From NCBI GenBank assembly GCA_902776435.1, contig CACYQB010000001.1, forward strand, positions 62,001 through 126,000: a stretch of DNA of 64,000 nt. Reading direction: 5' to 3'. The DNA is from an uncultured Bacteroidales bacterium. GTDB lineage: Bacteria > Bacteroidota > Bacteroidia > Bacteroidales > Muribaculaceae. The translations under genes were made by a program, and so were the position numbers. The first letter of the stretch is position 1. The number at the start of each line of letters is the position of its first letter. Of this stretch, positions 1 through 64,000 are shown piece by piece. Below the pieces are notes generated by a model, which saw only the letters and a program-made list of their open reading frames with translations, had not been told where the DNA came from and did no database searches.

Positions 1-770
1 ACAGCGACACGTGGGCAGACCCCGCCAAGCAGTTCACCCCCAAGCGTTGGGAAGGCTTGAACAGCAAGGTGTTGGCCAACAGCATCTACCGCTATACCCG
101 CCACTGCCTGTTGGCCCTCAAGGCTGCGGGAGTTGTGCCTGCCACCATTCAGGTGGGCAACGAAATCACCTTTGGCATGGACTGGCCTGTGGGACGCGTG
201 GATCCGATGAATGCCGAGAATTGGGACGTGTTCACTAATCTGCTCAAGGCGGGCTGTAAGGCGTGCCGCGAGGTGTGCCCGTCGGCAGGCATCATTATCC
301 ATACTGAAAAGGCCGGCGTGTGGGAGATGACACGCAACTACTACGACCGCCTGAAGGAGGCTGGTGTGGACTATGACATCATCGGCTTGAGTTATTACCC
401 CATGTGGCATGGCACGATTCCCAACTTGGGCAGGACACTTGACCTGCTTGCTGAGCGTTTCCCCGATAAGCCTGTGATGATTGTCGAGGCTGCCTATTAC
501 TATCTTCATGACGGTGTGAACCGTGGCGAGGAAGATTTCTCCAATTGCCCTCCGGGCACGATCGAAGGCCAGCGTGAATTTACCGCACAGTTGGTGGCCG
601 AGCTCAACCGCCATAACAACGTGACGGGCTTGTTCTGGTGGTACCCCGAGGAGAACCGTTACGGCACCCGCTTCGAGAAGAGCGATTGGGGACTGAACCG
701 TGGCTTGTTCAATAGCGCCAACGGTCAAGCCTTGCCCGCGCTCTACGAGATGAGCCGCTTCAAGCAGTGA
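1..770 (+). CDS. Arabinogalactan endo-beta-1,4-galactanase, GH53 (5' end missing)
   Basis: This is the C-terminal part of a glycoside hydrolase family 53 enzyme, which cuts beta-1,4-galactan side chains of pectin and is normally secreted. The reading frame is open from base 3 to the TGA at 768-770, so the start lies outside the window; the first ATG-like codon inside it is not the true start. The first visible residues, SDTWADPAKQ, match the conserved GH53 stretch after strand beta-2. QVGNEITFG (visible residue 54 is Glu) carries the acid/base glutamate and VMIVEAAYYY (Glu at about visible residue 162) carries the nucleophile. The end follows the usual family length and no extra domain is seen. 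The EamA transporter follows 31 bp downstream. Family assignment is confident; substrate detail is inferred from the family. Confidence 0.9.
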   Translation, partial: SDTWADPAKQFTPKRWEGLNSKVLANSIYRYTRHCLLALKAAGVVPATIQVGNEITFGMDWPVGRVDPMNAENWDVFTNLLKAGCKACREVCPSAGIIIHTEKAGVWEMTRNYYDRLKEAGVDYDIIGLSYYPMWHGTIPNLGRTLDLLAERFPDKPVMIVEAAYYYLHDGVNRGEEDFSNCPPGTIEGQREFTAQLVAELNRHNNVTGLFWWYPEENRYGTRFEKSDWGLNRGLFNSANGQALPALYEMSRFKQ

Positions 771-801
771 CCGATTATCGGTATCAAACACACCCACGAT
801 T

Positions 802-1731
802 ATGACTAAGAAATCCAAGTACATCGGCATCCTGTGTGCCGTGCTGTCGGCTGTGTGCTATGGCACAAACCCCTTTGGCGCTTTGCCCCTCTATGAGGAA
901 GGCGTCAACACGGCGACAGTGCTGGCTCATCGCTTTGGCCAAGCGGTTATTCTGCTGGCCATAGTGATGCTCATCAAGCGTGAGAATTTCAAGGTTACCC
1001 GCCACGAGTTCAAGGTGTTGTTCTCGTTAGGTATCCTGTTTGCCGCATCGAGCATCACCTATTACCAGAGTTTCCACTTCATGGACGCGGGTATTGCCTC
1101 TACCATCCTGTTTGTCTATCCCGTGATGGTTGCCGTGATTATGGCTGCATTTTTCAAGGAAAAAGTCACGACGATGACTATTGTCGCCATCGTGATGTCG
1201 CTCGTGGGTATCGGCTTGCTCTACAAGGGTGGGACTGGAGTCTCGTTGAGCATAATCGGCATTGTGCTGTGTATCCTCTCTTCTTTGGCCTATGCCATTT
1301 ATATCATTGTGGTCAATCAGTCGAGCATCAAGATGTCGTCGTTCAAAGTTACATTCTATGCCATGCTGGTGTGTGAAATCACGTTGATACTTTATTCCTT
1401 TACCTCGCCCGAATTGTATTTGCACGCTCTGCCTTCAGCCCGTGCGTGGTCGTTTGCCGTCTGGCTTAGTGTGGTGCCTACTATTCTTTCATTGGTTTTC
1501 ATGACGGTTGCGGTGCATCATGTGGGCGCCACGCCGACTGCCATCTTGGGCGCACTTGAACCGCTCACGGCGGTGGCCATCGGCGTGATTATTTTCGGGG
1601 AGACCTTGACACCTCGCCTAATCGTCGGCATCCTGTTCATCCTCTTTGCCGTGATGCTGGTTGTCTTGGGCAAAGACCTTCACCTGCGGACCATTACCCA
1701 CGCCATCTCCCGCCTCTGGCGCTGGAAGTAA
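802..1731 (+). CDS. EamA/DMT-family transporter
   Basis: This 309-residue protein is a drug/metabolite transporter superfamily member of the inner membrane. About ten hydrophobic segments fall into two EamA halves (roughly residues 6-140 and 150-290), as expected for the family. The start KKSKYIGILCAVLSAVCYG and the second-half segment PTAILGALEPLTAVAIGVI are typical; the Glu-Pro-Leu in the latter is a family hallmark. A short basic tail ends the protein. It follows the GH53 gene by 31 bp and may be co-transcribed. It ends 8 bp from the 3' end of convergent aroB. The substrate cannot be read from sequence; such proteins export amino acids, nucleosides or other metabolites. Confidence 0.88.
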   Translation: MTKKSKYIGILCAVLSAVCYGTNPFGALPLYEEGVNTATVLAHRFGQAVILLAIVMLIKRENFKVTRHEFKVLFSLGILFAASSITYYQSFHFMDAGIASTILFVYPVMVAVIMAAFFKEKVTTMTIVAIVMSLVGIGLLYKGGTGVSLSIIGIVLCILSSLAYAIYIIVVNQSSIKMSSFKVTFYAMLVCEITLILYSFTSPELYLHALPSARAWSFAVWLSVVPTILSLVFMTVAVHHVGATPTAILGALEPLTAVAIGVIIFGETLTPRLIVGILFILFAVMLVVLGKDLHLRTITHAISRLWRWK

Positions 1732-1739
1732 AAGGCCAA

Positions 1740-2774
1740 TTACACGCCGAGGTGGTCGCGCAGGATGTCGAGGGCTGCGGTAACGTCGTCGGGGGTGACG
1801 GTCTGGTCGATGTGATAGTCGCCGATGGTGGCTAGTAGGGTGCAGGTGATTTCTCCGTTGCGGCTTTTTTTGTCATGGCGCATGAGGTCCAGCAATTCGT
1901 CGTAATCGTCGCAAGTGAATGGGAAGTCGTGGTAATTGTCGCGCACAAAGTTGCCCAGCAGGTGCACGTCTTCGCTGGGGAATTTTAGTATGATGTGTGA
2001 GAGGACGGCTTCGGTCACCAGACCCCAGGCTACGGCATAGCCGTGAGGTACTGGTTTACCTCGTTTCATGGCCAGGCTCTCGAAGGCGTGGCCGACAGTG
2101 TGTCCCAGGTTGAGGGCCTTACGCTCTCCTTGCTCGTTGGGGTCGCGGGCGACGATATCCACCTTGACCTGCACCGAGCGACGAAGGCGTTCCAGTAAGT
2201 CATCATGCTTGATGGGTGCGGTGAAATCGTGATTTAACAAGCGCAGGAATTCGTTACGGTCGCTTAAGAGAGCGTGCTTGATGACCTCGGCAAAGCCTGA
2301 TTTCATCTCCTCGACGGGCAAGGTGTCGAAATAGCGTGTCGAGATAATCACGTCGCTGGCAGGGGCAAAGGCCCCGATTTCATTTTTCAGCCCATTGTAA
2401 TTGAACCCGGTCTTGCCGCCCACGGCAGCATCGACAGCGCCTAATAGGGTAGTGGGCACATTGATGAATCTCATGCCGCGCTTGAAGGTTGCTGCAGCAA
2501 ATCCTCCCAGGTCGGTCACCATGCCACCTCCCAGGTTGATGACCAGCGAGTGTCGCGTCGCGCCAAAGTCTTCCAGCGCGTCCCACACGCGGCAGACCGA
2601 TGTCAGCGACTTGCCCGTGTCTCCGTCGGGAATGACGACGAGTCGCTCTTGTCCCAGAACAAAGCGAGCCGTGTTGACATCCGCGATATATACGGTCATG
2701 TTGGGGGCCATGTTTGCCTTTAAGCGTTCAATGGCCACCTCGACATCGTTGGTGAAGATGAGATTCTGTTGCAT
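1740..2774 (-). CDS. aroB: 3-dehydroquinate synthase
   Basis: AroB converts DAHP to 3-dehydroquinate in the shikimate pathway, using NAD and a metal ion, in the cytoplasm. The 344-residue protein carries DGDTGKSLTSV, the glycine-rich NAD-binding stretch INLGGGMVTDLGGFAAATF, the FINVPTTLLGAVDAAVGGK segment, and metal ligands in FAEVIKHALL and LNLGHTVGHAFE. The ATG at 2774 is chosen; the frame extends to a TTG at 2780 that would add only two residues. No strong Shine-Dalgarno is visible, which is normal for the phylum. A perfect inverted repeat lies between this gene and the HAD phosphatase upstream, so the two may be transcribed together with a structured spacer. Confidence 0.96.
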   Translation of the reverse strand: MQQNLIFTNDVEVAIERLKANMAPNMTVYIADVNTARFVLGQERLVVIPDGDTGKSLTSVCRVWDALEDFGATRHSLVINLGGGMVTDLGGFAAATFKRGMRFINVPTTLLGAVDAAVGGKTGFNYNGLKNEIGAFAPASDVIISTRYFDTLPVEEMKSGFAEVIKHALLSDRNEFLRLLNHDFTAPIKHDDLLERLRRSVQVKVDIVARDPNEQGERKALNLGHTVGHAFESLAMKRGKPVPHGYAVAWGLVTEAVLSHIILKFPSEDVHLLGNFVRDNYHDFPFTCDDYDELLDLMRHDKKSRNGEITCTLLATIGDYHIDQTVTPDDVTAALDILRDHLGV

Positions 2775-2783
2775 GATCAAAAA

Positions 2784-2856
2784 AACTACGAATTACACGA
2801 ATTATACAAATTGTGAAAGAGGATGCTGATGGGTATAACTCGTGTAATTCGTAGTT
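2784..2856. repeat. Intergenic inverted repeat (17-bp perfect arms)
   Basis: AACTACGAATTACACGA at 2784-2800 is the exact reverse complement of 2840-2856. The pairing continues inward for seven more bases with one mismatch (2801-2807 with 2833-2839), giving 23 of 24 pairs around a loop of about 25 nt. It fills the gap between the HAD gene and aroB on the minus strand. There is no T-run on the minus side, so a classical terminator is not obvious. It could stabilise the mRNA, attenuate transcription, or be a dispersed repeat. Confidence 0.8.
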
Positions 2857-2864
2857 AAAACTGT

Positions 2865-3605
2865 TTAGGCCTTGACGAGTGTCAGTGCCACGAGAAGTGA
2901 CGGCAGGGCAGCAGCCAGCTCATCCATGTTCTTATAAACGAGGTCGGCACCAGCCTTGTACAGGTCTTTCTCGGGGATGGGACCTGTCGTCACGCCGATG
3001 GTGAAGCAACCAGCGGCATGGGCAGCCTGAACGCCCAGCGGGGCATTCTCAATGACGATACACTGGTTGGATTTCTTCTCGGACTTGGTCATGGCCTTCA
3101 GATAGGGCTCGGGATTGGGTTTGCCCTTGCGCACGTCATGTCCTGTTACTTTCACTTCGCTGAACAAGCCGGGGAAATCCTTCTCGATGCGCTCCAGCAG
3201 AGTGTCCTGTTGTGATCCTGTTACCAGCACGTTCTCAACGCCAGATTCCTTCAGGGTCTTCAATACCCGCACGGCACCGGGCATCACGGGAGCTTCGCCC
3301 AACTCACGGAAATAGCGAGTCTTGACGCCATACAGGGCGAGTGCCTCGTCGTCGGTGATGTTTTTGCCTGCACCGGTCTTGAATTTCGTCTTGATGATTT
3401 CGCTACCGGTCATGCCTTCCATCTCGTAGAACTCGTCGCGGGTACATTTAATACCGTTTTTCTTCATGAGTTTCACCCAGGCCTGGGTGTGCAGCTTCAT
3501 TGAATCGTAGAGTACGCCGTCACAGTCGATGAGTGCGGCGTGAATGTCAAAGCCCTTGTGACCTGTATATTTCAGGTACTCGGCTATCGTCTGTTGTAAG
3601 GTCAT
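2865..3605 (-). CDS. HAD-superfamily hydrolase, beta-phosphoglucomutase-like
   Basis: This 246-residue cytoplasmic protein is a haloacid dehalogenase-type phosphatase or phosphomutase with an inserted helical cap. Motif I is IDCDGVLYDSM with the nucleophile Asp27 and acid/base Asp29. Motif II is VLVTGSQQ; motif III/IV is seen in GKPNPEPYLKAM and CIVIENAPLGVQAAHAAG. The layout matches the beta-phosphoglucomutase/phosphoglycolate phosphatase subfamily (cap type C1). Motif IV reads IENAP where many members have EDS or EDA, a modest deviation. The ATG at 3605 fits the family length. Substrate is not predictable beyond a small phosphorylated compound. It sits between aroB and the DUF5715 operon on the same strand. 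Confidence 0.88.
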   Translation of the reverse strand: MTLQQTIAEYLKYTGHKGFDIHAALIDCDGVLYDSMKLHTQAWVKLMKKNGIKCTRDEFYEMEGMTGSEIIKTKFKTGAGKNITDDEALALYGVKTRYFRELGEAPVMPGAVRVLKTLKESGVENVLVTGSQQDTLLERIEKDFPGLFSEVKVTGHDVRKGKPNPEPYLKAMTKSEKKSNQCIVIENAPLGVQAAHAAGCFTIGVTTGPIPEKDLYKAGADLVYKNMDELAAALPSLLVALTLVKA

Positions 3606-3638
3606 TGGATTAATGATTTATATGAATGAACATTGTTT

Positions 3639-4394
3639 TTATCTCACAGTGATGTGCAGGCAACCTGACTTGCGCTCAAAGATGGCGTAGCAGCGGCCCT
3701 GCCGACGGAAGTCTAGAACCACCTCGGCCAGAATATTCTTCAAGTCCTCGAGCGATACGACCATGCTCGGGTCCAAACAGTCAAACTTCACCCAACTGAT
3801 ATCAAAGGTGGTGCCGTAACGGTGGCAGGAATTTTCGGTCGCGGCACGGTTGCGCTTCATGAGTTTGCCGACGCTATAAACGGTGCGCGTCACGCTGGTT
3901 ACCTTGATGCGGTAATCCTTGCCGCCGCGCTTGCGGATGCTGTCCTGGAAGGCGTAGCCGATTTCCTTGAGCAGTTGGGCAGCTTTGGGCACCAGGTAGG
4001 GTACCGATGCGCTCAAGTCATCCAGCATATAGGCGTCGCACGAGAAAATTCTGATTAACGGCCGGTCAATGTGGTAAGCTTCACTCAGGCTATTGATGGG
4101 CTTGAAGCCGTTAGCCTCAGCGGCAACGAGTTGCAGCGCGTTGCTGTCGTTGAAAATCTGTTTAAGGGGCCGTTGCTCAATATAGGTAGGGAGACGATGG
4201 ATTTCGGCATTGGCGATGAGTCCCATGCTGTCTCCGATGATGCTGCGGTTGATGGGCATAGCGGGCGGTGCCTTATAGTCCCATGCTGTGGTATCCTGTT
4301 GCTCCTTGTTGCCGTCACCGCATGACGTGACACTTGCCAGGGCCAAGCCCATCAACAACAGTAGCGGCAGTAGGAGCAAGAGGTTTCGGTTCAT
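3639..4394 (-). CDS. DUF5715-like lipoprotein with an SxHxxGxxxD motif
   Basis: This 251-residue protein starts with a long hydrophobic signal and a lipobox (SVTSC, Cys25), so it is probably an envelope lipoprotein. The C-terminal half (about residues 110-251) resembles DUF5715, a Bacteroidetes family. Residues 189-198 read SCHRYGTTFD, which fits the SxHxxGxxxD zinc motif of M15/VanY-like D-Ala-D-Ala peptidases; His247 near the C-terminus (CLHITVR) could be a further ligand. A cell-wall peptidase-like fold is therefore inferred; activity is unproven. The start codon abuts the stop codon of the PIN-domain gene with no gap, so it is probably translated from the same mRNA as the toxin-antitoxin-like pair. 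Confidence 0.7.
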   Translation of the reverse strand: MNRNLLLLLPLLLLMGLALASVTSCGDGNKEQQDTTAWDYKAPPAMPINRSIIGDSMGLIANAEIHRLPTYIEQRPLKQIFNDSNALQLVAAEANGFKPINSLSEAYHIDRPLIRIFSCDAYMLDDLSASVPYLVPKAAQLLKEIGYAFQDSIRKRGGKDYRIKVTSVTRTVYSVGKLMKRNRAATENSCHRYGTTFDISWVKFDCLDPSMVVSLEDLKNILAEVVLDFRRQGRCYAIFERKSGCLHITVR

Positions 4395-4808
4395 CTAATT
4401 CTTATTGTGTAAAGTTTCAAGAAAATCATCTAATGAAATCACGTCAACGTGTGGAAACTGGATTGAAGCCAATACTTCATAGTGATGATCGTTAGTCACG
4501 ACATATCGGGCATTTGCAGCGATAGCGCAATCAACAAATTTATTGTCATCTGGATCGGCAGAGATGAGGTTGAAACGATAATAGGGGGAGATGAATTCTG
4601 CAAATGGACTGTTAATGATGCTCTTAATAATGACATCAGCAACTGAGTTGCCTATCAATCGTTGCAGAATTTCCATATATTCCTCCAAAATCTCGGTAGA
4701 AATACACAAAGTGTTAGTGCCGTCCTCAAATGATGCCCAAACATCATGATAACGGCTACGTTTAGGGATACTCTGTATCAAGCAATTTGTGTCGAGAACA
4801 AGCTTCAT
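4395..4808 (-). CDS. PIN-domain toxin-like nuclease
   Basis: This 137-residue protein is a putative toxin-antitoxin component of the PIN family, a metal-dependent RNase fold. It begins with LVLDTNCLIQSI, giving the first acidic residue. ISTEILEEYMEIL supplies the central glutamate, and SADPDDNKFVDCAIAANA with VVTNDHHYE supplies the remaining acidic residues. The length fits the COG1569-type family. The gene is 3 bp downstream of a 71-residue gene that may be the antitoxin, and its stop codon touches the start of the DUF5715 lipoprotein gene. Toxicity is inferred from the family only. Confidence 0.85.
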   Translation of the reverse strand: MKLVLDTNCLIQSIPKRSRYHDVWASFEDGTNTLCISTEILEEYMEILQRLIGNSVADVIIKSIINSPFAEFISPYYRFNLISADPDDNKFVDCAIAANARYVVTNDHHYEVLASIQFPHVDVISLDDFLETLHNKN

Positions 4809-4811
4809 GGA

Positions 4812-5027
4812 TTAGTTCAGCTGATGAAGGTCCATCCCGTTGATTTCGTCAAGTCGTTCTTGGTTTAATTGACCAGAATCCCATAACTCATCAAGACAAT
4901 CATCCATTCGCTTGGAATAATAACGGTAGAGAACCTCCTTTAATTCATTCAAGGAAGCCTCACTGCTTTCTAATTCAAACATCCTTAACAAGTGAATCTG
5001 TGTCTGATTAAATCTTGTCGTTTCCAT
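4812..5027 (-). CDS. Small protein, probable antitoxin partner
   Basis: This 71-residue protein is short, acidic at the C-terminal side and probably helical; it contains NELKEVLYRYYSKRMD and DELWDSGQLNQERLDEI. No DNA-binding motif is clear. Small proteins of this type commonly precede COG1569-like PIN genes in Bacteroidetes, so an antitoxin role is inferred from position (3-bp gap, same strand). The ATG at 5027 is about 17 nt downstream of the expected start site of a good promoter at 5051-5082, which supports this start. Confidence 0.65.
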   Translation of the reverse strand: METTRFNQTQIHLLRMFELESSEASLNELKEVLYRYYSKRMDDCLDELWDSGQLNQERLDEINGMDLHQLN

Positions 5028-5050
5028 TTCTCGCCATTTCTATTACAAGG

Positions 5051-5082
5051 CAAATTTAGTGCTTCTTTTGGAAAGAAACAAG
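5051..5082 (-). promoter_or_regulatory. Promoter of the toxin-antitoxin-like operon
   Basis: On the minus strand TAAATTTG (5058-5051) matches the Bacteroidetes -7 element TAnnTTTG. CTTG (5082-5079) lies 20 bp upstream as the -33 element. The expected start is about 5044, leaving a leader of about 17 nt before the ATG at 5027. Confidence 0.55.
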
Positions 5083-5250
5083 GTATTTTCTCTTTTTTCG
5101 CCTTTTTTGAGTATTTTTCAAGTAAAATGCGTGTTTTTGCCGCAATGTTTTTAAAGGGTTTGCAGACGTAGGATTCAATTGCATTTTCGCCTATCCTGTG
5201 CTTGATGAACATGGTTAGTCAGATGAGGTTTTAAATGTTTTTTTTGAGAG

Positions 5251-5284
5251 TTGGTAGGATTATCGATTTGATTTTGTACCTTTG
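5251..5284 (+). promoter_or_regulatory. Possible promoter of the phosphatase/GH20 pair
   Basis: TACCTTTG at 5277-5284 matches TAnnTTTG exactly. The nearest TTG upstream (5251-5253) is 23 bp away, longer than the usual 19-21, so the -33 part is weak. It lies about 80 bp upstream of the phosphatase start. Confidence 0.35.
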
Positions 5285-5364
5285 CAAGTTAAGTTGTCAT
5301 TTTTTAGTAATGATTCCGTAAACCATAGTGTAAACGGATATAAAGTTACGCTTGATATAATAGA

Positions 5365-5859
5365 TTGAATTTCAACAAGAAATATAGTGTGCTTTTCGTC
5401 TGTCTGGGGAATATATGCCGGTCGCCGGCGGCCCAGGCGGTGATGCAGCGCATGGTGGATGAGCGGGGCTTGACCGAGCGGTTCTATATCGACTCGGCCG
5501 GGACAGGTGGTTACCATATCGGTGACTTGCCGGATAAGCGCATGCGTGTGCATGCCCGCCCGCGTGGATATGAGTTGACTCATCGTGCCCGTCGTGTCCA
5601 GTCCAGTGACTTTGAGGACTTTGACCTTATCGTGGGCATGGATGCCGCTAACGTGGATGACCTGCGTTACAGGGCTGCAACCATCGAGCAACAGGACAAG
5701 GTGGTGATGATGGGCGACTACATCAGGCAGTTTCCCCACTATGACTATGTGCCCGACCCATATTACGAGGGCAGTGAAGGCTTTGAACTTGTGCTCGACC
5801 TGCTGGAAGATGCCTGTGATAACCTGCTGGATAGCATATTAAAACAAAACAACATATAA
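5365..5859 (+). CDS. Low-molecular-weight protein-tyrosine phosphatase
   Basis: This cytoplasmic enzyme dephosphorylates phosphotyrosine proteins; in many bacteria it partners a capsule or envelope tyrosine kinase, but none is visible here. The active-site loop CLGNICRS gives the CX5R signature (Cys13, Arg19, counted from the TTG start). The general acid is in the VPDPYYEG stretch near residue 130. Total length of 164 fits the family. No ATG lies before the active site, so TTG at 5365 is the likely start; the GTG a few codons later would leave too few residues before the catalytic loop. The GH20 ATG follows after 2 bp, so the two genes are almost certainly co-transcribed. Confidence 0.9.
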   Translation: MNFNKKYSVLFVCLGNICRSPAAQAVMQRMVDERGLTERFYIDSAGTGGYHIGDLPDKRMRVHARPRGYELTHRARRVQSSDFEDFDLIVGMDAANVDDLRYRAATIEQQDKVVMMGDYIRQFPHYDYVPDPYYEGSEGFELVLDLLEDACDNLLDSILKQNNI

Positions 5860-5861
5860 AA

Positions 5862-8339
5862 ATGAAGAAAACAACATTATTGACAATTCTTGCCTGCCTG
5901 TTGGTTGCCTTGACGATGAGCGCCCAGTCGCCCATCACCGTGAACTGGCAGATGGGGCAAAACAACACTGCGGCTAACAATTACAGTTCGCGTTTTGTAA
6001 TCAAGAACGTCTCCAAGCAGTCCCTCGGAAGCGACTGGCAGTTCTTTTTTAACCAGTTCTCGCGTAGGGTAACCTTGCCGGCAGGTTGTCCTGTGGACAT
6101 CGAAGAGGTTTCGACGACTTATTACCGCATGCGTCCAAATGCCAACTACAAGCCCATTGCGGCTGGTGATTCGCTCATTGTGGAGATGGTGATGACCGGA
6201 GCACTCATCAACAAGAACTATATGCCCGCTGGCGGTCATGTGGTGCTGGGTGGCGACATGACGCATCCCATTGCCGTGAACATCAATTGCGCTCCGCTCG
6301 ACAAACCTGGCCAGTGGCGCGACCACAAGGCTTATCCCGACGGCAACTACATGTACGCCTACAATGAGGCCATTAACGGCTTCGGGGATGGTTACACGGG
6401 CAACGATTACGACATTTTCCCCTCACCCAAGGAGGTGGATATCGAGGACGGCTTCACCCAGTTGGGTACCATTGTGAGCATCAAGACGGGTAAATTCCTC
6501 CAATGGGGTGGATATAGCCGTGCCAAGAAGTTGCTCGTCAATGAGTTGGAGAAGCGAGGCATTTATGTTTCCGATGGCCAAAAGACCGTTATCGAACTGT
6601 TGCTTGACAAAAAGATGAGCACCAACCGCGAGTATTACAGCCTGCGTGTGCATGACGGTCGCATCACCATCCGTGGCGTTACGAGTTCAGCCCTGATGAA
6701 TGGTGTCAAGACGCTGGTGGCCGCCCTGGACCACAGCAAGGGCAACCGCCTGCAGAACTGCTTCGTCATCGACTGGCCCGACTTCAAGTACCGTGGTTTT
6801 CATCTCGACATTGCCCGCAACTACATTGGCGGCCTTACTGAACTCAAGCGCTTTGTGGATCTGCTGGCCTACTACAAAATCAACACGTGGCAGTTCCACT
6901 TTACAGATGACGAGGCTTGGCGACTTGAGATTCCCGGTTTCCCCGAGTTGACACAGGTGGCTTCTCGCCGTGGTGCTACCCTCGACGAGAAGGGCTATCT
7001 GGCTCAGATATTTGACGGCAACGGTAATCCCGATGACCTGACACAGTGTGCCAATGGCTACCTCATCCGTAGCGAGTTCGTTGAACTGCTGCGCTATGCC
7101 TGGCAGCGTGGAGTGAACATCATCCCCGAGATAGAGACGCCCGGCCATGCCCGCGCCGCCATCGTGGCGATGAAGAATCGTGCCATGAGCAATCCCACCG
7201 CCGAGCAGTTCCGCTTGTGGGACGAAAAGAATGAGAGCGTCTATACCTCGGCCCAAAACTACCACGACAATGTGCTCAACGTGGCCAGTGACGATGTTTA
7301 CCGTTTTATCGACCGTGTGGTTGAAGAGTTGCAGAAGATGTATAAGGAGGCTGGCCTCAAACTCCAAGTCGTTCACTTGGGCGGTGATGAGGTGGCCCGT
7401 GGCGCATGGGATAAGAGCCCCGATGTGCAGGCACTCATGCAGCGCGAAGGCCTCAAGAACCAGCACGATGTACATGCCTATTTCCTGAAACGCGTCAGCG
7501 CCATGCTCGAGGCTCGCAAAATCCGCATCGCAGGCTGGCAGGAAATCGGTCTTGACAATACGCCTGAGTATAACGCATTGATGACGCCTCGTGTGGCAGG
7601 CGTGAACGCCTGGAGCACGGTGGGCTCACGCAGCGATGTGCCCTATCGCCTGGCTAATGACGGCTATCCCGTCATCCTCTCCAATGTGACCAACTTTTAT
7701 ATGGACATGGGATACAGTTGGCACCAGAACGAACAGGGATTGCACTGGGGTGGTAAGGTCGATGAAATCGACGCTTGGAGCGCCTTGCCCGCCAATATCT
7801 ATGCGAGCGCCCGCACGGCGGTTGACGGCACCCCTATCAATATCACCACTGCTGCCGATGGCAAGATCAAACTAGAGAAACCCGAGAACATCATCGGTGT
7901 GCAGGCCCAATTGTGGGGCGAGACCTTACGCTCGTTTGACCAGGTGCAGTACATGATGCTGCCCAAGATGATGGGCGTCAGCGAGCGTGCCTGGAATGCC
8001 ATCCCTGACTGGAGCAAGGACCTGACCGATATCGAAGCCTATAACGAGGCCCGCCATCAGTATAACCTCAAGATCGGTACCCGCGAGTTGCCCTTGTTGA
8101 AGAGCATGGGTTTCAATTTCCGTGTAGGACCTCCGGGCATTCAGTTGGTTGACGGCAAGTTGCTGATCAACACCCAGTATCCCGATGAAATGGTGACCTA
8201 TACTCTCGATGGCAGCGAGCCCACGATCGCTTCGCCCCGTTGGACGGCACCAGTGCCCGTCAAGAATCAGCCTCAGGTCATCAAGGCCAAGGCCTTCTAC
8301 CTGGGCCACGAGAGCGTGACAACTTACTTGTTTAAGTAA
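5862..8339 (+). CDS. Beta-N-acetylhexosaminidase, GH20
   Basis: This 825-residue secreted or periplasmic enzyme removes terminal GlcNAc or GalNAc from glycans. A signal peptide occupies about residues 1-22 (LACLLVALTMSAQ). An N-terminal chitobiase-like domain covers roughly 25-170, a GH20b domain roughly 180-305, and the catalytic barrel about 310-690. HLGGDEVARG contains the catalytic Asp509-Glu510 pair, and DIARNYIGG and HFTDDEAWRLEIPG are conserved substrate-site strands. The last 70 residues (TYTLDGSEPTIASPRW) form a chitobiase C-terminal domain. It starts 2 bp after the phosphatase stop. A terminator hairpin follows at 8372-8415, and a SusCD locus begins after it. Confidence 0.95.
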   Translation: MKKTTLLTILACLLVALTMSAQSPITVNWQMGQNNTAANNYSSRFVIKNVSKQSLGSDWQFFFNQFSRRVTLPAGCPVDIEEVSTTYYRMRPNANYKPIAAGDSLIVEMVMTGALINKNYMPAGGHVVLGGDMTHPIAVNINCAPLDKPGQWRDHKAYPDGNYMYAYNEAINGFGDGYTGNDYDIFPSPKEVDIEDGFTQLGTIVSIKTGKFLQWGGYSRAKKLLVNELEKRGIYVSDGQKTVIELLLDKKMSTNREYYSLRVHDGRITIRGVTSSALMNGVKTLVAALDHSKGNRLQNCFVIDWPDFKYRGFHLDIARNYIGGLTELKRFVDLLAYYKINTWQFHFTDDEAWRLEIPGFPELTQVASRRGATLDEKGYLAQIFDGNGNPDDLTQCANGYLIRSEFVELLRYAWQRGVNIIPEIETPGHARAAIVAMKNRAMSNPTAEQFRLWDEKNESVYTSAQNYHDNVLNVASDDVYRFIDRVVEELQKMYKEAGLKLQVVHLGGDEVARGAWDKSPDVQALMQREGLKNQHDVHAYFLKRVSAMLEARKIRIAGWQEIGLDNTPEYNALMTPRVAGVNAWSTVGSRSDVPYRLANDGYPVILSNVTNFYMDMGYSWHQNEQGLHWGGKVDEIDAWSALPANIYASARTAVDGTPINITTAADGKIKLEKPENIIGVQAQLWGETLRSFDQVQYMMLPKMMGVSERAWNAIPDWSKDLTDIEAYNEARHQYNLKIGTRELPLLKSMGFNFRVGPPGIQLVDGKLLINTQYPDEMVTYTLDGSEPTIASPRWTAPVPVKNQPQVIKAKAFYLGHESVTTYLFK

Positions 8340-8371
8340 TTGCGCGGCATCTGATAACAATAACAAGGAGC

Positions 8372-8415
8372 ACAAGCCCTGTGTTTGCACCGTGAGAGTC
8401 AAACATGGGGCTTGT
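8372..8415 (+). terminator. Terminator after GH20
   Basis: ACAAGCCC plus eight more bases (8372-8387) pairs with 8400-8415 in 14 of 16 positions, around a 12-nt loop. A pyrimidine-rich CCTTCTTTT follows. It lies 33 bp after the GH20 stop codon. Confidence 0.65.
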
Positions 8416-8544
8416 CCTTCTTTTGGCTAGAAAGGGATACGCCACGAATGCAAAAATAACTAAAAACATGTTGTTAAATCTAAAATAATTTGAATTTGTA
8501 GTGTTAAAAACGGGATAGGTATATAATAATTGAAAAATAATGTG

Positions 8545-8552
8545 TATGTTTG
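8545..8552 (+). promoter_or_regulatory. Possible -7 element for the susC operon
   Basis: TATGTTTG fits TAnnTTTG, but no TTTG is found at the usual distance upstream, which may mean an activator is needed. It predicts a start near 8558, so the upstream frame extension to 8540 cannot be translated, supporting the ATG at 8615. Confidence 0.35.
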
Positions 8553-8614
8553 TAGTTCAATCTACAGCCAACTTTCGCTTACAATTATTACCTAACAATA
8601 AAACCTATTCAAGA

Positions 8615-11600
8615 ATGAGAAAACAGTTACTATTGCTACTGTTGTTGAGCCTCTTCTCGCTGCCGGGACTTGCCCGTGTGGTGACAGGCGTGGTGACGCA
8701 GTCGAGCGATGGCGAGCCGATTATCGGCGCGTCGGTCAAGGTGCACGGCACAACGCGCGGCACGGCGACCGATTTTGACGGCCATTTCTCGATTGAGGCC
8801 AACGACGGCGACGTGCTCGATGTGAGCTACGTGGGCATGAACCCCAAGAGCGTGAAGATTGGCCCGGGCCAGACCGTGGTCAATATCGCCCTTGAAGATA
8901 ACGCCCAGGTACTGGGTGAGGTCGTGGTGACCGCCATGGGCCAGACCCAAGAGAAGAAGAAACTGAACTTTGCCGTTCAGTCCCTTGACGAAGAGGCGGT
9001 GACCGCTGGCGGTTCCACCAACTTTGCCAACACCCTGCAGGGCAAGATTGCCGGCTTGCAAGTGAACACTGGCGGCAGCTCGCCCAACTCCTCGACCCAG
9101 GTCATCATACGTGCCATCTCGTCGATGAACAACTCGATGAGCAATGAGCCGTTACTCATCGTTGACGGCATGGCCTATCGTGGCGCTGCCTCGTCGCTGG
9201 GAGACCTTAACCCCAACGACATCGAGAACATCACGGTGCTCAAGGGTGCCGCTGCATCGGCCCTCTATGGTCAGGAGGCAGGTAGCGGTGTCATCATGAT
9301 TACCACCAAGAATGGCGGCAAGAATGGCGAAATCAACGTCACGGCATCGGCAACGCTCGAGATCAATACTCCCTATCGTGTGCCCAAGATCCAGTCCACC
9401 TTCATCCCTGGTGCCAAGGGCATGTATAAGGAGAACATGGGCAGTGGCGGCTGGGGCCCCTATATGGGCGAGAACGATCAGTACTACGACAATGTGAATA
9501 ACTTCCTGAAGACAGGTGTCCTGCAGAAGTATGACGTGAGCGTGAGCGGTGGAACGGAGAAATTCTCCTCCTACGCCTCGGTGTCCTACAGCGACAATCA
9601 GGGTATCGTTCCCAAGGATTACCGCAAGCAGGTAAATGCCCTTATCAAGGGTACCTACAAGCCCAGCGACAAGGTGCAGATCATGCTGAGCGCCAACTTC
9701 ATGAACCGCAAGTCACGCGGATTCGGCAACTCGATGTCCACCATCTACAACTGGGGTATCAACAAGGACATGAGCAATTACCGCACTCTGGAAGGGCACG
9801 TGAACTGGTGGGCATACTATGACCACTGGGAGAATCTGCTCGACACCGAGCGCATCAATGGCGCCGTGTCACCTTATTTCGGCCGCTATATGGATTGGAG
9901 CCAGACCGAAGGCAACCGTTTCATCATCAACGGCCAAATCAGCTACGAACCCATCAAGAACCTGGTGATTACGGGCAAGATGGGTTATGACAAGAGCTAC
10001 TCGATGTATGACTCCTACACCGTGCCCCGCATCTATGAGGGTGACCTGATGGATCCCACGGCCGAGGATGTTCAGACCAAGCTCAGTGACATGCAGTCCA
10101 AGTTCGGTTCCTACAGTTTCCAGCCCTCACGCGGATCGATGTTGAACATGCAGTTGCTTGCCACCTATCAGCACACCTTTGCCGAGGACTATACCGTGAG
10201 CGCCCTTTATGGTCTGGAATACAAGGAGCGCCGCGGCCTTGAGGCATCTATTTACAACGAGCACTTCATGCTGGGCGGTGGATACTATAGTTTCAACAAC
10301 ACAGACTTTACCAACGGCGACCTGCTCATTGCCAACCGTCCCACGCTGTACCATAGCGAGAGCAACATCTACGGCCACTTCGGCGAGTTGCGCTTTGACT
10401 ATAAGGGCATGGCACAACTCTCGGTCACTGGACGTCTTGACGGCTCCTCACGCTTGAGGCAATCTACCCAGACGACCTATTTCTACCCTTCGGTCACTGC
10501 GGGTATCATCTTCAGTGAGTTGTTCCATCTGTCCAACGACTGGTTCAGTTACGGCAAGCTGCGTGGCAACTGGGCCAAGGTCGGTAAGGATTGTCAGGCT
10601 TATCTGTACACCGACACCTATAAGCAGTGGACGCTCTTCCCCGATGGAGGCTATGGCGTGGATCCCACCGTGTCGCGTGCCGTTGACCTGGTTCCCGAGA
10701 TGACCAAGTCGTGGGAGATTGGCGCTGATCTGCGATTCTTCCGCAACTGGACGCGTCTCGACATCGCTTACTACTCGACTACGGTCGATGACCAGATTGT
10801 GACCGTGCGTGTGTCACCCGCATCGGGCGTTATTCTCCAGACCCGCAACGAGGGTAGCCTCAAGAACCATGGTATGGAGATTTCGTTAAATCAGGACATC
10901 ATTAAGAATGGTGACTTTACATGGAGCGCCCTGGCCAACTTCTCGTTCAACCGCAGCAAGGTGCTCTATCTGCCCAACGAGTTGACCGAAATCCAGGGAA
11001 CCCAGTATGGTGACATCTTCCCCGTTGCCCGCTTGCACGAGTCTTCGACGGGTATCTCGGGTAAGGATTACGTGCGTGACCCGGATGGCAACGTCATCTG
11101 TGACGAGAACGGTTATCCCATCATCGATAGCGCTAAGGGCCTTTACATCGGCAATCGTGAGCCTGACTGGCTGCTGGGTGTGGGCAGCACCTTGCGCTAC
11201 AAGAACGCGAGCCTGTCGTTCCTGTTTGATGGCCGAAAGGGTGGTGATGTGGTCAACGTCACGGGCCGTAGCCAGATCACCAACGGCATGAGCAGCCTGT
11301 ATGACAAGTACCGCAACCGCGAGTACATCATCGACGGTGTGCAGGCCGTAGCCGGTCCTGACGGCACGACGACCTATGTCAAGAACACAACGCCTATTGT
11401 GCTTGACTCCTATTTCATCAATACCTATTACTCGACTGTTTCGTCCAACTTCATTGAGGACGGTTCCTATATCCGCTTGAGTTATGTGACGCTGAGTTAT
11501 GACCTCGGCAAGCACTTCAAGCGCACCTGGCCCGTTAAGGGGCTCACGCTCACTGCCACAGGTCGCAACCTGCTGTTGCTGACCAAGTACCGCGGCAATG

Positions 11601-11710
11601 ATCCCGCTGTGCTCGCTGGCACTGGTGGCGGTACCGGTAGCGCCGGTATCGACAATTACAATGTGCCCAGCACGCGTAGTTTCAATTTTACAATTAAAGC
11701 ATCATTCTAA
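8615..11710 (+). CDS. SusC/RagA-family TonB-dependent outer-membrane receptor
   Basis: This 1031-residue outer-membrane transporter imports oligosaccharides captured by its SusD partner, using TonB energy. The signal peptide is MRKQLLLLLLLSLFSLPGLA. A carboxypeptidase-regulatory-like domain (GEPIIGASVKVHGTTRG, about residues 25-105) is followed by the plug domain, with GKIAGLQVNTGGSSPNS, LLIVDGMAYRG and ASALYGQEAGSGVIMITTK as SusC hallmarks. The remaining 750 or so residues are the beta-barrel, ending in an aromatic Phe (TIKASF). The start at ATG 8615 is preferred over an in-frame upstream codon at 8540, which lies before the -7 element. The SusD gene follows after 17 bp. The ligand is not known. 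Confidence 0.95.
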   Translation: MRKQLLLLLLLSLFSLPGLARVVTGVVTQSSDGEPIIGASVKVHGTTRGTATDFDGHFSIEANDGDVLDVSYVGMNPKSVKIGPGQTVVNIALEDNAQVLGEVVVTAMGQTQEKKKLNFAVQSLDEEAVTAGGSTNFANTLQGKIAGLQVNTGGSSPNSSTQVIIRAISSMNNSMSNEPLLIVDGMAYRGAASSLGDLNPNDIENITVLKGAAASALYGQEAGSGVIMITTKNGGKNGEINVTASATLEINTPYRVPKIQSTFIPGAKGMYKENMGSGGWGPYMGENDQYYDNVNNFLKTGVLQKYDVSVSGGTEKFSSYASVSYSDNQGIVPKDYRKQVNALIKGTYKPSDKVQIMLSANFMNRKSRGFGNSMSTIYNWGINKDMSNYRTLEGHVNWWAYYDHWENLLDTERINGAVSPYFGRYMDWSQTEGNRFIINGQISYEPIKNLVITGKMGYDKSYSMYDSYTVPRIYEGDLMDPTAEDVQTKLSDMQSKFGSYSFQPSRGSMLNMQLLATYQHTFAEDYTVSALYGLEYKERRGLEASIYNEHFMLGGGYYSFNNTDFTNGDLLIANRPTLYHSESNIYGHFGELRFDYKGMAQLSVTGRLDGSSRLRQSTQTTYFYPSVTAGIIFSELFHLSNDWFSYGKLRGNWAKVGKDCQAYLYTDTYKQWTLFPDGGYGVDPTVSRAVDLVPEMTKSWEIGADLRFFRNWTRLDIAYYSTTVDDQIVTVRVSPASGVILQTRNEGSLKNHGMEISLNQDIIKNGDFTWSALANFSFNRSKVLYLPNELTEIQGTQYGDIFPVARLHESSTGISGKDYVRDPDGNVICDENGYPIIDSAKGLYIGNREPDWLLGVGSTLRYKNASLSFLFDGRKGGDVVNVTGRSQITNGMSSLYDKYRNREYIIDGVQAVAGPDGTTTYVKNTTPIVLDSYFINTYYSTVSSNFIEDGSYIRLSYVTLSYDLGKHFKRTWPVKGLTLTATGRNLLLLTKYRGNDPAVLAGTGGGTGSAGIDNYNVPSTRSFNFTIKASF

Positions 11711-11727
11711 TAAAAGGCCGACTGATT

Positions 11728-13641
11728 ATGAAAAAGATTAAATTATTAGCATTGTTGATGCTGGTTGGCCTGCTGTCGGTGAGCTGCAACGATATCCTCG
11801 ACGATAACATCAACCCCGACAGGGCCCATGATATTGAGGCCAAGGATGGCCTGGCTGTCATCATCTACTACGCACAGCAGGTCGTCTATGACCACAGCGA
11901 ATATTACGCCTACTTCTCCCAGATGCTTACCACTGGCGGTAAGAGTTCGGTGGGAGCCTATAGTTACAAGTGCGAGTGGGAGATGCTGACCATGAACCGT
12001 CACCCGATGTGGCGTCGCCACTTCTATGACATCGGTAAGAATACCGATAACCTAGTGAAGAATTCCCAGGCTATCAATTCGCCCAACTATGAACTCATCG
12101 GGCGCACCATCATGCTGATGTCCACTCAGTTGACGACCGACGCCTTTGGTGACATACCCCGCAGCGAAGCCTACAAGAGCATTGCGCCCAAGTATGACAC
12201 CCAAGCCTCGGTATATGCCTGGATGATGCAGGAGTGCGATGACCTCATCAAGATGTATGATGACCCCGCGATTGTCAACAATCCTGACAATCAGAAGATT
12301 GACGCCTCGGTGGACCGCGTCTATGGCGGAGACCTCGAGAAGTGGAAAGGCCTGGTATATGCCATCAAGGCAAGATTGCTGCTGCGCAACATTCCCAATG
12401 TGGACCGCAGCCCCGCCATGTGCCAGAAGATTATCGATGCTGCCGATGCAGCCATCAAACAGTGGCGCAAGGGTGACGTGTTTGATTATCAAGGTGGTCG
12501 TGATGCTTGGTTCGGCAATGAGCCGCGTTACTACTGGGATGGCGGCACCGGTACGCAAAATGCCGTGTGGAGTGTTGCCCAGCCTGTTATCAACTCGTGG
12601 GAATCGCGTGGTAACCTCCTGGGTAGCGCTATCCCCAGCAAGTTCTTCATGGTCGACCTGTTAGGTATCAGTAAGCCCGATAATGAGATGACTTGTGGTA
12701 TGTTCAATGCCGAGGGCGCCCATGACGGCTTTGCCAATGACCCGCGCTGTGGCTTGCTGATGATTGCCCGCACGGGGCCTGCCAGCCCCTCGGTGACCAG
12801 CGAGCGTATCAAGATGCGTTACCTGGAGAACAACATCGGTATGGGTACTTCTTACAAGATTGCCAATTATCCTAACCTGTACATGGGGGCCTATGCTGGC
12901 GCAGCCGATGCCTATAATCCCATCTTCACGATGGAGGAACTGTACTTCATCAAGGCCGAGGCCATGTATTGGATGGGTAACAAGACTGAGGCTTGTGCCC
13001 TCGCCAAGGAAGCCACCCAGTGGAATATCCAGCGCCATCTTGCTGCATTCCTGCGTCTCTATCCTAACGAGAACTATAATGCCAACACCGACAACAAGTA
13101 CCCCGGCAACTCGGTATCGGGCGGAAAGCCCGGTTTCCAGGCTGCTGAGTACTGGGATGCTCAGGTTGCTGCCTTCCTCGATAACGAAGACTACTATAAG
13201 GGCAAGAACGTGGCTGTGCACAAGGTGACCGACCGCGGCAACAAGCACTGGTACTTCAATCCCAGCGAATTCACGCTGAGCGACCTGATGCAGCAGAAGT
13301 ACATCTCCATGTACCTGCAGCCCGAGCAGTGGACCGACATGCGCCGTTACCATTACAGTAACAACCGCAACCACTACGGCATCGGTGACAATCAGGAAAT
13401 CGTTTATCCCACCCTGCGCAGACCTTACAACCTGTATGCCGCATACTGGATTGACGGCCTGACCGAGGAGCAAAAGGAGAATACTTGGATCCAGCGCATC
13501 AACTACGATCCTGAGACCGAGGAGAAGTACAACCGCCAGGAACTCGAGCGTCTGGGCGCTTACAAGAACTACAAGTGGTTGCAGGTACCCATGATCTGGG
13601 CCTATAGCTATGGTGAAGTATCCTCGTTGACTCAAGAGTAG
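11728..13641 (+). CDS. SusD/RagB-family nutrient-binding lipoprotein
   Basis: This 637-residue surface lipoprotein caps the SusC barrel and delivers the ligand. The signal peptide ends in the lipobox LLSVSC (Cys20). The first half is rich in helices of the TPR type (for example GDLEKWKGLVYAIKARLLL), and the phrase FTMEELYFIKAEAMYWMGN near residue 415 is the usual SusD helix. The region QQKYISMYLQPEQWTDMRR is also typical. It lies 17 bp after susC and is followed by two lipoprotein genes that may encode the extra surface glycan-binding proteins of the locus. No protein with a dockerin is found until the GHL10 gene downstream. Confidence 0.94.
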   Translation: MKKIKLLALLMLVGLLSVSCNDILDDNINPDRAHDIEAKDGLAVIIYYAQQVVYDHSEYYAYFSQMLTTGGKSSVGAYSYKCEWEMLTMNRHPMWRRHFYDIGKNTDNLVKNSQAINSPNYELIGRTIMLMSTQLTTDAFGDIPRSEAYKSIAPKYDTQASVYAWMMQECDDLIKMYDDPAIVNNPDNQKIDASVDRVYGGDLEKWKGLVYAIKARLLLRNIPNVDRSPAMCQKIIDAADAAIKQWRKGDVFDYQGGRDAWFGNEPRYYWDGGTGTQNAVWSVAQPVINSWESRGNLLGSAIPSKFFMVDLLGISKPDNEMTCGMFNAEGAHDGFANDPRCGLLMIARTGPASPSVTSERIKMRYLENNIGMGTSYKIANYPNLYMGAYAGAADAYNPIFTMEELYFIKAEAMYWMGNKTEACALAKEATQWNIQRHLAAFLRLYPNENYNANTDNKYPGNSVSGGKPGFQAAEYWDAQVAAFLDNEDYYKGKNVAVHKVTDRGNKHWYFNPSEFTLSDLMQQKYISMYLQPEQWTDMRRYHYSNNRNHYGIGDNQEIVYPTLRRPYNLYAAYWIDGLTEEQKENTWIQRINYDPETEEKYNRQELERLGAYKNYKWLQVPMIWAYSYGEVSSLTQE

Positions 13642-13676
13642 TTAATAGTTAATAGAAAACAGTTAATAGTTGACAT
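13642..13676 (+). repeat. Low-complexity TTAATAG word repeats
   Basis: The spacer after susD is built of repeated GTTAATAG units with a final GTTGACA. It is one of several stop-rich, low-complexity intergenic repeats in this window. A similar AGTTAATAGTTGAC stretch precedes the GHL10 gene at 16574-16587. Confidence 0.6.
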
Positions 13677-13681
13677 CAATT

Positions 13682-14728
13682 ATGAAACGACATAAAATAT
13701 ATGGACTGATAGCTCTGATGGCACTGCTCACCGCTTCGTGTGCGATACATGACCCGTTTGCCGACAATGGCCAGTTGGGTCAGGTGTTGCCCACGGTCGA
13801 TTGGGAGCAAGGTTCCACAGTGGTTAAGGCGGGCCGCCATGCTACCTTCAAGGGCAAGTACTACACCACCAGCGAGAAGTCGATTGACCATAGCGAGGTG
13901 TGGTGCCTCATCAAGCGTGAGCAGACCGCCACGGCGACCAGCAAGTTGACCACGTCGCTCGCCTATACCAAGAACTACTCATTGACCGATACGGTGCGTT
14001 CTAACCAGATGGTAGCCACCTATCCTCACAGCAAGGCCGAATGGGATGGCTACGAGTATGTGCTCACCGACAGTTTCCCCACCTCACGCACCCTCGCCCC
14101 AGTGACCTGGGTAAATCCTGAGGAGTGGGATCAGGAGAAGTTTGACAGTTATTATCCCTCGACGTTCCAGCAGGAGTTTATGGCCTATATGGTCAATGCG
14201 CTGACTAAGGACAGCACCTACTACAACGACCTGCGCAACGTCTATATCAAGTACAACTTCCCCATCGAGTTGTTTGAGCAACTCAATGCCCAGTACAACA
14301 TTGAATTCCCGACAGACACGACGACCGACGACAAGTCCAACGCTTGGTTCACTACCGATGAAGTGGATCATTACTACTACATCACCGTGGGCGACGATGG
14401 CTCTGCCGTCTATCATGAGATTGCCAACGAGAGCGAGGCCCCGTCAGGCGTGAACGTGCAGGCGGTCTATCGGTCGGCTTTCTGGCTCTTCTCCCGCTAC
14501 AGCGACGATACGGGTGGCAAAATCACCACGGTTCGCCGCCAGTACATGCCCTATTTCAAGAGCATGCTTGAGACGATTCCTTTCACGTCATGGATTTACA
14601 ACACGTCAGATAAGGCTTACACGGTGAATTTCAACCGCACCTACTTCCTGGAACCCCAATTCCGCGTGTATGACAGTGACGGCAAGGTGGGTGTTACTTC
14701 CGATAATAAAGAGGTCACATTGAATTAG
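13682..14728 (+). CDS. Lipoprotein of a SusCD locus, function unknown
   Basis: This 348-residue protein has a signal peptide with lipobox LLTASC (Cys20), so it should be a lipid-anchored envelope protein. I do not recognise a named domain. It is polar, Tyr- and Thr-rich, with beta-type patterns and motifs such as QVLPTVDWEQGSTVVKAG near the N-terminus and FNRTYFLEPQFRVYD near the end. The ATG at 13682 is used; an in-frame TTG at 13670 would add four residues before a normal signal peptide. Its place directly after susCD suggests a surface glycan-binding protein. The function is inference from position only. Confidence 0.7.
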   Translation: MKRHKIYGLIALMALLTASCAIHDPFADNGQLGQVLPTVDWEQGSTVVKAGRHATFKGKYYTTSEKSIDHSEVWCLIKREQTATATSKLTTSLAYTKNYSLTDTVRSNQMVATYPHSKAEWDGYEYVLTDSFPTSRTLAPVTWVNPEEWDQEKFDSYYPSTFQQEFMAYMVNALTKDSTYYNDLRNVYIKYNFPIELFEQLNAQYNIEFPTDTTTDDKSNAWFTTDEVDHYYYITVGDDGSAVYHEIANESEAPSGVNVQAVYRSAFWLFSRYSDDTGGKITTVRRQYMPYFKSMLETIPFTSWIYNTSDKAYTVNFNRTYFLEPQFRVYDSDGKVGVTSDNKEVTLN

Positions 14729-14732
14729 TTGT

Positions 14733-14825
14733 AAGTTTTTAGTTGTAAGATCTTAGTGTGATTACAATCGCCAGGAATAACCGGTAGCAAGAGCATTTTA
14801 ACTTACAACTTGAAACTAAAAACTT
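14733..14825 (+). repeat. Hairpin-forming word repeat between two lipoprotein genes
   Basis: AAGTTTTTAGTT at 14733-14744 pairs exactly with 14814-14825, and GTAAG at 14745-14749 pairs with 14802-14806, leaving a 7-nt bulge. AGTTGTAAG units are repeated on both arms, so the stem can form in more than one register. The loop is about 50 nt. It fills the 102-bp spacer and is transcribed with the operon. Confidence 0.65.
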
Positions 14826-14830
14826 AAAAC

Positions 14831-16570
14831 ATGAAGAATATGAAGACATTCAATAAAATAGCATTCATTTTCATGCTGGCGATGATTGCCGTGTCATGTA
14901 TCGATAAGACGCCTGACTATGACAACTTTCCCACAAAGGATGTGGACTTTACCTATCGGGTGGATGACGACCGCTATGGACTGGACTTCTACGTGGTTTC
15001 CACTGTCGAGTTCACTAACACCTCGTCCAAGTCAGGTCAGGTGACGTGGGACTTCGGCGACGGCACAACCTCAACCGAGATGAATCCATCGCACAAGTAT
15101 GCCAAGGCTGGTGTCTATCAGGTGACGCTTACTATCGATGGTGTGGGAAGACGTACCTATCCGCTGCTCATCTATGACATCGCACCGCTGCTCAGTGTTG
15201 CCGAACAGAGCGCTACGCCTGTGGTCATCAACGATGTGAATGTGAAACTCGACATCGAGCTTCCCAATCCTGAAAACCTGACCTGCAAGTATGTCTGGAC
15301 GTTCCCTGATGGCACCCGCGATGAACAGGGCAACCTGATTTCCACCTTCGAAGGCTACAGCCACGATGACGGCACGATTGACAACCCCGGCAAGTTGACC
15401 TTCAGTAACATCGGCTCACAGAAGATTACCCTTCAAACGTGGTTTGACATCTATGGTGAGAACCGCCGCTTGGAGGACAGTTACGTCAATGTGCAGGTGG
15501 GCTCGTCGATTCCTGCCCCCACGCTCTATTATGCGACTCAGGGCGGAAATATCATGGCCGTGAAACTGGTGGATCTGTCTCAACTGCCCTCAGGCACCAA
15601 GAACCTGCCCTTTGATATGGGTGTAAGTTCGGGTAATATGCCGACCACGCTTGTTTTTGCCACCGAGAAGACGGTGACCGACAGCGCCACGATTGAGCAG
15701 GACAACGTCTATATTCTGGACTGCGGCAAGCAGTACTATTACATCAACGACGAGGCCGGAAACCTGGGAGACGGCAAAATTACCGTCATGAGCGCCGATG
15801 GTTCGGTCACCAATGTGATGGTCACCAATGTGGGCGGTCCTGCCTTCAACGACCCGTTCCAGGGTTGCACCGATGGCACCACCCTCTATTATACCGACCG
15901 CAACACGGGTATCCGTACCCTCCCGCTCACGGCGCGAGGCGAGACCGAACAGACCAACTTCAACAGCACTGCTGGCTACTATGTGGTCAACAACCAGTTG
16001 AGTTACTATGGCCAGGGCATCGCCTATGGTGCCATCCACACGGGGTTGTACCTCGACCGCACGGGCATGTTCTGGTGGGGCAAGAACTATTCGGGTAACG
16101 GCATCTACCGCTTTCGCCCGAGCGATATTGGCAAGACCGGTACAGGTGTTCCCATTCCTCATCCCATCGTGCTTGAAACGACACAGCCGCGAGGTTTCAC
16201 CCTCGATGAGGACCTGGGCTACCTGTATGTGTGGATGACCAAGGGCACCACGCCCGGCGTGGGCTTCACCCAGTATGAGATTCCTGCCGAGAATGCCACG
16301 GTGACCTACGACAAGTACGTCAACTTCATCACCATGGAGGCCGATCCCATCAACACGACCGATGCCGAGGGCGTTTACACCACCCAACTGGCCGTGGATG
16401 CCCAGACCCACTACGTCTATTTCGGCTTCCGTGCCGCAACGACCGAGAAGACCTACACGACGGGCCTGTACTACTTCAACCCCGCCGATGGCAAGGTCTA
16501 TAACTTCAACGGTAACAAGGACAAAATCCTGGGCGTGTGCATCAACCCGCGCATGACCAACTTGTTTTAG
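14831..16570 (+). CDS. PKD-domain lipoprotein with propeller-like C-terminal part
   Basis: This 579-residue lipoprotein has a signal with lipobox (IAVSC, Cys23). A PKD domain follows at about residues 45-120 (VTWDFGDGTTSTEMNPSHKY), then a second Ig-like segment to about 220 (CKYVWTFPDGTRDEQGN). The last 350 residues contain repeated beta-strand patterns with recurrent YYTDRNTGI, GLYLDRTGMFWW and TTGLYYFNPADGKVY units, consistent with a beta-propeller. Such proteins occur after susCD as surface glycan-binding proteins. A second ATG three codons later (14840) is equally good. A spacer rich in inverted word repeats precedes it. Sugar binding is inferred, not shown. Confidence 0.8.
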   Translation: MKNMKTFNKIAFIFMLAMIAVSCIDKTPDYDNFPTKDVDFTYRVDDDRYGLDFYVVSTVEFTNTSSKSGQVTWDFGDGTTSTEMNPSHKYAKAGVYQVTLTIDGVGRRTYPLLIYDIAPLLSVAEQSATPVVINDVNVKLDIELPNPENLTCKYVWTFPDGTRDEQGNLISTFEGYSHDDGTIDNPGKLTFSNIGSQKITLQTWFDIYGENRRLEDSYVNVQVGSSIPAPTLYYATQGGNIMAVKLVDLSQLPSGTKNLPFDMGVSSGNMPTTLVFATEKTVTDSATIEQDNVYILDCGKQYYYINDEAGNLGDGKITVMSADGSVTNVMVTNVGGPAFNDPFQGCTDGTTLYYTDRNTGIRTLPLTARGETEQTNFNSTAGYYVVNNQLSYYGQGIAYGAIHTGLYLDRTGMFWWGKNYSGNGIYRFRPSDIGKTGTGVPIPHPIVLETTQPRGFTLDEDLGYLYVWMTKGTTPGVGFTQYEIPAENATVTYDKYVNFITMEADPINTTDAEGVYTTQLAVDAQTHYVYFGFRAATTEKTYTTGLYYFNPADGKVYNFNGNKDKILGVCINPRMTNLF

Positions 16571-16594
16571 TTAGCAGTTAATAGTTGACTTAAA

Positions 16595-19165
16595 ATGAAT
16601 CGCAGAAGATTAACCCTGATAACATTACTGGCGGCGCTGGTCGCCAGTTTTGTCATGTCGGCTGCCGATGGCGTCCCCAAGCGTGAGCAGCGCGGCATGT
16701 GGATAACGGCATACCTCAGCGACTGGCCCAGCGGTGCCATCACCGAGCGCAACACGCCCACGGTGCAGAATGCCTGCCGCAAGATGCTCGACACCCTGCG
16801 TGTCAATCACATCAATGCGGTCTATTATCACGTGAGGGCGATGTGTGACGCGATGTACAATTCCGCCTACGAGCCGTGGTCCAGTTATGTGTCAGGCACA
16901 CGTGGGGTGGCACCGGCGTTTGACCCCTTCGGCTATCTTGTCGAGGAAGCCCACAAGCGTGGCATTGAGGTGTATGCCTGGGTTAATCCCTACCGCTATG
17001 GCCACGGCAGCAACATGTGGGGCGAGAGCGAATTGGACTATATCTATACTCATCCCGAGTGGTTGTTGACCACGAGTTACGAGACCGTGCTCAACCCCGG
17101 TATCCCCGAGGTGCGACAGCGCGTGGTGGACGTCTGCAAGGATATTCTGGTGAAATATGATGTTGACGGACTGGTCTTTGACGATTATTTCTACAACCAG
17201 GACAACCCGTCGTTCTCGCTCGATGCCGACCTGTATAACGCCTATAAGGCAGGCGGCGGCACGATGTCCCAGGGCGACTGGCGGCGCGAGAATGTCAATC
17301 AGATGGTCAAGGACGTGAACGATATGGTCAAGGCGACCAAGCCATGGGTGCGATTTGGCATCGGTCCTGCCGGTGTCGCTTGCAGTTCCCAGGCCGTGGC
17401 CGACCAGTATGGTGTGGAACCCAGCCCAGGTAGCGACTGGCAGTATAACCAGATTTACAGCGACCCCATGGCATGGCTCACGCGTGGTACCATCGACTTC
17501 CTGGCGCCACAAGTCTATTGGAAGACCACCGGCACCTTCACGGGTGTTACCACATGGTGGGGCAAGATGGCGGCGCGTTTCAACCGTCATGTCTATATCA
17601 GCCAGTGGATTCCCGACGAGGAGGGATGGACGCTTGCTGAGTTTGTCAAGCAAGGCCATGTCATGCGCGACGCGATGGCTGCCGGAGGTAATCCAGGCAT
17701 GGTTTATTTCCGTTATGGCACGTGGCGCAACAAGAAGGAGGTCATTGATGGCAAGGTGCGCCAACTGCGCATCTGGCTCAAGGACAGCCTCTATCCGACC
17801 ATCGCCCTGAATCCCGCACCCGCTTGGATCAAACCCACTCAGACCTATACCACGGTGACCAACCTGGCCTATAGCGACGGCCGGCTCACGTGGGACAGTA
17901 TCCCCAACGTGCGCTATGTCATCTATACCATTCCCGATGGGGTAGAGGATAGTGATTTCCATTGCCAGGCAAGTTATATCGACGGAATCAGTTATGGAGC
18001 CAGTTATACCCTGCCAGCCTCCAAGCGGGAGGGTTACCGCTATGCTGTGACCATTCTTGACCGCTGGGAGAACGAGTATGCTCCCGTCATGCCGGGTGTT
18101 GTGCCTACCCAGGCCGCCCAGCCAGTATTACTCTATCCTGAGGATGGCGCCGAGGTGCCCGAACTCTCGTTCCTGCAGTGGCAGGGCGAGACGTCCAATT
18201 ATGTGGTGCAGGTCTATGCCGATGCCATAATGGATTCGCTTGTGGCCCAGGTCGAGGTGGACTCGATGAGTTGCCCCCTGCCGCGCATCCCGTGCCTCAC
18301 TGCCGGCACCTACTGGTGGCGTGTGGTGGCGCGTGGCTTGAATCAGTGGGACAGTGCCAGTGAGTTGCGCCAGTTTACCTTGGGCCAGATGCGAGTTACC
18401 TCGCCAGCCAGCAATGCGACATCTGTCCCCTTGAAGCCTGTCATCACCTGGACGGCAGGTGCACCGGGAACGGCTTATCTGTTGGAAATGTCGACAACAG
18501 CCAATATGAACAACCCTGACACGGTCCGTTTGTCTGAACCGCAATGGCAGGTGCCCCAGTACCGCTTGTCGGGAGCCACGACCTATTACGTCCGCGTCAC
18601 GGCCACTTATGGCGCCGCTACAGTGACAACTCCCGTCTCATCGTTCACCACTGTCGAGGTCATTCCTCCCGTGCCTGTTTATCTCTGTCCCGCCGATGGT
18701 GAGACGGTGCTCTATTCGACCGATGTGGTTCGCTTTGAGCCCGTGGAGGGTACCCAGTCGTTGAGGGTGCAGATCAGCAGCAGTGAGAGTTTCCCCACGC
18801 GCACCTCTTACAATGGCACCTTAGAGCAGGGTGTCTTTGAGACGCCAATGTTGGGCGACATTAAGGGCGCAGGCAAACTTACTGACGGCAAGACCTACTA
18901 CGTGCGAGCCCGCTATGCTTATCGCACCCTGGCTACGGGAACAACAGTGCAATATACTGACTATTGCGACATTCGCTCGTTTGTCTATCACGAAGCCGTC
19001 CAGGGTGACGTGAATGGCGACAGTGAGGTAAACATTGCCGACATCAATGCGCTCATCGACCTTATCCTCACGGGAGGCAGTGGTGATGCCCGCTCAGATG
19101 TCAACGGTGACGGTGAGGTGAATATTGCCGATGTCAATGCGGTGATTGATCTCATCCTTCAGTAA
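16595..19165 (+). CDS. GHL10-type (DUF187) glycoside hydrolase with dockerin-like tail
   Basis: This 856-residue secreted protein has a signal peptide (about residues 1-24), then a family-10-like hydrolase TIM barrel to about residue 405. Typical motifs are REQRGMWITAYLSDWPSG, GIEVYAWVNPYRYGHGS, VDGLVFDDYFYN and IDFLAPQVYWK. Three fibronectin- or Ig-like segments follow (about 410-800; for example LTAGTYWWRVVARGLNQW). The last 52 residues hold two dockerin-type calcium loops (DVNGDSEVNIADINALID and DVNGDGEVNIADVNAVID). GHL10 enzymes are linked to peptidoglycan or complex glycan cleavage; the substrate is unknown here. It is the first of eleven dockerin-bearing proteins in the window and sits in the SusCD operon, 24 bp after the PKD lipoprotein. 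Confidence 0.9.
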   Translation: MNRRRLTLITLLAALVASFVMSAADGVPKREQRGMWITAYLSDWPSGAITERNTPTVQNACRKMLDTLRVNHINAVYYHVRAMCDAMYNSAYEPWSSYVSGTRGVAPAFDPFGYLVEEAHKRGIEVYAWVNPYRYGHGSNMWGESELDYIYTHPEWLLTTSYETVLNPGIPEVRQRVVDVCKDILVKYDVDGLVFDDYFYNQDNPSFSLDADLYNAYKAGGGTMSQGDWRRENVNQMVKDVNDMVKATKPWVRFGIGPAGVACSSQAVADQYGVEPSPGSDWQYNQIYSDPMAWLTRGTIDFLAPQVYWKTTGTFTGVTTWWGKMAARFNRHVYISQWIPDEEGWTLAEFVKQGHVMRDAMAAGGNPGMVYFRYGTWRNKKEVIDGKVRQLRIWLKDSLYPTIALNPAPAWIKPTQTYTTVTNLAYSDGRLTWDSIPNVRYVIYTIPDGVEDSDFHCQASYIDGISYGASYTLPASKREGYRYAVTILDRWENEYAPVMPGVVPTQAAQPVLLYPEDGAEVPELSFLQWQGETSNYVVQVYADAIMDSLVAQVEVDSMSCPLPRIPCLTAGTYWWRVVARGLNQWDSASELRQFTLGQMRVTSPASNATSVPLKPVITWTAGAPGTAYLLEMSTTANMNNPDTVRLSEPQWQVPQYRLSGATTYYVRVTATYGAATVTTPVSSFTTVEVIPPVPVYLCPADGETVLYSTDVVRFEPVEGTQSLRVQISSSESFPTRTSYNGTLEQGVFETPMLGDIKGAGKLTDGKTYYVRARYAYRTLATGTTVQYTDYCDIRSFVYHEAVQGDVNGDSEVNIADINALIDLILTGGSGDARSDVNGDGEVNIADVNAVIDLILQ

Positions 19166-19182
19166 CATTTAATGACTTGTAA

Positions 19183-20604
19183 ATGAAAAGATTGATTTTC
19201 ATAGCAGTATTGATGATGGTGTTCATGGCTTGCAAGCGTGATCCCGGCAAGAATTTTCCGCCCGATAACACCGATGTGGAACTCACCTCGACCAACCTGC
19301 CTATTGTGTGGATTGAGGTGAGAGACCGGACGATTGACCGCTACCAGCGCATCGATGCCTATTTGAAAATCATCGACAACGGCAAGGGTAAACTTAATTA
19401 TGCCGACCTTAAGGCGCATCCTGGCCAACGTGTTGACTACGAGGGGCACGTGGCTCTGCGCTACCGGGGCAACTCTACTTTTAATGACAGTCCCAAGAAA
19501 CCTATATCGTTCCGCACGCTGGACCAGCCGATGAAATATGCCTCGAAGCAGAAGGTCAAGATTTTAGGGATGGGTAAGGAAGATAATTGGGCCCTGCTCG
19601 CCCCATATTCCGACAAGAGCATGATGCGTAATCTGCTGGCCTATGAGTTGGCGCGTCCGTGGATGGAGTATGCCCCGCATGGCCGCTATTGCGAGGTGTT
19701 CCTCGATGGCACCTATTATGGGGTGTATATCCTGTGTGAGGTGGTATCCAGAGGCAAGCATCGCCTCAACCTCGCCACTCCCCGGAAGACCGGTGATGCC
19801 CTCACAGGTGACTACCTGATTGAGGTGGACTATGACGACGATGTGCACTACCGCTCCAAGTATCACCCCGTGGATAGCAATGGCCGCCCGTTGACCGACA
19901 GGTTTATCCATATTCAGTACAAGTCGCCTAACCCCGATGACCTCAATAAGGCTCAAATGCAGTACATCAACCGCCGCTTTGACCAGATGGAGGATGCGCT
20001 CGCATCGCCAGACTATCGTGACCCTGTGTCAGGCTATCGACGCTATATCGATGTGACGTCGTTTATCGACTATCAACTGGCCATGGAACTGGGCCACAAC
20101 GTGGACGGCTACCGCAAGAGCTGTAAACTCTACAAGCGGCGCGACGGCGTTGACGGGCGTTTCAAAACGGTCATTTGGGACATGAACCTAGCCTATGGCA
20201 ACTGTAACATGCATGAGGGATGGCGCACCGATGGGTGGGTATATGAGTGCAATGACTTGCTCTATGCCCATGGTGAAGATTACCTTATCCCCTTCTGGTG
20301 GGGACGGCTGAATGCTGACGAGGAGTACCAGCGGCTGCTACGTGACCGCTGGGCGCAGTATCGCAGCACTACCTTGACCGAGGATCATGTCATGGCCGTC
20401 ATCGACTCGCTGGCCAATGAACTGACCGCTGGAGGGGCAATGGATCGTAATAGTCAGGCCTGGCCGCGATGGGGCGTGTGGGTATGGCCCAACTACTATG
20501 TTGCCAAGGATTTTGACGACGAGGTGTCCCACTTGAAGCAATGGTTGCGCGACCGCATCGCGTGGATGGATGAGGCTTTAGGTTTCAAGACAGCCGAGAA
20601 CTAA
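19183..20604 (+). CDS. CotH kinase-family lipoprotein
   Basis: This 473-residue protein has a short signal and lipobox (FMACK, Cys17). The main domain is CotH-like, a secreted or surface-linked protein kinase fold first known from spore coats. Seen motifs are ALRYRGNSTF, KKPISFRTLDQPM, and VIWDMNLAYGNCNMHEG, close to the WDFNLAFGN form usual in Bacteroidetes. MGKEDNWALLAPYSDKSMMR is the conserved N-lobe helix region. It lies 17 bp after the GHL10 gene and has no dockerin. Bacteroidetes often place CotH proteins in glycan-use loci, but the target is not known. Downstream, a strong promoter at 20618-20648 starts a new unit. Confidence 0.88.
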   Translation: MKRLIFIAVLMMVFMACKRDPGKNFPPDNTDVELTSTNLPIVWIEVRDRTIDRYQRIDAYLKIIDNGKGKLNYADLKAHPGQRVDYEGHVALRYRGNSTFNDSPKKPISFRTLDQPMKYASKQKVKILGMGKEDNWALLAPYSDKSMMRNLLAYELARPWMEYAPHGRYCEVFLDGTYYGVYILCEVVSRGKHRLNLATPRKTGDALTGDYLIEVDYDDDVHYRSKYHPVDSNGRPLTDRFIHIQYKSPNPDDLNKAQMQYINRRFDQMEDALASPDYRDPVSGYRRYIDVTSFIDYQLAMELGHNVDGYRKSCKLYKRRDGVDGRFKTVIWDMNLAYGNCNMHEGWRTDGWVYECNDLLYAHGEDYLIPFWWGRLNADEEYQRLLRDRWAQYRSTTLTEDHVMAVIDSLANELTAGGAMDRNSQAWPRWGVWVWPNYYVAKDFDDEVSHLKQWLRDRIAWMDEALGFKTAEN

Positions 20605-20617
20605 ATCCACAAAAGAT

Positions 20618-20648
20618 TTTGAAAGTAATGATTTTTGTTGTTACTTTG
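20618..20648 (+). promoter_or_regulatory. Promoter of the dockerin beta-propeller genes
   Basis: TTTG at 20618-20621 and TTACTTTG at 20641-20648 are 19 bp apart, matching TTTG-N19-TAnnTTTG with one mismatch. The expected start is near 20655, so the reading frame upstream of 20707 is not translated. Confidence 0.55.
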
Positions 20649-20706
20649 CTATCTTAAAGACAAGAGAATCAGATCACTTAAAAATAATATTAATAACCAA
20701 CTGATT

Positions 20707-22086
20707 ATGAGAAAATTATTACTCTTTTTGCTCGCCGTTTTGGCTGTTGGTAACGCCTGGGCAGTGACCGATGGCGTTAAGTATGAGCCAGTTAATGACA
20801 TCAATATCGTTAACCTGTGGATTCAGGACCGTGCCCACACGCCTGAAGTGTGGCCTAACAAGCCTTACTGCAACACCAGTGCCCGTACCTCGGTGATGAC
20901 TAACGGATTCATCTACATCTCGCGCACCAATGCCAATACCGTTATCATGGGCACCGATACGCTGGCCCAGAGTGTGGTTTACAAATTGGATGCCACTAAT
21001 GGTGAGTTGGTCAAAGAATTGCCCTTGACGCTCGATGGAGCCATCTACGGCAACACCACCTTGAACGCCAACACGGTGGGCGTGGACAACTTCGGCCATC
21101 TGTATATCGCTCCCTACACCAGCGAACTGGCTACAGAGCAGCCCGTCTATCTCCTGGATGGTGAGACTGGCGAACTGACGCTGGTCGATGTTCTGGATAA
21201 GGGTGATGCCCTGGCACGTTGTGACTATATCGATGTGATGGGCGACCTCACCCGTGAGGAGGCCGAGTGTAACATCATGACGGTGGGCGCCAGTTCCGAA
21301 CTGCTGTACCGTTGGCACGCCGATCAGGGTGGTGACTTCGAGGGCGGTTTTGAGGGTGACCCCTATCTTGCTATCCTGGATTTCTATCCTGAGACCGTGA
21401 CTCAGTGGGGCTATGGTCCCGTGGTCAAGATGATTCTTGGTGAGGACGAGGATACCCGTTACAGTGGCGAGTTATTCTATGTTGACGGTTTCAGTTCATC
21501 GCCCATCCTGTATGATGTGACGGGAACGATGGTAGACAATTTTGAGAATGTGGATCCCGCTTTCTGGCCCATGGATGCTGGTGCCAATGGTGTGTGTGAA
21601 TTCACGCTCGAGGGCCGCAACTTCATCGTGTTTGTCGCTGCACAATACACGGGCGGAGAAGAGGGAATCCCCAAGGCCTGCCAAGTCTATATCTGCGAGT
21701 TGGGCGAGGGCCTGTCGCTGGGTGGCATGCAGCGCTACTGGATGGTGCCTGACCAGTTGGGTACCGTGAGCGACGGTGGCACGCGCGTTGAGAGCATGAA
21801 CGTCGAGTACGGCACCGACAGCGAGGGCAACGAGGAAGTTACCCTGTACATCTTCAAGTGCTACAACGGTATGGCCGTTTACAAGATTGGCAAGAACGTG
21901 ACCGGCGGCGAGGAACCCGGCGTGCCCGGTGATGCCAACGGTGACGGTGAGGTCACGATTGCTGACGTCAATACCATCATCGACATGATTCTTGCCGGTG
22001 TTCAAGATTTGGCCGGTGACGTGAACGGTGATGGCGAGGTGGGTATTGCCGACGTCAATGCCGTTATCGATATTATTCTGAAATAA
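20707..22086 (+). CDS. Secreted beta-propeller-like protein with dockerin tail (copy 1)
   Basis: This 459-residue protein has a signal peptide ending near NAWA. The body (about residues 22-395) is rich in short beta-strand units such as VYLLDGETGELTLV and KVYICELGEGLSL-type segments, suggesting a beta-propeller; I do not recognise a named family. The tail carries two dockerin loops (DANGDGEVTIADVNTIID and DVNGDGEVGIADVNAVID). The ATG at 20707 follows the promoter; the frame extends 24 codons upstream but that part precedes the predicted transcript start. A close paralogue follows at 22186 with the same layout, so this is a local duplication. The role is unknown. Confidence 0.75.
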   Translation: MRKLLLFLLAVLAVGNAWAVTDGVKYEPVNDINIVNLWIQDRAHTPEVWPNKPYCNTSARTSVMTNGFIYISRTNANTVIMGTDTLAQSVVYKLDATNGELVKELPLTLDGAIYGNTTLNANTVGVDNFGHLYIAPYTSELATEQPVYLLDGETGELTLVDVLDKGDALARCDYIDVMGDLTREEAECNIMTVGASSELLYRWHADQGGDFEGGFEGDPYLAILDFYPETVTQWGYGPVVKMILGEDEDTRYSGELFYVDGFSSSPILYDVTGTMVDNFENVDPAFWPMDAGANGVCEFTLEGRNFIVFVAAQYTGGEEGIPKACQVYICELGEGLSLGGMQRYWMVPDQLGTVSDGGTRVESMNVEYGTDSEGNEEVTLYIFKCYNGMAVYKIGKNVTGGEEPGVPGDANGDGEVTIADVNTIIDMILAGVQDLAGDVNGDGEVGIADVNAVIDIILK

Positions 22087-22107
22087 ATTTTTATCAAGGC
22101 TTTATGT

Positions 22108-22160
22108 GTTAGGTTTTAGGCGTTAGGGAGCAGTGGCTGCCTAATTACCTAAAACCTAAC
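22108..22160 (+). repeat. Long near-perfect intergenic hairpin of TTAGG words
   Basis: GTTAGGTTTTAGG (22108-22120) is the exact reverse complement of 22148-22160. Inner bases 22123-22131 and 22136-22144 also pair in 8 of 9 positions around a 4-nt loop. There is no T-run after it. It lies between the two paralogous propeller genes, so it may be an mRNA-processing or stability element, or a mobile repeat. Confidence 0.75.
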
Positions 22161-22185
22161 GTCTCAAGTATAAACGCTAAAGAAA

Positions 22186-23571
22186 ATGAAAAAATCAATA
22201 CTTCTCTTCTCATTGATGCTTGCCACCGCGTTCAGCGCCCTGGCGGTGACCGATGGCCAGACCTATCCCGAGGTCAACGGGATCAAGATAGCCAACCAAT
22301 GGATCTTTGACCGCGTCCATGCTGGCACAGCCTATACCAGCAACGATATCTGTAACCAGCGCGCCCGCACGGCGACGATGGACCAGGGTATTATCTATGT
22401 AGCGCGTAGTGAGGAACGTGCGGTTATCATCGGCACTGATACCATTGCCCAGTCGGTTATCCACCGTTTCTCGGCCGTCGATGGCAGTCCGCTCCCTGAC
22501 CTGCCCTTGACACTTGACGGCGCTCCCTATGGTCGTTTCCTGGGCGTCGCCAGTATCGGCAAAGACAGTTTCCACCACATCTGGGTGGCTCCCATGACGA
22601 GCACTGTGCAGCAGTATGTTCCCGTCTATCTGGTGGATACCGAGACGGGTGAACTGACCCTAGTTGTCGAGTTGGACAAGGGTGACGCCCCGCAGCGAAC
22701 TGACTACCTGGATGTCATGGGCGACATTACCCTGGAACAGGCTGAGTGTAATATCATGACGGTTTCCGGTTCAACCGCCGACCCCGGTTTCCCGACCCTT
22801 TACCGCATGCATGCTGACCAGGGCGGCGAATGGGAAGGCGGCTTTGACGGTGACCCCTATATGGACATCATCAACTTCTATCCCGAGACCAAGACAGGCT
22901 TCTCGCTGGCTCCCGTCATCAAGATGATTGAAGGTCCTGACGAGGATTCCCGTTACAGCGGTGAGATGTTCTATATCGACTGCTTTGACACGGCACCTGT
23001 GATTTATGACTTCTCGGGCTCGGTCATCGACTCGTTCGAGGAAGTTGACCCCACACTGTGGCCCCAGTCCCAGCCTAACGGCTGCCTCGAGTTCCAACTC
23101 GAAGGCCGTAACTTCCTGGTGTATGTCAACGCCGACATGAATGGCAATGGCCACGGCTGCCAGGCCAACATCTGCGAGTTGGGCGAAGGCCAGTCCTTGG
23201 GAGGCATGACCAAATACTGGAAGATTCCTGCCGACAGCCTTGGCAAGGTCAATGACAGCGGTCTGCGCGTGCACTGCTTCGCCGTGGAATATGGCGTTGA
23301 CAGTGAGGGCTACGAGGAAGTGACGCTGCTCACATTCAAGGCCTATAACGGTATGGCCGTTTACAAGATTGGCCGCAACGTGAGCGGAGCAGAGCCCCAT
23401 CCCAGCGTGCCTGGTGATGCTAACGGTGATGGTGAGGTGACTATTGCTGACGTCAATACTATCATCGACATGATTCTTGCCGGTAACCAGGAATTGTCTG
23501 GCGACGTGAACGGTGACGGCGAGGTGGGCATTGCCGATGTCAATGCGGTTATCGACATCATATTGCAATAA
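22186..23571 (+). CDS. Secreted beta-propeller-like protein with dockerin tail (copy 2)
   Basis: This 461-residue paralogue of the upstream gene has a signal peptide (FSALAVTDG), the same strand pattern (VYLVDTETGELTLVVELDKG, YMDIINFYPETKTGF, GHGCQANICELGEGQSLGGM), and two dockerin loops (DANGDGEVTIADVNTIID and DVNGDGEVGIADVNAVID). The dockerin DNA is very close to that of copy 1, including the linker start MILAG, with only scattered third-base changes, suggesting a recent duplication or gene conversion. The two bodies have diverged more than the tails. The function is unknown. The phosphodiester glycosidase gene follows after 38 bp. Confidence 0.75.
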   Translation: MKKSILLFSLMLATAFSALAVTDGQTYPEVNGIKIANQWIFDRVHAGTAYTSNDICNQRARTATMDQGIIYVARSEERAVIIGTDTIAQSVIHRFSAVDGSPLPDLPLTLDGAPYGRFLGVASIGKDSFHHIWVAPMTSTVQQYVPVYLVDTETGELTLVVELDKGDAPQRTDYLDVMGDITLEQAECNIMTVSGSTADPGFPTLYRMHADQGGEWEGGFDGDPYMDIINFYPETKTGFSLAPVIKMIEGPDEDSRYSGEMFYIDCFDTAPVIYDFSGSVIDSFEEVDPTLWPQSQPNGCLEFQLEGRNFLVYVNADMNGNGHGCQANICELGEGQSLGGMTKYWKIPADSLGKVNDSGLRVHCFAVEYGVDSEGYEEVTLLTFKAYNGMAVYKIGRNVSGAEPHPSVPGDANGDGEVTIADVNTIIDMILAGNQELSGDVNGDGEVGIADVNAVIDIILQ

Positions 23572-23609
23572 GTTTTCAGTGGTCTGCTGAAACCTAAACA
23601 GTAAAAACA

Positions 23610-25979
23610 ATGAAAAAATCAGTGGTTCTCTTGTCTCTTGCCGCCTTGCTGCTGGGAACGGCCACGGGCATGGCCCGTGACCAATGGACCATAGGAGACA
23701 GGGCCTACGACGTGGACACACTTATCTTCCCGCATCTGGTGGGACCTGGTGTGACTGCGGCTAAGTATGACATCCCGGCTCTGCCGCTCAAGGTGAGCGT
23801 GACCGAGATGGACCTGACGAACCCCTACATGGTGATGGAGACCTGCCTGGGCGGAGAGAAATCGGTGGCCTGTGAGACGCCTGTCAACATGGCTACACGC
23901 AACACGCGTCCGGGCCATGAGGTGGTGGCAGCCGTCAATGGCGACTTCTTCATGACATCTCCTACCAACGAGGTGGGATTGCCCCTGAGCGGGCAGGTGC
24001 GTGGCGGGGAATTGGTGCTGAGCAGCCATAACCGCGCGTGCCTGGTGCTTGATGAGAATCAGCATCCCTGTATTGACCGATTGACTTTCACCGGTCAGGT
24101 AAATAGTGGCAGCTCAACGTTCCCGCTCAATCTGGTGAACCGAATGCGCTATGCCTACGAGAACATAGCCGCCAACCAGTCCATCCTGTTTACCCGCAGT
24201 TATGGCCCTGTGACCTATGATGGCTCTACCTCGGGCAAGATGATTGTCTTGAAACCGGCTGAAGAGCCTTTCCGCTGGGCGGCTAATGGCGTTGAGCAGT
24301 GTGTCATCGAGTCCATCGTCGATGCTCAGGGGGCCATGGCAATCCCTGACGGCAAGGCCATCTTGTGGCTCAAGGGTACCTATGCCAACTATGCTGACCA
24401 ACTGGCCGAGGGCGACAGGTTGTCTATCAGTTTCAGTCTCACGCTCAATAATGGCCCTGCTGATGTCAACATCAACCAATTGATTGGCGGCAGTAACCAC
24501 ATCATCATGCAGAACGGCCAGTTCATGGAGGACTGGGCCGAGCGCCATCCCCGTACCGCTATCGGCTTTAATGCCGACAGCACACGCCTCTACTTCGTTG
24601 TGGTGGATGGTAGGCACTTGACATCGACAGGCGTTACCCTGCTGGAAATGAAGGGTATCTTTGACGCTCTGGGAGCCGTTAACGCCGTGAATCTGGACGG
24701 TGGCGGCTCGTCGTGCATGGTAGTCAATGACGAGGTTATCAACCATCCTAGCGACGGCTCGGTGCGTGCAGTGGGTAACGGATGCCTGTTGGTATCTATT
24801 GCCCCCGAGGATGACGAAATCGGCATTATCAACTATGAGCCGCGGTGCTATAATCTGTCGATTTCGGCAACCACCAGATTTGACGTTTGGGGATATAACC
24901 AGTATGGCGTACTCAAGACGCGCAATTTGCAAGGCTGTTCCTTCTCGTGTGACCCCGAAGTTGGCTCCTTTGATGAACAGGGCTATTTCCATGCGGTCTC
25001 CACTCCGGCCTCGGGTAACCTGTATGTGACCTACAACGGCATCACCGCCAGTCAGCCCGTCACCATTATGGAGGCGCAGTGGCAACTGGTGAGCGATAGT
25101 GTGGTCATCGATGGTTTCCACCCTTATGCCATCAACATTAATGGCGTGAGCGGTTATGGACTGGACAAGGTGGACCCTTCGGTAGTGGATTGGACCTCGG
25201 CCGATGAGGGCATCTGTGTTGTTGACCAGCAGGGTATTATCACCGCTGTTGCCGACGGCCAGACCTTTGTGGGCAGTTCCAATCCACTGTTGCTAGATTC
25301 TATCAAGGTCAGTGTTGAGAATCCCAAGTCACGCATCACCACCGTAGAAAATGCGCCCATCGATCCAGTCACATGGCAGGTAACCCAGAGTGGAGGCAAG
25401 GACCGTGTGATTACTGCCCTTGACCATGGCATGCAGATCGATTTCACGGGTTCATCGTCTCGTAACCCCTACATCAAAATCTCCAAGTCGGTGAGGATGT
25501 GGGGCTTGCCCGACACGCTACGGTTGCGCATGATGCCAGGTGACTTGCAACTCAAGTCGGTCAAGATTCTGGTTGAGGGGGCTTATGGCGAACGTTTCAC
25601 GGTAGAGTATCCTGTCATGCCTATTGATGGCAAGGTTACCCTCGACGTGCCCGTGACAGACATCTGTGACGCAAGTGACCTGGGCAATTTCCCGTTGCAT
25701 CTGTTGTATTACTATATCACTTACGAACCTGTAACAGTGGGCAATCCGTACTGCCTTAAAATTCCAGGTATGGAACTGGTCTATGCCAGTATGCCCCAAG
25801 ATGAGCCTCAGCCTCTCACGGGCGATGTCAATGGTGACGGTGAGATCGGTATTGCCGATGTCAATGCCATCATCGAACTTATCCTGAGTGGCGGTTATCT
25901 GCCTGCTGCCGACGTCAACGGCGACGGTGAAGTGGGTATTGCCGATGCCAACGCTGTCATCGGCCTCATCTTGAATTAA
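23610..25979 (+). CDS. Phosphodiester glycosidase (NAGPA family) with dockerin tail
   Basis: This 789-residue secreted protein has a signal peptide (about residues 1-22). The NAGPA-type domain (about 60-395) shows AVNGDFFMTSP, HPRTAIGFNADSTRLYFVVV, and AVNLDGGGSSCMVVN, the conserved catalytic-site core of the N-acetylglucosamine-1-phosphodiester alpha-N-acetylglucosaminidase family. Bacterial members cleave phosphodiester-linked sugars of wall or exopolymer glycans. Beta-sandwich segments follow, one resembling a Big_2-type domain (VDWTSADEGICVVDQQGIIT). The tail has two dockerin loops (DVNGDGEIGIADVNAIIE and DVNGDGEVGIADANAVIG). It follows the propeller pair closely. The glycan target is not known. 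Confidence 0.86.
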   Translation: MKKSVVLLSLAALLLGTATGMARDQWTIGDRAYDVDTLIFPHLVGPGVTAAKYDIPALPLKVSVTEMDLTNPYMVMETCLGGEKSVACETPVNMATRNTRPGHEVVAAVNGDFFMTSPTNEVGLPLSGQVRGGELVLSSHNRACLVLDENQHPCIDRLTFTGQVNSGSSTFPLNLVNRMRYAYENIAANQSILFTRSYGPVTYDGSTSGKMIVLKPAEEPFRWAANGVEQCVIESIVDAQGAMAIPDGKAILWLKGTYANYADQLAEGDRLSISFSLTLNNGPADVNINQLIGGSNHIIMQNGQFMEDWAERHPRTAIGFNADSTRLYFVVVDGRHLTSTGVTLLEMKGIFDALGAVNAVNLDGGGSSCMVVNDEVINHPSDGSVRAVGNGCLLVSIAPEDDEIGIINYEPRCYNLSISATTRFDVWGYNQYGVLKTRNLQGCSFSCDPEVGSFDEQGYFHAVSTPASGNLYVTYNGITASQPVTIMEAQWQLVSDSVVIDGFHPYAININGVSGYGLDKVDPSVVDWTSADEGICVVDQQGIITAVADGQTFVGSSNPLLLDSIKVSVENPKSRITTVENAPIDPVTWQVTQSGGKDRVITALDHGMQIDFTGSSSRNPYIKISKSVRMWGLPDTLRLRMMPGDLQLKSVKILVEGAYGERFTVEYPVMPIDGKVTLDVPVTDICDASDLGNFPLHLLYYYITYEPVTVGNPYCLKIPGMELVYASMPQDEPQPLTGDVNGDGEIGIADVNAIIELILSGGYLPAADVNGDGEVGIADANAVIGLILN

Positions 25980-26000
25980 TACAGAATTGAAGAATGAAAT

Positions 26001-26753
26001 ATGAAACGTGAGGACTTTATGGTAGAGGTGTGTGCCAATGGGGTTGAATCCTGCATCGCAGCACAAGAGGGCGGGGCCGACCGCGTGGAATTGTGCGCAG
26101 GCATCCCTGAGGGCGGCACGACACCCAGTTATGGCGAAATCAAGGTGGCGCGCCGCGTGCTCACCACCACGCGTTTGCACGTGATTATCCGTCCCCGTGG
26201 CGGTGACTTCCTCTATACCGACCTGGAAGTGGAGCGCATGGCGGCAGATATCGATGTGTGCCGCGAGTTGGGTGTGGATGGCGTGGTGTTCGGCTGCTTG
26301 AATGCCGACGGCACGATTGACATGGAGAAGAACCGTTATCTCATGGAGTGCAGTAAAGGCATGAGCGTGACGTGTCATCGGGCATTTGACCGGGCTGCAA
26401 ATCCCGAACAGGCTCTAGAAGATGTCATTGACCTCGGCTTTGACCGCATCCTGACCTCGGGCCAGCAGCCTAAGGCCATCCAGGGTGTGGAATTGCTGGC
26501 AAAACTGAACCGCCTAGCGGCAGGACGCATCATCCTCATGGCCGGTAGCGGCGTGACCGAGCAGAACATCCGCGAACTGCATGAGGCAACGGGCCTGCAT
26601 GAGTTCCATTTCTCTGGGCGTGAGCCGCAGCCGAGCGGCATGCAGTATATTAACCCTAACCTCTACATGGGACGTCCAGGTGTTAATGAGGCTGCCCTCG
26701 ACTACACTACGGCAAAACGCGTTGCCGCTACCATATCCCAATTAATTGATTGA
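26001..26753 (+). CDS. cutC: CutC family protein
   Basis: This 250-residue protein is a TIM-barrel CutC, named for copper homeostasis, though its true role is uncertain. Markers are VEVCANGVESCIAAQEGGA at the start, ADRVELCAGIPEGGTTPS, VIIRPRGGDFLYTDLE, GVVFGCLNADGTID, VTCHRAFDRAANPEQALED and RILTSGQQPKA. Length fits the family. It has no signal peptide. It lies 21 bp after the NAGPA gene and 30 bp before a C10 peptidase gene, a cytoplasmic enzyme inserted between secreted-protein genes and perhaps in the same transcript. Confidence 0.95.
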   Translation: MKREDFMVEVCANGVESCIAAQEGGADRVELCAGIPEGGTTPSYGEIKVARRVLTTTRLHVIIRPRGGDFLYTDLEVERMAADIDVCRELGVDGVVFGCLNADGTIDMEKNRYLMECSKGMSVTCHRAFDRAANPEQALEDVIDLGFDRILTSGQQPKAIQGVELLAKLNRLAAGRIILMAGSGVTEQNIRELHEATGLHEFHFSGREPQPSGMQYINPNLYMGRPGVNEAALDYTTAKRVAATISQLID

Positions 26754-26783
26754 CAATTAGATATTATTATATAGATATTCCAG

Positions 26784-29357
26784 ATGAAACGAATACTTAG
26801 TGTTTTAGTTATTACGATGACCGCGGTTTGCGGTCTGCAGGCTGCTCAAGTAAATGTTACTGAAGCGCGCCATGTGGCTGAGCAGTTTTTTTCGGCCAGG
26901 TCATTGCGTCATGCTCCAGCATCGGCCCAGCCAGTGATGCGTCATGCCTATACGGCCGAGCACGAGCGTTTTTATGTCTTTAACCGTGGAGAACAGAACG
27001 GTTTTGTAGTAGTGGCTGGTGATGACCGCTTGCCGCAAGTGCTGGCTTACGGTGAAAGCGGGTCATTTGTGGCAGACAGGCTTCCGCTTGGTATGCAGGA
27101 CTGGATGACCGAGATGAACCGCGAGATTGCTTTCCTGCAATCGCACAGCGGGGTAGCAACTCATCAACCTGTAAAGCGCGCGGTGCCTATCAATCCGTTG
27201 ATGACGACATTTTGGGACCAAGGTTGGCCTTATAACATGCTGTGTCCCACCTATAATGGTGGCACTGAACGTGCTGTCACGGGATGTGTTGCAACCGCTA
27301 TGGCTCAGATCATGAATTACCATGAATGGCCATTGCGGGGCACTGGCCGCCATTCCTATAATTGCGATGTAAACGATACAGACCCCACAACCTTGAGTGC
27401 CGACTTCAGCCAATCGGTCTATGAGTGGGACAAGATGCTGGATGTTTACAATCAAGAGAGCAATGAGGAATCCTGCTATGCCGTGGCCAAGCTGATGAGC
27501 GATGCGGGTATCTCGATTGATATGGGTTATGGCAGTTCGAGTGGCGCTTCCGAGGCTGCGGTGCTGACGGCGCTGACACGTTATTTTGGTTACAGCAGTA
27601 GGCATTATTTGCTGGACCGTGACTTGTTCGGCTCGGAGGAGTGGGACCAACTTCTATACGATGAAATCGGTGCTGGACGTCCGATTTTGTATTGCGGTTA
27701 TACTTACACGCAAGGTTCCTTGAGTGGCCATGCTTTTGTGCTGGACGGTGTTGATGCCGACGGCCTGTTTCATGTCAACTGGGGATGGGGCGGTTCCAGT
27801 GACGGCTATTTCATGGTTTCGGTGCTGGCTCCAGGATCTGGCTATAATTTCAAGTTTGGACAAGACGCTATCTTCGGAGTAGTACCCGCCCATGATGCTG
27901 ATTTAGTCCCTGGAGTCCTCTATGTGCGAGGTATAATGCATCCAGACACGTACACATTGCCCCGTGGTGAGAAAGTGAGTGTGAATTTCTCGGATATCTA
28001 TGTTGAAGGCAACTTGATGGATACTGCAGGCGTAGATTATTCAGGATATTGGCCTGCGGTCTATGACATGATTCCCATGGAACTTCGTGTCTTTGACCAG
28101 AACGGCGCGATAAAGCAGACCCATAGATTCAGTTATAAGGTTTACATCAGTGGTTGGGGACCAGCGTCTCCCAGCATCGAGTTCATGCCTGATGCCTCAC
28201 TCAGTGATGGTGAATATGAGGTGAAAATCGCCTATTCAGTGAACAGGGATGAGAATTATGACTCATGGGTTTGTGATGATTACGGAAATAACGTGTATTG
28301 CAAGATGCTCTTGAGCGGTGACAAGATTTATCTGGAGGATTGTTTCTTGGCCTCAAAGTATAATCTGGAGTCTATGGAAGCCGATAATAGCATCTTTGTG
28401 GGTGAGCCGTTTGAAGTGGATGTGACTCTTGCTTATCCCAGGTCGTGGGGCAGCCAGTCAAGACCCAGTACAACGGGCAACATTCGCTTGCAGATGATGA
28501 AGAACGGCGAGGTTGTGGCAACTGGTGAGCCGATGGCGGTATCGGTACCCTATGATGCAACTGCAACCTTCAGATTGCAGATGACGGCGCCCACCCAGTG
28601 GGGACGATATGATCTGATGGTGGTTGATGATTGTGGCCGATTGTTCCAGCCTGCCTCGGATTGGGCTGATTATGATGAGGCAGCAGGAATGATGAAGGTT
28701 ATCGTTGTGCCCAAGAGTGAAGAACTTGTCGAGGACTTTGAAACGATGACAGCCAACAGCAAGACCAATGACACCAATGTGGAGGGACGTTTCACATCAT
28801 GGAGCTTCAACAAGAGTGGCGTTCGTGCCCCAGGTGAGGGCAAATGCCATGGAACCAACTCCGTGATGATGAAGAAACCCAGCACGTTCTATAGCGTTGA
28901 GCCGCTCCATCATAATATTTATATGGCTACCGCCACATTCTTCAACAACTCATCGACTGAGGCGAAATATACGCTGGAATATTCAGTGGATGATGCCGCC
29001 ACATGGGTTAAAGCGCTCACCATTGATGATACTGAGGCTGCCGTGGTTCCGGCAACAAGTGTCACTCAAGTCATCTGGCAACTCAACTTGAAGTCCAGTG
29101 AGCCAACCCTGTTCCGTATTGCAATGACAGGCGGCGGCTCGGCGGCAACCTATGTCGATGATTTTATCCTGCGATACAATGATTCGATAGTTATTGGAGA
29201 TGTTAATGTCGATGGAGAGGTGAATATCGCCGATGTGAATGCGGTTATCGAAATCATCCTGACTGATGGCTCGATTTCTACTGCCGACGTGAATGGTGAT
29301 GGTGAAGTGAACATTGCTGACATCAACGCTATCCTCGACCATATCCTGGGATCTTGA
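26784..29357 (+). CDS. C10 (streptopain-like) peptidase with dockerin tail, 857 aa
   Basis: This secreted cysteine protease has a signal peptide (about 1-20), an inhibitory propeptide of the Spi type (about 25-115; ERFYVFNRGEQNGFVVVAGD), and a C10 catalytic domain. TGCVATAMAQIM holds the nucleophile Cys168. GHAFVLDGVDADG holds His316, and VNWGWGG gives Asn332 and Trp333; the 16-residue His-Asn spacing equals that of SpeB. A long beta-rich region follows (about 375-800) with jelly-roll-like sequence near 660-790. The tail has two dockerin loops (DVNVDGEVNIADVNAVIE and DVNGDGEVNIADINAILD). It differs from the five tandem paralogues in the region after the protease domain. A terminator follows at 29381. 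Confidence 0.93.
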   Translation: MKRILSVLVITMTAVCGLQAAQVNVTEARHVAEQFFSARSLRHAPASAQPVMRHAYTAEHERFYVFNRGEQNGFVVVAGDDRLPQVLAYGESGSFVADRLPLGMQDWMTEMNREIAFLQSHSGVATHQPVKRAVPINPLMTTFWDQGWPYNMLCPTYNGGTERAVTGCVATAMAQIMNYHEWPLRGTGRHSYNCDVNDTDPTTLSADFSQSVYEWDKMLDVYNQESNEESCYAVAKLMSDAGISIDMGYGSSSGASEAAVLTALTRYFGYSSRHYLLDRDLFGSEEWDQLLYDEIGAGRPILYCGYTYTQGSLSGHAFVLDGVDADGLFHVNWGWGGSSDGYFMVSVLAPGSGYNFKFGQDAIFGVVPAHDADLVPGVLYVRGIMHPDTYTLPRGEKVSVNFSDIYVEGNLMDTAGVDYSGYWPAVYDMIPMELRVFDQNGAIKQTHRFSYKVYISGWGPASPSIEFMPDASLSDGEYEVKIAYSVNRDENYDSWVCDDYGNNVYCKMLLSGDKIYLEDCFLASKYNLESMEADNSIFVGEPFEVDVTLAYPRSWGSQSRPSTTGNIRLQMMKNGEVVATGEPMAVSVPYDATATFRLQMTAPTQWGRYDLMVVDDCGRLFQPASDWADYDEAAGMMKVIVVPKSEELVEDFETMTANSKTNDTNVEGRFTSWSFNKSGVRAPGEGKCHGTNSVMMKKPSTFYSVEPLHHNIYMATATFFNNSSTEAKYTLEYSVDDAATWVKALTIDDTEAAVVPATSVTQVIWQLNLKSSEPTLFRIAMTGGGSAATYVDDFILRYNDSIVIGDVNVDGEVNIADVNAVIEIILTDGSISTADVNGDGEVNIADINAILDHILGS

Positions 29358-29380
29358 CGGATTCCTCATGTAATATGATT

Positions 29381-29419
29381 AAAGACAACCTCATGACTGA
29401 TGGCCACGAGGTTGTCTTT
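29381..29419 (+). terminator. Terminator after the 857-aa C10 peptidase gene
   Basis: AAAGACAACCTC (29381-29392) pairs perfectly with GAGGTTGTCTTT (29408-29419), a 12-bp stem with a 15-nt loop, ending in a T-rich side. It starts 24 bp after the stop codon. Confidence 0.8.
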
Positions 29420-29478
29420 ATACTACAGCAAGTCCAACGGTATAATACTGTGAGTTCAATGAAATTGTTCGCTAAGAA

Positions 29479-29688
29479 TCAGTGCGTTAGCCACTCCCCC
29501 TCTGTGATTAGAGAGGAGCTCCTCCCCCGCCTGGGGGGAGGTGGCACGAAGTGCCGGAGAAGGGTGAGTGGATAGGGGCGTTGATGCTACCGCGACGGTG
29601 CATGCCTTAGGTGGCATCGACGCCCCCCGGCCCCCTCTTATCCAAGAGGGGGAGCTGAGTGTCAGCAGTTTATTCTCATCGAATTCAC
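29479..29688 (+). repeat. Structured dispersed repeat, copy A
   Basis: This roughly 210-bp element is closely matched by 55405-55611. It starts with TCAGTGCGTTAG and ends with TCGAATTCAC. Internal stems include CTCCCCC/GGGGGGAG (near 29520-29541), GGCAC/GTGCC, a central stem GGGGCGTTGATGCTACC with GGTGGCATCGACGCCCC, and CCCCCTCTT/AAGAGGGGG near the end. The outer ACTCCCCCTCT and the final AGAGGGGGAG are also complementary. No transposase is encoded. It lies in the 3' flank of a gene, as copy B does. Confidence 0.85.
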
Positions 29689-29769
29689 AGTAAAGTGCTT
29701 GCTTTAGGGTTGATTTACCGGAATTTATGGATTTTTTGAATAATGCTGTTAAAATTCTTACGAAAAGTA

Positions 29770-29799
29770 TTGCACATTGAAAATCTTTCTATATTTTTG
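29770..29799 (+). promoter_or_regulatory. Promoter of the 445-aa C10 peptidase gene
   Basis: TTG at 29770-29772 is followed after 19 bp by TATTTTTG at 29792-29799, an exact TAnnTTTG. It predicts a leader of about 130 nt before the ATG at 29936. Confidence 0.55.
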
Positions 29800-29935
29800 T
29801 CCTTTAGGAATATAGCGGTTGTTTTTAAGCACTACGATATTACAAAAAGGACTGCGCTATACTCCTAATCATCATTAATCATTTTTATTTAATCCTCTTA
29901 TTATTTTATTAACACCATCAAAATTTTTTCAAGCT

Positions 29936-31273
29936 ATGTCTAAAAAGATTTCACAGTACATCATGATTTTGATGGCTATGCTCTCGTTGAGTGTTCCCGC
30001 ATGGAGCGCACCGCGCGACAAGCAAGCCATGTTGCAGTCGGCTAGGCAAGCCTTGATGTCAATGGCCGCGGGCGGCCATCGTTTTAATGCCTCGTCGCCC
30101 CTGGTTGAGTCCAGGACGACCAGTGCTTACACTCTTTATGAAACCCGTGACGGTGACTTTGCCATGATTGCTACCGATGACCGCTTGCCGGCAGTCCTGG
30201 CAGTGGGCAACGGCCAATCATCGGTTACAACACAGCCCAATCCAGGATTTGAGTGGTTCTGTAACAGTATTGAGCAAGTGTCAAACGCCCTCACCAGTGG
30301 AGACAAGGTTTTCACAACTACCCTGCCTGATCCAACCAAATATCCGGCCAAAGTGGATGCCCTGATCACGTCGCAATGGGGGCAGGATGCGCCTTACAGT
30401 TACTGGTGCCCGACGGGCTATGGCGAAATCTGTGATGACTACACGCCCGATGTCGTCCATTGCTGTGTGGGCTGCGTGGCTACCGCACTGGCCCAGTTGA
30501 CCCGTTATTACCGCTTTCCCGCCCATGCCTCGGGGACGGCCAATTTTATGATAGGCGACAAGGAAGCCAGCGCAAGTTTTGACGCGACATTTGATTGGGA
30601 TAATATGCTGGACACTTACCCCGAGGGGCAGTATACCGAGGCCCAGGGACGTGCCGCAGCCCTGTTGTCCTATGTCTGCGGGTTGATTAGCGGGATGACC
30701 TACGCTACCAATGAGTCCGGGTCAAGTAACCATTCTGCCCTGGCGGGTGCAAAGAACTACTTCGGCTACAACAAGGATGCTTCCATCATCGTGCGCAGTG
30801 ACTACAGCGAGCCGGAGTGGATGGATATGGTTTATAACGAGTTGGGTCATCAGCGCCCCTTGTACTATCAGGGAGTCTATCTCAAATTTGATCCATCGGT
30901 GGGTCTGATGGCAGCAGGTCACTCATTCCTCATTGACGGATACAACGAGGAGGGACTGGTTCACGTCAACTGGGGATGGTATGGCAACTACGATGGCTAC
31001 TTTGACATTGCTTTGCTTGACGTGCGAGGCATGCAGTTCAATGCCTATCAAGACATGGTCATCAATTTTGTGCCCGACCCAAGCCTGGTGGGCCTCACTG
31101 GGGACGTCAACGATGACGGCGTGGTCAACATCCAGGACGTGACCGACCTCATTGACTATCTGTTAAACAGTGATACAGCGCTGATTAACATGGCCAATGC
31201 TGATGTGGATGGTGACGGATCTATCAACATCGCCGATGTGACGGAACTTATAGATAACTTGCTCAAGCATTGA
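29936..31273 (+). CDS. Compact C10 peptidase with dockerin tail, 445 aa
   Basis: This secreted cysteine protease has a signal peptide (VPAWSAPRD), a propeptide (about 27-135), the C10 domain and a dockerin tail, with no long beta-rich region in between. CVGCVATALAQL holds Cys180; GHSFLIDGYNEEG holds His329; VNWGWYG gives Asn345 and Trp346, with SpeB-like spacing of 16. The tail loops are DVNDDGVVNIQDVTDLID and DVDGDGSINIADVTELID. It is the shortest C10 protein in the window, close to a minimal protease plus dockerin. It faces miaA convergently across 207 bp of hairpin-rich DNA. Confidence 0.93.
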   Translation: MSKKISQYIMILMAMLSLSVPAWSAPRDKQAMLQSARQALMSMAAGGHRFNASSPLVESRTTSAYTLYETRDGDFAMIATDDRLPAVLAVGNGQSSVTTQPNPGFEWFCNSIEQVSNALTSGDKVFTTTLPDPTKYPAKVDALITSQWGQDAPYSYWCPTGYGEICDDYTPDVVHCCVGCVATALAQLTRYYRFPAHASGTANFMIGDKEASASFDATFDWDNMLDTYPEGQYTEAQGRAAALLSYVCGLISGMTYATNESGSSNHSALAGAKNYFGYNKDASIIVRSDYSEPEWMDMVYNELGHQRPLYYQGVYLKFDPSVGLMAAGHSFLIDGYNEEGLVHVNWGWYGNYDGYFDIALLDVRGMQFNAYQDMVINFVPDPSLVGLTGDVNDDGVVNIQDVTDLIDYLLNSDTALINMANADVDGDGSINIADVTELIDNLLKH

Positions 31274-31295
31274 CCGTGATATAACATAATACCAG

Positions 31296-31387
31296 CCTTT
31301 AATTATATCCGTGCTGCGCACGGAGAAATTGAACTAAAAATTAATTATAATTTTGATTAATTTCCCGGCCGTCAGGCTAATTAAAGG
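31296..31387. repeat. Nested inverted repeat between convergent genes
   Basis: CCTTTAATTA (31296-31305) is the exact reverse complement of 31378-31387 and encloses the short hairpin CCGTGC/GCACGG (about 31309-31323). This is one of two palindromic structures in the 207-bp gap between the compact peptidase gene and miaA. Its role is unclear. Confidence 0.5.
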
Positions 31388-31421
31388 TCTAGAGGTTTGT
31401 TATAACTTGTCCTTAGATGCT

Positions 31422-31457
31422 AACTCGTTGAATATCAATGAAGATATTCAACGAGTT
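31422..31457. terminator. Bidirectional terminator or attenuator hairpin
   Basis: AACTCGTTGAATATC (31422-31436) is the exact reverse complement of 31443-31457, a 15-bp perfect stem with a 6-nt loop, 24 bp from the miaA stop codon. It can act on both convergent transcripts, but T-runs are weak on both sides. Confidence 0.6.
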
Positions 31458-31480
31458 CACGTTATGTTATTAAGCGTGAT

Positions 31481-32371
31481 TTAGAGCAGGCTAATGGCGG
31501 TGTCAATGGCTTGGTCGGGTGTGGTCCAGATGATGTCGGGGTCGCGGCGATACCAGGTGAGTTGCTTTTTGGCATACACGCGCGTGTTTTTCTTCATGCG
31601 CTCGATGGCGGTAGTGCGGTCCATCGTACCGTCAAAGATGGCAAACATTTCCTTCATTCCCACCGTGTTGAGCGAATTAAGGTGTCGCAAATGAAAGACC
31701 GACCGAGCCTCTTGTTCCAAGCCCGCTTCAATCATGCGGTCCACCCGCTGGTTGATGCGTGAAAATAACTGGTCGCGCTCGATATTGAGGGCCAGCTTGA
31801 TGATGCGGAAGTCGCGCCGCTTGGCGGTTCCTGTGCGCAGGGTGGAGTAGGGCACCCCCGCCTGGCGGCAGATCTCCACACCATGGCACACGCGGCTGGT
31901 GTTCTTGCGGTCGATCGTGGCGGCATACTGCGGGTCTAATTGCTCCAATTCTTTCACCAGGCTTTCCAGGCCTTCACGTTGCAGCTTCTCCTTGACGGCA
32001 GTGCGCACCTCAGCACTGATGTCGGGCAACCGGTCAATGCCACGGCACACGGCGTCAACATACAGCATCGACCCACCGCACATCACTACACAGTCGCCTT
32101 GCTGCCACAATGACGGCAAGAGCGCCATCACCTCGCTCTCGAATTGCGCCGCGCTGTAACTCTCTTCCAAGTCCTTGAATGCCACAAAATGGTGACGAAC
32201 GGCGGCCAATTCTTCGGGTGTGGGTGCCGCGGTGCAGATGGGGATACCGCGGTAGATCTGGCGGGAATCGGCGTTGATGATGTCACAATGCAGCCGCTGC
32301 GCCAGCCCGATGGCTGTCGCTGTCTTGCCCACTCCCGTGGGGCCTGTGATGACAATCAGCGTTCGGTTCAT
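31481..32371 (-). CDS. miaA: tRNA dimethylallyltransferase
   Basis: MiaA adds a dimethylallyl group to A37 of tRNAs reading UNN codons, in the cytoplasm. The P-loop GPTGVGKTAT is at residues 10-19. INADSRQIYRGIPI and ADSRQ are conserved substrate residues; FVAFKDLEESYSAAQFE, VMCGGSMLYVDAVCRGID and KKQLTWYRRDPDIIW follow in family order. The 296-residue length fits. The start codon overlaps the end of the upstream AI-2E gene by 4 bp (32368-32371), so the two are translationally coupled on the minus strand. Confidence 0.96.
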   Translation of the reverse strand: MNRTLIVITGPTGVGKTATAIGLAQRLHCDIINADSRQIYRGIPICTAAPTPEELAAVRHHFVAFKDLEESYSAAQFESEVMALLPSLWQQGDCVVMCGGSMLYVDAVCRGIDRLPDISAEVRTAVKEKLQREGLESLVKELEQLDPQYAATIDRKNTSRVCHGVEICRQAGVPYSTLRTGTAKRRDFRIIKLALNIERDQLFSRINQRVDRMIEAGLEQEARSVFHLRHLNSLNTVGMKEMFAIFDGTMDRTTAIERMKKNTRVYAKKQLTWYRRDPDIIWTTPDQAIDTAISLL

Positions 32372-33558
32372 TCTTCCTGTTTTTCCTCATTCCGGTACAT
32401 GTTGAGGAATGACGATGTCAGGGCTAGAGGTGTCTTGCTATCCTTGATGTCTTTTTTCTTGGATTTGTGCAAGGGGTTGGGCTGGTGTAGCACAAACTCG
32501 CAGTAATAGGAGATGATGAGCGTTGTCAGCGGCAGTCCGATGATCAGTCCGATAAAGCCCATCACATATACCCATAGCGATAGCGACAGGAAGATGATGG
32601 CGGGATTAAGGCCCATCTGGCTCTTCATGATTGTGGGAATCAATACCATGTCCTGGATGATTTGGCAGATGATATAGGCAAGGATGACCCAGCCGAACAT
32701 CACCCAGAAACTGCCGCCTGTTGCCGCCGTGGCCACCAGACACAGGAAGGCTGCAATGGGAATAGAAATGAGTTGCAAGTAGGGTACCATGTTGAGGACA
32801 CCGACAAACAGGCCGAAGGCAATCGCCATCGGTAGCCCGATGATGTAGAACTCGATGGCAAAAATCACGCCCACAAAGAATGATACTGCTGCTTGCCCGC
32901 GGAAGTAGCGGCTCATCGTGTCGGCTACGTCACCGAAGATGCGCAATGCCATGCGGCGGTACTTTGAGGGGATGGCCGCTTTGAGTGCGTGTGACAATTT
33001 ATTGAAATCCAGCAGGATGAAGAACATGTACAAGAGCACGATAAACCATGAAATGATGTTGAAAATCACGCTCATGGTACCTCCCACCACCGACCATGCT
33101 CCAGATACCGCCTTGTTGATGATTTCCATCCATTGCTGCTTGCTGAACATCTCGTTGATCTTGTTCAAATCGATGTAGCGACGGATGAACTCGTTGATTT
33201 CGGAAGGAACGTAGGGAATCCTCAGCGAAGACTTGGCATAGGCAGCCAGTTGCTTGGACATCACCCCGAACTCATCTATCAGGTAGGGGATAACCAGCCA
33301 GCACAAGCCTACTATCACAGCAATGACGATAAGCAAGGCCAGCACCACGGCGATGCCGCGGGACTTGATGTGTAACTTGCGTATGAGCCATTCGACTAGC
33401 GGTTCAATCAGATAGGCTAAAATGAAGCCAACGACAAACGGCATCAATACAGGGCTCAAGTAGTTGATGAGCCACACGCCGACGACGACGCTGATGAGTG
33501 TCAGCACCATCCTCACCACGCGGTCAAAGTCATATTTTTTCTGCACTGTCTGTGACAT
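32368..33558 (-). CDS. AI-2E/PerM family transporter
   Basis: This 396-residue inner-membrane protein belongs to the AI-2E (TqsA/PerM) family. It has about eight hydrophobic segments, with an early pair (LISVVVGVWLINYLSPVL, VGFILAYLIEPLVEWL) and a late PFAM-typical block (FGLFVGVLNMVPYLQL, WVMFGWVILAYIICQIIQD, MGLNPAIIFLSLSLWVYVMG). The soluble C-terminal tail of about 50 residues is basic. Some members export autoinducer-2 or act as sodium/proton antiporters, so the substrate is not assigned. It overlaps miaA by 4 bp. Confidence 0.9.
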   Translation of the reverse strand: MSQTVQKKYDFDRVVRMVLTLISVVVGVWLINYLSPVLMPFVVGFILAYLIEPLVEWLIRKLHIKSRGIAVVLALLIVIAVIVGLCWLVIPYLIDEFGVMSKQLAAYAKSSLRIPYVPSEINEFIRRYIDLNKINEMFSKQQWMEIINKAVSGAWSVVGGTMSVIFNIISWFIVLLYMFFILLDFNKLSHALKAAIPSKYRRMALRIFGDVADTMSRYFRGQAAVSFFVGVIFAIEFYIIGLPMAIAFGLFVGVLNMVPYLQLISIPIAAFLCLVATAATGGSFWVMFGWVILAYIICQIIQDMVLIPTIMKSQMGLNPAIIFLSLSLWVYVMGFIGLIIGLPLTTLIISYYCEFVLHQPNPLHKSKKKDIKDSKTPLALTSSFLNMYRNEEKQEE

Positions 33559-33606
33559 GTCTGGAATAACTGAATGATTTGGATATACTTGGAAAATGGG
33601 ATTGAC

Positions 33607-34362
33607 CTAAAACTGAATATCCACTTCCACGGGACAGTGGTCGCTGCCGTAGATTTCGGTATGGATCTTGGCATCGGTCAACTGATCTAGCAGGCGGTTG
33701 CTGACCAGGAAATAGTCGATGCGCCATCCCGCGTTCTTCTCGCGGGCCTTGAAGCGGTAACTCCACCACGAGTAGATGTCGGTCACATCAGGGTTGAAGA
33801 AGCGCCAGGTGTCAGTGAAGCCAGCACCGAGCAGGGTGGTCATTTTCTCGCGTTCCTCGTCGGTGAAACCGGCATTTTTGCGGTTGGTCTTGGGATTCTT
33901 CAAGTCTATCTCCTGATGGGCCACGTTGAGGTCGCCGCACACGATAACGGGTTTCTTCTTGTCCAACTCCAGCAGATAGGCACGGAAGGCATCTTCCCAG
34001 GTCATACGGTAGTCCAGGCGACGCAGGCCGTCCTGACTGTTAGGCGTGTAGCAGGTAACCAGATAGAAGTCGGGCATCTCCAGGGTGATGACACGTCCCT
34101 CGTGGTCATGTTCCTCGATGCCCATGCCGTAACTGATGCTCAGCGGCTCATGGCGGCTGTAAATCGCTGTCCCCGAGTAGCCCTTCTTTTCGGCATAGTT
34201 CCAGTAGGAGCGATAACCGTCAAATTCCAGATCGAGTTGTCCCGCCTGCATCTTGGTCTCCTGCAGGCAGAAGAAGTCGGCGTCCAGTTCCTTGAATATT
34301 TCATCAAAGCCCTTGCCTACCACGGCCCTCAGGCCATTCACGTTCCACGAGATAAATTTCAT
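33607..34362 (-). CDS. xth: Exodeoxyribonuclease III
   Basis: This 251-residue enzyme is an AP endonuclease and 3'-5' exonuclease of base-excision repair. It starts [14 protein letters not shown], followed by FFCLQETKM (metal-binding Glu), YPYHGTA-like [23 protein letters not shown] and [10 protein letters not shown], the usual order of the family. The ATG at 34362 is chosen; the open frame runs 50 codons further upstream but that part is not conserved and lies across the promoter at 34393-34423. The gene is divergent from the RluA gene, with only 85 bp between starts. Confidence 0.95.
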
Positions 34363-34392
34363 TGCTTGTAGCGTTTTTAGAGATTTAACTTG

Positions 34393-34423
34393 CAAATTTA
34401 GTACAATAGGCACGAAAAACAAA
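34393..34423 (-). promoter_or_regulatory. Promoter of exodeoxyribonuclease III
   Basis: On the minus strand TTTG (34423-34420), 19 bp, then TAAATTTG (34400-34393) match the Bacteroidetes consensus exactly. The expected start is about 34386, giving a leader of about 24 nt. Confidence 0.65.
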
Positions 34424-34433
34424 ACGAAAACTG

Positions 34434-34441
34434 TAATTTTG
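34434..34441 (+). promoter_or_regulatory. -7 element directly before the RluA start
   Basis: TAATTTTG matches TAnnTTTG. The usual start distance places transcription at or next to the ATG at 34448, so the mRNA could be leaderless. No TTTG sits at the normal -33 distance on this strand. Confidence 0.35.
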
Positions 34442-34447
34442 CACTTG

Positions 34448-36073
34448 ATGATTGAAAAGTTCCATCTTCTTGATGTTGACCAGGCCGCAGTCGAGTTGCC
34501 GCAGCAGTTCACGTGTCCCTTCTGCTATGTGCCGCATCCGTTGGCGCTGATGGCAGTCGGGCTGGTGCAACAGTATGTCGCGTCAAGGGCCGACTGGGCC
34601 GATGAAATGGCGGCTGGCAAGATGCTTGGCGTGCTGGTGGCGCAGGATTCGGCGGGGCGATTGGGCTTCCTGGCGGCCTTCTCGGGAAATCTGGCGGGTA
34701 GCGTGCGGCATGACTATTTTGTGCCGCCTGTCTATGACCTGCTAGACCCGCAGGGCGAGTTCAAGCAAGGCGAGGCTCAGATTACCGCTATCAATCACGA
34801 GGTGGAGCGCTTGGAGCAATCCCGTGAATGGCTGATGTTGCAAAATCGGGAGGCTGAACAACAGCGAAAAATGGCCGTTGACATCAGCGATTTCAAGGCT
34901 CTGATGGCACGCCATAAACAAGAACGGGACCAGCGACGGCAGACGGGAGACCTGACTGCTGCGGAACAGGAAGCGCTCTTGAATCAGAGCCGGTTTGAGA
35001 AGGCTGAGTTAAAACGCATCCGCCAGCGCCATGAGGCCGCTATCAGGGAAATCACCGATGAAATGGACCGTTACCGCCATCAGATTGATGTGCTGAAAGC
35101 GCGGCGCAGGGCCATGAGCGAAGCCCTGCAGGAGCGGATTTTCCGTCTTTTTGTCGTCAGCAATGCCCGCGGCGATCGGCGTGATCTGGTCGAGGTGTTT
35201 AGACCTTTAGGCACCCTGCCGCCCGCTGGGGCAGGCGAGTGTTGCGCTCCGCGGTTGCTTAACTATGCCTACAACAAGCATTTGCGTCCCGTTTGCATGG
35301 CTGAATTCTGGTGGGGCGCGTCGCCTGTGGGCGAGGTGAGACATCATGGGCATTTTTATCCCGCTTGCCGCAGCAAGTGCAAGCCCATCCTCGACTTTAT
35401 GCTCGAGGGGCTTGACGTGGAGGAAAATGTGTTGGGCCAGCCGATGGAAGACCATGTGCTTGACATCGTCTATGATGACCGATGGCTCACGGTTCTCAAT
35501 AAGCCGTCAGGAATGCTTACGGTGCCAGGTAAACTACTGGAGGACAGCCTGCTCACCCGATTCCAGGAAGCCTATCCTGAGGCTCATGGCCCCATCGTGG
35601 TGCACCGCTTGGATCAAGAGACTTCGGGCCTTGTCATCTTTGCTAAGGACAAGGCAACCCATAAGGCCCTGCAACAACAGTTCGAGGGTCATACCATCAG
35701 GAAACGTTATATCGCCTTGCTTGACGGCGTCTTGTCGCAGGACGAAGGTGTTATCGATCTCCCTATCCGCCCTGATGTGGACGACCGTCCCCGTCAGATG
35801 GTGGACTATGAGAACGGCAAACCTGCTGTGACCCGTTATCACGTGCTGGAGCGAATGGGCCGCACCACCCGTGTCGCTCTGGAACCACTCACGGGCCGCA
35901 CCCACCAGTTGAGGGTACACTGTTCCCATCCCCAAGGGCTGAACTGTCCGATCATGGGTGACCGTCTCTATGGCACGGCTGCCGCCCGCCTGATGTTGCA
36001 TGCCCAGTCCATCACCTTTATACACCCCGCGACAGGCCAAGAACTGACGCTTGAATGTGGCGCCGATTTCTAA
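34448..36073 (+). CDS. RluA-family pseudouridine synthase with long coiled-coil N-terminus
   Basis: This 541-residue protein isomerises uridine to pseudouridine in RNA, probably rRNA. The N-terminal 320 residues are unlike classical RluA: a folded segment (about 1-110), a charged coiled coil (about 110-240, e.g. [16 protein letters not shown]), and a Cys/Trp-rich stretch ([29 protein letters not shown]). The catalytic domain starts near 335. [14 protein letters not shown] carries catalytic Asp389, and [13 protein letters not shown] is the RluA RNA-binding motif. The start at 34448 is preferred because the frame upstream lies across the promoter region of both divergent genes. Long-N-terminus RluA proteins of this type are known in Bacteroidetes; the target uridine is unknown. 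Confidence 0.88.
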
Positions 36074-36190
36074 TCCGGTTATAGTTTTCTGCTTAAAAAC
36101 TGAAAATATTTACATTTTTTTGGAAAATAGAGTGTTTTAGTCAAAAAGACTGAAACAATGCTAATTGTTTGCAAAATTAAATTAAATCAT

Positions 36191-36221
36191 TTTGTGGTTT
36201 GCAATCGTAACTCTATATTTG
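36191..36221 (+). promoter_or_regulatory. Promoter of the short TonB-like gene
   Basis: TTTG at 36191-36194, 19 bp, then TATATTTG at 36214-36221 match the consensus exactly. The expected start is near 36228 and the leader about 54 nt. Confidence 0.6.
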
Positions 36222-36281
36222 CGCTGTGAAAAATCAGAAGGAGAAGTTTTTTCTCTTTTGTAATAATTAATTAAATTGCCT

Positions 36282-36722
36282 ATGCTGAGACAATTACGCT
36301 TCGGATTATTGGCCTTGTTGACATTGAGCGCAGTGTTGCCGATGGCAGCACAGGTTCGTCATGTCACCACGGTCAATCCCCAGTCCAAGCAGTCCTATAT
36401 GGAGGTCTATGAATTTGACTACGTGGACATCCAGCCTCAGTTTCCTGGAGGCGAGCGTGGGCTCATCAACTTTATCAACAAGACTCGTGAATATCCGTAT
36501 CATGCTTACAAGAAACGCATCCAGGGCCGTGTCCTGTGCAGTTTCATTGTGGGTACCGATGGCAGGGTGAGTGACGTGCGGGTAATCCGTGGCGCGGGAG
36601 ACGAGAGCCTGAACCGTGAGGCCATCCGCGTCATCGGTGAGATGCCTAAGTGGAGTGTAGGCAAGGTGGGCAAGCATGCTGTCCCCGTGCGCGTGGTGTT
36701 GCCCATCAACTTCAGGCTGTAG
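36282..36722 (+). CDS. Short TonB-C-terminal-domain protein
   Basis: This 146-residue protein has a cleavable-looking signal (LLTLSAVLPMAAQ, residues 1-22), a short linker, and a TonB C-terminal domain (about 50-146): PQFPGGERGLINFINKT, GRVLCSFIVGTDGRVSDV, and SLNREAIRVIGEMPKWS. It lacks the N-terminal anchor and proline-rich span of a true energy-transducing TonB, so it may be a stand-alone periplasmic domain. The ATG at 36282 is used rather than the TTG at 36276 because it follows the promoter and gives a normal signal peptide. A terminator follows at 36753. The function is inferred from the domain only. Confidence 0.82.
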   Translation: MLRQLRFGLLALLTLSAVLPMAAQVRHVTTVNPQSKQSYMEVYEFDYVDIQPQFPGGERGLINFINKTREYPYHAYKKRIQGRVLCSFIVGTDGRVSDVRVIRGAGDESLNREAIRVIGEMPKWSVGKVGKHAVPVRVVLPINFRL

Positions 36723-36752
36723 CCATCAATGATACCGGTGATATAACTTTAT

Positions 36753-36778
36753 AAACCGCCAAGATTGGCGGTTTTTTT
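36753..36778 (+). terminator. Rho-independent terminator after the TonB-like gene
   Basis: AAACCGCCAA (36753-36762) and TTGGCGGTTT (36765-36774) form a 10-bp stem with a tight loop and a following run of T. Confidence 0.9.
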
Positions 36779-36871
36779 GTGCGATTGCAGGTTGTGAAAA
36801 GTGTTAGCATTTTTCTATAGTTTTGTCTGCAATAGACAATTGATAGTTTGCGGCGGATTTTCTTGCAATTT

Positions 36872-36903
36872 GTTGTATATTCAAGATATTGTATGTAATT
36901 TTG
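36872..36903 (+). promoter_or_regulatory. Promoter of tandem C10 gene 1
   Basis: GTTG at 36872-36875, 20 bp, then TAATTTTG at 36896-36903. The expected start near 36910 gives a leader of about 60 nt. Confidence 0.55.
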
Positions 36904-36971
36904 CCACTCTAATTAATCAGGATACTATAAACTAACCGATTATACTATTTATTCTTTAATAATTCTTTTAT

Positions 36972-39365
36972 ATGAAAAAAATTCTCGTTTTAATCGCTAT
37001 CGTGTTTGCAGCTATGCAACTCACGGCAGCCACTGTTGACCTTGTATCTGCTCAGCAGTCCGCACAGCATTTCCTGATGAGCCAGACTGCTAAAGGTCGC
37101 TTCATGACCTCGGCTCCCACAGTCAAGTGGACCCATGAGGTGAAGAACTCAAGCAATGTCTCCCTGACGGCTTACTACATCGTCAACACCGACAAGGGCT
37201 TCGTTATCGTCCCTGGTGATGACCGTGCAGATGAAGTCCTTGCCTATGGTGACGGCTGCCTCACTAGCATGAATGACCTTCCCGAGAGCATGCAGTTCTT
37301 CCTGGACATGTACAAGGCTGAGATGGAGTATCTGCAGGCCCATCCCGGTGTGGTGTTGAAGAAACGCAATACCCGTGACGGCATCTCGGTAGAGCCCATG
37401 TTGACCACCACGTGGAATCAGGGTACCACTGATGGCAAATCTCCTTTTAACAGATTGTGTCCTGTGGTAAATGGATCATATTGTAAGGTGGGTTGCGCTG
37501 CTGTATCACTTGCTCAGGTGATGAATTTCTGGGAGTATCCCGCATCGAGCCCCGCCCTTCCTGGCTACACTGGCCCCACATTTGGTGTAACGGTTGGAGA
37601 CCTTCCCGCTTATGACTTTGACTGGGCTAATATGCGTGATTACTACACTAACAGCAACTGGTCAGAAGCTGAACGTGACGCTATCTCAAACCTGATGCGT
37701 TATGTAGGCCAAGCCGAGTTGATGGATTATGGTGTTGACCTGAGTGGTGCTGATGAGGATCAGATGATGCGTGCTATTAGGCTCTTTGGTTTTGACTCAG
37801 GCACTCATTACATGCTCAAGAATGATTATGATTCTGCCATGACCGAACTCGTGACCGAAGAAGAATGGATTGCCACGATGAAGGCTGAATTGATTGCTGG
37901 TCGTCCCTTGATGTACTGTGCTGGAGCATCGATGAGCGATGGCAGCGCATTCTATGGCCATGCCTTCAATGTTGACGGTTATAATGCCGAGACTGACATG
38001 TATCATGTGAACTTCGGTGGACGTGAGGAGAATAATATTTACTGTGCATTCAACAACTTCGGCTACGGTATCTCAGTCTATAAGTACTTCCAGCTGATGT
38101 TTGTCGGTATGCAACCGCCCCAAGGTGCTATTCCTCCCCGCATGGTTGTGAGCCCCCAGTATCTCTTGATGGAGACTTATGCTGGCGATAGCGTGACCGC
38201 TAACTTTACTGTAGCCGGTCTTGACCTGACCGATGACATCACCGTGACCGTTACCGACGAGAACGGCTATTTCACCACTAACGTGGCCACTATCGCCATG
38301 AATGAAGCAGCCAGCAAGACCGTCACCGTGAAATATGCTCCCCAGGCTATCGGTGAGCATGAGGCTTATGTTACCTTGAGCACCCAAGGTGCTGAGGATG
38401 TTGTTCTTCCTCTCTATGGTACTGCAACCCAGGCTCCTCTCAAGAAGTATGATCCCGTGATGCTGCCTGCTGATAGCGCTAACATTACCGCCACCTCGTT
38501 CCGTGCTGACTGGTCTGACCAGACTCCTATCCAGAATGTTGCCAGCTACACCCTTGAGGTAAAGACCAAGCCCAATTATACTCTCGTGGCTGAAGCCGAC
38601 TGGAGCGGTGTAGGCCAAAACTACAACAATATGTCAGATAATTGGGCAGATATCATGCCTGAGGGTTGGAGCTTCAGCGGATATGGCCTGTGGATGGAAG
38701 GTGGCTACATCTCAATCGGTAGCTCTGCAAGCTTCATGACTCCGACCTTAGACTTGTCGGCATCTGATAAGGTGACTGTTGTATTTAATGCATGCAACAC
38801 CGGCTATAGCGGAGCTTCTGTTATTGTATCGACCAGCAAAGATAGTGAATCGTTCTCTTTGACCTCAAAAGACTTCACCCAGTGTGTGGCTGTTCTGGAT
38901 TGCGACGCTTCAGACGTGATTACTTTCAAGTCTTCAGGTGGTTATCCTGGCTTCTTGGATATCCAGATTTATGCTGGCGTGGTGGATGCTCCTCAGATGC
39001 GCGATGCCAAGGACGGTGGCGATGTATATCGCCTGATTACCGGTATCACTGACAGGTTCTACACGGTGAACGATCTGCCTGCCGAGGGCACCTATGTTTA
39101 CAAGGTGAAGTCCATCTATATCGATGAAACCGAGAGCGCTTGGAGTAATGTTGAGGAGGTAACTCTGTTTGGTACCGCCTATTCCATTGGTGACGTTAAC
39201 CACGATGGTAGGATAACGATCTCGGATGTTACCGCATTGATTGACTACCTGCTGAGTGACTCTGCCGAAGCTCCTGCTGAGGCTGATGTAAATGGTCAGG
39301 GCGGTGTAACCATTGCCGACGTGACCGCACTCATCGACATGCTGCTCAGCAACAGCGGCAATTGA
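36972..39365 (+). CDS. C10 peptidase with dockerin tail, tandem copy 1, 797 aa
   Basis: This is the first of five adjacent paralogues. A signal peptide (about 1-20) precedes a Spi-type propeptide (about 22-125; YYIVNTDKGFVIVPGDDRA). The C10 domain has VGCAAVSLAQVM (Cys175), GHAFNVDGYNAET (His330) and HVNFGGREENN (Asn347-Phe348). Here the Asn is followed by Phe, and the usual GW after it is replaced by GG, unlike all the other paralogues. An Ig-like domain (about 390-490) and an FN3 half (FRADWSDQTPIQNVASYTLE, about 510) follow. An inserted jelly-roll-like block (about 530-670) comes next, then the second FN3 half (RFYTVNDLPAEGTYVYKVKS). The dockerin tail has DVNHDGRITISDVTALID and DVNGQGGVTIADVTALID; the second loop has Gln where the calcium Asp is usual. 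Confidence 0.9.
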   Translation: MKKILVLIAIVFAAMQLTAATVDLVSAQQSAQHFLMSQTAKGRFMTSAPTVKWTHEVKNSSNVSLTAYYIVNTDKGFVIVPGDDRADEVLAYGDGCLTSMNDLPESMQFFLDMYKAEMEYLQAHPGVVLKKRNTRDGISVEPMLTTTWNQGTTDGKSPFNRLCPVVNGSYCKVGCAAVSLAQVMNFWEYPASSPALPGYTGPTFGVTVGDLPAYDFDWANMRDYYTNSNWSEAERDAISNLMRYVGQAELMDYGVDLSGADEDQMMRAIRLFGFDSGTHYMLKNDYDSAMTELVTEEEWIATMKAELIAGRPLMYCAGASMSDGSAFYGHAFNVDGYNAETDMYHVNFGGREENNIYCAFNNFGYGISVYKYFQLMFVGMQPPQGAIPPRMVVSPQYLLMETYAGDSVTANFTVAGLDLTDDITVTVTDENGYFTTNVATIAMNEAASKTVTVKYAPQAIGEHEAYVTLSTQGAEDVVLPLYGTATQAPLKKYDPVMLPADSANITATSFRADWSDQTPIQNVASYTLEVKTKPNYTLVAEADWSGVGQNYNNMSDNWADIMPEGWSFSGYGLWMEGGYISIGSSASFMTPTLDLSASDKVTVVFNACNTGYSGASVIVSTSKDSESFSLTSKDFTQCVAVLDCDASDVITFKSSGGYPGFLDIQIYAGVVDAPQMRDAKDGGDVYRLITGITDRFYTVNDLPAEGTYVYKVKSIYIDETESAWSNVEEVTLFGTAYSIGDVNHDGRITISDVTALIDYLLSDSAEAPAEADVNGQGGVTIADVTALIDMLLSNSGN

Positions 39366-39389
39366 TAAACAGGCAATCTGCTAATGATA

Positions 39390-39424
39390 AAAAGACCTGG
39401 TGCCTTGTGTATCCAGGTCTTTTT
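39390..39424 (+). terminator. Terminator after tandem C10 gene 1
   Basis: AAAAGACCTGG (39390-39400) pairs with CCAGGTCTTTT (39413-39423), an 11-bp stem with T-run, 24 bp after the stop codon. Confidence 0.85.
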
Positions 39425-39454
39425 ATCTCATGGTGATATTTTCCTAGCCGAATG

Positions 39455-39485
39455 GTTGTTTTTTAAGAAAAAATGTATAAATTCG
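39455..39485 (+). promoter_or_regulatory. Promoter of tandem C10 gene 2
   Basis: GTTG at 39455-39458, 19 bp, then TAAATTCG at 39478-39485 (one mismatch to TAnnTTTG). The leader would be about 80 nt. Confidence 0.45.
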
Positions 39486-39570
39486 CAGGATTTTAAAAAT
39501 GGGAGTTTGTGTAGGAAATAATATTATCCATTAACTACCAATTGATTACAAACATCTTTATTTGTTTTTT

Positions 39571-41967
39571 ATGAAGAAAATACTGTTGTTGTCCGCTTTA
39601 TTGCTGACTGTGATGCATGTCTCGGCGGCAAATGTGGACCTGACGAAGGCTCGCGCCACGGCTCTGCGTTATCTGAACAGCCATGAGTCGGGCAAACCTC
39701 TTACGGGCCCGTCCTCGAGCAATCTCATGTTGCTGCATGCCGAGGCCAGTACTCACCTTGCCAATGCGCCCGTTTATTACATTTTCAATACCGATGACGG
39801 CTTTGTCATCGTGTCGGGTGATGATCGCGCCCAGGAGATTCTTGCCCATGGCGACCGTCCGCTGGACATGAACCGCATGCCCGTCAACATGAAGAACTGG
39901 TTAACCACCTACAAGCGGCAGATCGAGTTTCTCCAGGCCCATCCTGGGCTGGAGGTGGAGAAGCCCAAGATGAGAACGGACCGTGTGGCCCATTCCATAC
40001 AGCCCCTGCTCACGGCCGAGTGGGATCAGGCCGACCCCTACTACTACCATTGCCCGGTTTACAATGGCGAGTACTGCCTGACGGGTTGCCCTGCCACGTC
40101 GTTGTCGATGGTATTCTATTACTGGCGCTATCCCAAGGACCCCACGCCCGAAGTAGAGAGTTATATCAACCTGGGCAGTGGTGAGCGCTTGCCCGCCCTG
40201 CCTCCCATCACATTTGACTGGGACAATATGCTCGATAAATATGAAGGTGTAGAGTATACCGAAGCCCAGGGTGACGCTGTGGCATGGCTGATGCGCTACA
40301 TCGGACAAGTAGAGCACATGGACTACACTCCTGACGGCAGTGGCGCACAAGGCACCGATATCCTGCGGGCGGTGAAATTCTTTGGCTATGATGAAGAGGC
40401 CAAGTTGCTGACCAAGTCGTTTGCCGATAACTTTGGCAACGAGATCGAGGAGTATTTCAGTGATGAGGACTGGGCCGATATCCTCATCAAGGAGCTCTAT
40501 GAGGGGCGTCCTGTGGTATATTGTGCCTTTGATTACAATAACCAGCGCGGTTGGAGCGGTCACGCGTTCAACGTCGATGGTTATAATGTTGACGACAATA
40601 CCTTCCATGTGAACTTCGGCTGGAGCGGCATCGGTAACGGCGACTATGCGTTGAATGCTTTCTCCTACAAGGATTATACCTTCAATATCGAACAGCAGAT
40701 GATCTTGGGCATTCAGCCTCCCATCATCGAGCCCACTATCAGGGTCAATGCCTATCACTTGAATCTGCAGTCCTATGTGGACCAAACGGCTACCGCATCA
40801 TTAATGGTCAAGGGTAAGGAACTCTTGGATGACATCACGATTGCTGTCAATGATGAAAACGGGGTGTTCTCGATTGATGAGACTCTGGTCAGTGTTGCAG
40901 ATGCTGACTCAGGCAAATTGGTCACGATAACCTATGCTCCGCTGGCCAGTGGCAGTCACAGCGCTACCATTGTGCTCAGCAGTCCTGATGCCGAGGATGT
41001 GACGGTCTCGCTCAACGGCGAAGCCACACTTGAGACCTTCAGGCCCGTGATGCTGGCCCCTGCTGAGGAATTTATCGGCTTGATGCAGTTCCGTGCCGAC
41101 TGGAGCGACATGACGCTTGAGAAATATGTTACCAGCTATGACCTTGAGGTGAATACCAAGCCCGGGCTCGCCCTGGTGGGTGAAACTGACTGGAGCGGTA
41201 ACTCGGAGAATCCAGGCAATTTTGCCGACTATCCTGGCGACCTGCTGCCCGAGGGATGGACATTTGCAGGCACCGGTTTGTGGTATGAGAATGGCGGTGT
41301 CTCGATTAATAACAGGAGCTCATTCATCACACCGCTCTATGATATCGCTGGTTATGAGAAGATGACCATAGTGGTGAATGCCAAATCATCCATGAACTAC
41401 AGCAGTTCCAAGTTTGCGGTTTCGACCGGTATTGATAGCATCGAGTTTACTACCCCCGGTGGTGCGCCGATGACCGAGTATGTTGCTGTGCTCAATTGCA
41501 ACGAGTTGGAGCAAGTGAAAATTGCCGGCAAGAGCGGTTTCCCCCTGTTCGAGAGCATCAAGGTTTATGCTGGAGAATTTGATGATCCCCAGTTGCGTGC
41601 AGCCCACGAAGAGGGAGGCGCCAACTCGCGCTTCGTCACGGGCATTACTGGCAAGCACTACATGGTGACCGACCTCACGCCCGGTGGCATGTTCTACTTC
41701 AGGGTTAAGGCCCACTATATCGACGGCACCCATAGCGAATGGAGCAAGAGTAAGAATGTGGTTCTTATGGATAACGGCCACAATTACCAGCCTGGCGACG
41801 TGGACCATGACGGCAAAGTGAGCATTGATGACGTCACGTCGCTGATTGATGGCTTGCTGGGTGGTCATGTAACTTGCACTACCTGTGCCGACGTTGATGC
41901 GGACAGCGATGTCTCTATAGCTGACGTGACGGCTCTCATCGATAAGCTGCTTGGCAGCAATAACTGA
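39571..41967 (+). CDS. C10 peptidase with dockerin tail, tandem copy 2, 798 aa
   Basis: This paralogue has a signal peptide, Spi-type propeptide (YYIFNTDDGFVIVSGDDRA) and C10 domain: LTGCPATSLSMV (Cys173), GHAFNVDGYNVDD (His331) and HVNFGWSGIG (Asn348-Phe349). An Ig-like domain of the HYDIN/ASPM type and an FN3 half (FRADWSDMTLEKYVTSYDLE) follow, then an inserted jelly-roll-like block (WTFAGTGLWYENGG to KVYAGEFDD) and the second FN3 half. The dockerin loops are DVDHDGKVSIDDVTSLID and DVDADSDVSIADVTALID, joined by a linker holding a CTTC motif. ATG 39571 is used; a TTG three codons upstream is in frame. A strong terminator follows at 41997. Confidence 0.92.
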   Translation: MKKILLLSALLLTVMHVSAANVDLTKARATALRYLNSHESGKPLTGPSSSNLMLLHAEASTHLANAPVYYIFNTDDGFVIVSGDDRAQEILAHGDRPLDMNRMPVNMKNWLTTYKRQIEFLQAHPGLEVEKPKMRTDRVAHSIQPLLTAEWDQADPYYYHCPVYNGEYCLTGCPATSLSMVFYYWRYPKDPTPEVESYINLGSGERLPALPPITFDWDNMLDKYEGVEYTEAQGDAVAWLMRYIGQVEHMDYTPDGSGAQGTDILRAVKFFGYDEEAKLLTKSFADNFGNEIEEYFSDEDWADILIKELYEGRPVVYCAFDYNNQRGWSGHAFNVDGYNVDDNTFHVNFGWSGIGNGDYALNAFSYKDYTFNIEQQMILGIQPPIIEPTIRVNAYHLNLQSYVDQTATASLMVKGKELLDDITIAVNDENGVFSIDETLVSVADADSGKLVTITYAPLASGSHSATIVLSSPDAEDVTVSLNGEATLETFRPVMLAPAEEFIGLMQFRADWSDMTLEKYVTSYDLEVNTKPGLALVGETDWSGNSENPGNFADYPGDLLPEGWTFAGTGLWYENGGVSINNRSSFITPLYDIAGYEKMTIVVNAKSSMNYSSSKFAVSTGIDSIEFTTPGGAPMTEYVAVLNCNELEQVKIAGKSGFPLFESIKVYAGEFDDPQLRAAHEEGGANSRFVTGITGKHYMVTDLTPGGMFYFRVKAHYIDGTHSEWSKSKNVVLMDNGHNYQPGDVDHDGKVSIDDVTSLIDGLLGGHVTCTTCADVDADSDVSIADVTALIDKLLGSNN

Positions 41968-41996
41968 TGAGATAGTTACAGCAACGATTGATAATT

Positions 41997-42032
41997 AAAA
42001 GTCTGGAGTCACCTTCACTCCAGACTTTTTTT
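41997..42032 (+). terminator. Terminator after tandem C10 gene 2
   Basis: AAAAGTCTGGAGT (41997-42009) pairs with ACTCCAGACTTTT (42017-42029), a 13-bp stem with a T-run. Confidence 0.9.
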
Positions 42033-42107
42033 CGTTAATATCGGTTTCATGGGATGAAGTGAAGGCTAGGAAAAGCGAAACTTTCTTGTTACAATTTACC
42101 AAAAACA

Positions 42108-42139
42108 GTTGCTGAAAACTATCAAATTGCTTATTTTTG
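42108..42139 (+). promoter_or_regulatory. Promoter of tandem C10 gene 3
   Basis: GTTG at 42108-42111, 20 bp, then TATTTTTG at 42132-42139, an exact TAnnTTTG. The leader would be about 65 nt. Confidence 0.6.
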
Positions 42140-42210
42140 CCGAGGATTAATAATCATTTATTATCATCATTGGCTCATTATTTTTATAACCAATTATAAA
42201 TCATTTATTT

Positions 42211-44586
42211 ATGAAGAAATTATTCTTTTTGGCCACGCTCTTGATGGCCGTTATGCAGGCCTCGGCAGCAGATGTGAATCTGACTGCAGCCCAGGCCACC
42301 GCACTGCGTTACTTGCAGACGACAGCCAAAGGCAAAGTGTTCGCTGGCCAGCCTGTTCAAAATCTCAAATTGCTGCACACTGAGGTTAATTCCACTCAGG
42401 TCAACAAGGCGGTGTATTACATCTTCAATTCCGATCAGGGATTTGTCATTGTGTCGGGTGATGACCGTGCCCACCAGATTCTTGCCCATGGCGATCGTCC
42501 ACTGGACTTGAAGCGTATGCCCGACAACATGAAGTACTGGCTTAGCACTTACAAGAAACAGCTCGAGTACCTGCAGGCTAATCCCGGTTTGGTCGTTGAG
42601 TTGCCGAGTTTCAAGAATAATCTGAGGGCCGGTAAGGTTGAGCCTATGCTCACTGCCGAGTGGGACCAGGATGCACCCTACTACAACCATTGTCCCATGT
42701 ATAATGGTTCATATTGCCTGACGGGCTGTCCTGCCACATCGCTGTCGATGGTGTTCTATTACTGGAAATTCCCGACTGATCCCACGCCTGAGGTCGAAGG
42801 CTATACCAATGAGAGTTATGGATTTGAAGTGACCGCTCTTCCCTCTATCACATTTGACTGGGATAACATGCTTGACAAGTATACTGGCAGCTATACGCCA
42901 GCTCAGGCGGATGCCGTGGCATGGCTGATGCGCTATATCGGCCAGGAAGAGCATATGGATTACACGCCCAGCGCCAGTGGTGCCATGGGTGCCGACATCC
43001 TGCGTGCCGTTAAGTTCTTCGGTTATGACGAAGAAATGGCAAAATTGGAGTTCAAAACCGTCACCGATGACTATGGTGAGATCATTGAGCAGTACTATAA
43101 CGATGAGGAATGGGCTGCTATGCTCCAGAACGAGATGTATGAGGGTCGCCCTGTGGTATATTGCGCCTATGATTACGATAGTTGGTGGGGATGGAGTGGA
43201 CATGCCTTTAATGTCGATGGTTATAACCCCACAGACAACACCTATCATGTGAATTGGGGTTGGAGTGGCGAAGGTAACGGCGACTTTGTCCTTAACGCTT
43301 TCTCCTCTGGTGGTTATACCTTCAGTATCGAGCAGCAGATGATTATGGGCATCCAGCCGCCCACTCAGGGTCCTGCCATCAAGGTGAATCGTTCTAAACT
43401 GGACATGGACGCCATCGTCGGACAGGGCGCTACGGCCACTATCACTGTCAAAGGTCAGGAACTGAGCAATGCCATTACCCTCACCCTCAACGATGAGAAT
43501 GGTGTCTTCTCGATCGACGCCAACAGTGTTGCTGTCAATGAGCAGGAGAGCGGCAAGGTAGTCACCGTGACCTATAATCCCCAGGCCAGTGGTACTCACA
43601 CTGCCACCATCACGCTGTCCAGCCCTGGTGTTGAAGATAAGGTCGTCACCATCAACGGTACTGCGGTCCTGGAGACCTATACCCCCAACATGCTTCCTGC
43701 TAACGAACAGTACATCAACCTGACGCAGTTCCGTGCCGACTGGACCGATGAGACTCCCGCCGAGAATGTGGAGAGCTACACACTTGAGGTATCCACTCGT
43801 CCCGCTGTCGAACTGCTCGGTACCCTCGATGGCAGCCAATATCCGAATAGCTATGAGAGCGTCACGCTTACAGCTCCCTGGGGTGGTAATGCTGTCAAGG
43901 TGGGTAACTATGCCTATTACTTCAGTAACTACGATTACGAAGGCTATATCTCCTTTACTGTTCCTGAAGGCTACAACAACGATGTCTTCTCGGTACAGAT
44001 TACAACAATCTCTAACAGTTATGGTAACGGTAACTTGACCGTTGGTTCAGTTCAGACTCCAGCCGTTGGCCACCAGTTCAGTTCTGGCCAGACATACACC
44101 TGGCTCGTGACTGCCAGTGAGGGCGATAAAATCACCATCACCTCGACCGACAGCTACTTCTCGCCCGATATGAGCCTGATTCAGGTCTATGCAGGTGACG
44201 TGAACGAACTCACCTCGCTCAGAGGCGAAGACGGCGATGCCAACTATCGTCTCGTTACGGGGATTACTGATAAGTTCTATACCGTTAAGGACCTTGCCGA
44301 GGCCGGTACGTTCTACTTCAAGGTGAAGGCCACCTATTCCGATGGAACTCAAAGCCGCTGGAGCAATAGCCAGAAGGTTACCCTCTTTGAGAATGGTCAT
44401 GGATATGAGAATGGCGACGTGGACCATGACGGCAAAGTAAGCATTGATGACGTGACGGCCCTGATCGACTTCCTGCTGGGTAGCGAGAACGACATCTGTA
44501 CCGTTTGTGCCGATGTGGATGGTGACAGCATGATCACTATTGCTGACGTTACCGCTCTCATCGATAAACTCTTGAACAGAAATTAA
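42211..44586 (+). CDS. C10 peptidase with dockerin tail, tandem copy 3, 791 aa
   Basis: This paralogue has a signal peptide, Spi-type propeptide (YYIFNSDQGFVIVSGDDRA) and C10 domain: LTGCPATSLSMV (Cys173), GHAFNVDGYNPTD (His331) and HVNWGWSGEG (Asn348-Trp349). It shares the Ig-like domain and first FN3 half (FRADWTDETPAENVESYTLE) with copy 2. The block inserted into FN3 is different: it carries TAPWGGNAVKVGNYAYYF and ISFTVPEGYNNDVFSV and shows no WSFSGYGLW-like segment. The dockerin loops are DVDHDGKVSIDDVTALID and DVDGDSMITIADVTALID, with a CTVC linker. The N-terminal 500 residues are closest to copy 2. Confidence 0.93.
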   Translation: MKKLFFLATLLMAVMQASAADVNLTAAQATALRYLQTTAKGKVFAGQPVQNLKLLHTEVNSTQVNKAVYYIFNSDQGFVIVSGDDRAHQILAHGDRPLDLKRMPDNMKYWLSTYKKQLEYLQANPGLVVELPSFKNNLRAGKVEPMLTAEWDQDAPYYNHCPMYNGSYCLTGCPATSLSMVFYYWKFPTDPTPEVEGYTNESYGFEVTALPSITFDWDNMLDKYTGSYTPAQADAVAWLMRYIGQEEHMDYTPSASGAMGADILRAVKFFGYDEEMAKLEFKTVTDDYGEIIEQYYNDEEWAAMLQNEMYEGRPVVYCAYDYDSWWGWSGHAFNVDGYNPTDNTYHVNWGWSGEGNGDFVLNAFSSGGYTFSIEQQMIMGIQPPTQGPAIKVNRSKLDMDAIVGQGATATITVKGQELSNAITLTLNDENGVFSIDANSVAVNEQESGKVVTVTYNPQASGTHTATITLSSPGVEDKVVTINGTAVLETYTPNMLPANEQYINLTQFRADWTDETPAENVESYTLEVSTRPAVELLGTLDGSQYPNSYESVTLTAPWGGNAVKVGNYAYYFSNYDYEGYISFTVPEGYNNDVFSVQITTISNSYGNGNLTVGSVQTPAVGHQFSSGQTYTWLVTASEGDKITITSTDSYFSPDMSLIQVYAGDVNELTSLRGEDGDANYRLVTGITDKFYTVKDLAEAGTFYFKVKATYSDGTQSRWSNSQKVTLFENGHGYENGDVDHDGKVSIDDVTALIDFLLGSENDICTVCADVDGDSMITIADVTALIDKLLNRN

Positions 44587-44612
44587 TCATCAGTTATCGC
44601 TGTTAGATAATG

Positions 44613-44648
44613 GGTCTGACTGCCGATGGAGGTGGCCAGACCTTTTTT
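44613..44648 (+). terminator. Terminator after tandem C10 gene 3
   Basis: GGTCTG (44613-44618) pairs with CAGACC (44637-44642), with further inner pairing (TGCC/GGTG-type), followed by a run of six T. Confidence 0.75.
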
Positions 44649-44707
44649 GTTGCCTCAAGTGGTGAGGAGTTGGCAAAATGATAGTTTTTGATAAGTATTT
44701 CTTCGTT

Positions 44708-44741
44708 TTTGCGGTTTTTTCTAAAAAATACTTTACCTTTG
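44708..44741 (+). promoter_or_regulatory. Promoter of tandem C10 gene 4
   Basis: TACCTTTG at 44734-44741 matches TAnnTTTG. TTTG at 44708-44711 lies 22 bp upstream, slightly far. The leader would be about 70 nt. Confidence 0.45.
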
Positions 44742-44819
44742 TGAACCTCATGCCGTTTACATGAACTCAATTCAAATAAACTATAAACTATTTAACCACT
44801 TTTTATCATTTGCTTCATT

Positions 44820-46949
44820 ATGAAAAAGATGCTACTTCTTGTCGCCCTCACGTTTGCGGCGATACAAATGATGGCAGCCGATATTGACCTGTCGGCAGCT
44901 CAATTTAAGGCACAACAGTTCCTGATGGGCCAATCCAGCCGCAAGGGCTTGACTGTCTCCAAACCCGCAATCAAGGGGGTTCACCAGGAGTTGAATTCAT
45001 CCAACGTCAACAAGGCTGCCTACTACGTCATTAATACCGACAAGGGCTATGTCATTGTTGCTGGTGACGACCGTGCACAGGAAATCCTTGCCTATGGCGA
45101 GGGCAACCTGGATATGAGCAAGCTGCCCGAGAACATGAAGTTCTGGCTGGATAGCTACAAGGGCCAGATCGAGTACTTGCAGGCCCACCCGGGTCTGGTG
45201 GTCGAGACGCCCAAAATGAGAGCCAACCGCACCGAGAGCATTGAGCCGATGCTTGAAGCCAAGTGGGACCAGGGCTACCCCTACTACAACCAGTGCCCCA
45301 TGGATGGTGACCGCCGCGGCTTGACGGGTTGCGCATGTACCTCGCTGGCACAGGTGTTCTACAAGTGGCAGTATCCCACCCAGCCAACCCCCTCGGTTCC
45401 TGGTTACACGACCCGCACCCGCAAGTTTGATCTTGCCACTCTGCCTCCCATTACGTTTGACTGGGCCAACATGTTGCCCGTGTACAATTATAGCGCTACC
45501 GATGTCCAGAGAAATGCTGTGGCATGGCTCATGCGCTACATTGGCCAGGCCGAGGAAATGGATTACACCAACGAGGGCAGCGAGGCCTGGGAAGATGACA
45601 TCATCCGTGCTTGCCACCTGTTTGGCTATGTGGATGCCCGTGTCGAGTACAAGGCCACACTGAACTTTGATACCAATGGCGAAAACATGCTAATCAACGA
45701 CGCTGACTGGAGCGTAATGCTTCAGGAAGAACTCGCCGCTGGCCGTCCCGTGGTCTATTGCGCTTACAGCTACAGCAATGCCTATAACTCGTTCTACGGC
45801 CATGCCTTCAATGTCGATGGTTATGATGCTGCCAGTGGCACCTACTCCATCAACTGGGGTTGGGCCGGCACGGGCAACGGCTATTTCGCCTTGCGTGCGT
45901 TCAACAATCAGGGCTATAGCTACAGCCTGGGTGAGTTGATGGTCATGGGCATTGAGCCGCCTGCACCCATCGAATCTTACGATCCCGTGATGCAGCCTGC
46001 CAACGAGAACTACATCACCCTGACCTCGTTCCGTGCCGACTGGACCGACGAGACTCCTGACGAGAACGTCACCAGCTACACCCTGGAGGTGAATGCCGAT
46101 GACGGCAGCGAGCCCGGTGTGTATGAATTGGTATTTACCGAGAGTTTCCCCTATGCTAGCAGTAATTCATCAACACCCATTAGGAATATGTTAAGTGTCG
46201 CTTCTAACGCTGGCTGGGAGTGCTCTAATGCCTACGAGGCCCGCGGTGGCGTCCGTCTGGGTGGCGGCGGCAGTGTGGGCACGATCACCACGCCTGCGCT
46301 CGACATGACGCAGAGCGGCGGCAAGATGACCGTTATGCTCACCATGAGGCCCTATCAGACGGCCGACTCCGATATCCCCGTTACCGTTTCATGTGGTAGC
46401 AGCGTGGCTAGTGCTGTCGTGACAGCCGAGCAGATATACACCTTTGTCTTGAACTGCGAAGCCAATGACGAACAGAAGGTGATCATTACGGGTGGTGATG
46501 GCTCCAATACCAAGCGAGTGGTCGTTGACCAGGTGGACATCTACAGCGCTACGAACGATGCCGCCAAGATGATGTTTACCATTCCCGCCAAGTCGGATGA
46601 CACCGACAACCGCGTGATTACCGATATCACCAACAAGTTCTACACCGTGACGGGCCTGACCGAGGGCGGCACGTTCAACTACAGGGTAAAGGCTTACTAT
46701 GTGAATGGCACACAGAGCGCTTGGAGCAACATCGAGACGGTGACCCTGGTGGACAACGGCCCCGTTTATGAACTGGGTGATGTGAACCATGATGGTCGCA
46801 TTGCGATTAATGACGTGACCGCACTGATTGACTACCTGCTCAGTGACTCTGCCGCAGCACCTGCCGAGGCCGACGTTAACGGCCAGGGTGGCGTGACCAT
46901 TGCCGACGTGACAGCGTTGATTGACATGCTCCTGTCGAGCAGCAATTAA
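44820..46949 (+). CDS. C10 peptidase with dockerin tail, tandem copy 4, 709 aa
   Basis: This paralogue is the shortest of the array because the Ig-like domain between the protease and FN3 is missing. Signal peptide and propeptide (YYVINTDKGYVIVAGDDRA) are present. LTGCACTSLAQV holds Cys171, GHAFNVDGYDAAS holds His328, and SINWGWAGTG gives Asn345-Trp346. The FN3 half FRADWTDETPDENVTSYTLE follows directly. The inserted block is a third type (ELVFTESFPYASSNSS, GVRLGGGGSVGTITTPALD, VDQVDIYSATND), close to a cleaved-adhesin-like jelly roll. The dockerin tail repeats the two-loop sequence of copy 1 almost exactly, including DVNGQGGVTIADVTALID, although the codons differ. Confidence 0.92.
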   Translation: MKKMLLLVALTFAAIQMMAADIDLSAAQFKAQQFLMGQSSRKGLTVSKPAIKGVHQELNSSNVNKAAYYVINTDKGYVIVAGDDRAQEILAYGEGNLDMSKLPENMKFWLDSYKGQIEYLQAHPGLVVETPKMRANRTESIEPMLEAKWDQGYPYYNQCPMDGDRRGLTGCACTSLAQVFYKWQYPTQPTPSVPGYTTRTRKFDLATLPPITFDWANMLPVYNYSATDVQRNAVAWLMRYIGQAEEMDYTNEGSEAWEDDIIRACHLFGYVDARVEYKATLNFDTNGENMLINDADWSVMLQEELAAGRPVVYCAYSYSNAYNSFYGHAFNVDGYDAASGTYSINWGWAGTGNGYFALRAFNNQGYSYSLGELMVMGIEPPAPIESYDPVMQPANENYITLTSFRADWTDETPDENVTSYTLEVNADDGSEPGVYELVFTESFPYASSNSSTPIRNMLSVASNAGWECSNAYEARGGVRLGGGGSVGTITTPALDMTQSGGKMTVMLTMRPYQTADSDIPVTVSCGSSVASAVVTAEQIYTFVLNCEANDEQKVIITGGDGSNTKRVVVDQVDIYSATNDAAKMMFTIPAKSDDTDNRVITDITNKFYTVTGLTEGGTFNYRVKAYYVNGTQSAWSNIETVTLVDNGPVYELGDVNHDGRIAINDVTALIDYLLSDSAAAPAEADVNGQGGVTIADVTALIDMLLSSSN

Positions 46950-46970
46950 TCCGTTTTTTATCCATATATC

Positions 46971-47021
46971 ATCTGCTCGTGTGCCTCTGAAAATCAGTAG
47001 GCTACGCGAGCAGGTGTTTTT
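46971..47021 (+). terminator. Terminator after tandem C10 gene 4
   Basis: ATCTGCTCG (46971-46979) pairs with CGAGCAGGT (47007-47015) in 8 of 9 positions, with a T-run directly after. The loop is longer than in the other array terminators. Confidence 0.65.
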
Positions 47022-47057
47022 GTGCGCTTAAGGACTATCATTTTTTAACACAAATTA

Positions 47058-47089
47058 GTTGCCGTTTTACTGTTTTTGGCTTAATTTTG
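47058..47089 (+). promoter_or_regulatory. Promoter of tandem C10 gene 5
   Basis: GTTG at 47058-47061, 20 bp, then TAATTTTG at 47082-47089. The leader would be about 100 nt. Confidence 0.6.
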
Positions 47090-47195
47090 CAAACGTTTTA
47101 AGCGCCAAGTGCTTGCGTCTTGGCGCCTATTTCAATCCTAATTTGCTGAGGTGTAATTTCTATTAACTTATTAATCAACATATTGTAATTTATCT

Positions 47196-49604
47196 ATGAG
47201 AAGAATCTTACTGTTTGTCGCTGTGATGTTTGCGGCGATTCAGCTTTCGGCTGCTCCTGTCGATATGAGGACAGCACAGGCCAAGGCTCAGAATTTTGTT
47301 CAGCAGAAGCTGTATGGAGGAAAATTAATGGCACCGATTTCGGGTGAAATGAAACTTGCTCATGCCGAAATGAACTCCAAAATGTTTGATCGTGCCGTTT
47401 ACTACATTTTCAATTCTAATAATGGCTATGTAATCGTATCAGGTGATGACCGTGCTGAGGAGATCCTCGGTTATGGTGACCGCCCCATTGACTTCAACAC
47501 CATCCCTTGCAACATGAGGGCATGGCTTGATAATTATAAGGAGCAGATTGAGTATCTGCAGGCCAATGAGGACCTGCGCGTCGAGACTCCGTCCATGATG
47601 GCTCCCCCGTTGCGCATCTCCAGTGTTTCCCCGCTGTTGACCGCATTGTGGGACCAGGAAGCTCCCTATTGGAACCAGTGTATCATCAATGGCACCCAGT
47701 GCTTGACGGGTTGCCCTGCCACCTCGGCTGCTATGGTGTTCCACTACTGGAAATATCCCGATTTCGAGACTCCCACGGTTCCTGGCTATCGTTGTGAACT
47801 GTCAACCAGCTCATGGGGCGGTTCAACCTATGTCAACGTTGCCGCTCTGCCTCCTGTAACCTTCGATTGGGAAAATATGCTGGATCGCTATACCAGTGGT
47901 TATAACACGGCTCAAGCTAACGCCGTAGCAACGCTGATGCGCTATGTGGGCCAGGCCGAACACATGGCTTATGGTAGCGCCTCGGTTGGTAGTGGTGTAG
48001 ATGCCGATAGTGTTGTTCTGATTGCTAACGCCTTCAAGTTCTTCGGCTACGACGAGGAGACCGTACGCGTGGTCAAGAAGACCAGCTCCTATAGTGGTGG
48101 TACTACCCTCTATACCGATGCCGAGTGGGCTGCCCTTATGCAAGAGGAACTTGCCGAGGGACGTCCCATCGTGTTCTGTGCCATCTCTAGTGGTCTGTTT
48201 GGTGGCGGTCACGCCTTCAATGTGGACGGCTATGATGCTACCACCAACAAGTATCACATCAACTTCGGTTGGAGTGGCTCTGACAACAACTACTATGCTT
48301 TGAACTCATTTAATGGCTACAACCAGTACCAGCAGATGGTTATCGGTATCCAGCCTTCCATCAAGTCGCCGCGTATCGGTTGTGATAAGCGCGAGTTGTC
48401 ATTTGAGTGCTACAAGAATAACGTAGTAACCACGAGGTTCAACCTCACTGGCCGCAATCTGGAGAGCGATGTGACCTTGACGCTGAACGATGAGAACGGC
48501 GTGTTTTCCATTGACAAGAATTCAGTGGCTCCCGATGCTGATGGCAAGGTGTCTCAGCCCATCAACGTGAGCTATTCTCCCAAGGCTGAAGGCCATTATA
48601 CCGCGACCATTACCGTGAGCGCCGCTGGTACTGATGATATCGTGATTTCGCTGACCGGCCGCTCAGAGTATGAGTTGTATCGCCCCGTGATGTTGCCTCC
48701 CGACCAGGAAGCTGTCACTAACCACTCGTTCCGTGCCGACTGGACCGACAACACTCCCGTCGAGAATGTGACCAGCTACACCCTTGAGGTGCAGGTTAAG
48801 CCCGACGTGAACCTTCTTACTGAAGGTGACTGGAGCGATGTGCCCGAAGAGAGCACCAACCACGCCTCCGATGCTGCCAACTATCTGCCTGACGGATGGA
48901 CCTTTAGTGGTAAAAACCTGTATCTGGACGGTGGCTTCCTCTCACCTGGCCGTAATTCAGTCATCAATGTTGGTTGTGACTTCGTGGGATACAACAAGGT
49001 GAGTCTTATCATCAAGGCTATGTCCTACAAGAAGGGCTCTAACACTACTCTCGAGTTCAACACCGATATTGATTACAAGAAAATCACGCTGGCTAAGGAA
49101 GTTCAGACCTACCTCGTAGTTCTTGATTTGGGTGGCGATCCTTACCTCAAGATCACAACAGGTTACTATCCCGAGATCCAGAGCATCAAGGTTTACGGTG
49201 GCGAGATCACCGATCCCGAGCCCTTCTCGTTCAACGCTGCCCACGAGTCAGGCGATGCTGACTACCGCCTCATCGAGGGTATCACCCCCGACAAGTTCTA
49301 CACCGTGACAGGTCTGCGTGCTGGCGAGTCCTATCTGTATCGCGTGAAATCTTGCTATGTAAACGGTACTGAGAGTAAATGGAGCTCCTCTAAGGAGGTT
49401 ATCCTGAAGCAGGGCGAGAGCATCCTGGGTGATGTGGATGGTGACGGCAAGGTGAATGTCGACGATATTACCGCCCTCATCGACTACCTGCTCACTGGCC
49501 AGGGAACTATCGATCCTGTTGCTGCCGACGTAGATCCGGATGGCAAGGTGAATATCGATGATATTACCGCCCTTATCGATATGCTCTTGGGTGGTGCTAA
49601 GTAA
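47196..49604 (+). CDS. C10 peptidase with dockerin tail, tandem copy 5, 802 aa
   Basis: This paralogue has a signal peptide, Spi-type propeptide (YYIFNSNNGYVIVSGDDRA) and C10 domain: LTGCPATSAAMV (Cys173), GHAFNVDGYDATT (His339), HINFGWSGSD (Asn356-Phe357). A 20-odd residue insertion carrying GSASVGSGVDADSVV is seen before the catalytic His. The Ig-like domain and FN3 half (FRADWTDNTPVENVTSYTLE) follow, then an inserted block of the copy 1/2 type (WTFSGKNLYLDGGFLSPGR) and the second FN3 half. The dockerin loops are DVDGDGKVNVDDITALID and DVDPDGKVNIDDITALID. It ends the array; a terminator is at 49631. Confidence 0.93.
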   Translation: MRRILLFVAVMFAAIQLSAAPVDMRTAQAKAQNFVQQKLYGGKLMAPISGEMKLAHAEMNSKMFDRAVYYIFNSNNGYVIVSGDDRAEEILGYGDRPIDFNTIPCNMRAWLDNYKEQIEYLQANEDLRVETPSMMAPPLRISSVSPLLTALWDQEAPYWNQCIINGTQCLTGCPATSAAMVFHYWKYPDFETPTVPGYRCELSTSSWGGSTYVNVAALPPVTFDWENMLDRYTSGYNTAQANAVATLMRYVGQAEHMAYGSASVGSGVDADSVVLIANAFKFFGYDEETVRVVKKTSSYSGGTTLYTDAEWAALMQEELAEGRPIVFCAISSGLFGGGHAFNVDGYDATTNKYHINFGWSGSDNNYYALNSFNGYNQYQQMVIGIQPSIKSPRIGCDKRELSFECYKNNVVTTRFNLTGRNLESDVTLTLNDENGVFSIDKNSVAPDADGKVSQPINVSYSPKAEGHYTATITVSAAGTDDIVISLTGRSEYELYRPVMLPPDQEAVTNHSFRADWTDNTPVENVTSYTLEVQVKPDVNLLTEGDWSDVPEESTNHASDAANYLPDGWTFSGKNLYLDGGFLSPGRNSVINVGCDFVGYNKVSLIIKAMSYKKGSNTTLEFNTDIDYKKITLAKEVQTYLVVLDLGGDPYLKITTGYYPEIQSIKVYGGEITDPEPFSFNAAHESGDADYRLIEGITPDKFYTVTGLRAGESYLYRVKSCYVNGTESKWSSSKEVILKQGESILGDVDGDGKVNVDDITALIDYLLTGQGTIDPVAADVDPDGKVNIDDITALIDMLLGGAK

Positions 49605-49630
49605 TCCGGCCCCGCCGTTTGACTGATTCA

Positions 49631-49665
49631 TAAAGGGTCGGCCCTCCACTGGGGTCGGCCCTTTA
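49631..49665 (+). terminator. Terminator after tandem C10 gene 5
   Basis: AAAGGGTCGGCCC (from 49632) pairs with GGGTCGGCCCTTT in about 12 of 14 positions around a short loop, 28 bp after the stop. Confidence 0.75.
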
Positions 49666-49774
49666 TCACTTTTCAATAGTGTGGCCTTGGGGCATTAATT
49701 CGTGTTAAAATGCTGTGCAGGATGTAACTTTTAGGCCAAACTCACGTCTAAATGATAAAAAATCAGCAAAAACG

Positions 49775-49805
49775 CTTGACTTTTTGATAAAAAGTATTAA
49801 TTTTG
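49775..49805 (+). promoter_or_regulatory. Promoter of the 103-aa secreted protein gene
   Basis: CTTG at 49775-49778, 19 bp, then TAATTTTG at 49798-49805. The expected start near 49812 gives a leader of about 20 nt. Confidence 0.55.
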
Positions 49806-49831
49806 CAGATTGAAACAGAACGAAACGCAAG

Positions 49832-50143
49832 ATGAGACGTTTGCTCTACATATTAGTAGCCCTGATGGCAGTGGGTGGCATGCAGGCCATTCCAGCGCCA
49901 GACAACTTCTTGCCGCAACGTGTCGAGACCGCTAACCCCGGTCCCGTTGCCCAGGGAGTAGAGGGACGCATTGTCTTCATTGCGGGCAGTAGTGACGCCA
50001 CTTTCAATGTTTATTCGATTACTGGCCAGCTTGTCAAGGTGGTCCGTGTGAACGCCGAGCAGCGCACGTCGGTGGATTTCCCCAAGGGGTTTTACATCGT
50101 CAAGTGCAGTAACCAGTGGTCCCGCAAGGTGGTTGTGCGTTGA
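49832..50143 (+). CDS. Small secreted protein resembling a T9SS sorting domain
   Basis: This 103-residue protein has a signal peptide (about 1-19, ending MQAIPAPDN) and a short linker. Its C-terminal half resembles the Por/T9SS type A sorting domain: FNVYSITGQLVKVVRV, the spacing to FPKGFYIVKCSNQ, and the closing RKVVVR. No other domain is present, so it is a near-bare sorting-domain protein. It has its own promoter and a small terminator after it, and sits at the end of the protease array. Whether it is secreted by T9SS or acts as a decoy, chaperone or remnant is not known. Confidence 0.65.
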   Translation: MRRLLYILVALMAVGGMQAIPAPDNFLPQRVETANPGPVAQGVEGRIVFIAGSSDATFNVYSITGQLVKVVRVNAEQRTSVDFPKGFYIVKCSNQWSRKVVVR

Positions 50144-50194
50144 TAACATTGCACGTGATACATCTTGTCGCTGTTTGAAATGAATGAGTGAAAT

Positions 50195-50215
50195 GGGCGT
50201 GACTATGTCACGTCC
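50195..50215 (+). terminator. Possible terminator after the 103-aa gene
   Basis: GGGCGTGAC (50195-50203) pairs with GTCACGTCC (50207-50215) in 8 of 9 positions around a 3-nt loop; a T-run comes a few bases later. Confidence 0.5.
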
Positions 50216-50271
50216 GTTATCGTTTTAATAAGAAACCTCTAATTGACCGAAGCCGAGTGATTCTCGCCGAA

Positions 50272-51705
50272 ATGTTTCCATACGCTAATGTGGTTTACAA
50301 CATCCTCTTGGTGTTGTATGTCCTCACTGTGTTGACGGTGATTGTCGTGGTTCTCAGTGAGAATCGCAACCCGGTGAAGTCGATGGCATGGGTGCTGGTG
50401 CTGGTGCTCTTGCCTGTCGTGGGATTGTTGATTTATCTGGTATTCGGGCGTAGTCTCAAGGGTGCGAAACTGTTTACCCGCTCCCATCGGCGGGAATTGT
50501 GGCGCATGACTGATTTCCCCGAGGCCATCAAACTCGAGGAAGGCCTGAATGACACTTCACGGCAACTCATTTCTCTGGCTAATAAATTGACTGAGCGCCA
50601 TCTGTTTGAGGATACGAGTATCAAAGTTTTCACCTCTGGTGAGGCAAAATTTGAGGCCCTGTTGCATGACATAGAGCAAGCGCGTGAGTATGTCCATGTG
50701 CAATATTTCATCCTCGAGAATGACTTGACGGGACGACGCCTGATTGAACTGTTGCAGCGCAAGGCGCGTGAAGGTGTTCAGGTGAGGGTGCTCTATGACT
50801 ACGTGGGATCTTTCTATATGCGGCCCAAGGTGCTCAAGCAGATGCGTGCAGCGGGCATCGATGTCCACCCGTTTATGGAATTGACGTTCACCCAGTTCTT
50901 TCTGCGTCTCAACTGGCGCAACCACCGCAAAATCGTCGTCATCGACGGCAGGGTGGGCTATGTGGGCGGCATGAACATTGCCGACCGCTATGTCTCCGGG
51001 ACCCAGAAGGAGCAGGCATGGCGCGACACCCACCTTCGTATCGAGGGCGAGGCAGTGGGGGCGATGCAGTATTCGTTTGCCATCGACTGGGGCTATACCA
51101 CCCGCGAGTTGCTCGATATGCCTCCCAAGCAATTTGAGCCCTCGCATGACAAGTCGCGCCATCTGGTGCAGATGGTCAGCAGCGGCCCGACAAGCCGTTG
51201 GAATAACATCTCGTATGTCTTCCTCAAGGCTGTGACACTGGCTAAACACTGTGTATATATCCAGACACCTTATTTCCTGCCCAGCGACCCGCTGCTCAAG
51301 GCCATCCAAAGTGCCGCACTTGCAGGCGTTGAAGTCAAGTTGATGATTCCACGACGGCCAGACTCACACATGTTGCGTCTTGCCACGGGATCATACATCA
51401 AGGAGTGCTTGCAGGCTGGCGTCAAGATCTACTTCTATGAACCCACCATGATGCATGCCAAGGTAGTCATCGTCGATGACGAGTTCGTTACCACGGGTTC
51501 GACAAATTTTGACTTCCGCAGTTTTGAGCACAACTTTGAGTTCAACGCGCTGATCTATAGCAAGGAATTTAACCGAGAGATGAAGGCCATCTTTGAGGAC
51601 GACATGACACGGTCCTCACGCGTGACTATCGGCAAGTGGAAGCAGCGTCCGCTGATTCAGAAGGCCCTTGAGTCGGTGGTGCGCCTCATTGCCCCCATCC
51701 TGTAA
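50272..51705 (+). CDS. cls: Cardiolipin synthase
   Basis: This membrane enzyme joins two phosphatidylglycerols into cardiolipin. Two N-terminal membrane segments (VVYNILLVLYVLTVLTVIVV and AWVLVLVLLPVVGLLIYL) precede two phospholipase-D domains. HKD motif 1 is NHRKIVVIDGRVGYVGGMN (His218) and motif 2 is MHAKVVIVDDEFVTTGSTN (His395), each with Lys and Asp in place. The 477-residue length fits. ATG 50272 is used; an in-frame GTG five codons upstream (50257) is an alternative. ispE follows after 10 bp and is probably co-transcribed. Confidence 0.93.
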   Translation: MFPYANVVYNILLVLYVLTVLTVIVVVLSENRNPVKSMAWVLVLVLLPVVGLLIYLVFGRSLKGAKLFTRSHRRELWRMTDFPEAIKLEEGLNDTSRQLISLANKLTERHLFEDTSIKVFTSGEAKFEALLHDIEQAREYVHVQYFILENDLTGRRLIELLQRKAREGVQVRVLYDYVGSFYMRPKVLKQMRAAGIDVHPFMELTFTQFFLRLNWRNHRKIVVIDGRVGYVGGMNIADRYVSGTQKEQAWRDTHLRIEGEAVGAMQYSFAIDWGYTTRELLDMPPKQFEPSHDKSRHLVQMVSSGPTSRWNNISYVFLKAVTLAKHCVYIQTPYFLPSDPLLKAIQSAALAGVEVKLMIPRRPDSHMLRLATGSYIKECLQAGVKIYFYEPTMMHAKVVIVDDEFVTTGSTNFDFRSFEHNFEFNALIYSKEFNREMKAIFEDDMTRSSRVTIGKWKQRPLIQKALESVVRLIAPIL

Positions 51706-51715
51706 AACCTATCAC

Positions 51716-52540
51716 ATGATCACTTTTCCGAACGCAAAAATCAATTTAGGTCTGAATATCGTGGAGCGTCGTCCTGACGGTTACCATAATATCGAGACCG
51801 TGTTTTATCCTGTGCCACTCACCGATGTGCTCGAGATTGTCCCTGCCGCCGATGGTGAGGAAAGTTCACTCACGTGCTACGGCAATTCTGTGGATTGTCC
51901 GCCCGAGAAAAACCTTGTCATGCGTGCCTACCGCATGATGCAGGAGCGCTACAACCTGCCGGCGGTGGCGATTCACCTCTACAAGCACATTCCTGACGGT
52001 GCCGGCTTGGGTGGCGGATCCAGTGACGCGGCCCATGCGCTGGTCATGCTCAACAAGATGTTTGAATTGGGGTTGACTGATGACGAGTTGGCGGCAATGG
52101 CGGTAACCCTGGGGGCTGACTGTGCTTTTTTTGTCTATAACCGCCCCATGATGGCGACAGGCATTGGTGATGTGTTGTCCCCCATTGATGTGAATCTCAA
52201 GGGCAAGACGTTGTTGCTGGTCAAGCCATCAGTCGGAGTGGATACACGTACGGCCTACAGCCGTGTGACCCCTCAAGCCCCGATGAACGATTTGGCCAAA
52301 ACGATAGCGCTCCCTGTCATCGCATGGGATGGCTTGCTGGTCAACGATTTTGAGGTGAGCGTGTTTGCTGCTCTGCCGCAGTTGTGGATTATCAAGGCTA
52401 AACTGATGGATGCTGGCGCACAATATGCTGCCATGTCGGGCTCTGGTTCTACCGTCTTCGGTATTTTTGATAATGACAAACTGGCAGGTGCCGCGGCTGA
52501 CACTTTTGCCGATTGCGCCACCTTTGTCTTGCAACTGTGA
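51716..52540 (+). CDS. ispE: 4-diphosphocytidyl-2-C-methyl-D-erythritol kinase
   Basis: IspE phosphorylates CDP-methylerythritol in the MEP isoprenoid pathway. The start FPNAKINLGLNIVERRPDGY is the typical N-terminus. The GHMP kinase ATP loop is IPDGAGLGGGSSDAAHALV, and MSGSGSTVFGIF is the third GHMP motif. The 274-residue length is standard. ATG 51716 is chosen because the open frame upstream overlaps the cls gene and does not match the family. Confidence 0.95.
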   Translation: MITFPNAKINLGLNIVERRPDGYHNIETVFYPVPLTDVLEIVPAADGEESSLTCYGNSVDCPPEKNLVMRAYRMMQERYNLPAVAIHLYKHIPDGAGLGGGSSDAAHALVMLNKMFELGLTDDELAAMAVTLGADCAFFVYNRPMMATGIGDVLSPIDVNLKGKTLLLVKPSVGVDTRTAYSRVTPQAPMNDLAKTIALPVIAWDGLLVNDFEVSVFAALPQLWIIKAKLMDAGAQYAAMSGSGSTVFGIFDNDKLAGAAADTFADCATFVLQL

Positions 52541-52607
52541 CAAGGGCGCCTTGGACTGGTTTTTGCAATAATCAGTAAGGTAAAACGATTTTTAACACAA
52601 CTACGAT

Positions 52608-53189
52608 ATGCCAAAAAAGAACAAACAAAATCAAAACGAACAAGCTAAGGCAGCGCAGCAGAAAGAGGCGCTGGAAAGCGAAGCCATGAACGAGGAGCAG
52701 CAGACCAAGCAAAAGGCTGAGGAGGAAGTTGATCCTGAAAAGAAAATTGCTGATCTTGAAGCTGCCGTCGAGCACGAGAAGAAAGAATACATGTTCTTGA
52801 TGTCCGACTTTGAGACTTTCCGTCGTCGCACCGTCAAGGAGAAGGCCGAACTTATTAAAAACGGCACCGAGAGTGCCATGCGTGACCTTCTGCCCGTGGT
52901 GGACGATTTGGAGCGAGCTCTGGATGCCATCAACAAGGGTGGTGACCTGGAAAGCCTCAAGGAGGGTGTCAACCTGATATACAATAAGTTTGTGAAGTAC
53001 CTTGAAAGTCAGCATGTGACCGCTATAGATTCGACGGGCAAGGATTTTGACACCGACCTGCATGAGGCCGTGACCATGTTCCCTGCTCCAGACCCCTCCA
53101 TGAAGGGAAAGGTCATCGACACGACCATCAAGGGTTACAAGATTAACGACAAGGTTCTGCGCCACGCTAAGGTGGTTGTCGGAAGCTGA
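52608..53189 (+). CDS. grpE: Nucleotide exchange factor GrpE
   Basis: GrpE is the nucleotide-exchange partner of DnaK in the heat-shock response. This 193-residue protein has a highly charged, Gln/Lys/Glu-rich N-terminal tail and a coiled coil (about 40-100), then the dimer core with FMLMSD-type MFLMSDFETFRRRT, RDLLPVVDDLERAL and the wing domain with LHEAVTMFPAPDP. It lies 60 bp upstream of dnaJ, the usual grpE-dnaJ pairing. No dnaK is in the window. Confidence 0.95.
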   Translation: MPKKNKQNQNEQAKAAQQKEALESEAMNEEQQTKQKAEEEVDPEKKIADLEAAVEHEKKEYMFLMSDFETFRRRTVKEKAELIKNGTESAMRDLLPVVDDLERALDAINKGGDLESLKEGVNLIYNKFVKYLESQHVTAIDSTGKDFDTDLHEAVTMFPAPDPSMKGKVIDTTIKGYKINDKVLRHAKVVVGS

Positions 53190-53249
53190 ATACGCGCAGC
53201 GCATTGCGCTGATAGAATTGTGAATAGAGAATAAAGAGAAAACAATAAA

Positions 53250-54428
53250 ATGGCTCAGAAGAGAGATTACTATGAGGTACTAGGAGTGGACAAGAATGCC
53301 ACTGCCGACGACTTGAAGAAGGCTTACCGCAAGTTGGCCATCCAGTACCACCCCGATAAACAACAAGGCAAGAGCGATGCCGAGAAAAAGGCAGCCGAGG
53401 AGAAATTCAAGGAGGCAGCCGAGGCCTATAATGTGCTAAGCGACCCGGATAAGCGTGCTCGCTATGACCAGTTTGGTTTTGTTGGCGAGCAGATGGGTGG
53501 CGGCGGCTTCAGCGGCGGCATGTCCATGGACGATATCCTGCGTCAGTTTGGTGACTTGTTCGGTGGCTTTGGCGGTTTTGGTGGTTTCGGTGATTTCTTT
53601 GGCGGCGGTGGCGGCGGTGGACAGTCACAGCGCGTCAAGCGAGGTACAGACCTGCGTGTCCGTGTCAAGATGACGCTCAACGAGATTGCCAAGGGGACCG
53701 AGAAGAAACTGCGCATCCCGCGCATGAAGTCTTGTGACCACTGTCATGGCACGGGTGCCAAGGACGGTACAGCCCTTGAGACTTGCCCCACTTGCCACGG
53801 CAGCGGTGTTGAGGTGCGCATGCAACGCACTATGTTCGGCACCATGCAGTCCCAAAGCGTCTGCCACACCTGCGGCGGCAGCGGTAAGCGCATCAAGGAG
53901 ACCTGTCCGCATTGTAGCGGCAAGGGACTTGTCCGCAAGGAGGAAGTGGTCAGCATCAACATCCCAGCCGGTGTGTCCGACGGCATGACCCTGCGCATGG
54001 GGCGTCAGGGTAACGATGCCCCTGGTGGCGGCGTTCCCGGAGACCTGCTCGTTGTGATTGAGGAAGTGCGCGATGCCCAACTCACCCGTGACGGCAACGA
54101 CTTGATTTACAACCTGATGCTCGATATTCCCACGGCTGTGTTAGGTGGCAAGGTGGAAGTGCCCACCGTGGACGGTAAGGCGCGTGTTACCATCAAGCCT
54201 GGCACTCAGCCTGGCAGCATCCTGCGCCTGCGTGGCAAGGGTTTGCCTTCACCTGAGCGTTACGGTTCGGGCGACCTGCTCGTCAATGTCATGGTTTACA
54301 TGCCCGAGAAACTCAACGAGAAGGAGAAAGAGGCCTTCACGATGCTCCAGAACCAAGGAGAGCATGTCAAGCCCAACGACAGTGACAAGAGCCGCATCTT
54401 CTCCCGTTTGCGCCACATCTTCGATTAA
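53250..54428 (+). CDS. dnaJ: Chaperone protein DnaJ
   Basis: DnaJ delivers unfolded clients to DnaK and stimulates its ATPase. The J domain has the HPD triad at 34-36. A Gly/Phe-rich region (about 78-127) follows, then four zinc motifs: [24 protein letters not shown] and CPHCSGKG, then the C-terminal substrate-binding domains ([29 protein letters not shown]). The 392-residue length is complete. It follows grpE and is followed after 39 bp by an RluA-family gene. Confidence 0.97.
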
Positions 54429-54467
54429 TAGATAGAAACATTCATCACTTCTAACTCCTAACTCCAA

Positions 54468-55382
54468 ATGTCCCGACGCCACGACCACCGTGTACCCCGC
54501 AACGACGATAAGGCTGTCGTTCGTGAGGTGAAACAGCCTGCCACATTGCTTGACTTTGTCATGCAGGCGCTTGACGGCATCAGCCGCAACAAGGCCAAAT
54601 CCATCTTAGCTCACGGCGGTGTCACCGTCGATGACCGTGTGCAATCCCATGTAGATTTCCCTCTCGACCCCGGTAGCGTGGTCAAGATCCGTCGTCATGC
54701 CCGCCCATCATCGGCAGTCAACCCTCACTATCGCATTGTCTATGAGGACCGCTGGGTTGTGGTGGTGGACAAGCAGCAAGGTGTCTTGTCGATGCCTGTC
54801 GGAGCAGGTAGCCTCAACATGAAGAGTCTGCTGGACCGCCATTTTGCTGAGACGCGCCAGCGTTGCACGGCCCACGTGGTTCATCGTCTGGATGCCCGCA
54901 CATCGGGACTCATGGTTTATGCCAAGAGCGTTGAAGTGCAGCAGCAGATGACCGCAGACTGGCATCAGACAGTCATTGACCGCCGTTATGTCGCTGTGGT
55001 CGATGGTATTATGGAAGAACCGACGGGAAAGGTCGAGAGTTGGCTGCATGATACGGACCGCATGGTCGTTGTGAGCAGTCCTGTCGATGACGGCGGCAAG
55101 TGGGCCGCTACTGAATGGGAAGTCGTTGAAACAGGCCCTGCACGCTCATTGCTGTTCCTGCACCTGTTGACGGGGCGCAAGAACCAGATCCGCGTCCACA
55201 TGGCCGATTTGGGACATCCGGTGGTGGGCGACGGTAAGTATGGTCACCAGGATGATCCAGGCAAGCGCATGTGTCTGCATGCCTTCCGCTTGGCATTCAA
55301 CCACCCCGTGACGGGAGAGCCGCTTTACTTCGAGACACCCATCCCCTATTACTTCGGTACCGCCCTTCACGCGAAGCCCTAA
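54468..55382 (+). CDS. RluA-family pseudouridine synthase with S4 domain
   Basis: This 304-residue protein has an S4 RNA-binding domain (about 25-82; FVMQALDGISRNKAKSIL, GGVTVDDRV) and a catalytic RluA domain. HRLDARTSGLMVYAK holds catalytic Asp142. The C-terminal half shows LLTGRKNQIRVHMADLGHP, VGDGKYG and the conserved LHAFRLAFNHPVTG. It probably modifies 23S rRNA, as RluC/RluD do, but the target is not assigned. A 20-bp low-complexity CTAACTCC-type stretch precedes its ATG. The structured repeat copy B lies in its 3' flank. Confidence 0.9.
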   Translation: MSRRHDHRVPRNDDKAVVREVKQPATLLDFVMQALDGISRNKAKSILAHGGVTVDDRVQSHVDFPLDPGSVVKIRRHARPSSAVNPHYRIVYEDRWVVVVDKQQGVLSMPVGAGSLNMKSLLDRHFAETRQRCTAHVVHRLDARTSGLMVYAKSVEVQQQMTADWHQTVIDRRYVAVVDGIMEEPTGKVESWLHDTDRMVVVSSPVDDGGKWAATEWEVVETGPARSLLFLHLLTGRKNQIRVHMADLGHPVVGDGKYGHQDDPGKRMCLHAFRLAFNHPVTGEPLYFETPIPYYFGTALHAKP

Positions 55383-55404
55383 TCTGGCGTGCACTTAATG
55401 ATAT

Positions 55405-55611
55405 TCAGTGCGTTAGCAACTCCCCCTCTAAGATTAGAGAGAAGCTCCTCCCCCGCCTGGGGGGAGGTGCCACGAAGTGCCGGAGGAGGGGGAGAGGGCC
55501 GAGGCGTTGATACAGTGACGATGCTAGTTTTCGGCGGTATCGACGCCCCCCAGCCCCCTCTTATCCAAGAGGGGGAGCTGAGTATCAGTAGTTTAATTGA
55601 ATCGAACTCAC
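55405..55611 (+). repeat. Structured dispersed repeat, copy B
   Basis: This 207-bp element matches copy A at 29479-29688, from TCAGTGCGTTAG to TCGAACTCAC. The stems CTCCCCC/GGGGGGAG and CCCCCTCTT/AAGAGGGGG are intact. In the central stem, GGCGTTGATAC pairs with GTATCGACGCC, where copy A has GATGC with GCATC: a G-C pair replaced by an A-T pair. The outer ACTCCCCCTCT and final AGAGGGGGAG are also complementary. Confidence 0.85.
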
Positions 55612-55640
55612 GTTAATCTGTTGGGATAGAAAAATAAATT

Positions 55641-55671
55641 CAGGCCGACTGACATTGTGTCAATCGGCCTG
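55641..55671. terminator. Bidirectional terminator between convergent genes
   Basis: CAGGCCGACTGACA (55641-55654) pairs with TGTCAATCGGCCTG (55658-55671) in 13 of 14 positions around a 3-nt loop. T-rich flanks on both sides fit either transcript. Confidence 0.7.
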
Positions 55672-55700
55672 GATTGTTTCATGCCCAGCGGGGTGGCCGG

Positions 55701-57392
55701 CTAGAATGGCGGTGCCGCGGGAGGCAAGGGGAGGCTGCCGGGGGTATCGTCGGCACTGTCCTTAGGCTCAGTCTCCTCGCCGCGAAGTTGGCGCAGTTTC
55801 CTGATATAGGCCAACTCGTTGATGGCATAATCGGCGTTTTCCTCCTCATTCAGCATCTGGGTGAAGATTTTCTCGGCCTTGTCGAGCTGGTTGAAGTCGA
55901 TGTAGGCATAGCCCCGGCGACGTCTCAGGAAGTTCACGAAGTCCCTGATGTTGTCGGGCAATTCGTCCTCCTCGCTGAAGTTGCGCTTCACCTCGTCCAT
56001 CACCCCCTCGGTGTAAGAGAACAGGCGCAGGTCCTTGCTGTTGGCCATAGAATTGACTAACTCCATAGTGTGCCTGATGTTGCCGTCACTGGCCATCAGG
56101 TCAAGGTAATAGAACGCCTGCTTGGGCTGACCTAACTCGTTGTAGCAGAAGCCCAGCTTATAGGCCGTTTCCATGAAGAGATGTTTGCCCTCAGAGCCCA
56201 TCTCAAAGAAGTCGCAGCGGTAGCTGTTGAACACGTTCTCCAGATACAGTATCGCCTCATAGTATCGTCCGCTGTTGAACATCTGCTGGCCCCAATACAT
56301 ATTGTAGGCCACGTCGGCGACCCTGACTTGACCCAGCAGCAGCTGGTCTTCGGTCAGGCTGTCTTTCTCGCCGTTGCGCGCCTTGAGTTGGGCATCAGAC
56401 CACATGTAGTCAAATTCCTGCTGGCGCTGTTTGTCGTCGCTGCGGTCCAGGGCGATGAGCATGCTCACGCTGTGTGGCTGGCGATCCTCATTGCTCATGG
56501 AGTTCATGCGGCTGGCGTTGCGGGGCACGTGGGTCACGGTCACGCGGGTATAGATGCTGTGGTCATCCTCGCCCTCGGCGGTAAGCATGATGGTGGTCAT
56601 GCGCGGTTGCTCATCATCACCCTGCTTGTAATGCAGATCGATGACGGCATAATCGCGCGTGAGCCTGGCCTGCTGGCCGTCGCCCTCGACCAGGGCGCGA
56701 CGCAGGTCATAGTTGCGGATGTCCTCCGCATTATCGATGCGTTGCTGGCCGCCCACCGTGTTTACTGTCATGAACAGCAACAGGGAGTGGGGCAGGGGAG
56801 AGATGGTCTCCAGCATCTGCCACAGGGGTAAGGTCCCGGTGCCGGCGGCAATGCTCGCGGCACTGCTGTCAAGCTGGTGTTTCATCTCCAGACGGCGCAG
56901 CAGGAACATCTCACGCTGGTGTTTGTAGAGTTCGCTCTCCAGGTCAAAGCTGTCGCTGTCCTTGGCGATGGCGACGGCCTCGTCAAAGTCGCGGTACCAT
57001 TCCCGCTGGAAGTGGAAAGCCGCCTTGAGTTCGTAAGCAATCTCCTCAGGATCGACACGATTGTTGAATAGGGACAGGTGCACGTTTACCTCATTCTGCT
57101 CTTGGTCAATCGAATAGGTGAACTTGAACAGGATGTTGCTGTTATTGCGGTCATTGCACTTGGAACGCACCAGATGTAGCTGGCTGATGGGAGCACTGGC
57201 CATGCAGGGGTAAGTGATTTCCACGCAGTCATCCTGCTTGCGGATCGATGCGATGAAACGCGCTGCTTGGAACTCAAATGGGATGGTCTTTACTGAATCT
57301 TCCTCCTCGACAGTATAGGTACAGTTATTCGCTTTGAGAAACTTCTCAAAGTTAGCAAGGGCTGATTCTTTCTTTTTTCTACGGGTAAGCAT
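55701..57392 (-). CDS. Tetratricopeptide-like protein, function unknown
   Basis: This 563-residue protein has no signal peptide and is probably cytoplasmic. Residues 1-120 (ANFEKFLKANNCTYTVEE, FEFQAARFIASIRKQDDCV) look like a YbjN-type alpha/beta domain, a tentative match. The C-terminal part (about 370-530) has TPR-like helices (WGQQMFNSGRYYEAILYLE, KLGFCYNELGQPKQAFYYL, YIDFNQLDKAEKIFTQML). The last 30 residues are acidic, then proline-rich (PGSLPLPPAAPPF). The ATG at 57392 is used; a TTG 18 codons upstream is in frame. It lies 62 bp after the solute-binding-domain gene. A protein-interaction scaffold is the most one can infer. Confidence 0.7.
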   Translation of the reverse strand: MLTRRKKKESALANFEKFLKANNCTYTVEEEDSVKTIPFEFQAARFIASIRKQDDCVEITYPCMASAPISQLHLVRSKCNDRNNSNILFKFTYSIDQEQNEVNVHLSLFNNRVDPEEIAYELKAAFHFQREWYRDFDEAVAIAKDSDSFDLESELYKHQREMFLLRRLEMKHQLDSSAASIAAGTGTLPLWQMLETISPLPHSLLLFMTVNTVGGQQRIDNAEDIRNYDLRRALVEGDGQQARLTRDYAVIDLHYKQGDDEQPRMTTIMLTAEGEDDHSIYTRVTVTHVPRNASRMNSMSNEDRQPHSVSMLIALDRSDDKQRQQEFDYMWSDAQLKARNGEKDSLTEDQLLLGQVRVADVAYNMYWGQQMFNSGRYYEAILYLENVFNSYRCDFFEMGSEGKHLFMETAYKLGFCYNELGQPKQAFYYLDLMASDGNIRHTMELVNSMANSKDLRLFSYTEGVMDEVKRNFSEEDELPDNIRDFVNFLRRRRGYAYIDFNQLDKAEKIFTQMLNEEENADYAINELAYIRKLRQLRGEETEPKDSADDTPGSLPLPPAAPPF

Positions 57393-57454
57393 ACGCTGTG
57401 TCGAACTGTTAATTTGTTTGTGTGAATTGGGTAAAATGTATGGCAATACTGCAA

Positions 57455-58297
57455 TTATCGTGCCAATGTGGGGAATGTGCCACCAAAGTAACGCCGTTGC
57501 AAATCAAAATACACGGCGGTGTCGCGTTTCACCTGGTTGTGCCACAGGTTGAGACTATCACATAGGCTCTGGCGCCCTTTGGCCACCATCCACGACTGAA
57601 ATTGTGACAGGCTGATAGCGACCGAGCGGTTCAGGTTGGGCAATCGTGATGCCATCGCACGGGCAATGGAGCGGTTGACGACAGCATAGCGTATCTCACC
57701 TGCCGACACCATCATCATCAGTTGTTCGGGCCCATAGAGTTCATCCACGTGGACATAGATAGTGTCACCGATTTCGCGGCTCAGGCTCGCGATGCGCTCC
57801 ACCATGGGCGAGCCTTTCACTACCCACACGGTGTCGCCTGCCAGGTCCAGTTGTGAGTGGATGGCACCGCTGCCGCGGCGCTGGACGAGTACCTGCTGGT
57901 CGATGTAGATGGGGTCGGTGAAGTCAAACCGTGCTGTGTCGCCTGCTGTCATGGGGAACTGGGCTACTACCACGTCATAGCGCCCTTCTTCGAGCCCTGT
58001 AAGGGCTTTCTCGAGGGTAACCACGGGGTGGAACTTCATGGGGCAACCCGCACTGTCGGCCATCAGGCGCAGCAGGTCATAGTTGTAGCCGCCCAGGGTG
58101 TCATCATAGGTGTAATAGGTCACAGGCGAGTACTCGATGGCGATGTCGAGGGTGTCTCCGCCACTGGGTCGCCCGTCCGACAATTCCTTAGGTCGGTCAC
58201 ACAGGCTCAATGCGACCATACATGCCACTACCACTGCCAGTAGCACCATGTATAATATCATCTGTCCCCGCTTGGCGGGCTGTTGCTGTCTCATCAT
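57455..58297 (-). CDS. Membrane-anchored solute-binding-domain (SBP_bac_3) protein
   Basis: This 280-residue protein starts with a basic stretch and one hydrophobic segment (MILYMVLLAVVVACMVALSL), possibly a lipoprotein signal (Cys33). The rest matches the family-3 extracellular solute-binding fold: YNYDLLRLMADSAG, LTGLEEGRYDVVVAQFPMT, ARFDFTDPIYIDQQVLVQR, and the YDVVVA phrase. No ABC permease or ATPase gene is nearby, so it is more like an orphan binding domain or the N-terminal half of an MltF-type protein lacking the lytic transglycosylase domain. A good promoter lies just upstream. Ligand unknown. Confidence 0.78.
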   Translation of the reverse strand: MMRQQQPAKRGQMILYMVLLAVVVACMVALSLCDRPKELSDGRPSGGDTLDIAIEYSPVTYYTYDDTLGGYNYDLLRLMADSAGCPMKFHPVVTLEKALTGLEEGRYDVVVAQFPMTAGDTARFDFTDPIYIDQQVLVQRRGSGAIHSQLDLAGDTVWVVKGSPMVERIASLSREIGDTIYVHVDELYGPEQLMMMVSAGEIRYAVVNRSIARAMASRLPNLNRSVAISLSQFQSWMVAKGRQSLCDSLNLWHNQVKRDTAVYFDLQRRYFGGTFPTLAR

Positions 58298-58326
58298 TGC
58301 TATCTCGTTTTTTCCCCATGGGAGTG

Positions 58327-58358
58327 CAAAGGTACTACTTTATGCTGATTTATACAAT
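58327..58358 (-). promoter_or_regulatory. Promoter of the solute-binding-domain gene
   Basis: On the minus strand ATTG (58358-58355), 20 bp, then TACCTTTG (58334-58327) match the consensus. The expected start is near 58320, with a leader of about 23 nt. Confidence 0.6.
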
Positions 58359-58359
58359 A

Positions 58360-58386
58360 CCGCCAGCTCCCTAAAGGAGCCGGCGG
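58360..58386. terminator. Terminator hairpin between aminotransferase and solute-binding gene
   Basis: CCGCCAGCTCC (58360-58370) pairs with GGAGCCGGCGG (58376-58386) in 10 of 11 positions around a 5-nt loop. On the plus side a T-run follows; on the minus strand it lies between the aminotransferase stop and the next promoter, so it could end the aminotransferase transcript. Confidence 0.5.
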
Positions 58387-58436
58387 CATTATTTTTTATG
58401 GAGGATTAGTTTAGTGTTTTTCAGCCGTGAGAACCT

Positions 58437-58483
58437 CTCACTAATCGCATCTCACTAATCTCTAATCACTAATCACTAATCAC
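58437..58483. repeat. Tandem CACTAATCA word repeats
   Basis: The spacer downstream of the aminotransferase gene consists of repeated CTCACTAATC and CTAATCA units. On the minus strand they read as TGATTAGTGATTAG, rich in stop triplets. It is the same kind of low-complexity intergenic repeat as at 13642, 14733, 22108 and 59815. Confidence 0.6.
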
Positions 58484-58492
58484 GAAGTTAAA

Positions 58493-59686
58493 TCACCTGG
58501 CATTGTAAGCCTCGAGTGCTTTCTCGAGTACTACGAGTGCACGCTTCAGGTCCTCGATCTTGAGCACGTAGGCCATACGCACTTCGTCCTTACCCAGACC
58601 GGGGGTGGCATAGAAACCGCTGGCAGGAGCCATCATCACGGTTTCGCCCTCATAGTTGAACTCTTCAAGGCACCAGCGGCAGAAGTCGTCGATGTCCTTC
58701 ACGGGCAGTTTGCTCACGGTGTAGAAGGCTCCCATGGGCATCGGGCAGAAGACGCCGGGAATCTTGTTCAGACCTTCTACCAAGCAGTTGCGGCGGGCGA
58801 TGTACTCGTCATAGACGCCCTTGTGGTAGGCTTGGGGTGCGTCGAGCGATGCCTCGGCAACGATCTGGCCGAGCAGGGGAGGACTCAGACGGGCCTGAGC
58901 GAGCTTCATGGCGGCGGCGCGCACTTCCTTGTTGCGGGTGATGAAGGCACCGATGCGGATACCGCACTCGCTGTAGCGCTTCGACACGCTGTCGATCATG
59001 ATGACGTTGTTCTCAATGCCCTCGAGGTGCATGGCGCTGGTGTAGGGCGCATCGCTGTAGATGAACTCGCGGTAAACCTCATCGGCAAACAGGAACAGAT
59101 CATATTTCTTCACCAGGTCACGCAGGCGCATCAGCTCCTCGCGGCTGTAGAGGGTACCGGTCGGGTTGTTGGGGTTGCAGATCATGATGGCGCGGGTGCG
59201 CTCGTTGATAACCTTCTCAAACTCCTCGACGGGAGGCAGTGCAAAACCGTCCTCGATGTGGGTCGTGATAGTGCGAACCACAGCACCGGTCTCGCAGGCA
59301 AAGCCCATGTAGTTAGCATAGGCGGGCTCGGGAATAATGACTTCGTCACCAGGGTTCAGGCATACCATGAAGGCCATCTGCACAGCCTCGCTGCCACCGC
59401 AGGTCACGATGATATCGTCAACACTCAGGTCGATGTCATAGCGCTTGTAGTAACCTACCAGCTTCTCCACGTAGCTGGGAATGCCCTGCGAGGGCGAGTA
59501 TTCCAGCACCTTGCGGTCCACGTGCTTGATTGCTTCCAGACCTTCCTCGGGGGTGTGGATGTCGGGCTGACCGATGTTGAGGTGATACACTTTAATGCCG
59601 CGCTTCTTAGCTTCGGCGGCAAACGGAGCAAGCCTGCGGATGGGCGATGCCGGCATCTTCACGCTGCGTTCTGATAGTTTAGGCAT
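58493..59686 (-). CDS. Pyridoxal-phosphate aminotransferase (aspartate aminotransferase-like)
   Basis: This 397-residue cytoplasmic enzyme is a fold-type I class I/II aminotransferase. VYHLNIGQPDIHTPE, YSPSQGIPSYVEKL, CNPNNPTGT at 170-178 and DSVSKRYSECGIRIG with PLP-binding Lys236 are hallmark motifs. It fits aspartate or broad-specificity aminotransferases; the exact amino acid is not assigned. The ATG at 59686 is chosen; the frame extends to a TTG at 59749 that lies inside a promoter element, so it is excluded. Confidence 0.92.
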   Translation of the reverse strand: MPKLSERSVKMPASPIRRLAPFAAEAKKRGIKVYHLNIGQPDIHTPEEGLEAIKHVDRKVLEYSPSQGIPSYVEKLVGYYKRYDIDLSVDDIIVTCGGSEAVQMAFMVCLNPGDEVIIPEPAYANYMGFACETGAVVRTITTHIEDGFALPPVEEFEKVINERTRAIMICNPNNPTGTLYSREELMRLRDLVKKYDLFLFADEVYREFIYSDAPYTSAMHLEGIENNVIMIDSVSKRYSECGIRIGAFITRNKEVRAAAMKLAQARLSPPLLGQIVAEASLDAPQAYHKGVYDEYIARRNCLVEGLNKIPGVFCPMPMGAFYTVSKLPVKDIDDFCRWCLEEFNYEGETVMMAPASGFYATPGLGKDEVRMAYVLKIEDLKRALVVLEKALEAYNAR

Positions 59687-59746
59687 AATGTTCTCTAAAA
59701 TTTCTTGAATTATTCTTGTTAATGATATGAAGTCTCTTTCGACGGA

Positions 59747-59774
59747 CAAAGGTACAAAAAATAGTGCAAGTCAA
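59747..59774 (-). promoter_or_regulatory. Promoter of the aminotransferase gene
   Basis: On the minus strand TACCTTTG (59754-59747) matches TAnnTTTG, with TTG (59774-59772) 17 bp upstream, slightly short. The leader would be about 55 nt. Confidence 0.45.
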
Positions 59775-59814
59775 GTGTAAAAAGCAAATTATATTTGTTT
59801 TTTGACTCATCCTC

Positions 59815-59836
59815 TCAGATACTTCAGATACCTCAG
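59815..59836. repeat. Short tandem TCAGATACY repeat
   Basis: TCAGATACT, TCAGATACC and a partial third TCAG unit lie between the porin stop and the aminotransferase promoter. On the minus strand they read CTGAGGTATCTGAAGTATCTGA. It is one more stop-rich intergenic word repeat. Confidence 0.55.
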
Positions 59837-59849
59837 TTGTTGAATGTGA

Positions 59850-61850
59850 TCAGTTGACGAAGTTGACTGAGACGCCGACTTGCAGGCGGGCGGGGTTGAG
59901 CGGGTAGTGTGGGCTGGCGAAGTAGGCATCGCCGCTATGGATTTTCTGGTTGAAGTGGGTCCAAGCGACAAAGAAGCGGGCCTGCTTCATCTTGAAGTTG
60001 GCATACAAGTTCAAGATGGGGAAGCCGCCGCACTTCAACTCCTGCTGCCCGTGGAAGGTCATCGTTGCGGGATTGTAGGCAGGAGCGTAGTACTTGGTGT
60101 AGAAGTTGCCGTCAACGCCCATCTGCACGTGCAGCACGCGGGCAATGGTGAAGGTGGCATACAGGTTGCTGTAGATGGCGAATTTGGGCAGCGGTAACAC
60201 TTCCTCGTTGCTGCTTGTCTGCAACACTGCGCTGTTCTCCCAGTTGAAAGCCTTGAAGTGCAAACCCTGCTGCAAGCGGGCGCATAGCACATGGATCGCG
60301 CCGCCATGTTGGGCCGGTAGGCCATTGGCATCCCAGTAGATGAAGTCGGTCAGCGTCTCATAGCCCACGTTGACACGTGTCCACGAGAAGGGGATGTCCA
60401 GTTCACCGCCCACGCGGACGCGCTTGGTCTTGCTGAAACTGTTGTTCCACGCAAAGTGGTTCGAGACGTAATGCTGTATCAGATAGGGTACTGCAAGGTT
60501 CTTGAAGTAGCCGTAGCCCTTAATGCTTACCGAGTCGCCCAGGAGCTTGAAGCGCGTGGTCACGTCGCCCGTGATATCAATCTCGCCAGCGGCATCGCCC
60601 AGCACGCCAAACTGGGCCGTGGCGTTGTAACGCAGCAGCGAGCCTTGCTGTTTGGTCAACTGGCCGCCTATCCACAGCAGGTTCTGCGTCTTGCGGTGGT
60701 CGGGGGCGAAGGGCAGAGGGATGAGTTTGCCCGACGAGTTGTCAATGCTGTCGGTGTTCACCTGGGTGTAACGTCTCACCTCGTGGGTGCCATAGACGGC
60801 AAAGCCGAACTTGGCATACTTGTTAAAGCCTTCCAGCATGGACACACCCAAGGTGTTGCGCAACCTCCAGTAGCTAGATGTCTCATCGGTACCACCCAGG
60901 GCAAGATAGGTCTGGTCAAAGCGGGTTGTGTCCTCATTGCCGCTCTTGTTGATGAACTGGTGCTTGCCATGCCTGAAGTCCAGTGTCCAGATGAAACTCG
61001 TCACGGGCACATAGGTGCGGTCGATGATCGTGTCGGTGACGCTGTCACGGCGATAGCGGTAAAAACCTACCTTATAGCGCTGGTTCAGGTACAACTGGCT
61101 GCCCTCCAGATGGCTGTGGGCATTGGTCAGCAGGGTGGGGATGCTCTTGTTATCGACGCGAGTCACGCCGCCCTGTACCTCAGCGGGATCGGTGATATAG
61201 CGGTCATCGGTGATGCCGCCGCTCTCCTTGGTCGTGTAGTTATAGTGGTTAAAGAACGCCTGCATCTCATAGCGGTCGCCCATGTGTGAACCGAACAGTC
61301 GCCAAGTGAAGTCCTTGTCGGCCTGCGCGTCATAGGATCCCTTACTATAGATATAATCGATTGCTCCACCCACCTGGCTCTTGCGGTTCACATTGCCCGA
61401 GAATTCCAGTTTCGTGCGGTCCAGGTTGCTGTACTTGTCACCGCCCGTGGAGTGGCTGAGCAGCGTCATGGGGATGCGCGTGTTGTAGAAGCGCATCGTC
61501 GAGGTGTTGTGCATCCATGCCCCGATGGCGTCCTCAAAGAAGAAGTCGCCTGTTACGGGACGGTTGAAGAACACCTGGTCCTGCCCCGGCGCGCCATAGT
61601 TACCTGTTGTGGCCCATGCCTCGCTCACCATCGACGGCACCATGGTGCGGTGGTAATCCAGATGGATGGTATCGATGGTTGAGGGATAGTGCAGGCCCAG
61701 AGGTTCGCTCACGCTCCATGCATACGACGGCTCCACCCGCTGTTTCTTGCTTTTAGCAGGTTTAGAACTCTCATAGGAGAACTGCGCTACCGCGACATTC
61801 ATTGTCGCGGTAAGCGTCAGTAGTACCAATATGGCCAGTATCTTTTTCAC
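59850..61850 (-). CDS. Putative porin (Bacteroidetes porin_10-like)
   Basis: This 666-residue outer-membrane protein has a signal peptide (MKKILAILVLLTLTATMNVA) and a long series of alternating beta-strand patterns typical of a barrel. Recognisable features of the Bacteroidetes putative porin family are a charged linker after the signal (KPAKSKKQRVEP), the N-terminal SVSEPLGLHYPSTIDT and LDYHRTMVPS, and YGAPGQDQVFFNRP. The last residue pattern (GVSVNFVN) is less typical of a final strand. It is the last gene of an operon with the PG0541-like protein and the RND pump (21-bp gap). Whether it is a true porin or an efflux outer channel is not known. Confidence 0.78.
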   Translation of the reverse strand: MKKILAILVLLTLTATMNVAVAQFSYESSKPAKSKKQRVEPSYAWSVSEPLGLHYPSTIDTIHLDYHRTMVPSMVSEAWATTGNYGAPGQDQVFFNRPVTGDFFFEDAIGAWMHNTSTMRFYNTRIPMTLLSHSTGGDKYSNLDRTKLEFSGNVNRKSQVGGAIDYIYSKGSYDAQADKDFTWRLFGSHMGDRYEMQAFFNHYNYTTKESGGITDDRYITDPAEVQGGVTRVDNKSIPTLLTNAHSHLEGSQLYLNQRYKVGFYRYRRDSVTDTIIDRTYVPVTSFIWTLDFRHGKHQFINKSGNEDTTRFDQTYLALGGTDETSSYWRLRNTLGVSMLEGFNKYAKFGFAVYGTHEVRRYTQVNTDSIDNSSGKLIPLPFAPDHRKTQNLLWIGGQLTKQQGSLLRYNATAQFGVLGDAAGEIDITGDVTTRFKLLGDSVSIKGYGYFKNLAVPYLIQHYVSNHFAWNNSFSKTKRVRVGGELDIPFSWTRVNVGYETLTDFIYWDANGLPAQHGGAIHVLCARLQQGLHFKAFNWENSAVLQTSSNEEVLPLPKFAIYSNLYATFTIARVLHVQMGVDGNFYTKYYAPAYNPATMTFHGQQELKCGGFPILNLYANFKMKQARFFVAWTHFNQKIHSGDAYFASPHYPLNPARLQVGVSVNFVN

Positions 61851-61871
61851 GTCGTCAATGGGAGTTTGTTA

Positions 61872-62165
61872 TCAGATGGTGCGCTCCACAGGGAGGACAA
61901 AGGCGCGCAGACCCAGTTTGGGCGTGGCCATGTCCATCCTGTGCAACTCGTCGAGGACGGCGTCCACACGGCGGTCATCGACCACAGTCAGGATGGCCGA
62001 GGCAATCGAGGGCCAGGCATGGGTGGCATAGTGGGGCTCACCCGTCTTGCTGCCGCGTCCCTGCACCTCTCGCCACCCCGTGAATCCACGGCAGTTGAGC
62101 AGATGCAGTTGCTCGACAATGCGGTCATAATAGGCCTCGTCAAAGGCTATGAATATCGCTTTCAT
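61872..62165 (-). CDS. PG0541-like transporter-associated protein
   Basis: This 97-residue cytoplasmic protein resembles the PG0541 family, a PII-like fold usually encoded beside Bacteroidetes RND efflux genes. It begins MKAIFIAFDEAYYDRIVEQL and has the WREVQGRGSKTGEPHYATHAW stretch (over the PII-like T-loop), TVVDDRRVDAVLDELHRM, then GLRAFVLPVERT. It lies 58 bp downstream of the RND permease gene and 21 bp upstream of the porin gene. A regulatory or modulator role for the pump is inferred from context. Confidence 0.85.
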   Translation of the reverse strand: MKAIFIAFDEAYYDRIVEQLHLLNCRGFTGWREVQGRGSKTGEPHYATHAWPSIASAILTVVDDRRVDAVLDELHRMDMATPKLGLRAFVLPVERTI

Positions 62166-62223
62166 ATCTTGTCTGTTGTTTAGTTGTTAGTCCATTAGTT
62201 TTCAGCCCTAAAGCCTGAATATA

Positions 62224-64000
62224 TCAACTCTTACTGTGCTCCTTGGCGATCTTCTTGCGGTTGCGGCGGATACCGGTCAACGCAAAGATGGTGTACATCG
62301 TCGGCACGAACAGCAAGGTCATCAGTGTGGACATGGCCAGACCGCCGATTACGGCGATACCCATCGGGCGCCACATCTCGCTACCTACACCGGTACCCAC
62401 TGCCATGGGCACCATACCCAGGATGGTCGTCAACGACGTCATGAGCACAGGACGCAGACGCGAGTGACCACCGTTGATCACAGCACGGCGGATGCTCATG
62501 CCGCGTTCACGGTTCAGGTTGATGTAGTCGATAAGCACGATACCGTTTTTCACAACAATACCAATCAGCATGATACCACCAATCATCGACATCACGTTCA
62601 AGTTGGTGTGCGTCACAAGCAGGATGAGCACGATACCCGAGAAGGCGAACATGATTGAGGTCATGATAATGCCAGGATAGGTGAACGACTCAAACTGGCT
62701 GGCCATCACGATATAAACGAGCAGGATGATGAGCAGACCCAGTACGGCAAGGTCGCCGAACGAGTCTTGCTGGTCCTCATAGCTACCGCTCAGCTGGATC
62801 ATCACGTCACCGGGCTTGTCCATCTTGTCGATGAGCGGCTGGGCATCGGCGATGATTTCACTCATGGCGCGGTCTTGGACAACGGTGGAGACGGTGATGA
62901 TGCGCTCACGGTCCTTACGCTCGATGTTGGGCGGATAGAACTGCTCGGTCACGGTGCCTACTTCCTTGAGGCGTACACCCGTGCCCATAGTATTATAGAG
63001 CATAATGTTCTCGATGTCCTCGATACTGCGACGGTGCTCGGGATCGTACATGACCTTGATGTCATACTCCATACCATCCTCGCGGAAGTAACTTGCTGTT
63101 GTTCCGTTGATGCGGTTACGCAGGGCAGTGGCGGCGGTGCTCAGGTTCAGACCGTATAACGCCAGTTTCTCGCGGTCAAAGTCCACATGGTACTCGGGCT
63201 GGTAGTCGCTGCGGCTGATGTTGATATCGGCTGCACCAGGAATTTCCTCGAGGATGCGTTTCAGGCGCTGGGCTACACTATCAGTCTTGGTGAAGTCATA
63301 GCCGTAGATCTCGTAGTTCAGCGTGTTTTGGCCGCTCATGCCGCCACCACGACCACCACCGACGTTAACCATGGCCCTCTTCAGTTCGGGATAATGCTTG
63401 AGATCTTCACGCATCATGCCGGCAATCTCGGTGATGCCGCGCTTGCGCTCGTTGGCTTTATTGAGCATGATGTTCATCGAGATGATGTGGCTACCATTGC
63501 TCTGCATCGAGGCATACATGTTGTCACTGCTGGCTTGGCCAACGGTGTAGTTGAAGGATTGGATTTCGGGATACTTCTCGGTCCACTCCTTGTAGAGTCG
63601 TTGGCTGACGTCCTTGGCGAGGTCAACGCGGCTACCGATGGGCAACTCCAGTGAGACGCCCAGACGGCCGTTGTCGTTGGTCGGGAAGAACTCGGTTCCG
63701 ACAAACTTCATCAGGAAGATGGAGAAAACGAAGATGCCAAGGGCTGTCGCTGCGGTAATCCAGCGGTGGGCTACGCACTTGTCGAGTACCTTAGCATAGA
63801 AGTCGTCAATCTTGTCAAGCACCTTGAGGATGGGGCCGTACACTTTCTGGAAAATCTTGGTGTCACCCACATTGAGGCGCAGCAAGCGGCTACACAGCAT
63901 GGGGGTAAGCATCAAGGCGCAGATTAGTGACAACACCATCATAATGGTCACCATCCAACCTAACTGTTTGAACAGCACACCCGTCATACCCTTGACCAAG
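62224..64000 (-). CDS. RND efflux permease, C-terminal part (5' end missing)
   Basis: This is the inner-membrane pump subunit of an AcrB/MexB-type tripartite efflux system; the gene runs off the right edge, so the N-terminus is absent. The 591 visible residues contain the last half of the first membrane bundle (LALMLTPMLCSRLL-type), the large periplasmic loop (FPTNDNGRLGVSLELPIGSR, VNVGGGRGGGMSGQN, FYPPNIERKDRERIITVST), and the last membrane bundle (LVYIVMASQFESFTYPGI, MSMIGGIMLIGIVVKNGIVLI, LFVPTMYTIFALTG). The internal Met start at 63999 is not real. It heads the operon with the PG0541-like gene and porin. Confidence 0.93.
   Translation of the reverse strand, partial: LVKGMTGVLFKQLGWMVTIMMVLSLICALMLTPMLCSRLLRLNVGDTKIFQKVYGPILKVLDKIDDFYAKVLDKCVAHRWITAATALGIFVFSIFLMKFVGTEFFPTNDNGRLGVSLELPIGSRVDLAKDVSQRLYKEWTEKYPEIQSFNYTVGQASSDNMYASMQSNGSHIISMNIMLNKANERKRGITEIAGMMREDLKHYPELKRAMVNVGGGRGGGMSGQNTLNYEIYGYDFTKTDSVAQRLKRILEEIPGAADINISRSDYQPEYHVDFDREKLALYGLNLSTAATALRNRINGTTASYFREDGMEYDIKVMYDPEHRRSIEDIENIMLYNTMGTGVRLKEVGTVTEQFYPPNIERKDRERIITVSTVVQDRAMSEIIADAQPLIDKMDKPGDVMIQLSGSYEDQQDSFGDLAVLGLLIILLVYIVMASQFESFTYPGIIMTSIMFAFSGIVLILLVTHTNLNVMSMIGGIMLIGIVVKNGIVLIDYINLNRERGMSIRRAVINGGHSRLRPVLMTSLTTILGMVPMAVGTGVGSEMWRPMGIAVIGGLAMSTLMTLLFVPTMYTIFALTGIRRNRKKIAKEHSKS

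Follow-up and report, generated by a model that had tools for sequence, protein, structure and literature searches.

Dockerin tails on peptidases and glycosidases of an uncultured Muribaculaceae bacterium: probable cargo of a cohesin-dockerin surface-display system

Dockerins are the 'plug' modules from which clostridia build cellulosomes, and the presence of dockerin-like tails on a run of secreted proteins from a Bacteroidales genome raises the question of what these tails plug into. The genes concerned lie in a window of 64,000 nt (positions 62,001-126,000 of the forward strand of contig CACYQB010000001.1, assembly GCA_902776435.1) from an uncultured Bacteroidales bacterium of the Muribaculaceae. 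A previous sequence-only reading of this DNA had described eleven secreted proteins with C-terminal tails; all 11 open reading frames are indeed present, and all 11 tails match the Pfam family PF00404 (Dockerin_1) above its curated cut-off, with E-values of 6e-5 to 2e-10 and with starts agreeing within about 10 bases with the coordinates given earlier. In every one of the eleven, the dockerin is the final element or lies within a few residues of the end, and the N-termini resemble type I signal peptides when inspected by eye. The assignment of seven C10 peptidases, one GHL10 and one NAGPA protein was likewise confirmed by Pfam (Table 1), which also identifies a Spi-type inhibitor propeptide (PF13734) in all seven C10 peptidases. 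The sole C10 peptidase compared with the PDB, at 26784-29357, has interpain A (E 9e-57) and streptopain as its closest relatives there, and its search also returned the dockerins 2mte and 1daq at E 8e-4. On the other hand, the label 'propeller-like' given to the proteins at 20635-22086 and 22186-23571 could not be confirmed, since no Pfam family other than the dockerin was matched in either at E ≤ 0.01 and since the second, the only one of the two searched against the PDB, has no match there at E ≤ 1. Directly upstream of, and among, the first dockerin genes (8540-20604), SusC-like, SusD-like and PKD proteins are encoded, together with a CotH-kinase protein that has a lipoprotein-like start and no dockerin; this first part of the locus therefore resembles a PUL whose cargo carries dockerins.

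Table 1. Dockerin-bearing proteins of the window (positions counted from its first nucleotide; E, E-value)
Protein	Position	Strand	Pfam matches	Dockerin (type, position)	Remark
GHL10 glycosidase-like	16595..19165	+	PF02638 E 1e-53; PF00404 E 7.5e-8	N, 19004-19156	
Secreted protein, no fold assigned	20635..22086	+	PF00404 E 6e-5	N, 21925-22077	start probably ATG 20707, not TTG
Secreted protein, no fold assigned	22186..23571	+	PF00404 E 9e-6	N, 23410-23562	
NAGPA phosphodiester glycosidase	23610..25979	+	PF09992 E 2e-31; PF00404 E 7.5e-8	N, 25821-25970	
C10 peptidase zymogen, interpain/streptopain-like	26784..29357	+	PF01640, PF13734, PF00404	N, 29196-29333	
C10 peptidase	29936..31273	+	PF01640, PF00404 E 6.5e-10	T, 31100-31264	tail modelled
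C10 peptidase	36972..39365	+	Pfam	T, 39189-39347	
C10 peptidase	39562..41967	+	Pfam	T, 41791-41952	start probably ATG 39571, not TTG
C10 peptidase	42211..44586	+	Pfam	T, 44413-44574	
C10 peptidase	44820..46949	+	Pfam	T, 46773-46934	
C10 peptidase	47196..49604	+	Pfam	T, 49425-49589	

The eleven tails are dockerins, as judged by sequence for all 11 and by predicted fold for one. The structure of the latter, the tail of the C10 peptidase at 29936-31273, was modelled from an alignment of 13 tails (the 11 of the window and 2 from relatives) as a complete dockerin fold with a pLDDT of 91.2; when the PDB was searched with this model, the first 34 matches were all dockerin chains, the best at TM 0.83-0.85 and about 1.5 Å, with one match at E ≤ 0.001. 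The genome of the window (3.45 Mb, 43 contigs, 95% complete) contains at least 150 dockerins according to PF00404, 150 of 281 candidates having been scored. Among these 150 matches, 120 finish 15 residues or less before the stop (109 end at most 5 residues from the protein end and 11 at 6-15), and 30 lie further away, including 12 for which the retrieved DNA stretch ended first. A simple rule predicts a signal peptide in 131 of the 150 proteins, a doubtful lipobox in 5 and neither in 14, and 133 of 148 dockerins, two of mixed class being left out, show two canonical F-hand calcium loops under a strict rule. PF00404 is also matched in 2 of 14 control genomes. With all 11 tails above the cut-off and at least 150 matches in the genome, compared to none at E ≤ 1e-6 in 15 of 16 genomes of other families, the dockerin matches exceed what chance would give.

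As regards possible partners, the sequence-only reading had noted that no cohesin was visible, which holds within the window, where no protein matches a cohesin profile, but not in the genome, where 18 cohesin domains are predicted elsewhere. It had also proposed a profile search of the whole genome and of relatives, and this search detected cohesins in both. With Pfam PF00963, only 3 matches were obtained in the genome at E ≤ 10, of which 2 lie above the cut-off and each directly precedes a dockerin. A profile built from six such domains (A1) gives 18 matches at E ≤ 1.9e-6, and a wider profile of 60 cohesin domains (A2) recovers 18 domains in 13 open frames at E ≤ 1.3e-23, the next match being at 2.4e-4. 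The first seeds were picked beside dockerins, which is not the case of the tandem arrays found later in the genomes G027 and G071. Compared with the PDB, A2 matches cohesin-bearing chains in the first 18 of 31 rows, the best being 5n5p at E 2e-7 (over two stretches, each weak alone) and the others being at E 6e-4 and up; two of these 18 rows are named 'Endoglucanase', and the entry titles show them to be cohesin-dockerin entries. The Pfam cohesin family matches 21 of the 60 A2 members at E ≤ 0.01, and PF00963 has no match at E ≤ 0.1 on a six-cohesin protein from a relative (L024). The use of Pfam alone was dropped as too insensitive (2 domains above the cut-off against 18 with A2), and the blindness of its model to the six-cohesin scaffoldin tested suggests why surveys could miss Bacteroidales cohesins. 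At the structural level, a cohesin-dockerin protein from another relative (uncultured Bacteroidales RUG11934, L040) was modelled with a pLDDT of 82.9, its cohesin forming a nine-strand jelly-roll (nine strands of at least 3 residues). Its first 15 PDB matches are chains of cohesins or of cellulosome complexes (13 being cohesins by title), and the fit is only moderate, with a TM to target of at most 0.71, an rmsd of 3.4-3.8 Å and 5 matches at E ≤ 0.001. Taken together, the profile matches to solved cohesins, the fold model and the scaffoldins of relatives strongly support the prediction that this genome encodes cohesins.

From the sequence matches and models, it seems quite probable that the eleven window proteins serve as cargo in a system of surface display by cohesins and dockerins. 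Each protein would be exported via the signal peptide seen in its sequence, and its C-terminal dockerin would, in the presence of calcium, plug into cohesins whose genes lie in other parts of the genome. More precisely, the enzyme dockerin would bind the cohesin of a small scaffoldin, whose own dockerin would in turn bind the cohesin of an anchor, the latter being located on the outer membrane, possibly by way of the type IX system.

The gene architecture was mapped in 24 sources selected for holding cohesins, and in the window. Four scaffoldin-anchor gene pairs were found in the window's own genome (two in L004, one in L005 and one in L007) and 11 in relatives (L024, L025, L030-L035, L040, L041 and L130). 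In each of these pairs, one gene codes for a protein, usually the larger, that has a dockerin together with one or two cohesins, and the adjoining gene for a protein that starts with 1-6 cohesins and, save in L130, where the contig ends, bears a dockerin as well; the order of size is inverted in L024 and L025, where the six-cohesin protein exceeds its partner in length. In the window's own genome, the cohesins sit on two kinds of partner, often encoded side by side: the larger are BspA-type LRR proteins in which the dockerin stands beside one or two cohesins, mostly with a short C-terminal tail, and the small ones consist of a signal peptide, cohesins and a dockerin. The scaffoldins of G010 and G011 are made of a signal peptide, six cohesins and a C-terminal dockerin. 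Large tandem-cohesin proteins are also present in other Bacteroidales families (L026, L129 and L131, from G027, G071 and G097, respectively): G027 has proteins of eight, seven and five cohesins, G071, from a third family, one of ten cohesins whose frame is cut by the contig end, and G097 one of five, whose frame is also cut. The three genes upstream of the tandem-cohesin gene of G071 encode proteins with an internal dockerin, situated about 210 residues ahead of the C-terminus.

In the window's own genome, which is about 95% complete, the searches revealed no protein carrying three or more cohesins, a result that leaves the single surface scaffold proposed in the sequence-only reading without support. 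As only single and double cohesins were detected, the enzymes would be displayed one by one or a few at a time rather than in large cellulosomes. The imbalance between the partners (at least 150 dockerins versus 18 cohesins) and the lack of a larger scaffoldin in this genome speak against the display model. No Pfam match to a CBM was obtained at E ≤ 0.1 on the six-cohesin protein L024:5747-8485 or on the 2466-aa protein of L026. We do not file the system of this genome as a cellulosome, because no CBM was detected on the scaffoldins scanned, no cellulase family appears among those listed and the genome has at most two cohesins per scaffoldin. Synteny around TrpS, considered for a lost six-cohesin locus, was uninformative because the TrpS match of this genome (G000:C1:168759-169835) shares just 39% identity with the TrpS of a genus mate; it has one stop within the aligned stretch and is probably a different type of TrpS.

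The dockerins themselves fall into classes according to the residue that follows the last Asp-Val of the loop, namely T (as in DVTALIDYLL), N (as in DVNAVIDIIL) and V. Genome-wide, the 150 dockerins comprise 107 T, 37 N, 4 V and 2 mixed, 13 of these assignments (10 T, 1 V and the 2 mixed) having been made by eye. Within the window, the GHL10 and NAGPA proteins, the two unassigned proteins and the first C10 peptidase are of N type, and the remaining six C10 peptidases of T type (two window assignments being by eye). Since two codes divide the set, the placing of all eleven proteins on one common scaffold is not supported. The two halves of a dockerin are on average 70% identical in the T type (n=92), 72% in the N type (n=37) and 43% in the V type (n=4). 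Near-identical halves are also a feature of dual-binding dockerins. The symmetry and dual binding of dockerins are among the subjects treated in PMC5301203. Across the genome, neighbours within 5 kb share their class in 38 of 46 pairs, compared to 28.3 after shuffling (p = 0.0018), and the C10 genes show no bias towards either class (18 T and 3 N of 21; p = 0.28), so that class follows gene neighbourhood.

These classes bear on another way of reading the cohesins, in which they would link scaffold parts only, the LRR adhesins and the small cohesin-dockerin proteins polymerising with each other while the enzyme dockerins bind something else. In agreement with this, 12 of the 13 cohesin frames of the genome also bear a dockerin, and the V type occurs, among the 150, solely in four LRR-cohesin proteins. 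Nevertheless, the four small scaffoldins of the genome bear T- or N-type dockerins like those of the enzymes, and the six- and ten-cohesin arrays of relatives have no other obvious use, which makes us regard a purely structural role of the cohesins as improbable.

The tendency of dockerins and cohesins to occur in the same genomes also speaks for the display system. The relatives' set comprised 41 genomes, i.e., that of the window (G000), 24 genus mates, which are kin and not independent points, and 16 genomes from other families. Dockerins (E ≤ 1e-6) occur in 26 of them, 25 of which have cohesins by A1 (E ≤ 1e-5), and neither module occurs in 15; no dockerin was found at this threshold in 15 of the 16 other-family genomes. 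Cohesins are detected by A1 in 23 of the 24 genus mates, the exception, G013, having dockerins and a weak partial A2 match (E 5e-7). The low number of cohesins per dockerin could also mean that other species supply the cohesins that hold the eleven enzymes, scaffolds being shared across the community; yet the genome has cohesins of its own and its genus mates are positive as just described, so that we hold such sharing to be very improbable.

In a wider sample of the order (148 genomes), 31 genomes have at least one dockerin match: both modules were found in 11, a cohesin only in 3, a dockerin only in 20 and neither in 114 (Fisher p = 1.6e-6). This co-occurrence persists (p = 2.2e-5) without G000 and G027, both of which gave rows to A2. 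Cohesins are present in 6 of the 9 genomes with at least four dockerins (p = 1.6e-5), or in 4 of 7 without these same two (p = 8e-4). The 20 of 31 dockerin-bearing genomes in which no cohesin was found at E ≤ 1e-5 have mostly one or two dockerins. G158, tallied as cohesin only, has a dockerin according to a profile built for this analysis, and the co-occurrence table therefore depends on thresholds. Neither module occurs in G048 and G156, which represent two further genera of the same family as the window. Finally, G114, G135 and G138, from other families, run counter to the co-occurrence, with at least 32, 7 and 5 dockerin-like matches, respectively (at most 40 scored per genome), and no convincing cohesin (best E about 0.01, or no match), possibly reflecting a different use of the dockerin fold; most of the dockerin matches listed for them start at model position 8-11.

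The sequence-only reading had itself offered an alternative, in which the tail would be the secretion or retention signal, read by a component of the export machinery or of the outer membrane with no cohesin involved. It had noted the lack of a sorting-type C-terminus, and none of the 11 dockerin proteins of the window matches TIGR04183 at E ≤ 0.1. The scarcity of lipoboxes (the 5 doubtful cases among 150) and the dockerins of G114, devoid of a convincing cohesin, also fit a signal. However, the modelled tail is a complete dockerin, cohesins co-occur with dockerins both among the genus mates and in the order-wide sample, and the near-identity of the two repeats is explained by binding. The first two of these points make a cleaved secretion signal less likely, and we consider a tail acting only as a signal to be unlikely overall. 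Export and binding could also be coupled, in a protease-led equivalent of the cellulosome with an export route of a new kind: the dockerin enzymes would join cohesin carriers in the periplasm and cross the wide type IX channel in complex with them, guided by the sorting tail of the carrier. In that case, a dockerin would do the work of a sorting domain in giving access to export, and the parallel T and N codes would sort cargo by gene cluster. Such a coupling appears about as doubtful to us as the signal.

Concerning the type IX system on which the display model may draw for its anchor, the genome encodes the channel SprA and seven proteins with a type IX sorting domain above the cut-off. One of the seven is a separate small ORF of the window (49832-50143), the only TIGR04183 match there at E ≤ 0.1, which encodes a 103-aa secreted protein that is nearly all sorting domain and lies directly behind the last C10 gene. 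TIGR04183 has matches in 6 of 14 control genomes, 1 of them above the cut-off. It matches nothing above the cut-off on the scanned anchors of the genome, whose tails compare to type IX sorting domains with hhalign probabilities of 5% and 0.4%. The eight-cohesin protein of G027 carries such a domain (PF18962 E 8e-9).

Earlier work by Bensoussan (2017), as cited by others, reportedly dealt with dockerins and cohesins of rumen Bacteroidetes. Dockerins, peptidase-dockerins and a few cohesins were already noticed in Bacteroidetes or rumen data (PMC7480376, PMC5742341, PMC6071333): PMC7480376 mentions dockerins of undefined role in rumen Bacteroidetes PULs, and Table 1 of the 2018 camel rumen study PMC6071333 assigns as many as 11 dockerins to Bacteroidetes bins. 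For bin 129 it lists 2 cohesins, and for bin 136, which the study names among those having genes with two to four cohesins in tandem, 5 dockerins and 1 cohesin entry. More recently, PMC12997984 (2026) counted 78 Bacteroidetes MAGs with both modules, which were left for later work, described this co-presence as unexplained and in need of study, and stated that no cellulosome had been described beyond Firmicutes. The parts of the three rumen papers compared give no scaffoldin-anchor gene pairs, no dockerin codes and no Bacteroidales scaffoldin of six to ten cohesins. Further sources were Hungate1000 (PMC6118326), Pseudobacteroides (PMC5590126), beaver and moose (PMC5742341), Japanese rumen MAGs (PMC9763041), cockroach SAGs (PMC10266427) and a large-intestine review (PMC8865330). 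Among the papers listed by the literature searches, titles and abstract openings disclosed no Bacteroidales scaffoldin system, which is weak evidence of absence as subscription papers fell mostly outside this scope.

Among known systems, that of Ruminococcus flavefaciens FD-1 (ScaA/B/C/E; PMC5301203, PMC5590126) resembles the present one in its abundant dockerins, which form several groups, in its clustered scaffoldin genes, in a main scaffoldin ending in a dockerin, in a single-cohesin anchor and in LRR and peptidase proteins with dockerins. It differs in that the organism is Gram-positive, the anchor is attached by sortase and the enzymes act on the plant cell wall, whereas the present system belongs to a Gram-negative lineage, has a possible type IX anchor and LRR and protease cargo as the commonest, and Pfam finds no CBM on the six-cohesin scaffoldin of the relative L024. 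R. albus and R. bromii share the dockerin excess and the few single cohesins serving as display points, but are Firmicutes, and the R. bromii complexes act on starch (PMC6118326). Similarly, the Limousia mucinolysome is a predicted cohesin-dockerin complex for a non-cellulose substrate, but is Gram-positive and CAZyme based (PMC12997984). Systems of this kind have hardly been explored outside Gram-positive bacteria; the present genome offers concrete candidate cohesin partners, scaffoldin-anchor gene pairs and two dockerin codes.

The nature of the cargo was evaluated by a Pfam scan (E ≤ 1e-5) of 143 of the 150 dockerin proteins, the other 7 being 3 window proteins scanned separately and 4 outside the scan. 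The families are LRR_5 (35), C10 (18), DUF285 (14), CotH (7), S8 (5), M6 (5), FGE-sulfatase (at least 5), Endonuclease I (at least 4), alpha-amylase (4), GHL10 (3) and GH53 (at least 1); with the window C10 domain as phmmer query, C10 domains are found in 21 of the 150. GH5, GH9 and GH48 are not among the 25 commonest families listed for each of the two sets that make up the 143 proteins. This cargo of LRR proteins, proteases, nucleases and a few glycosidases points to the breakdown of proteins and glycoproteins and to adhesion, not to cellulose. If the proposed binding is true, Gram-negative gut bacteria would assemble surface complexes rich in proteases in addition to the SusCD machinery usual for them. 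As to the FGE-sulfatase domain, it was seen in 5 of 68 dockerin proteins and follows the dockerin in one shown in detail, and the C-terminus of the cohesin-dockerin protein L005:5297-6697 resembles, by eye, a formylglycine-generating-enzyme domain.
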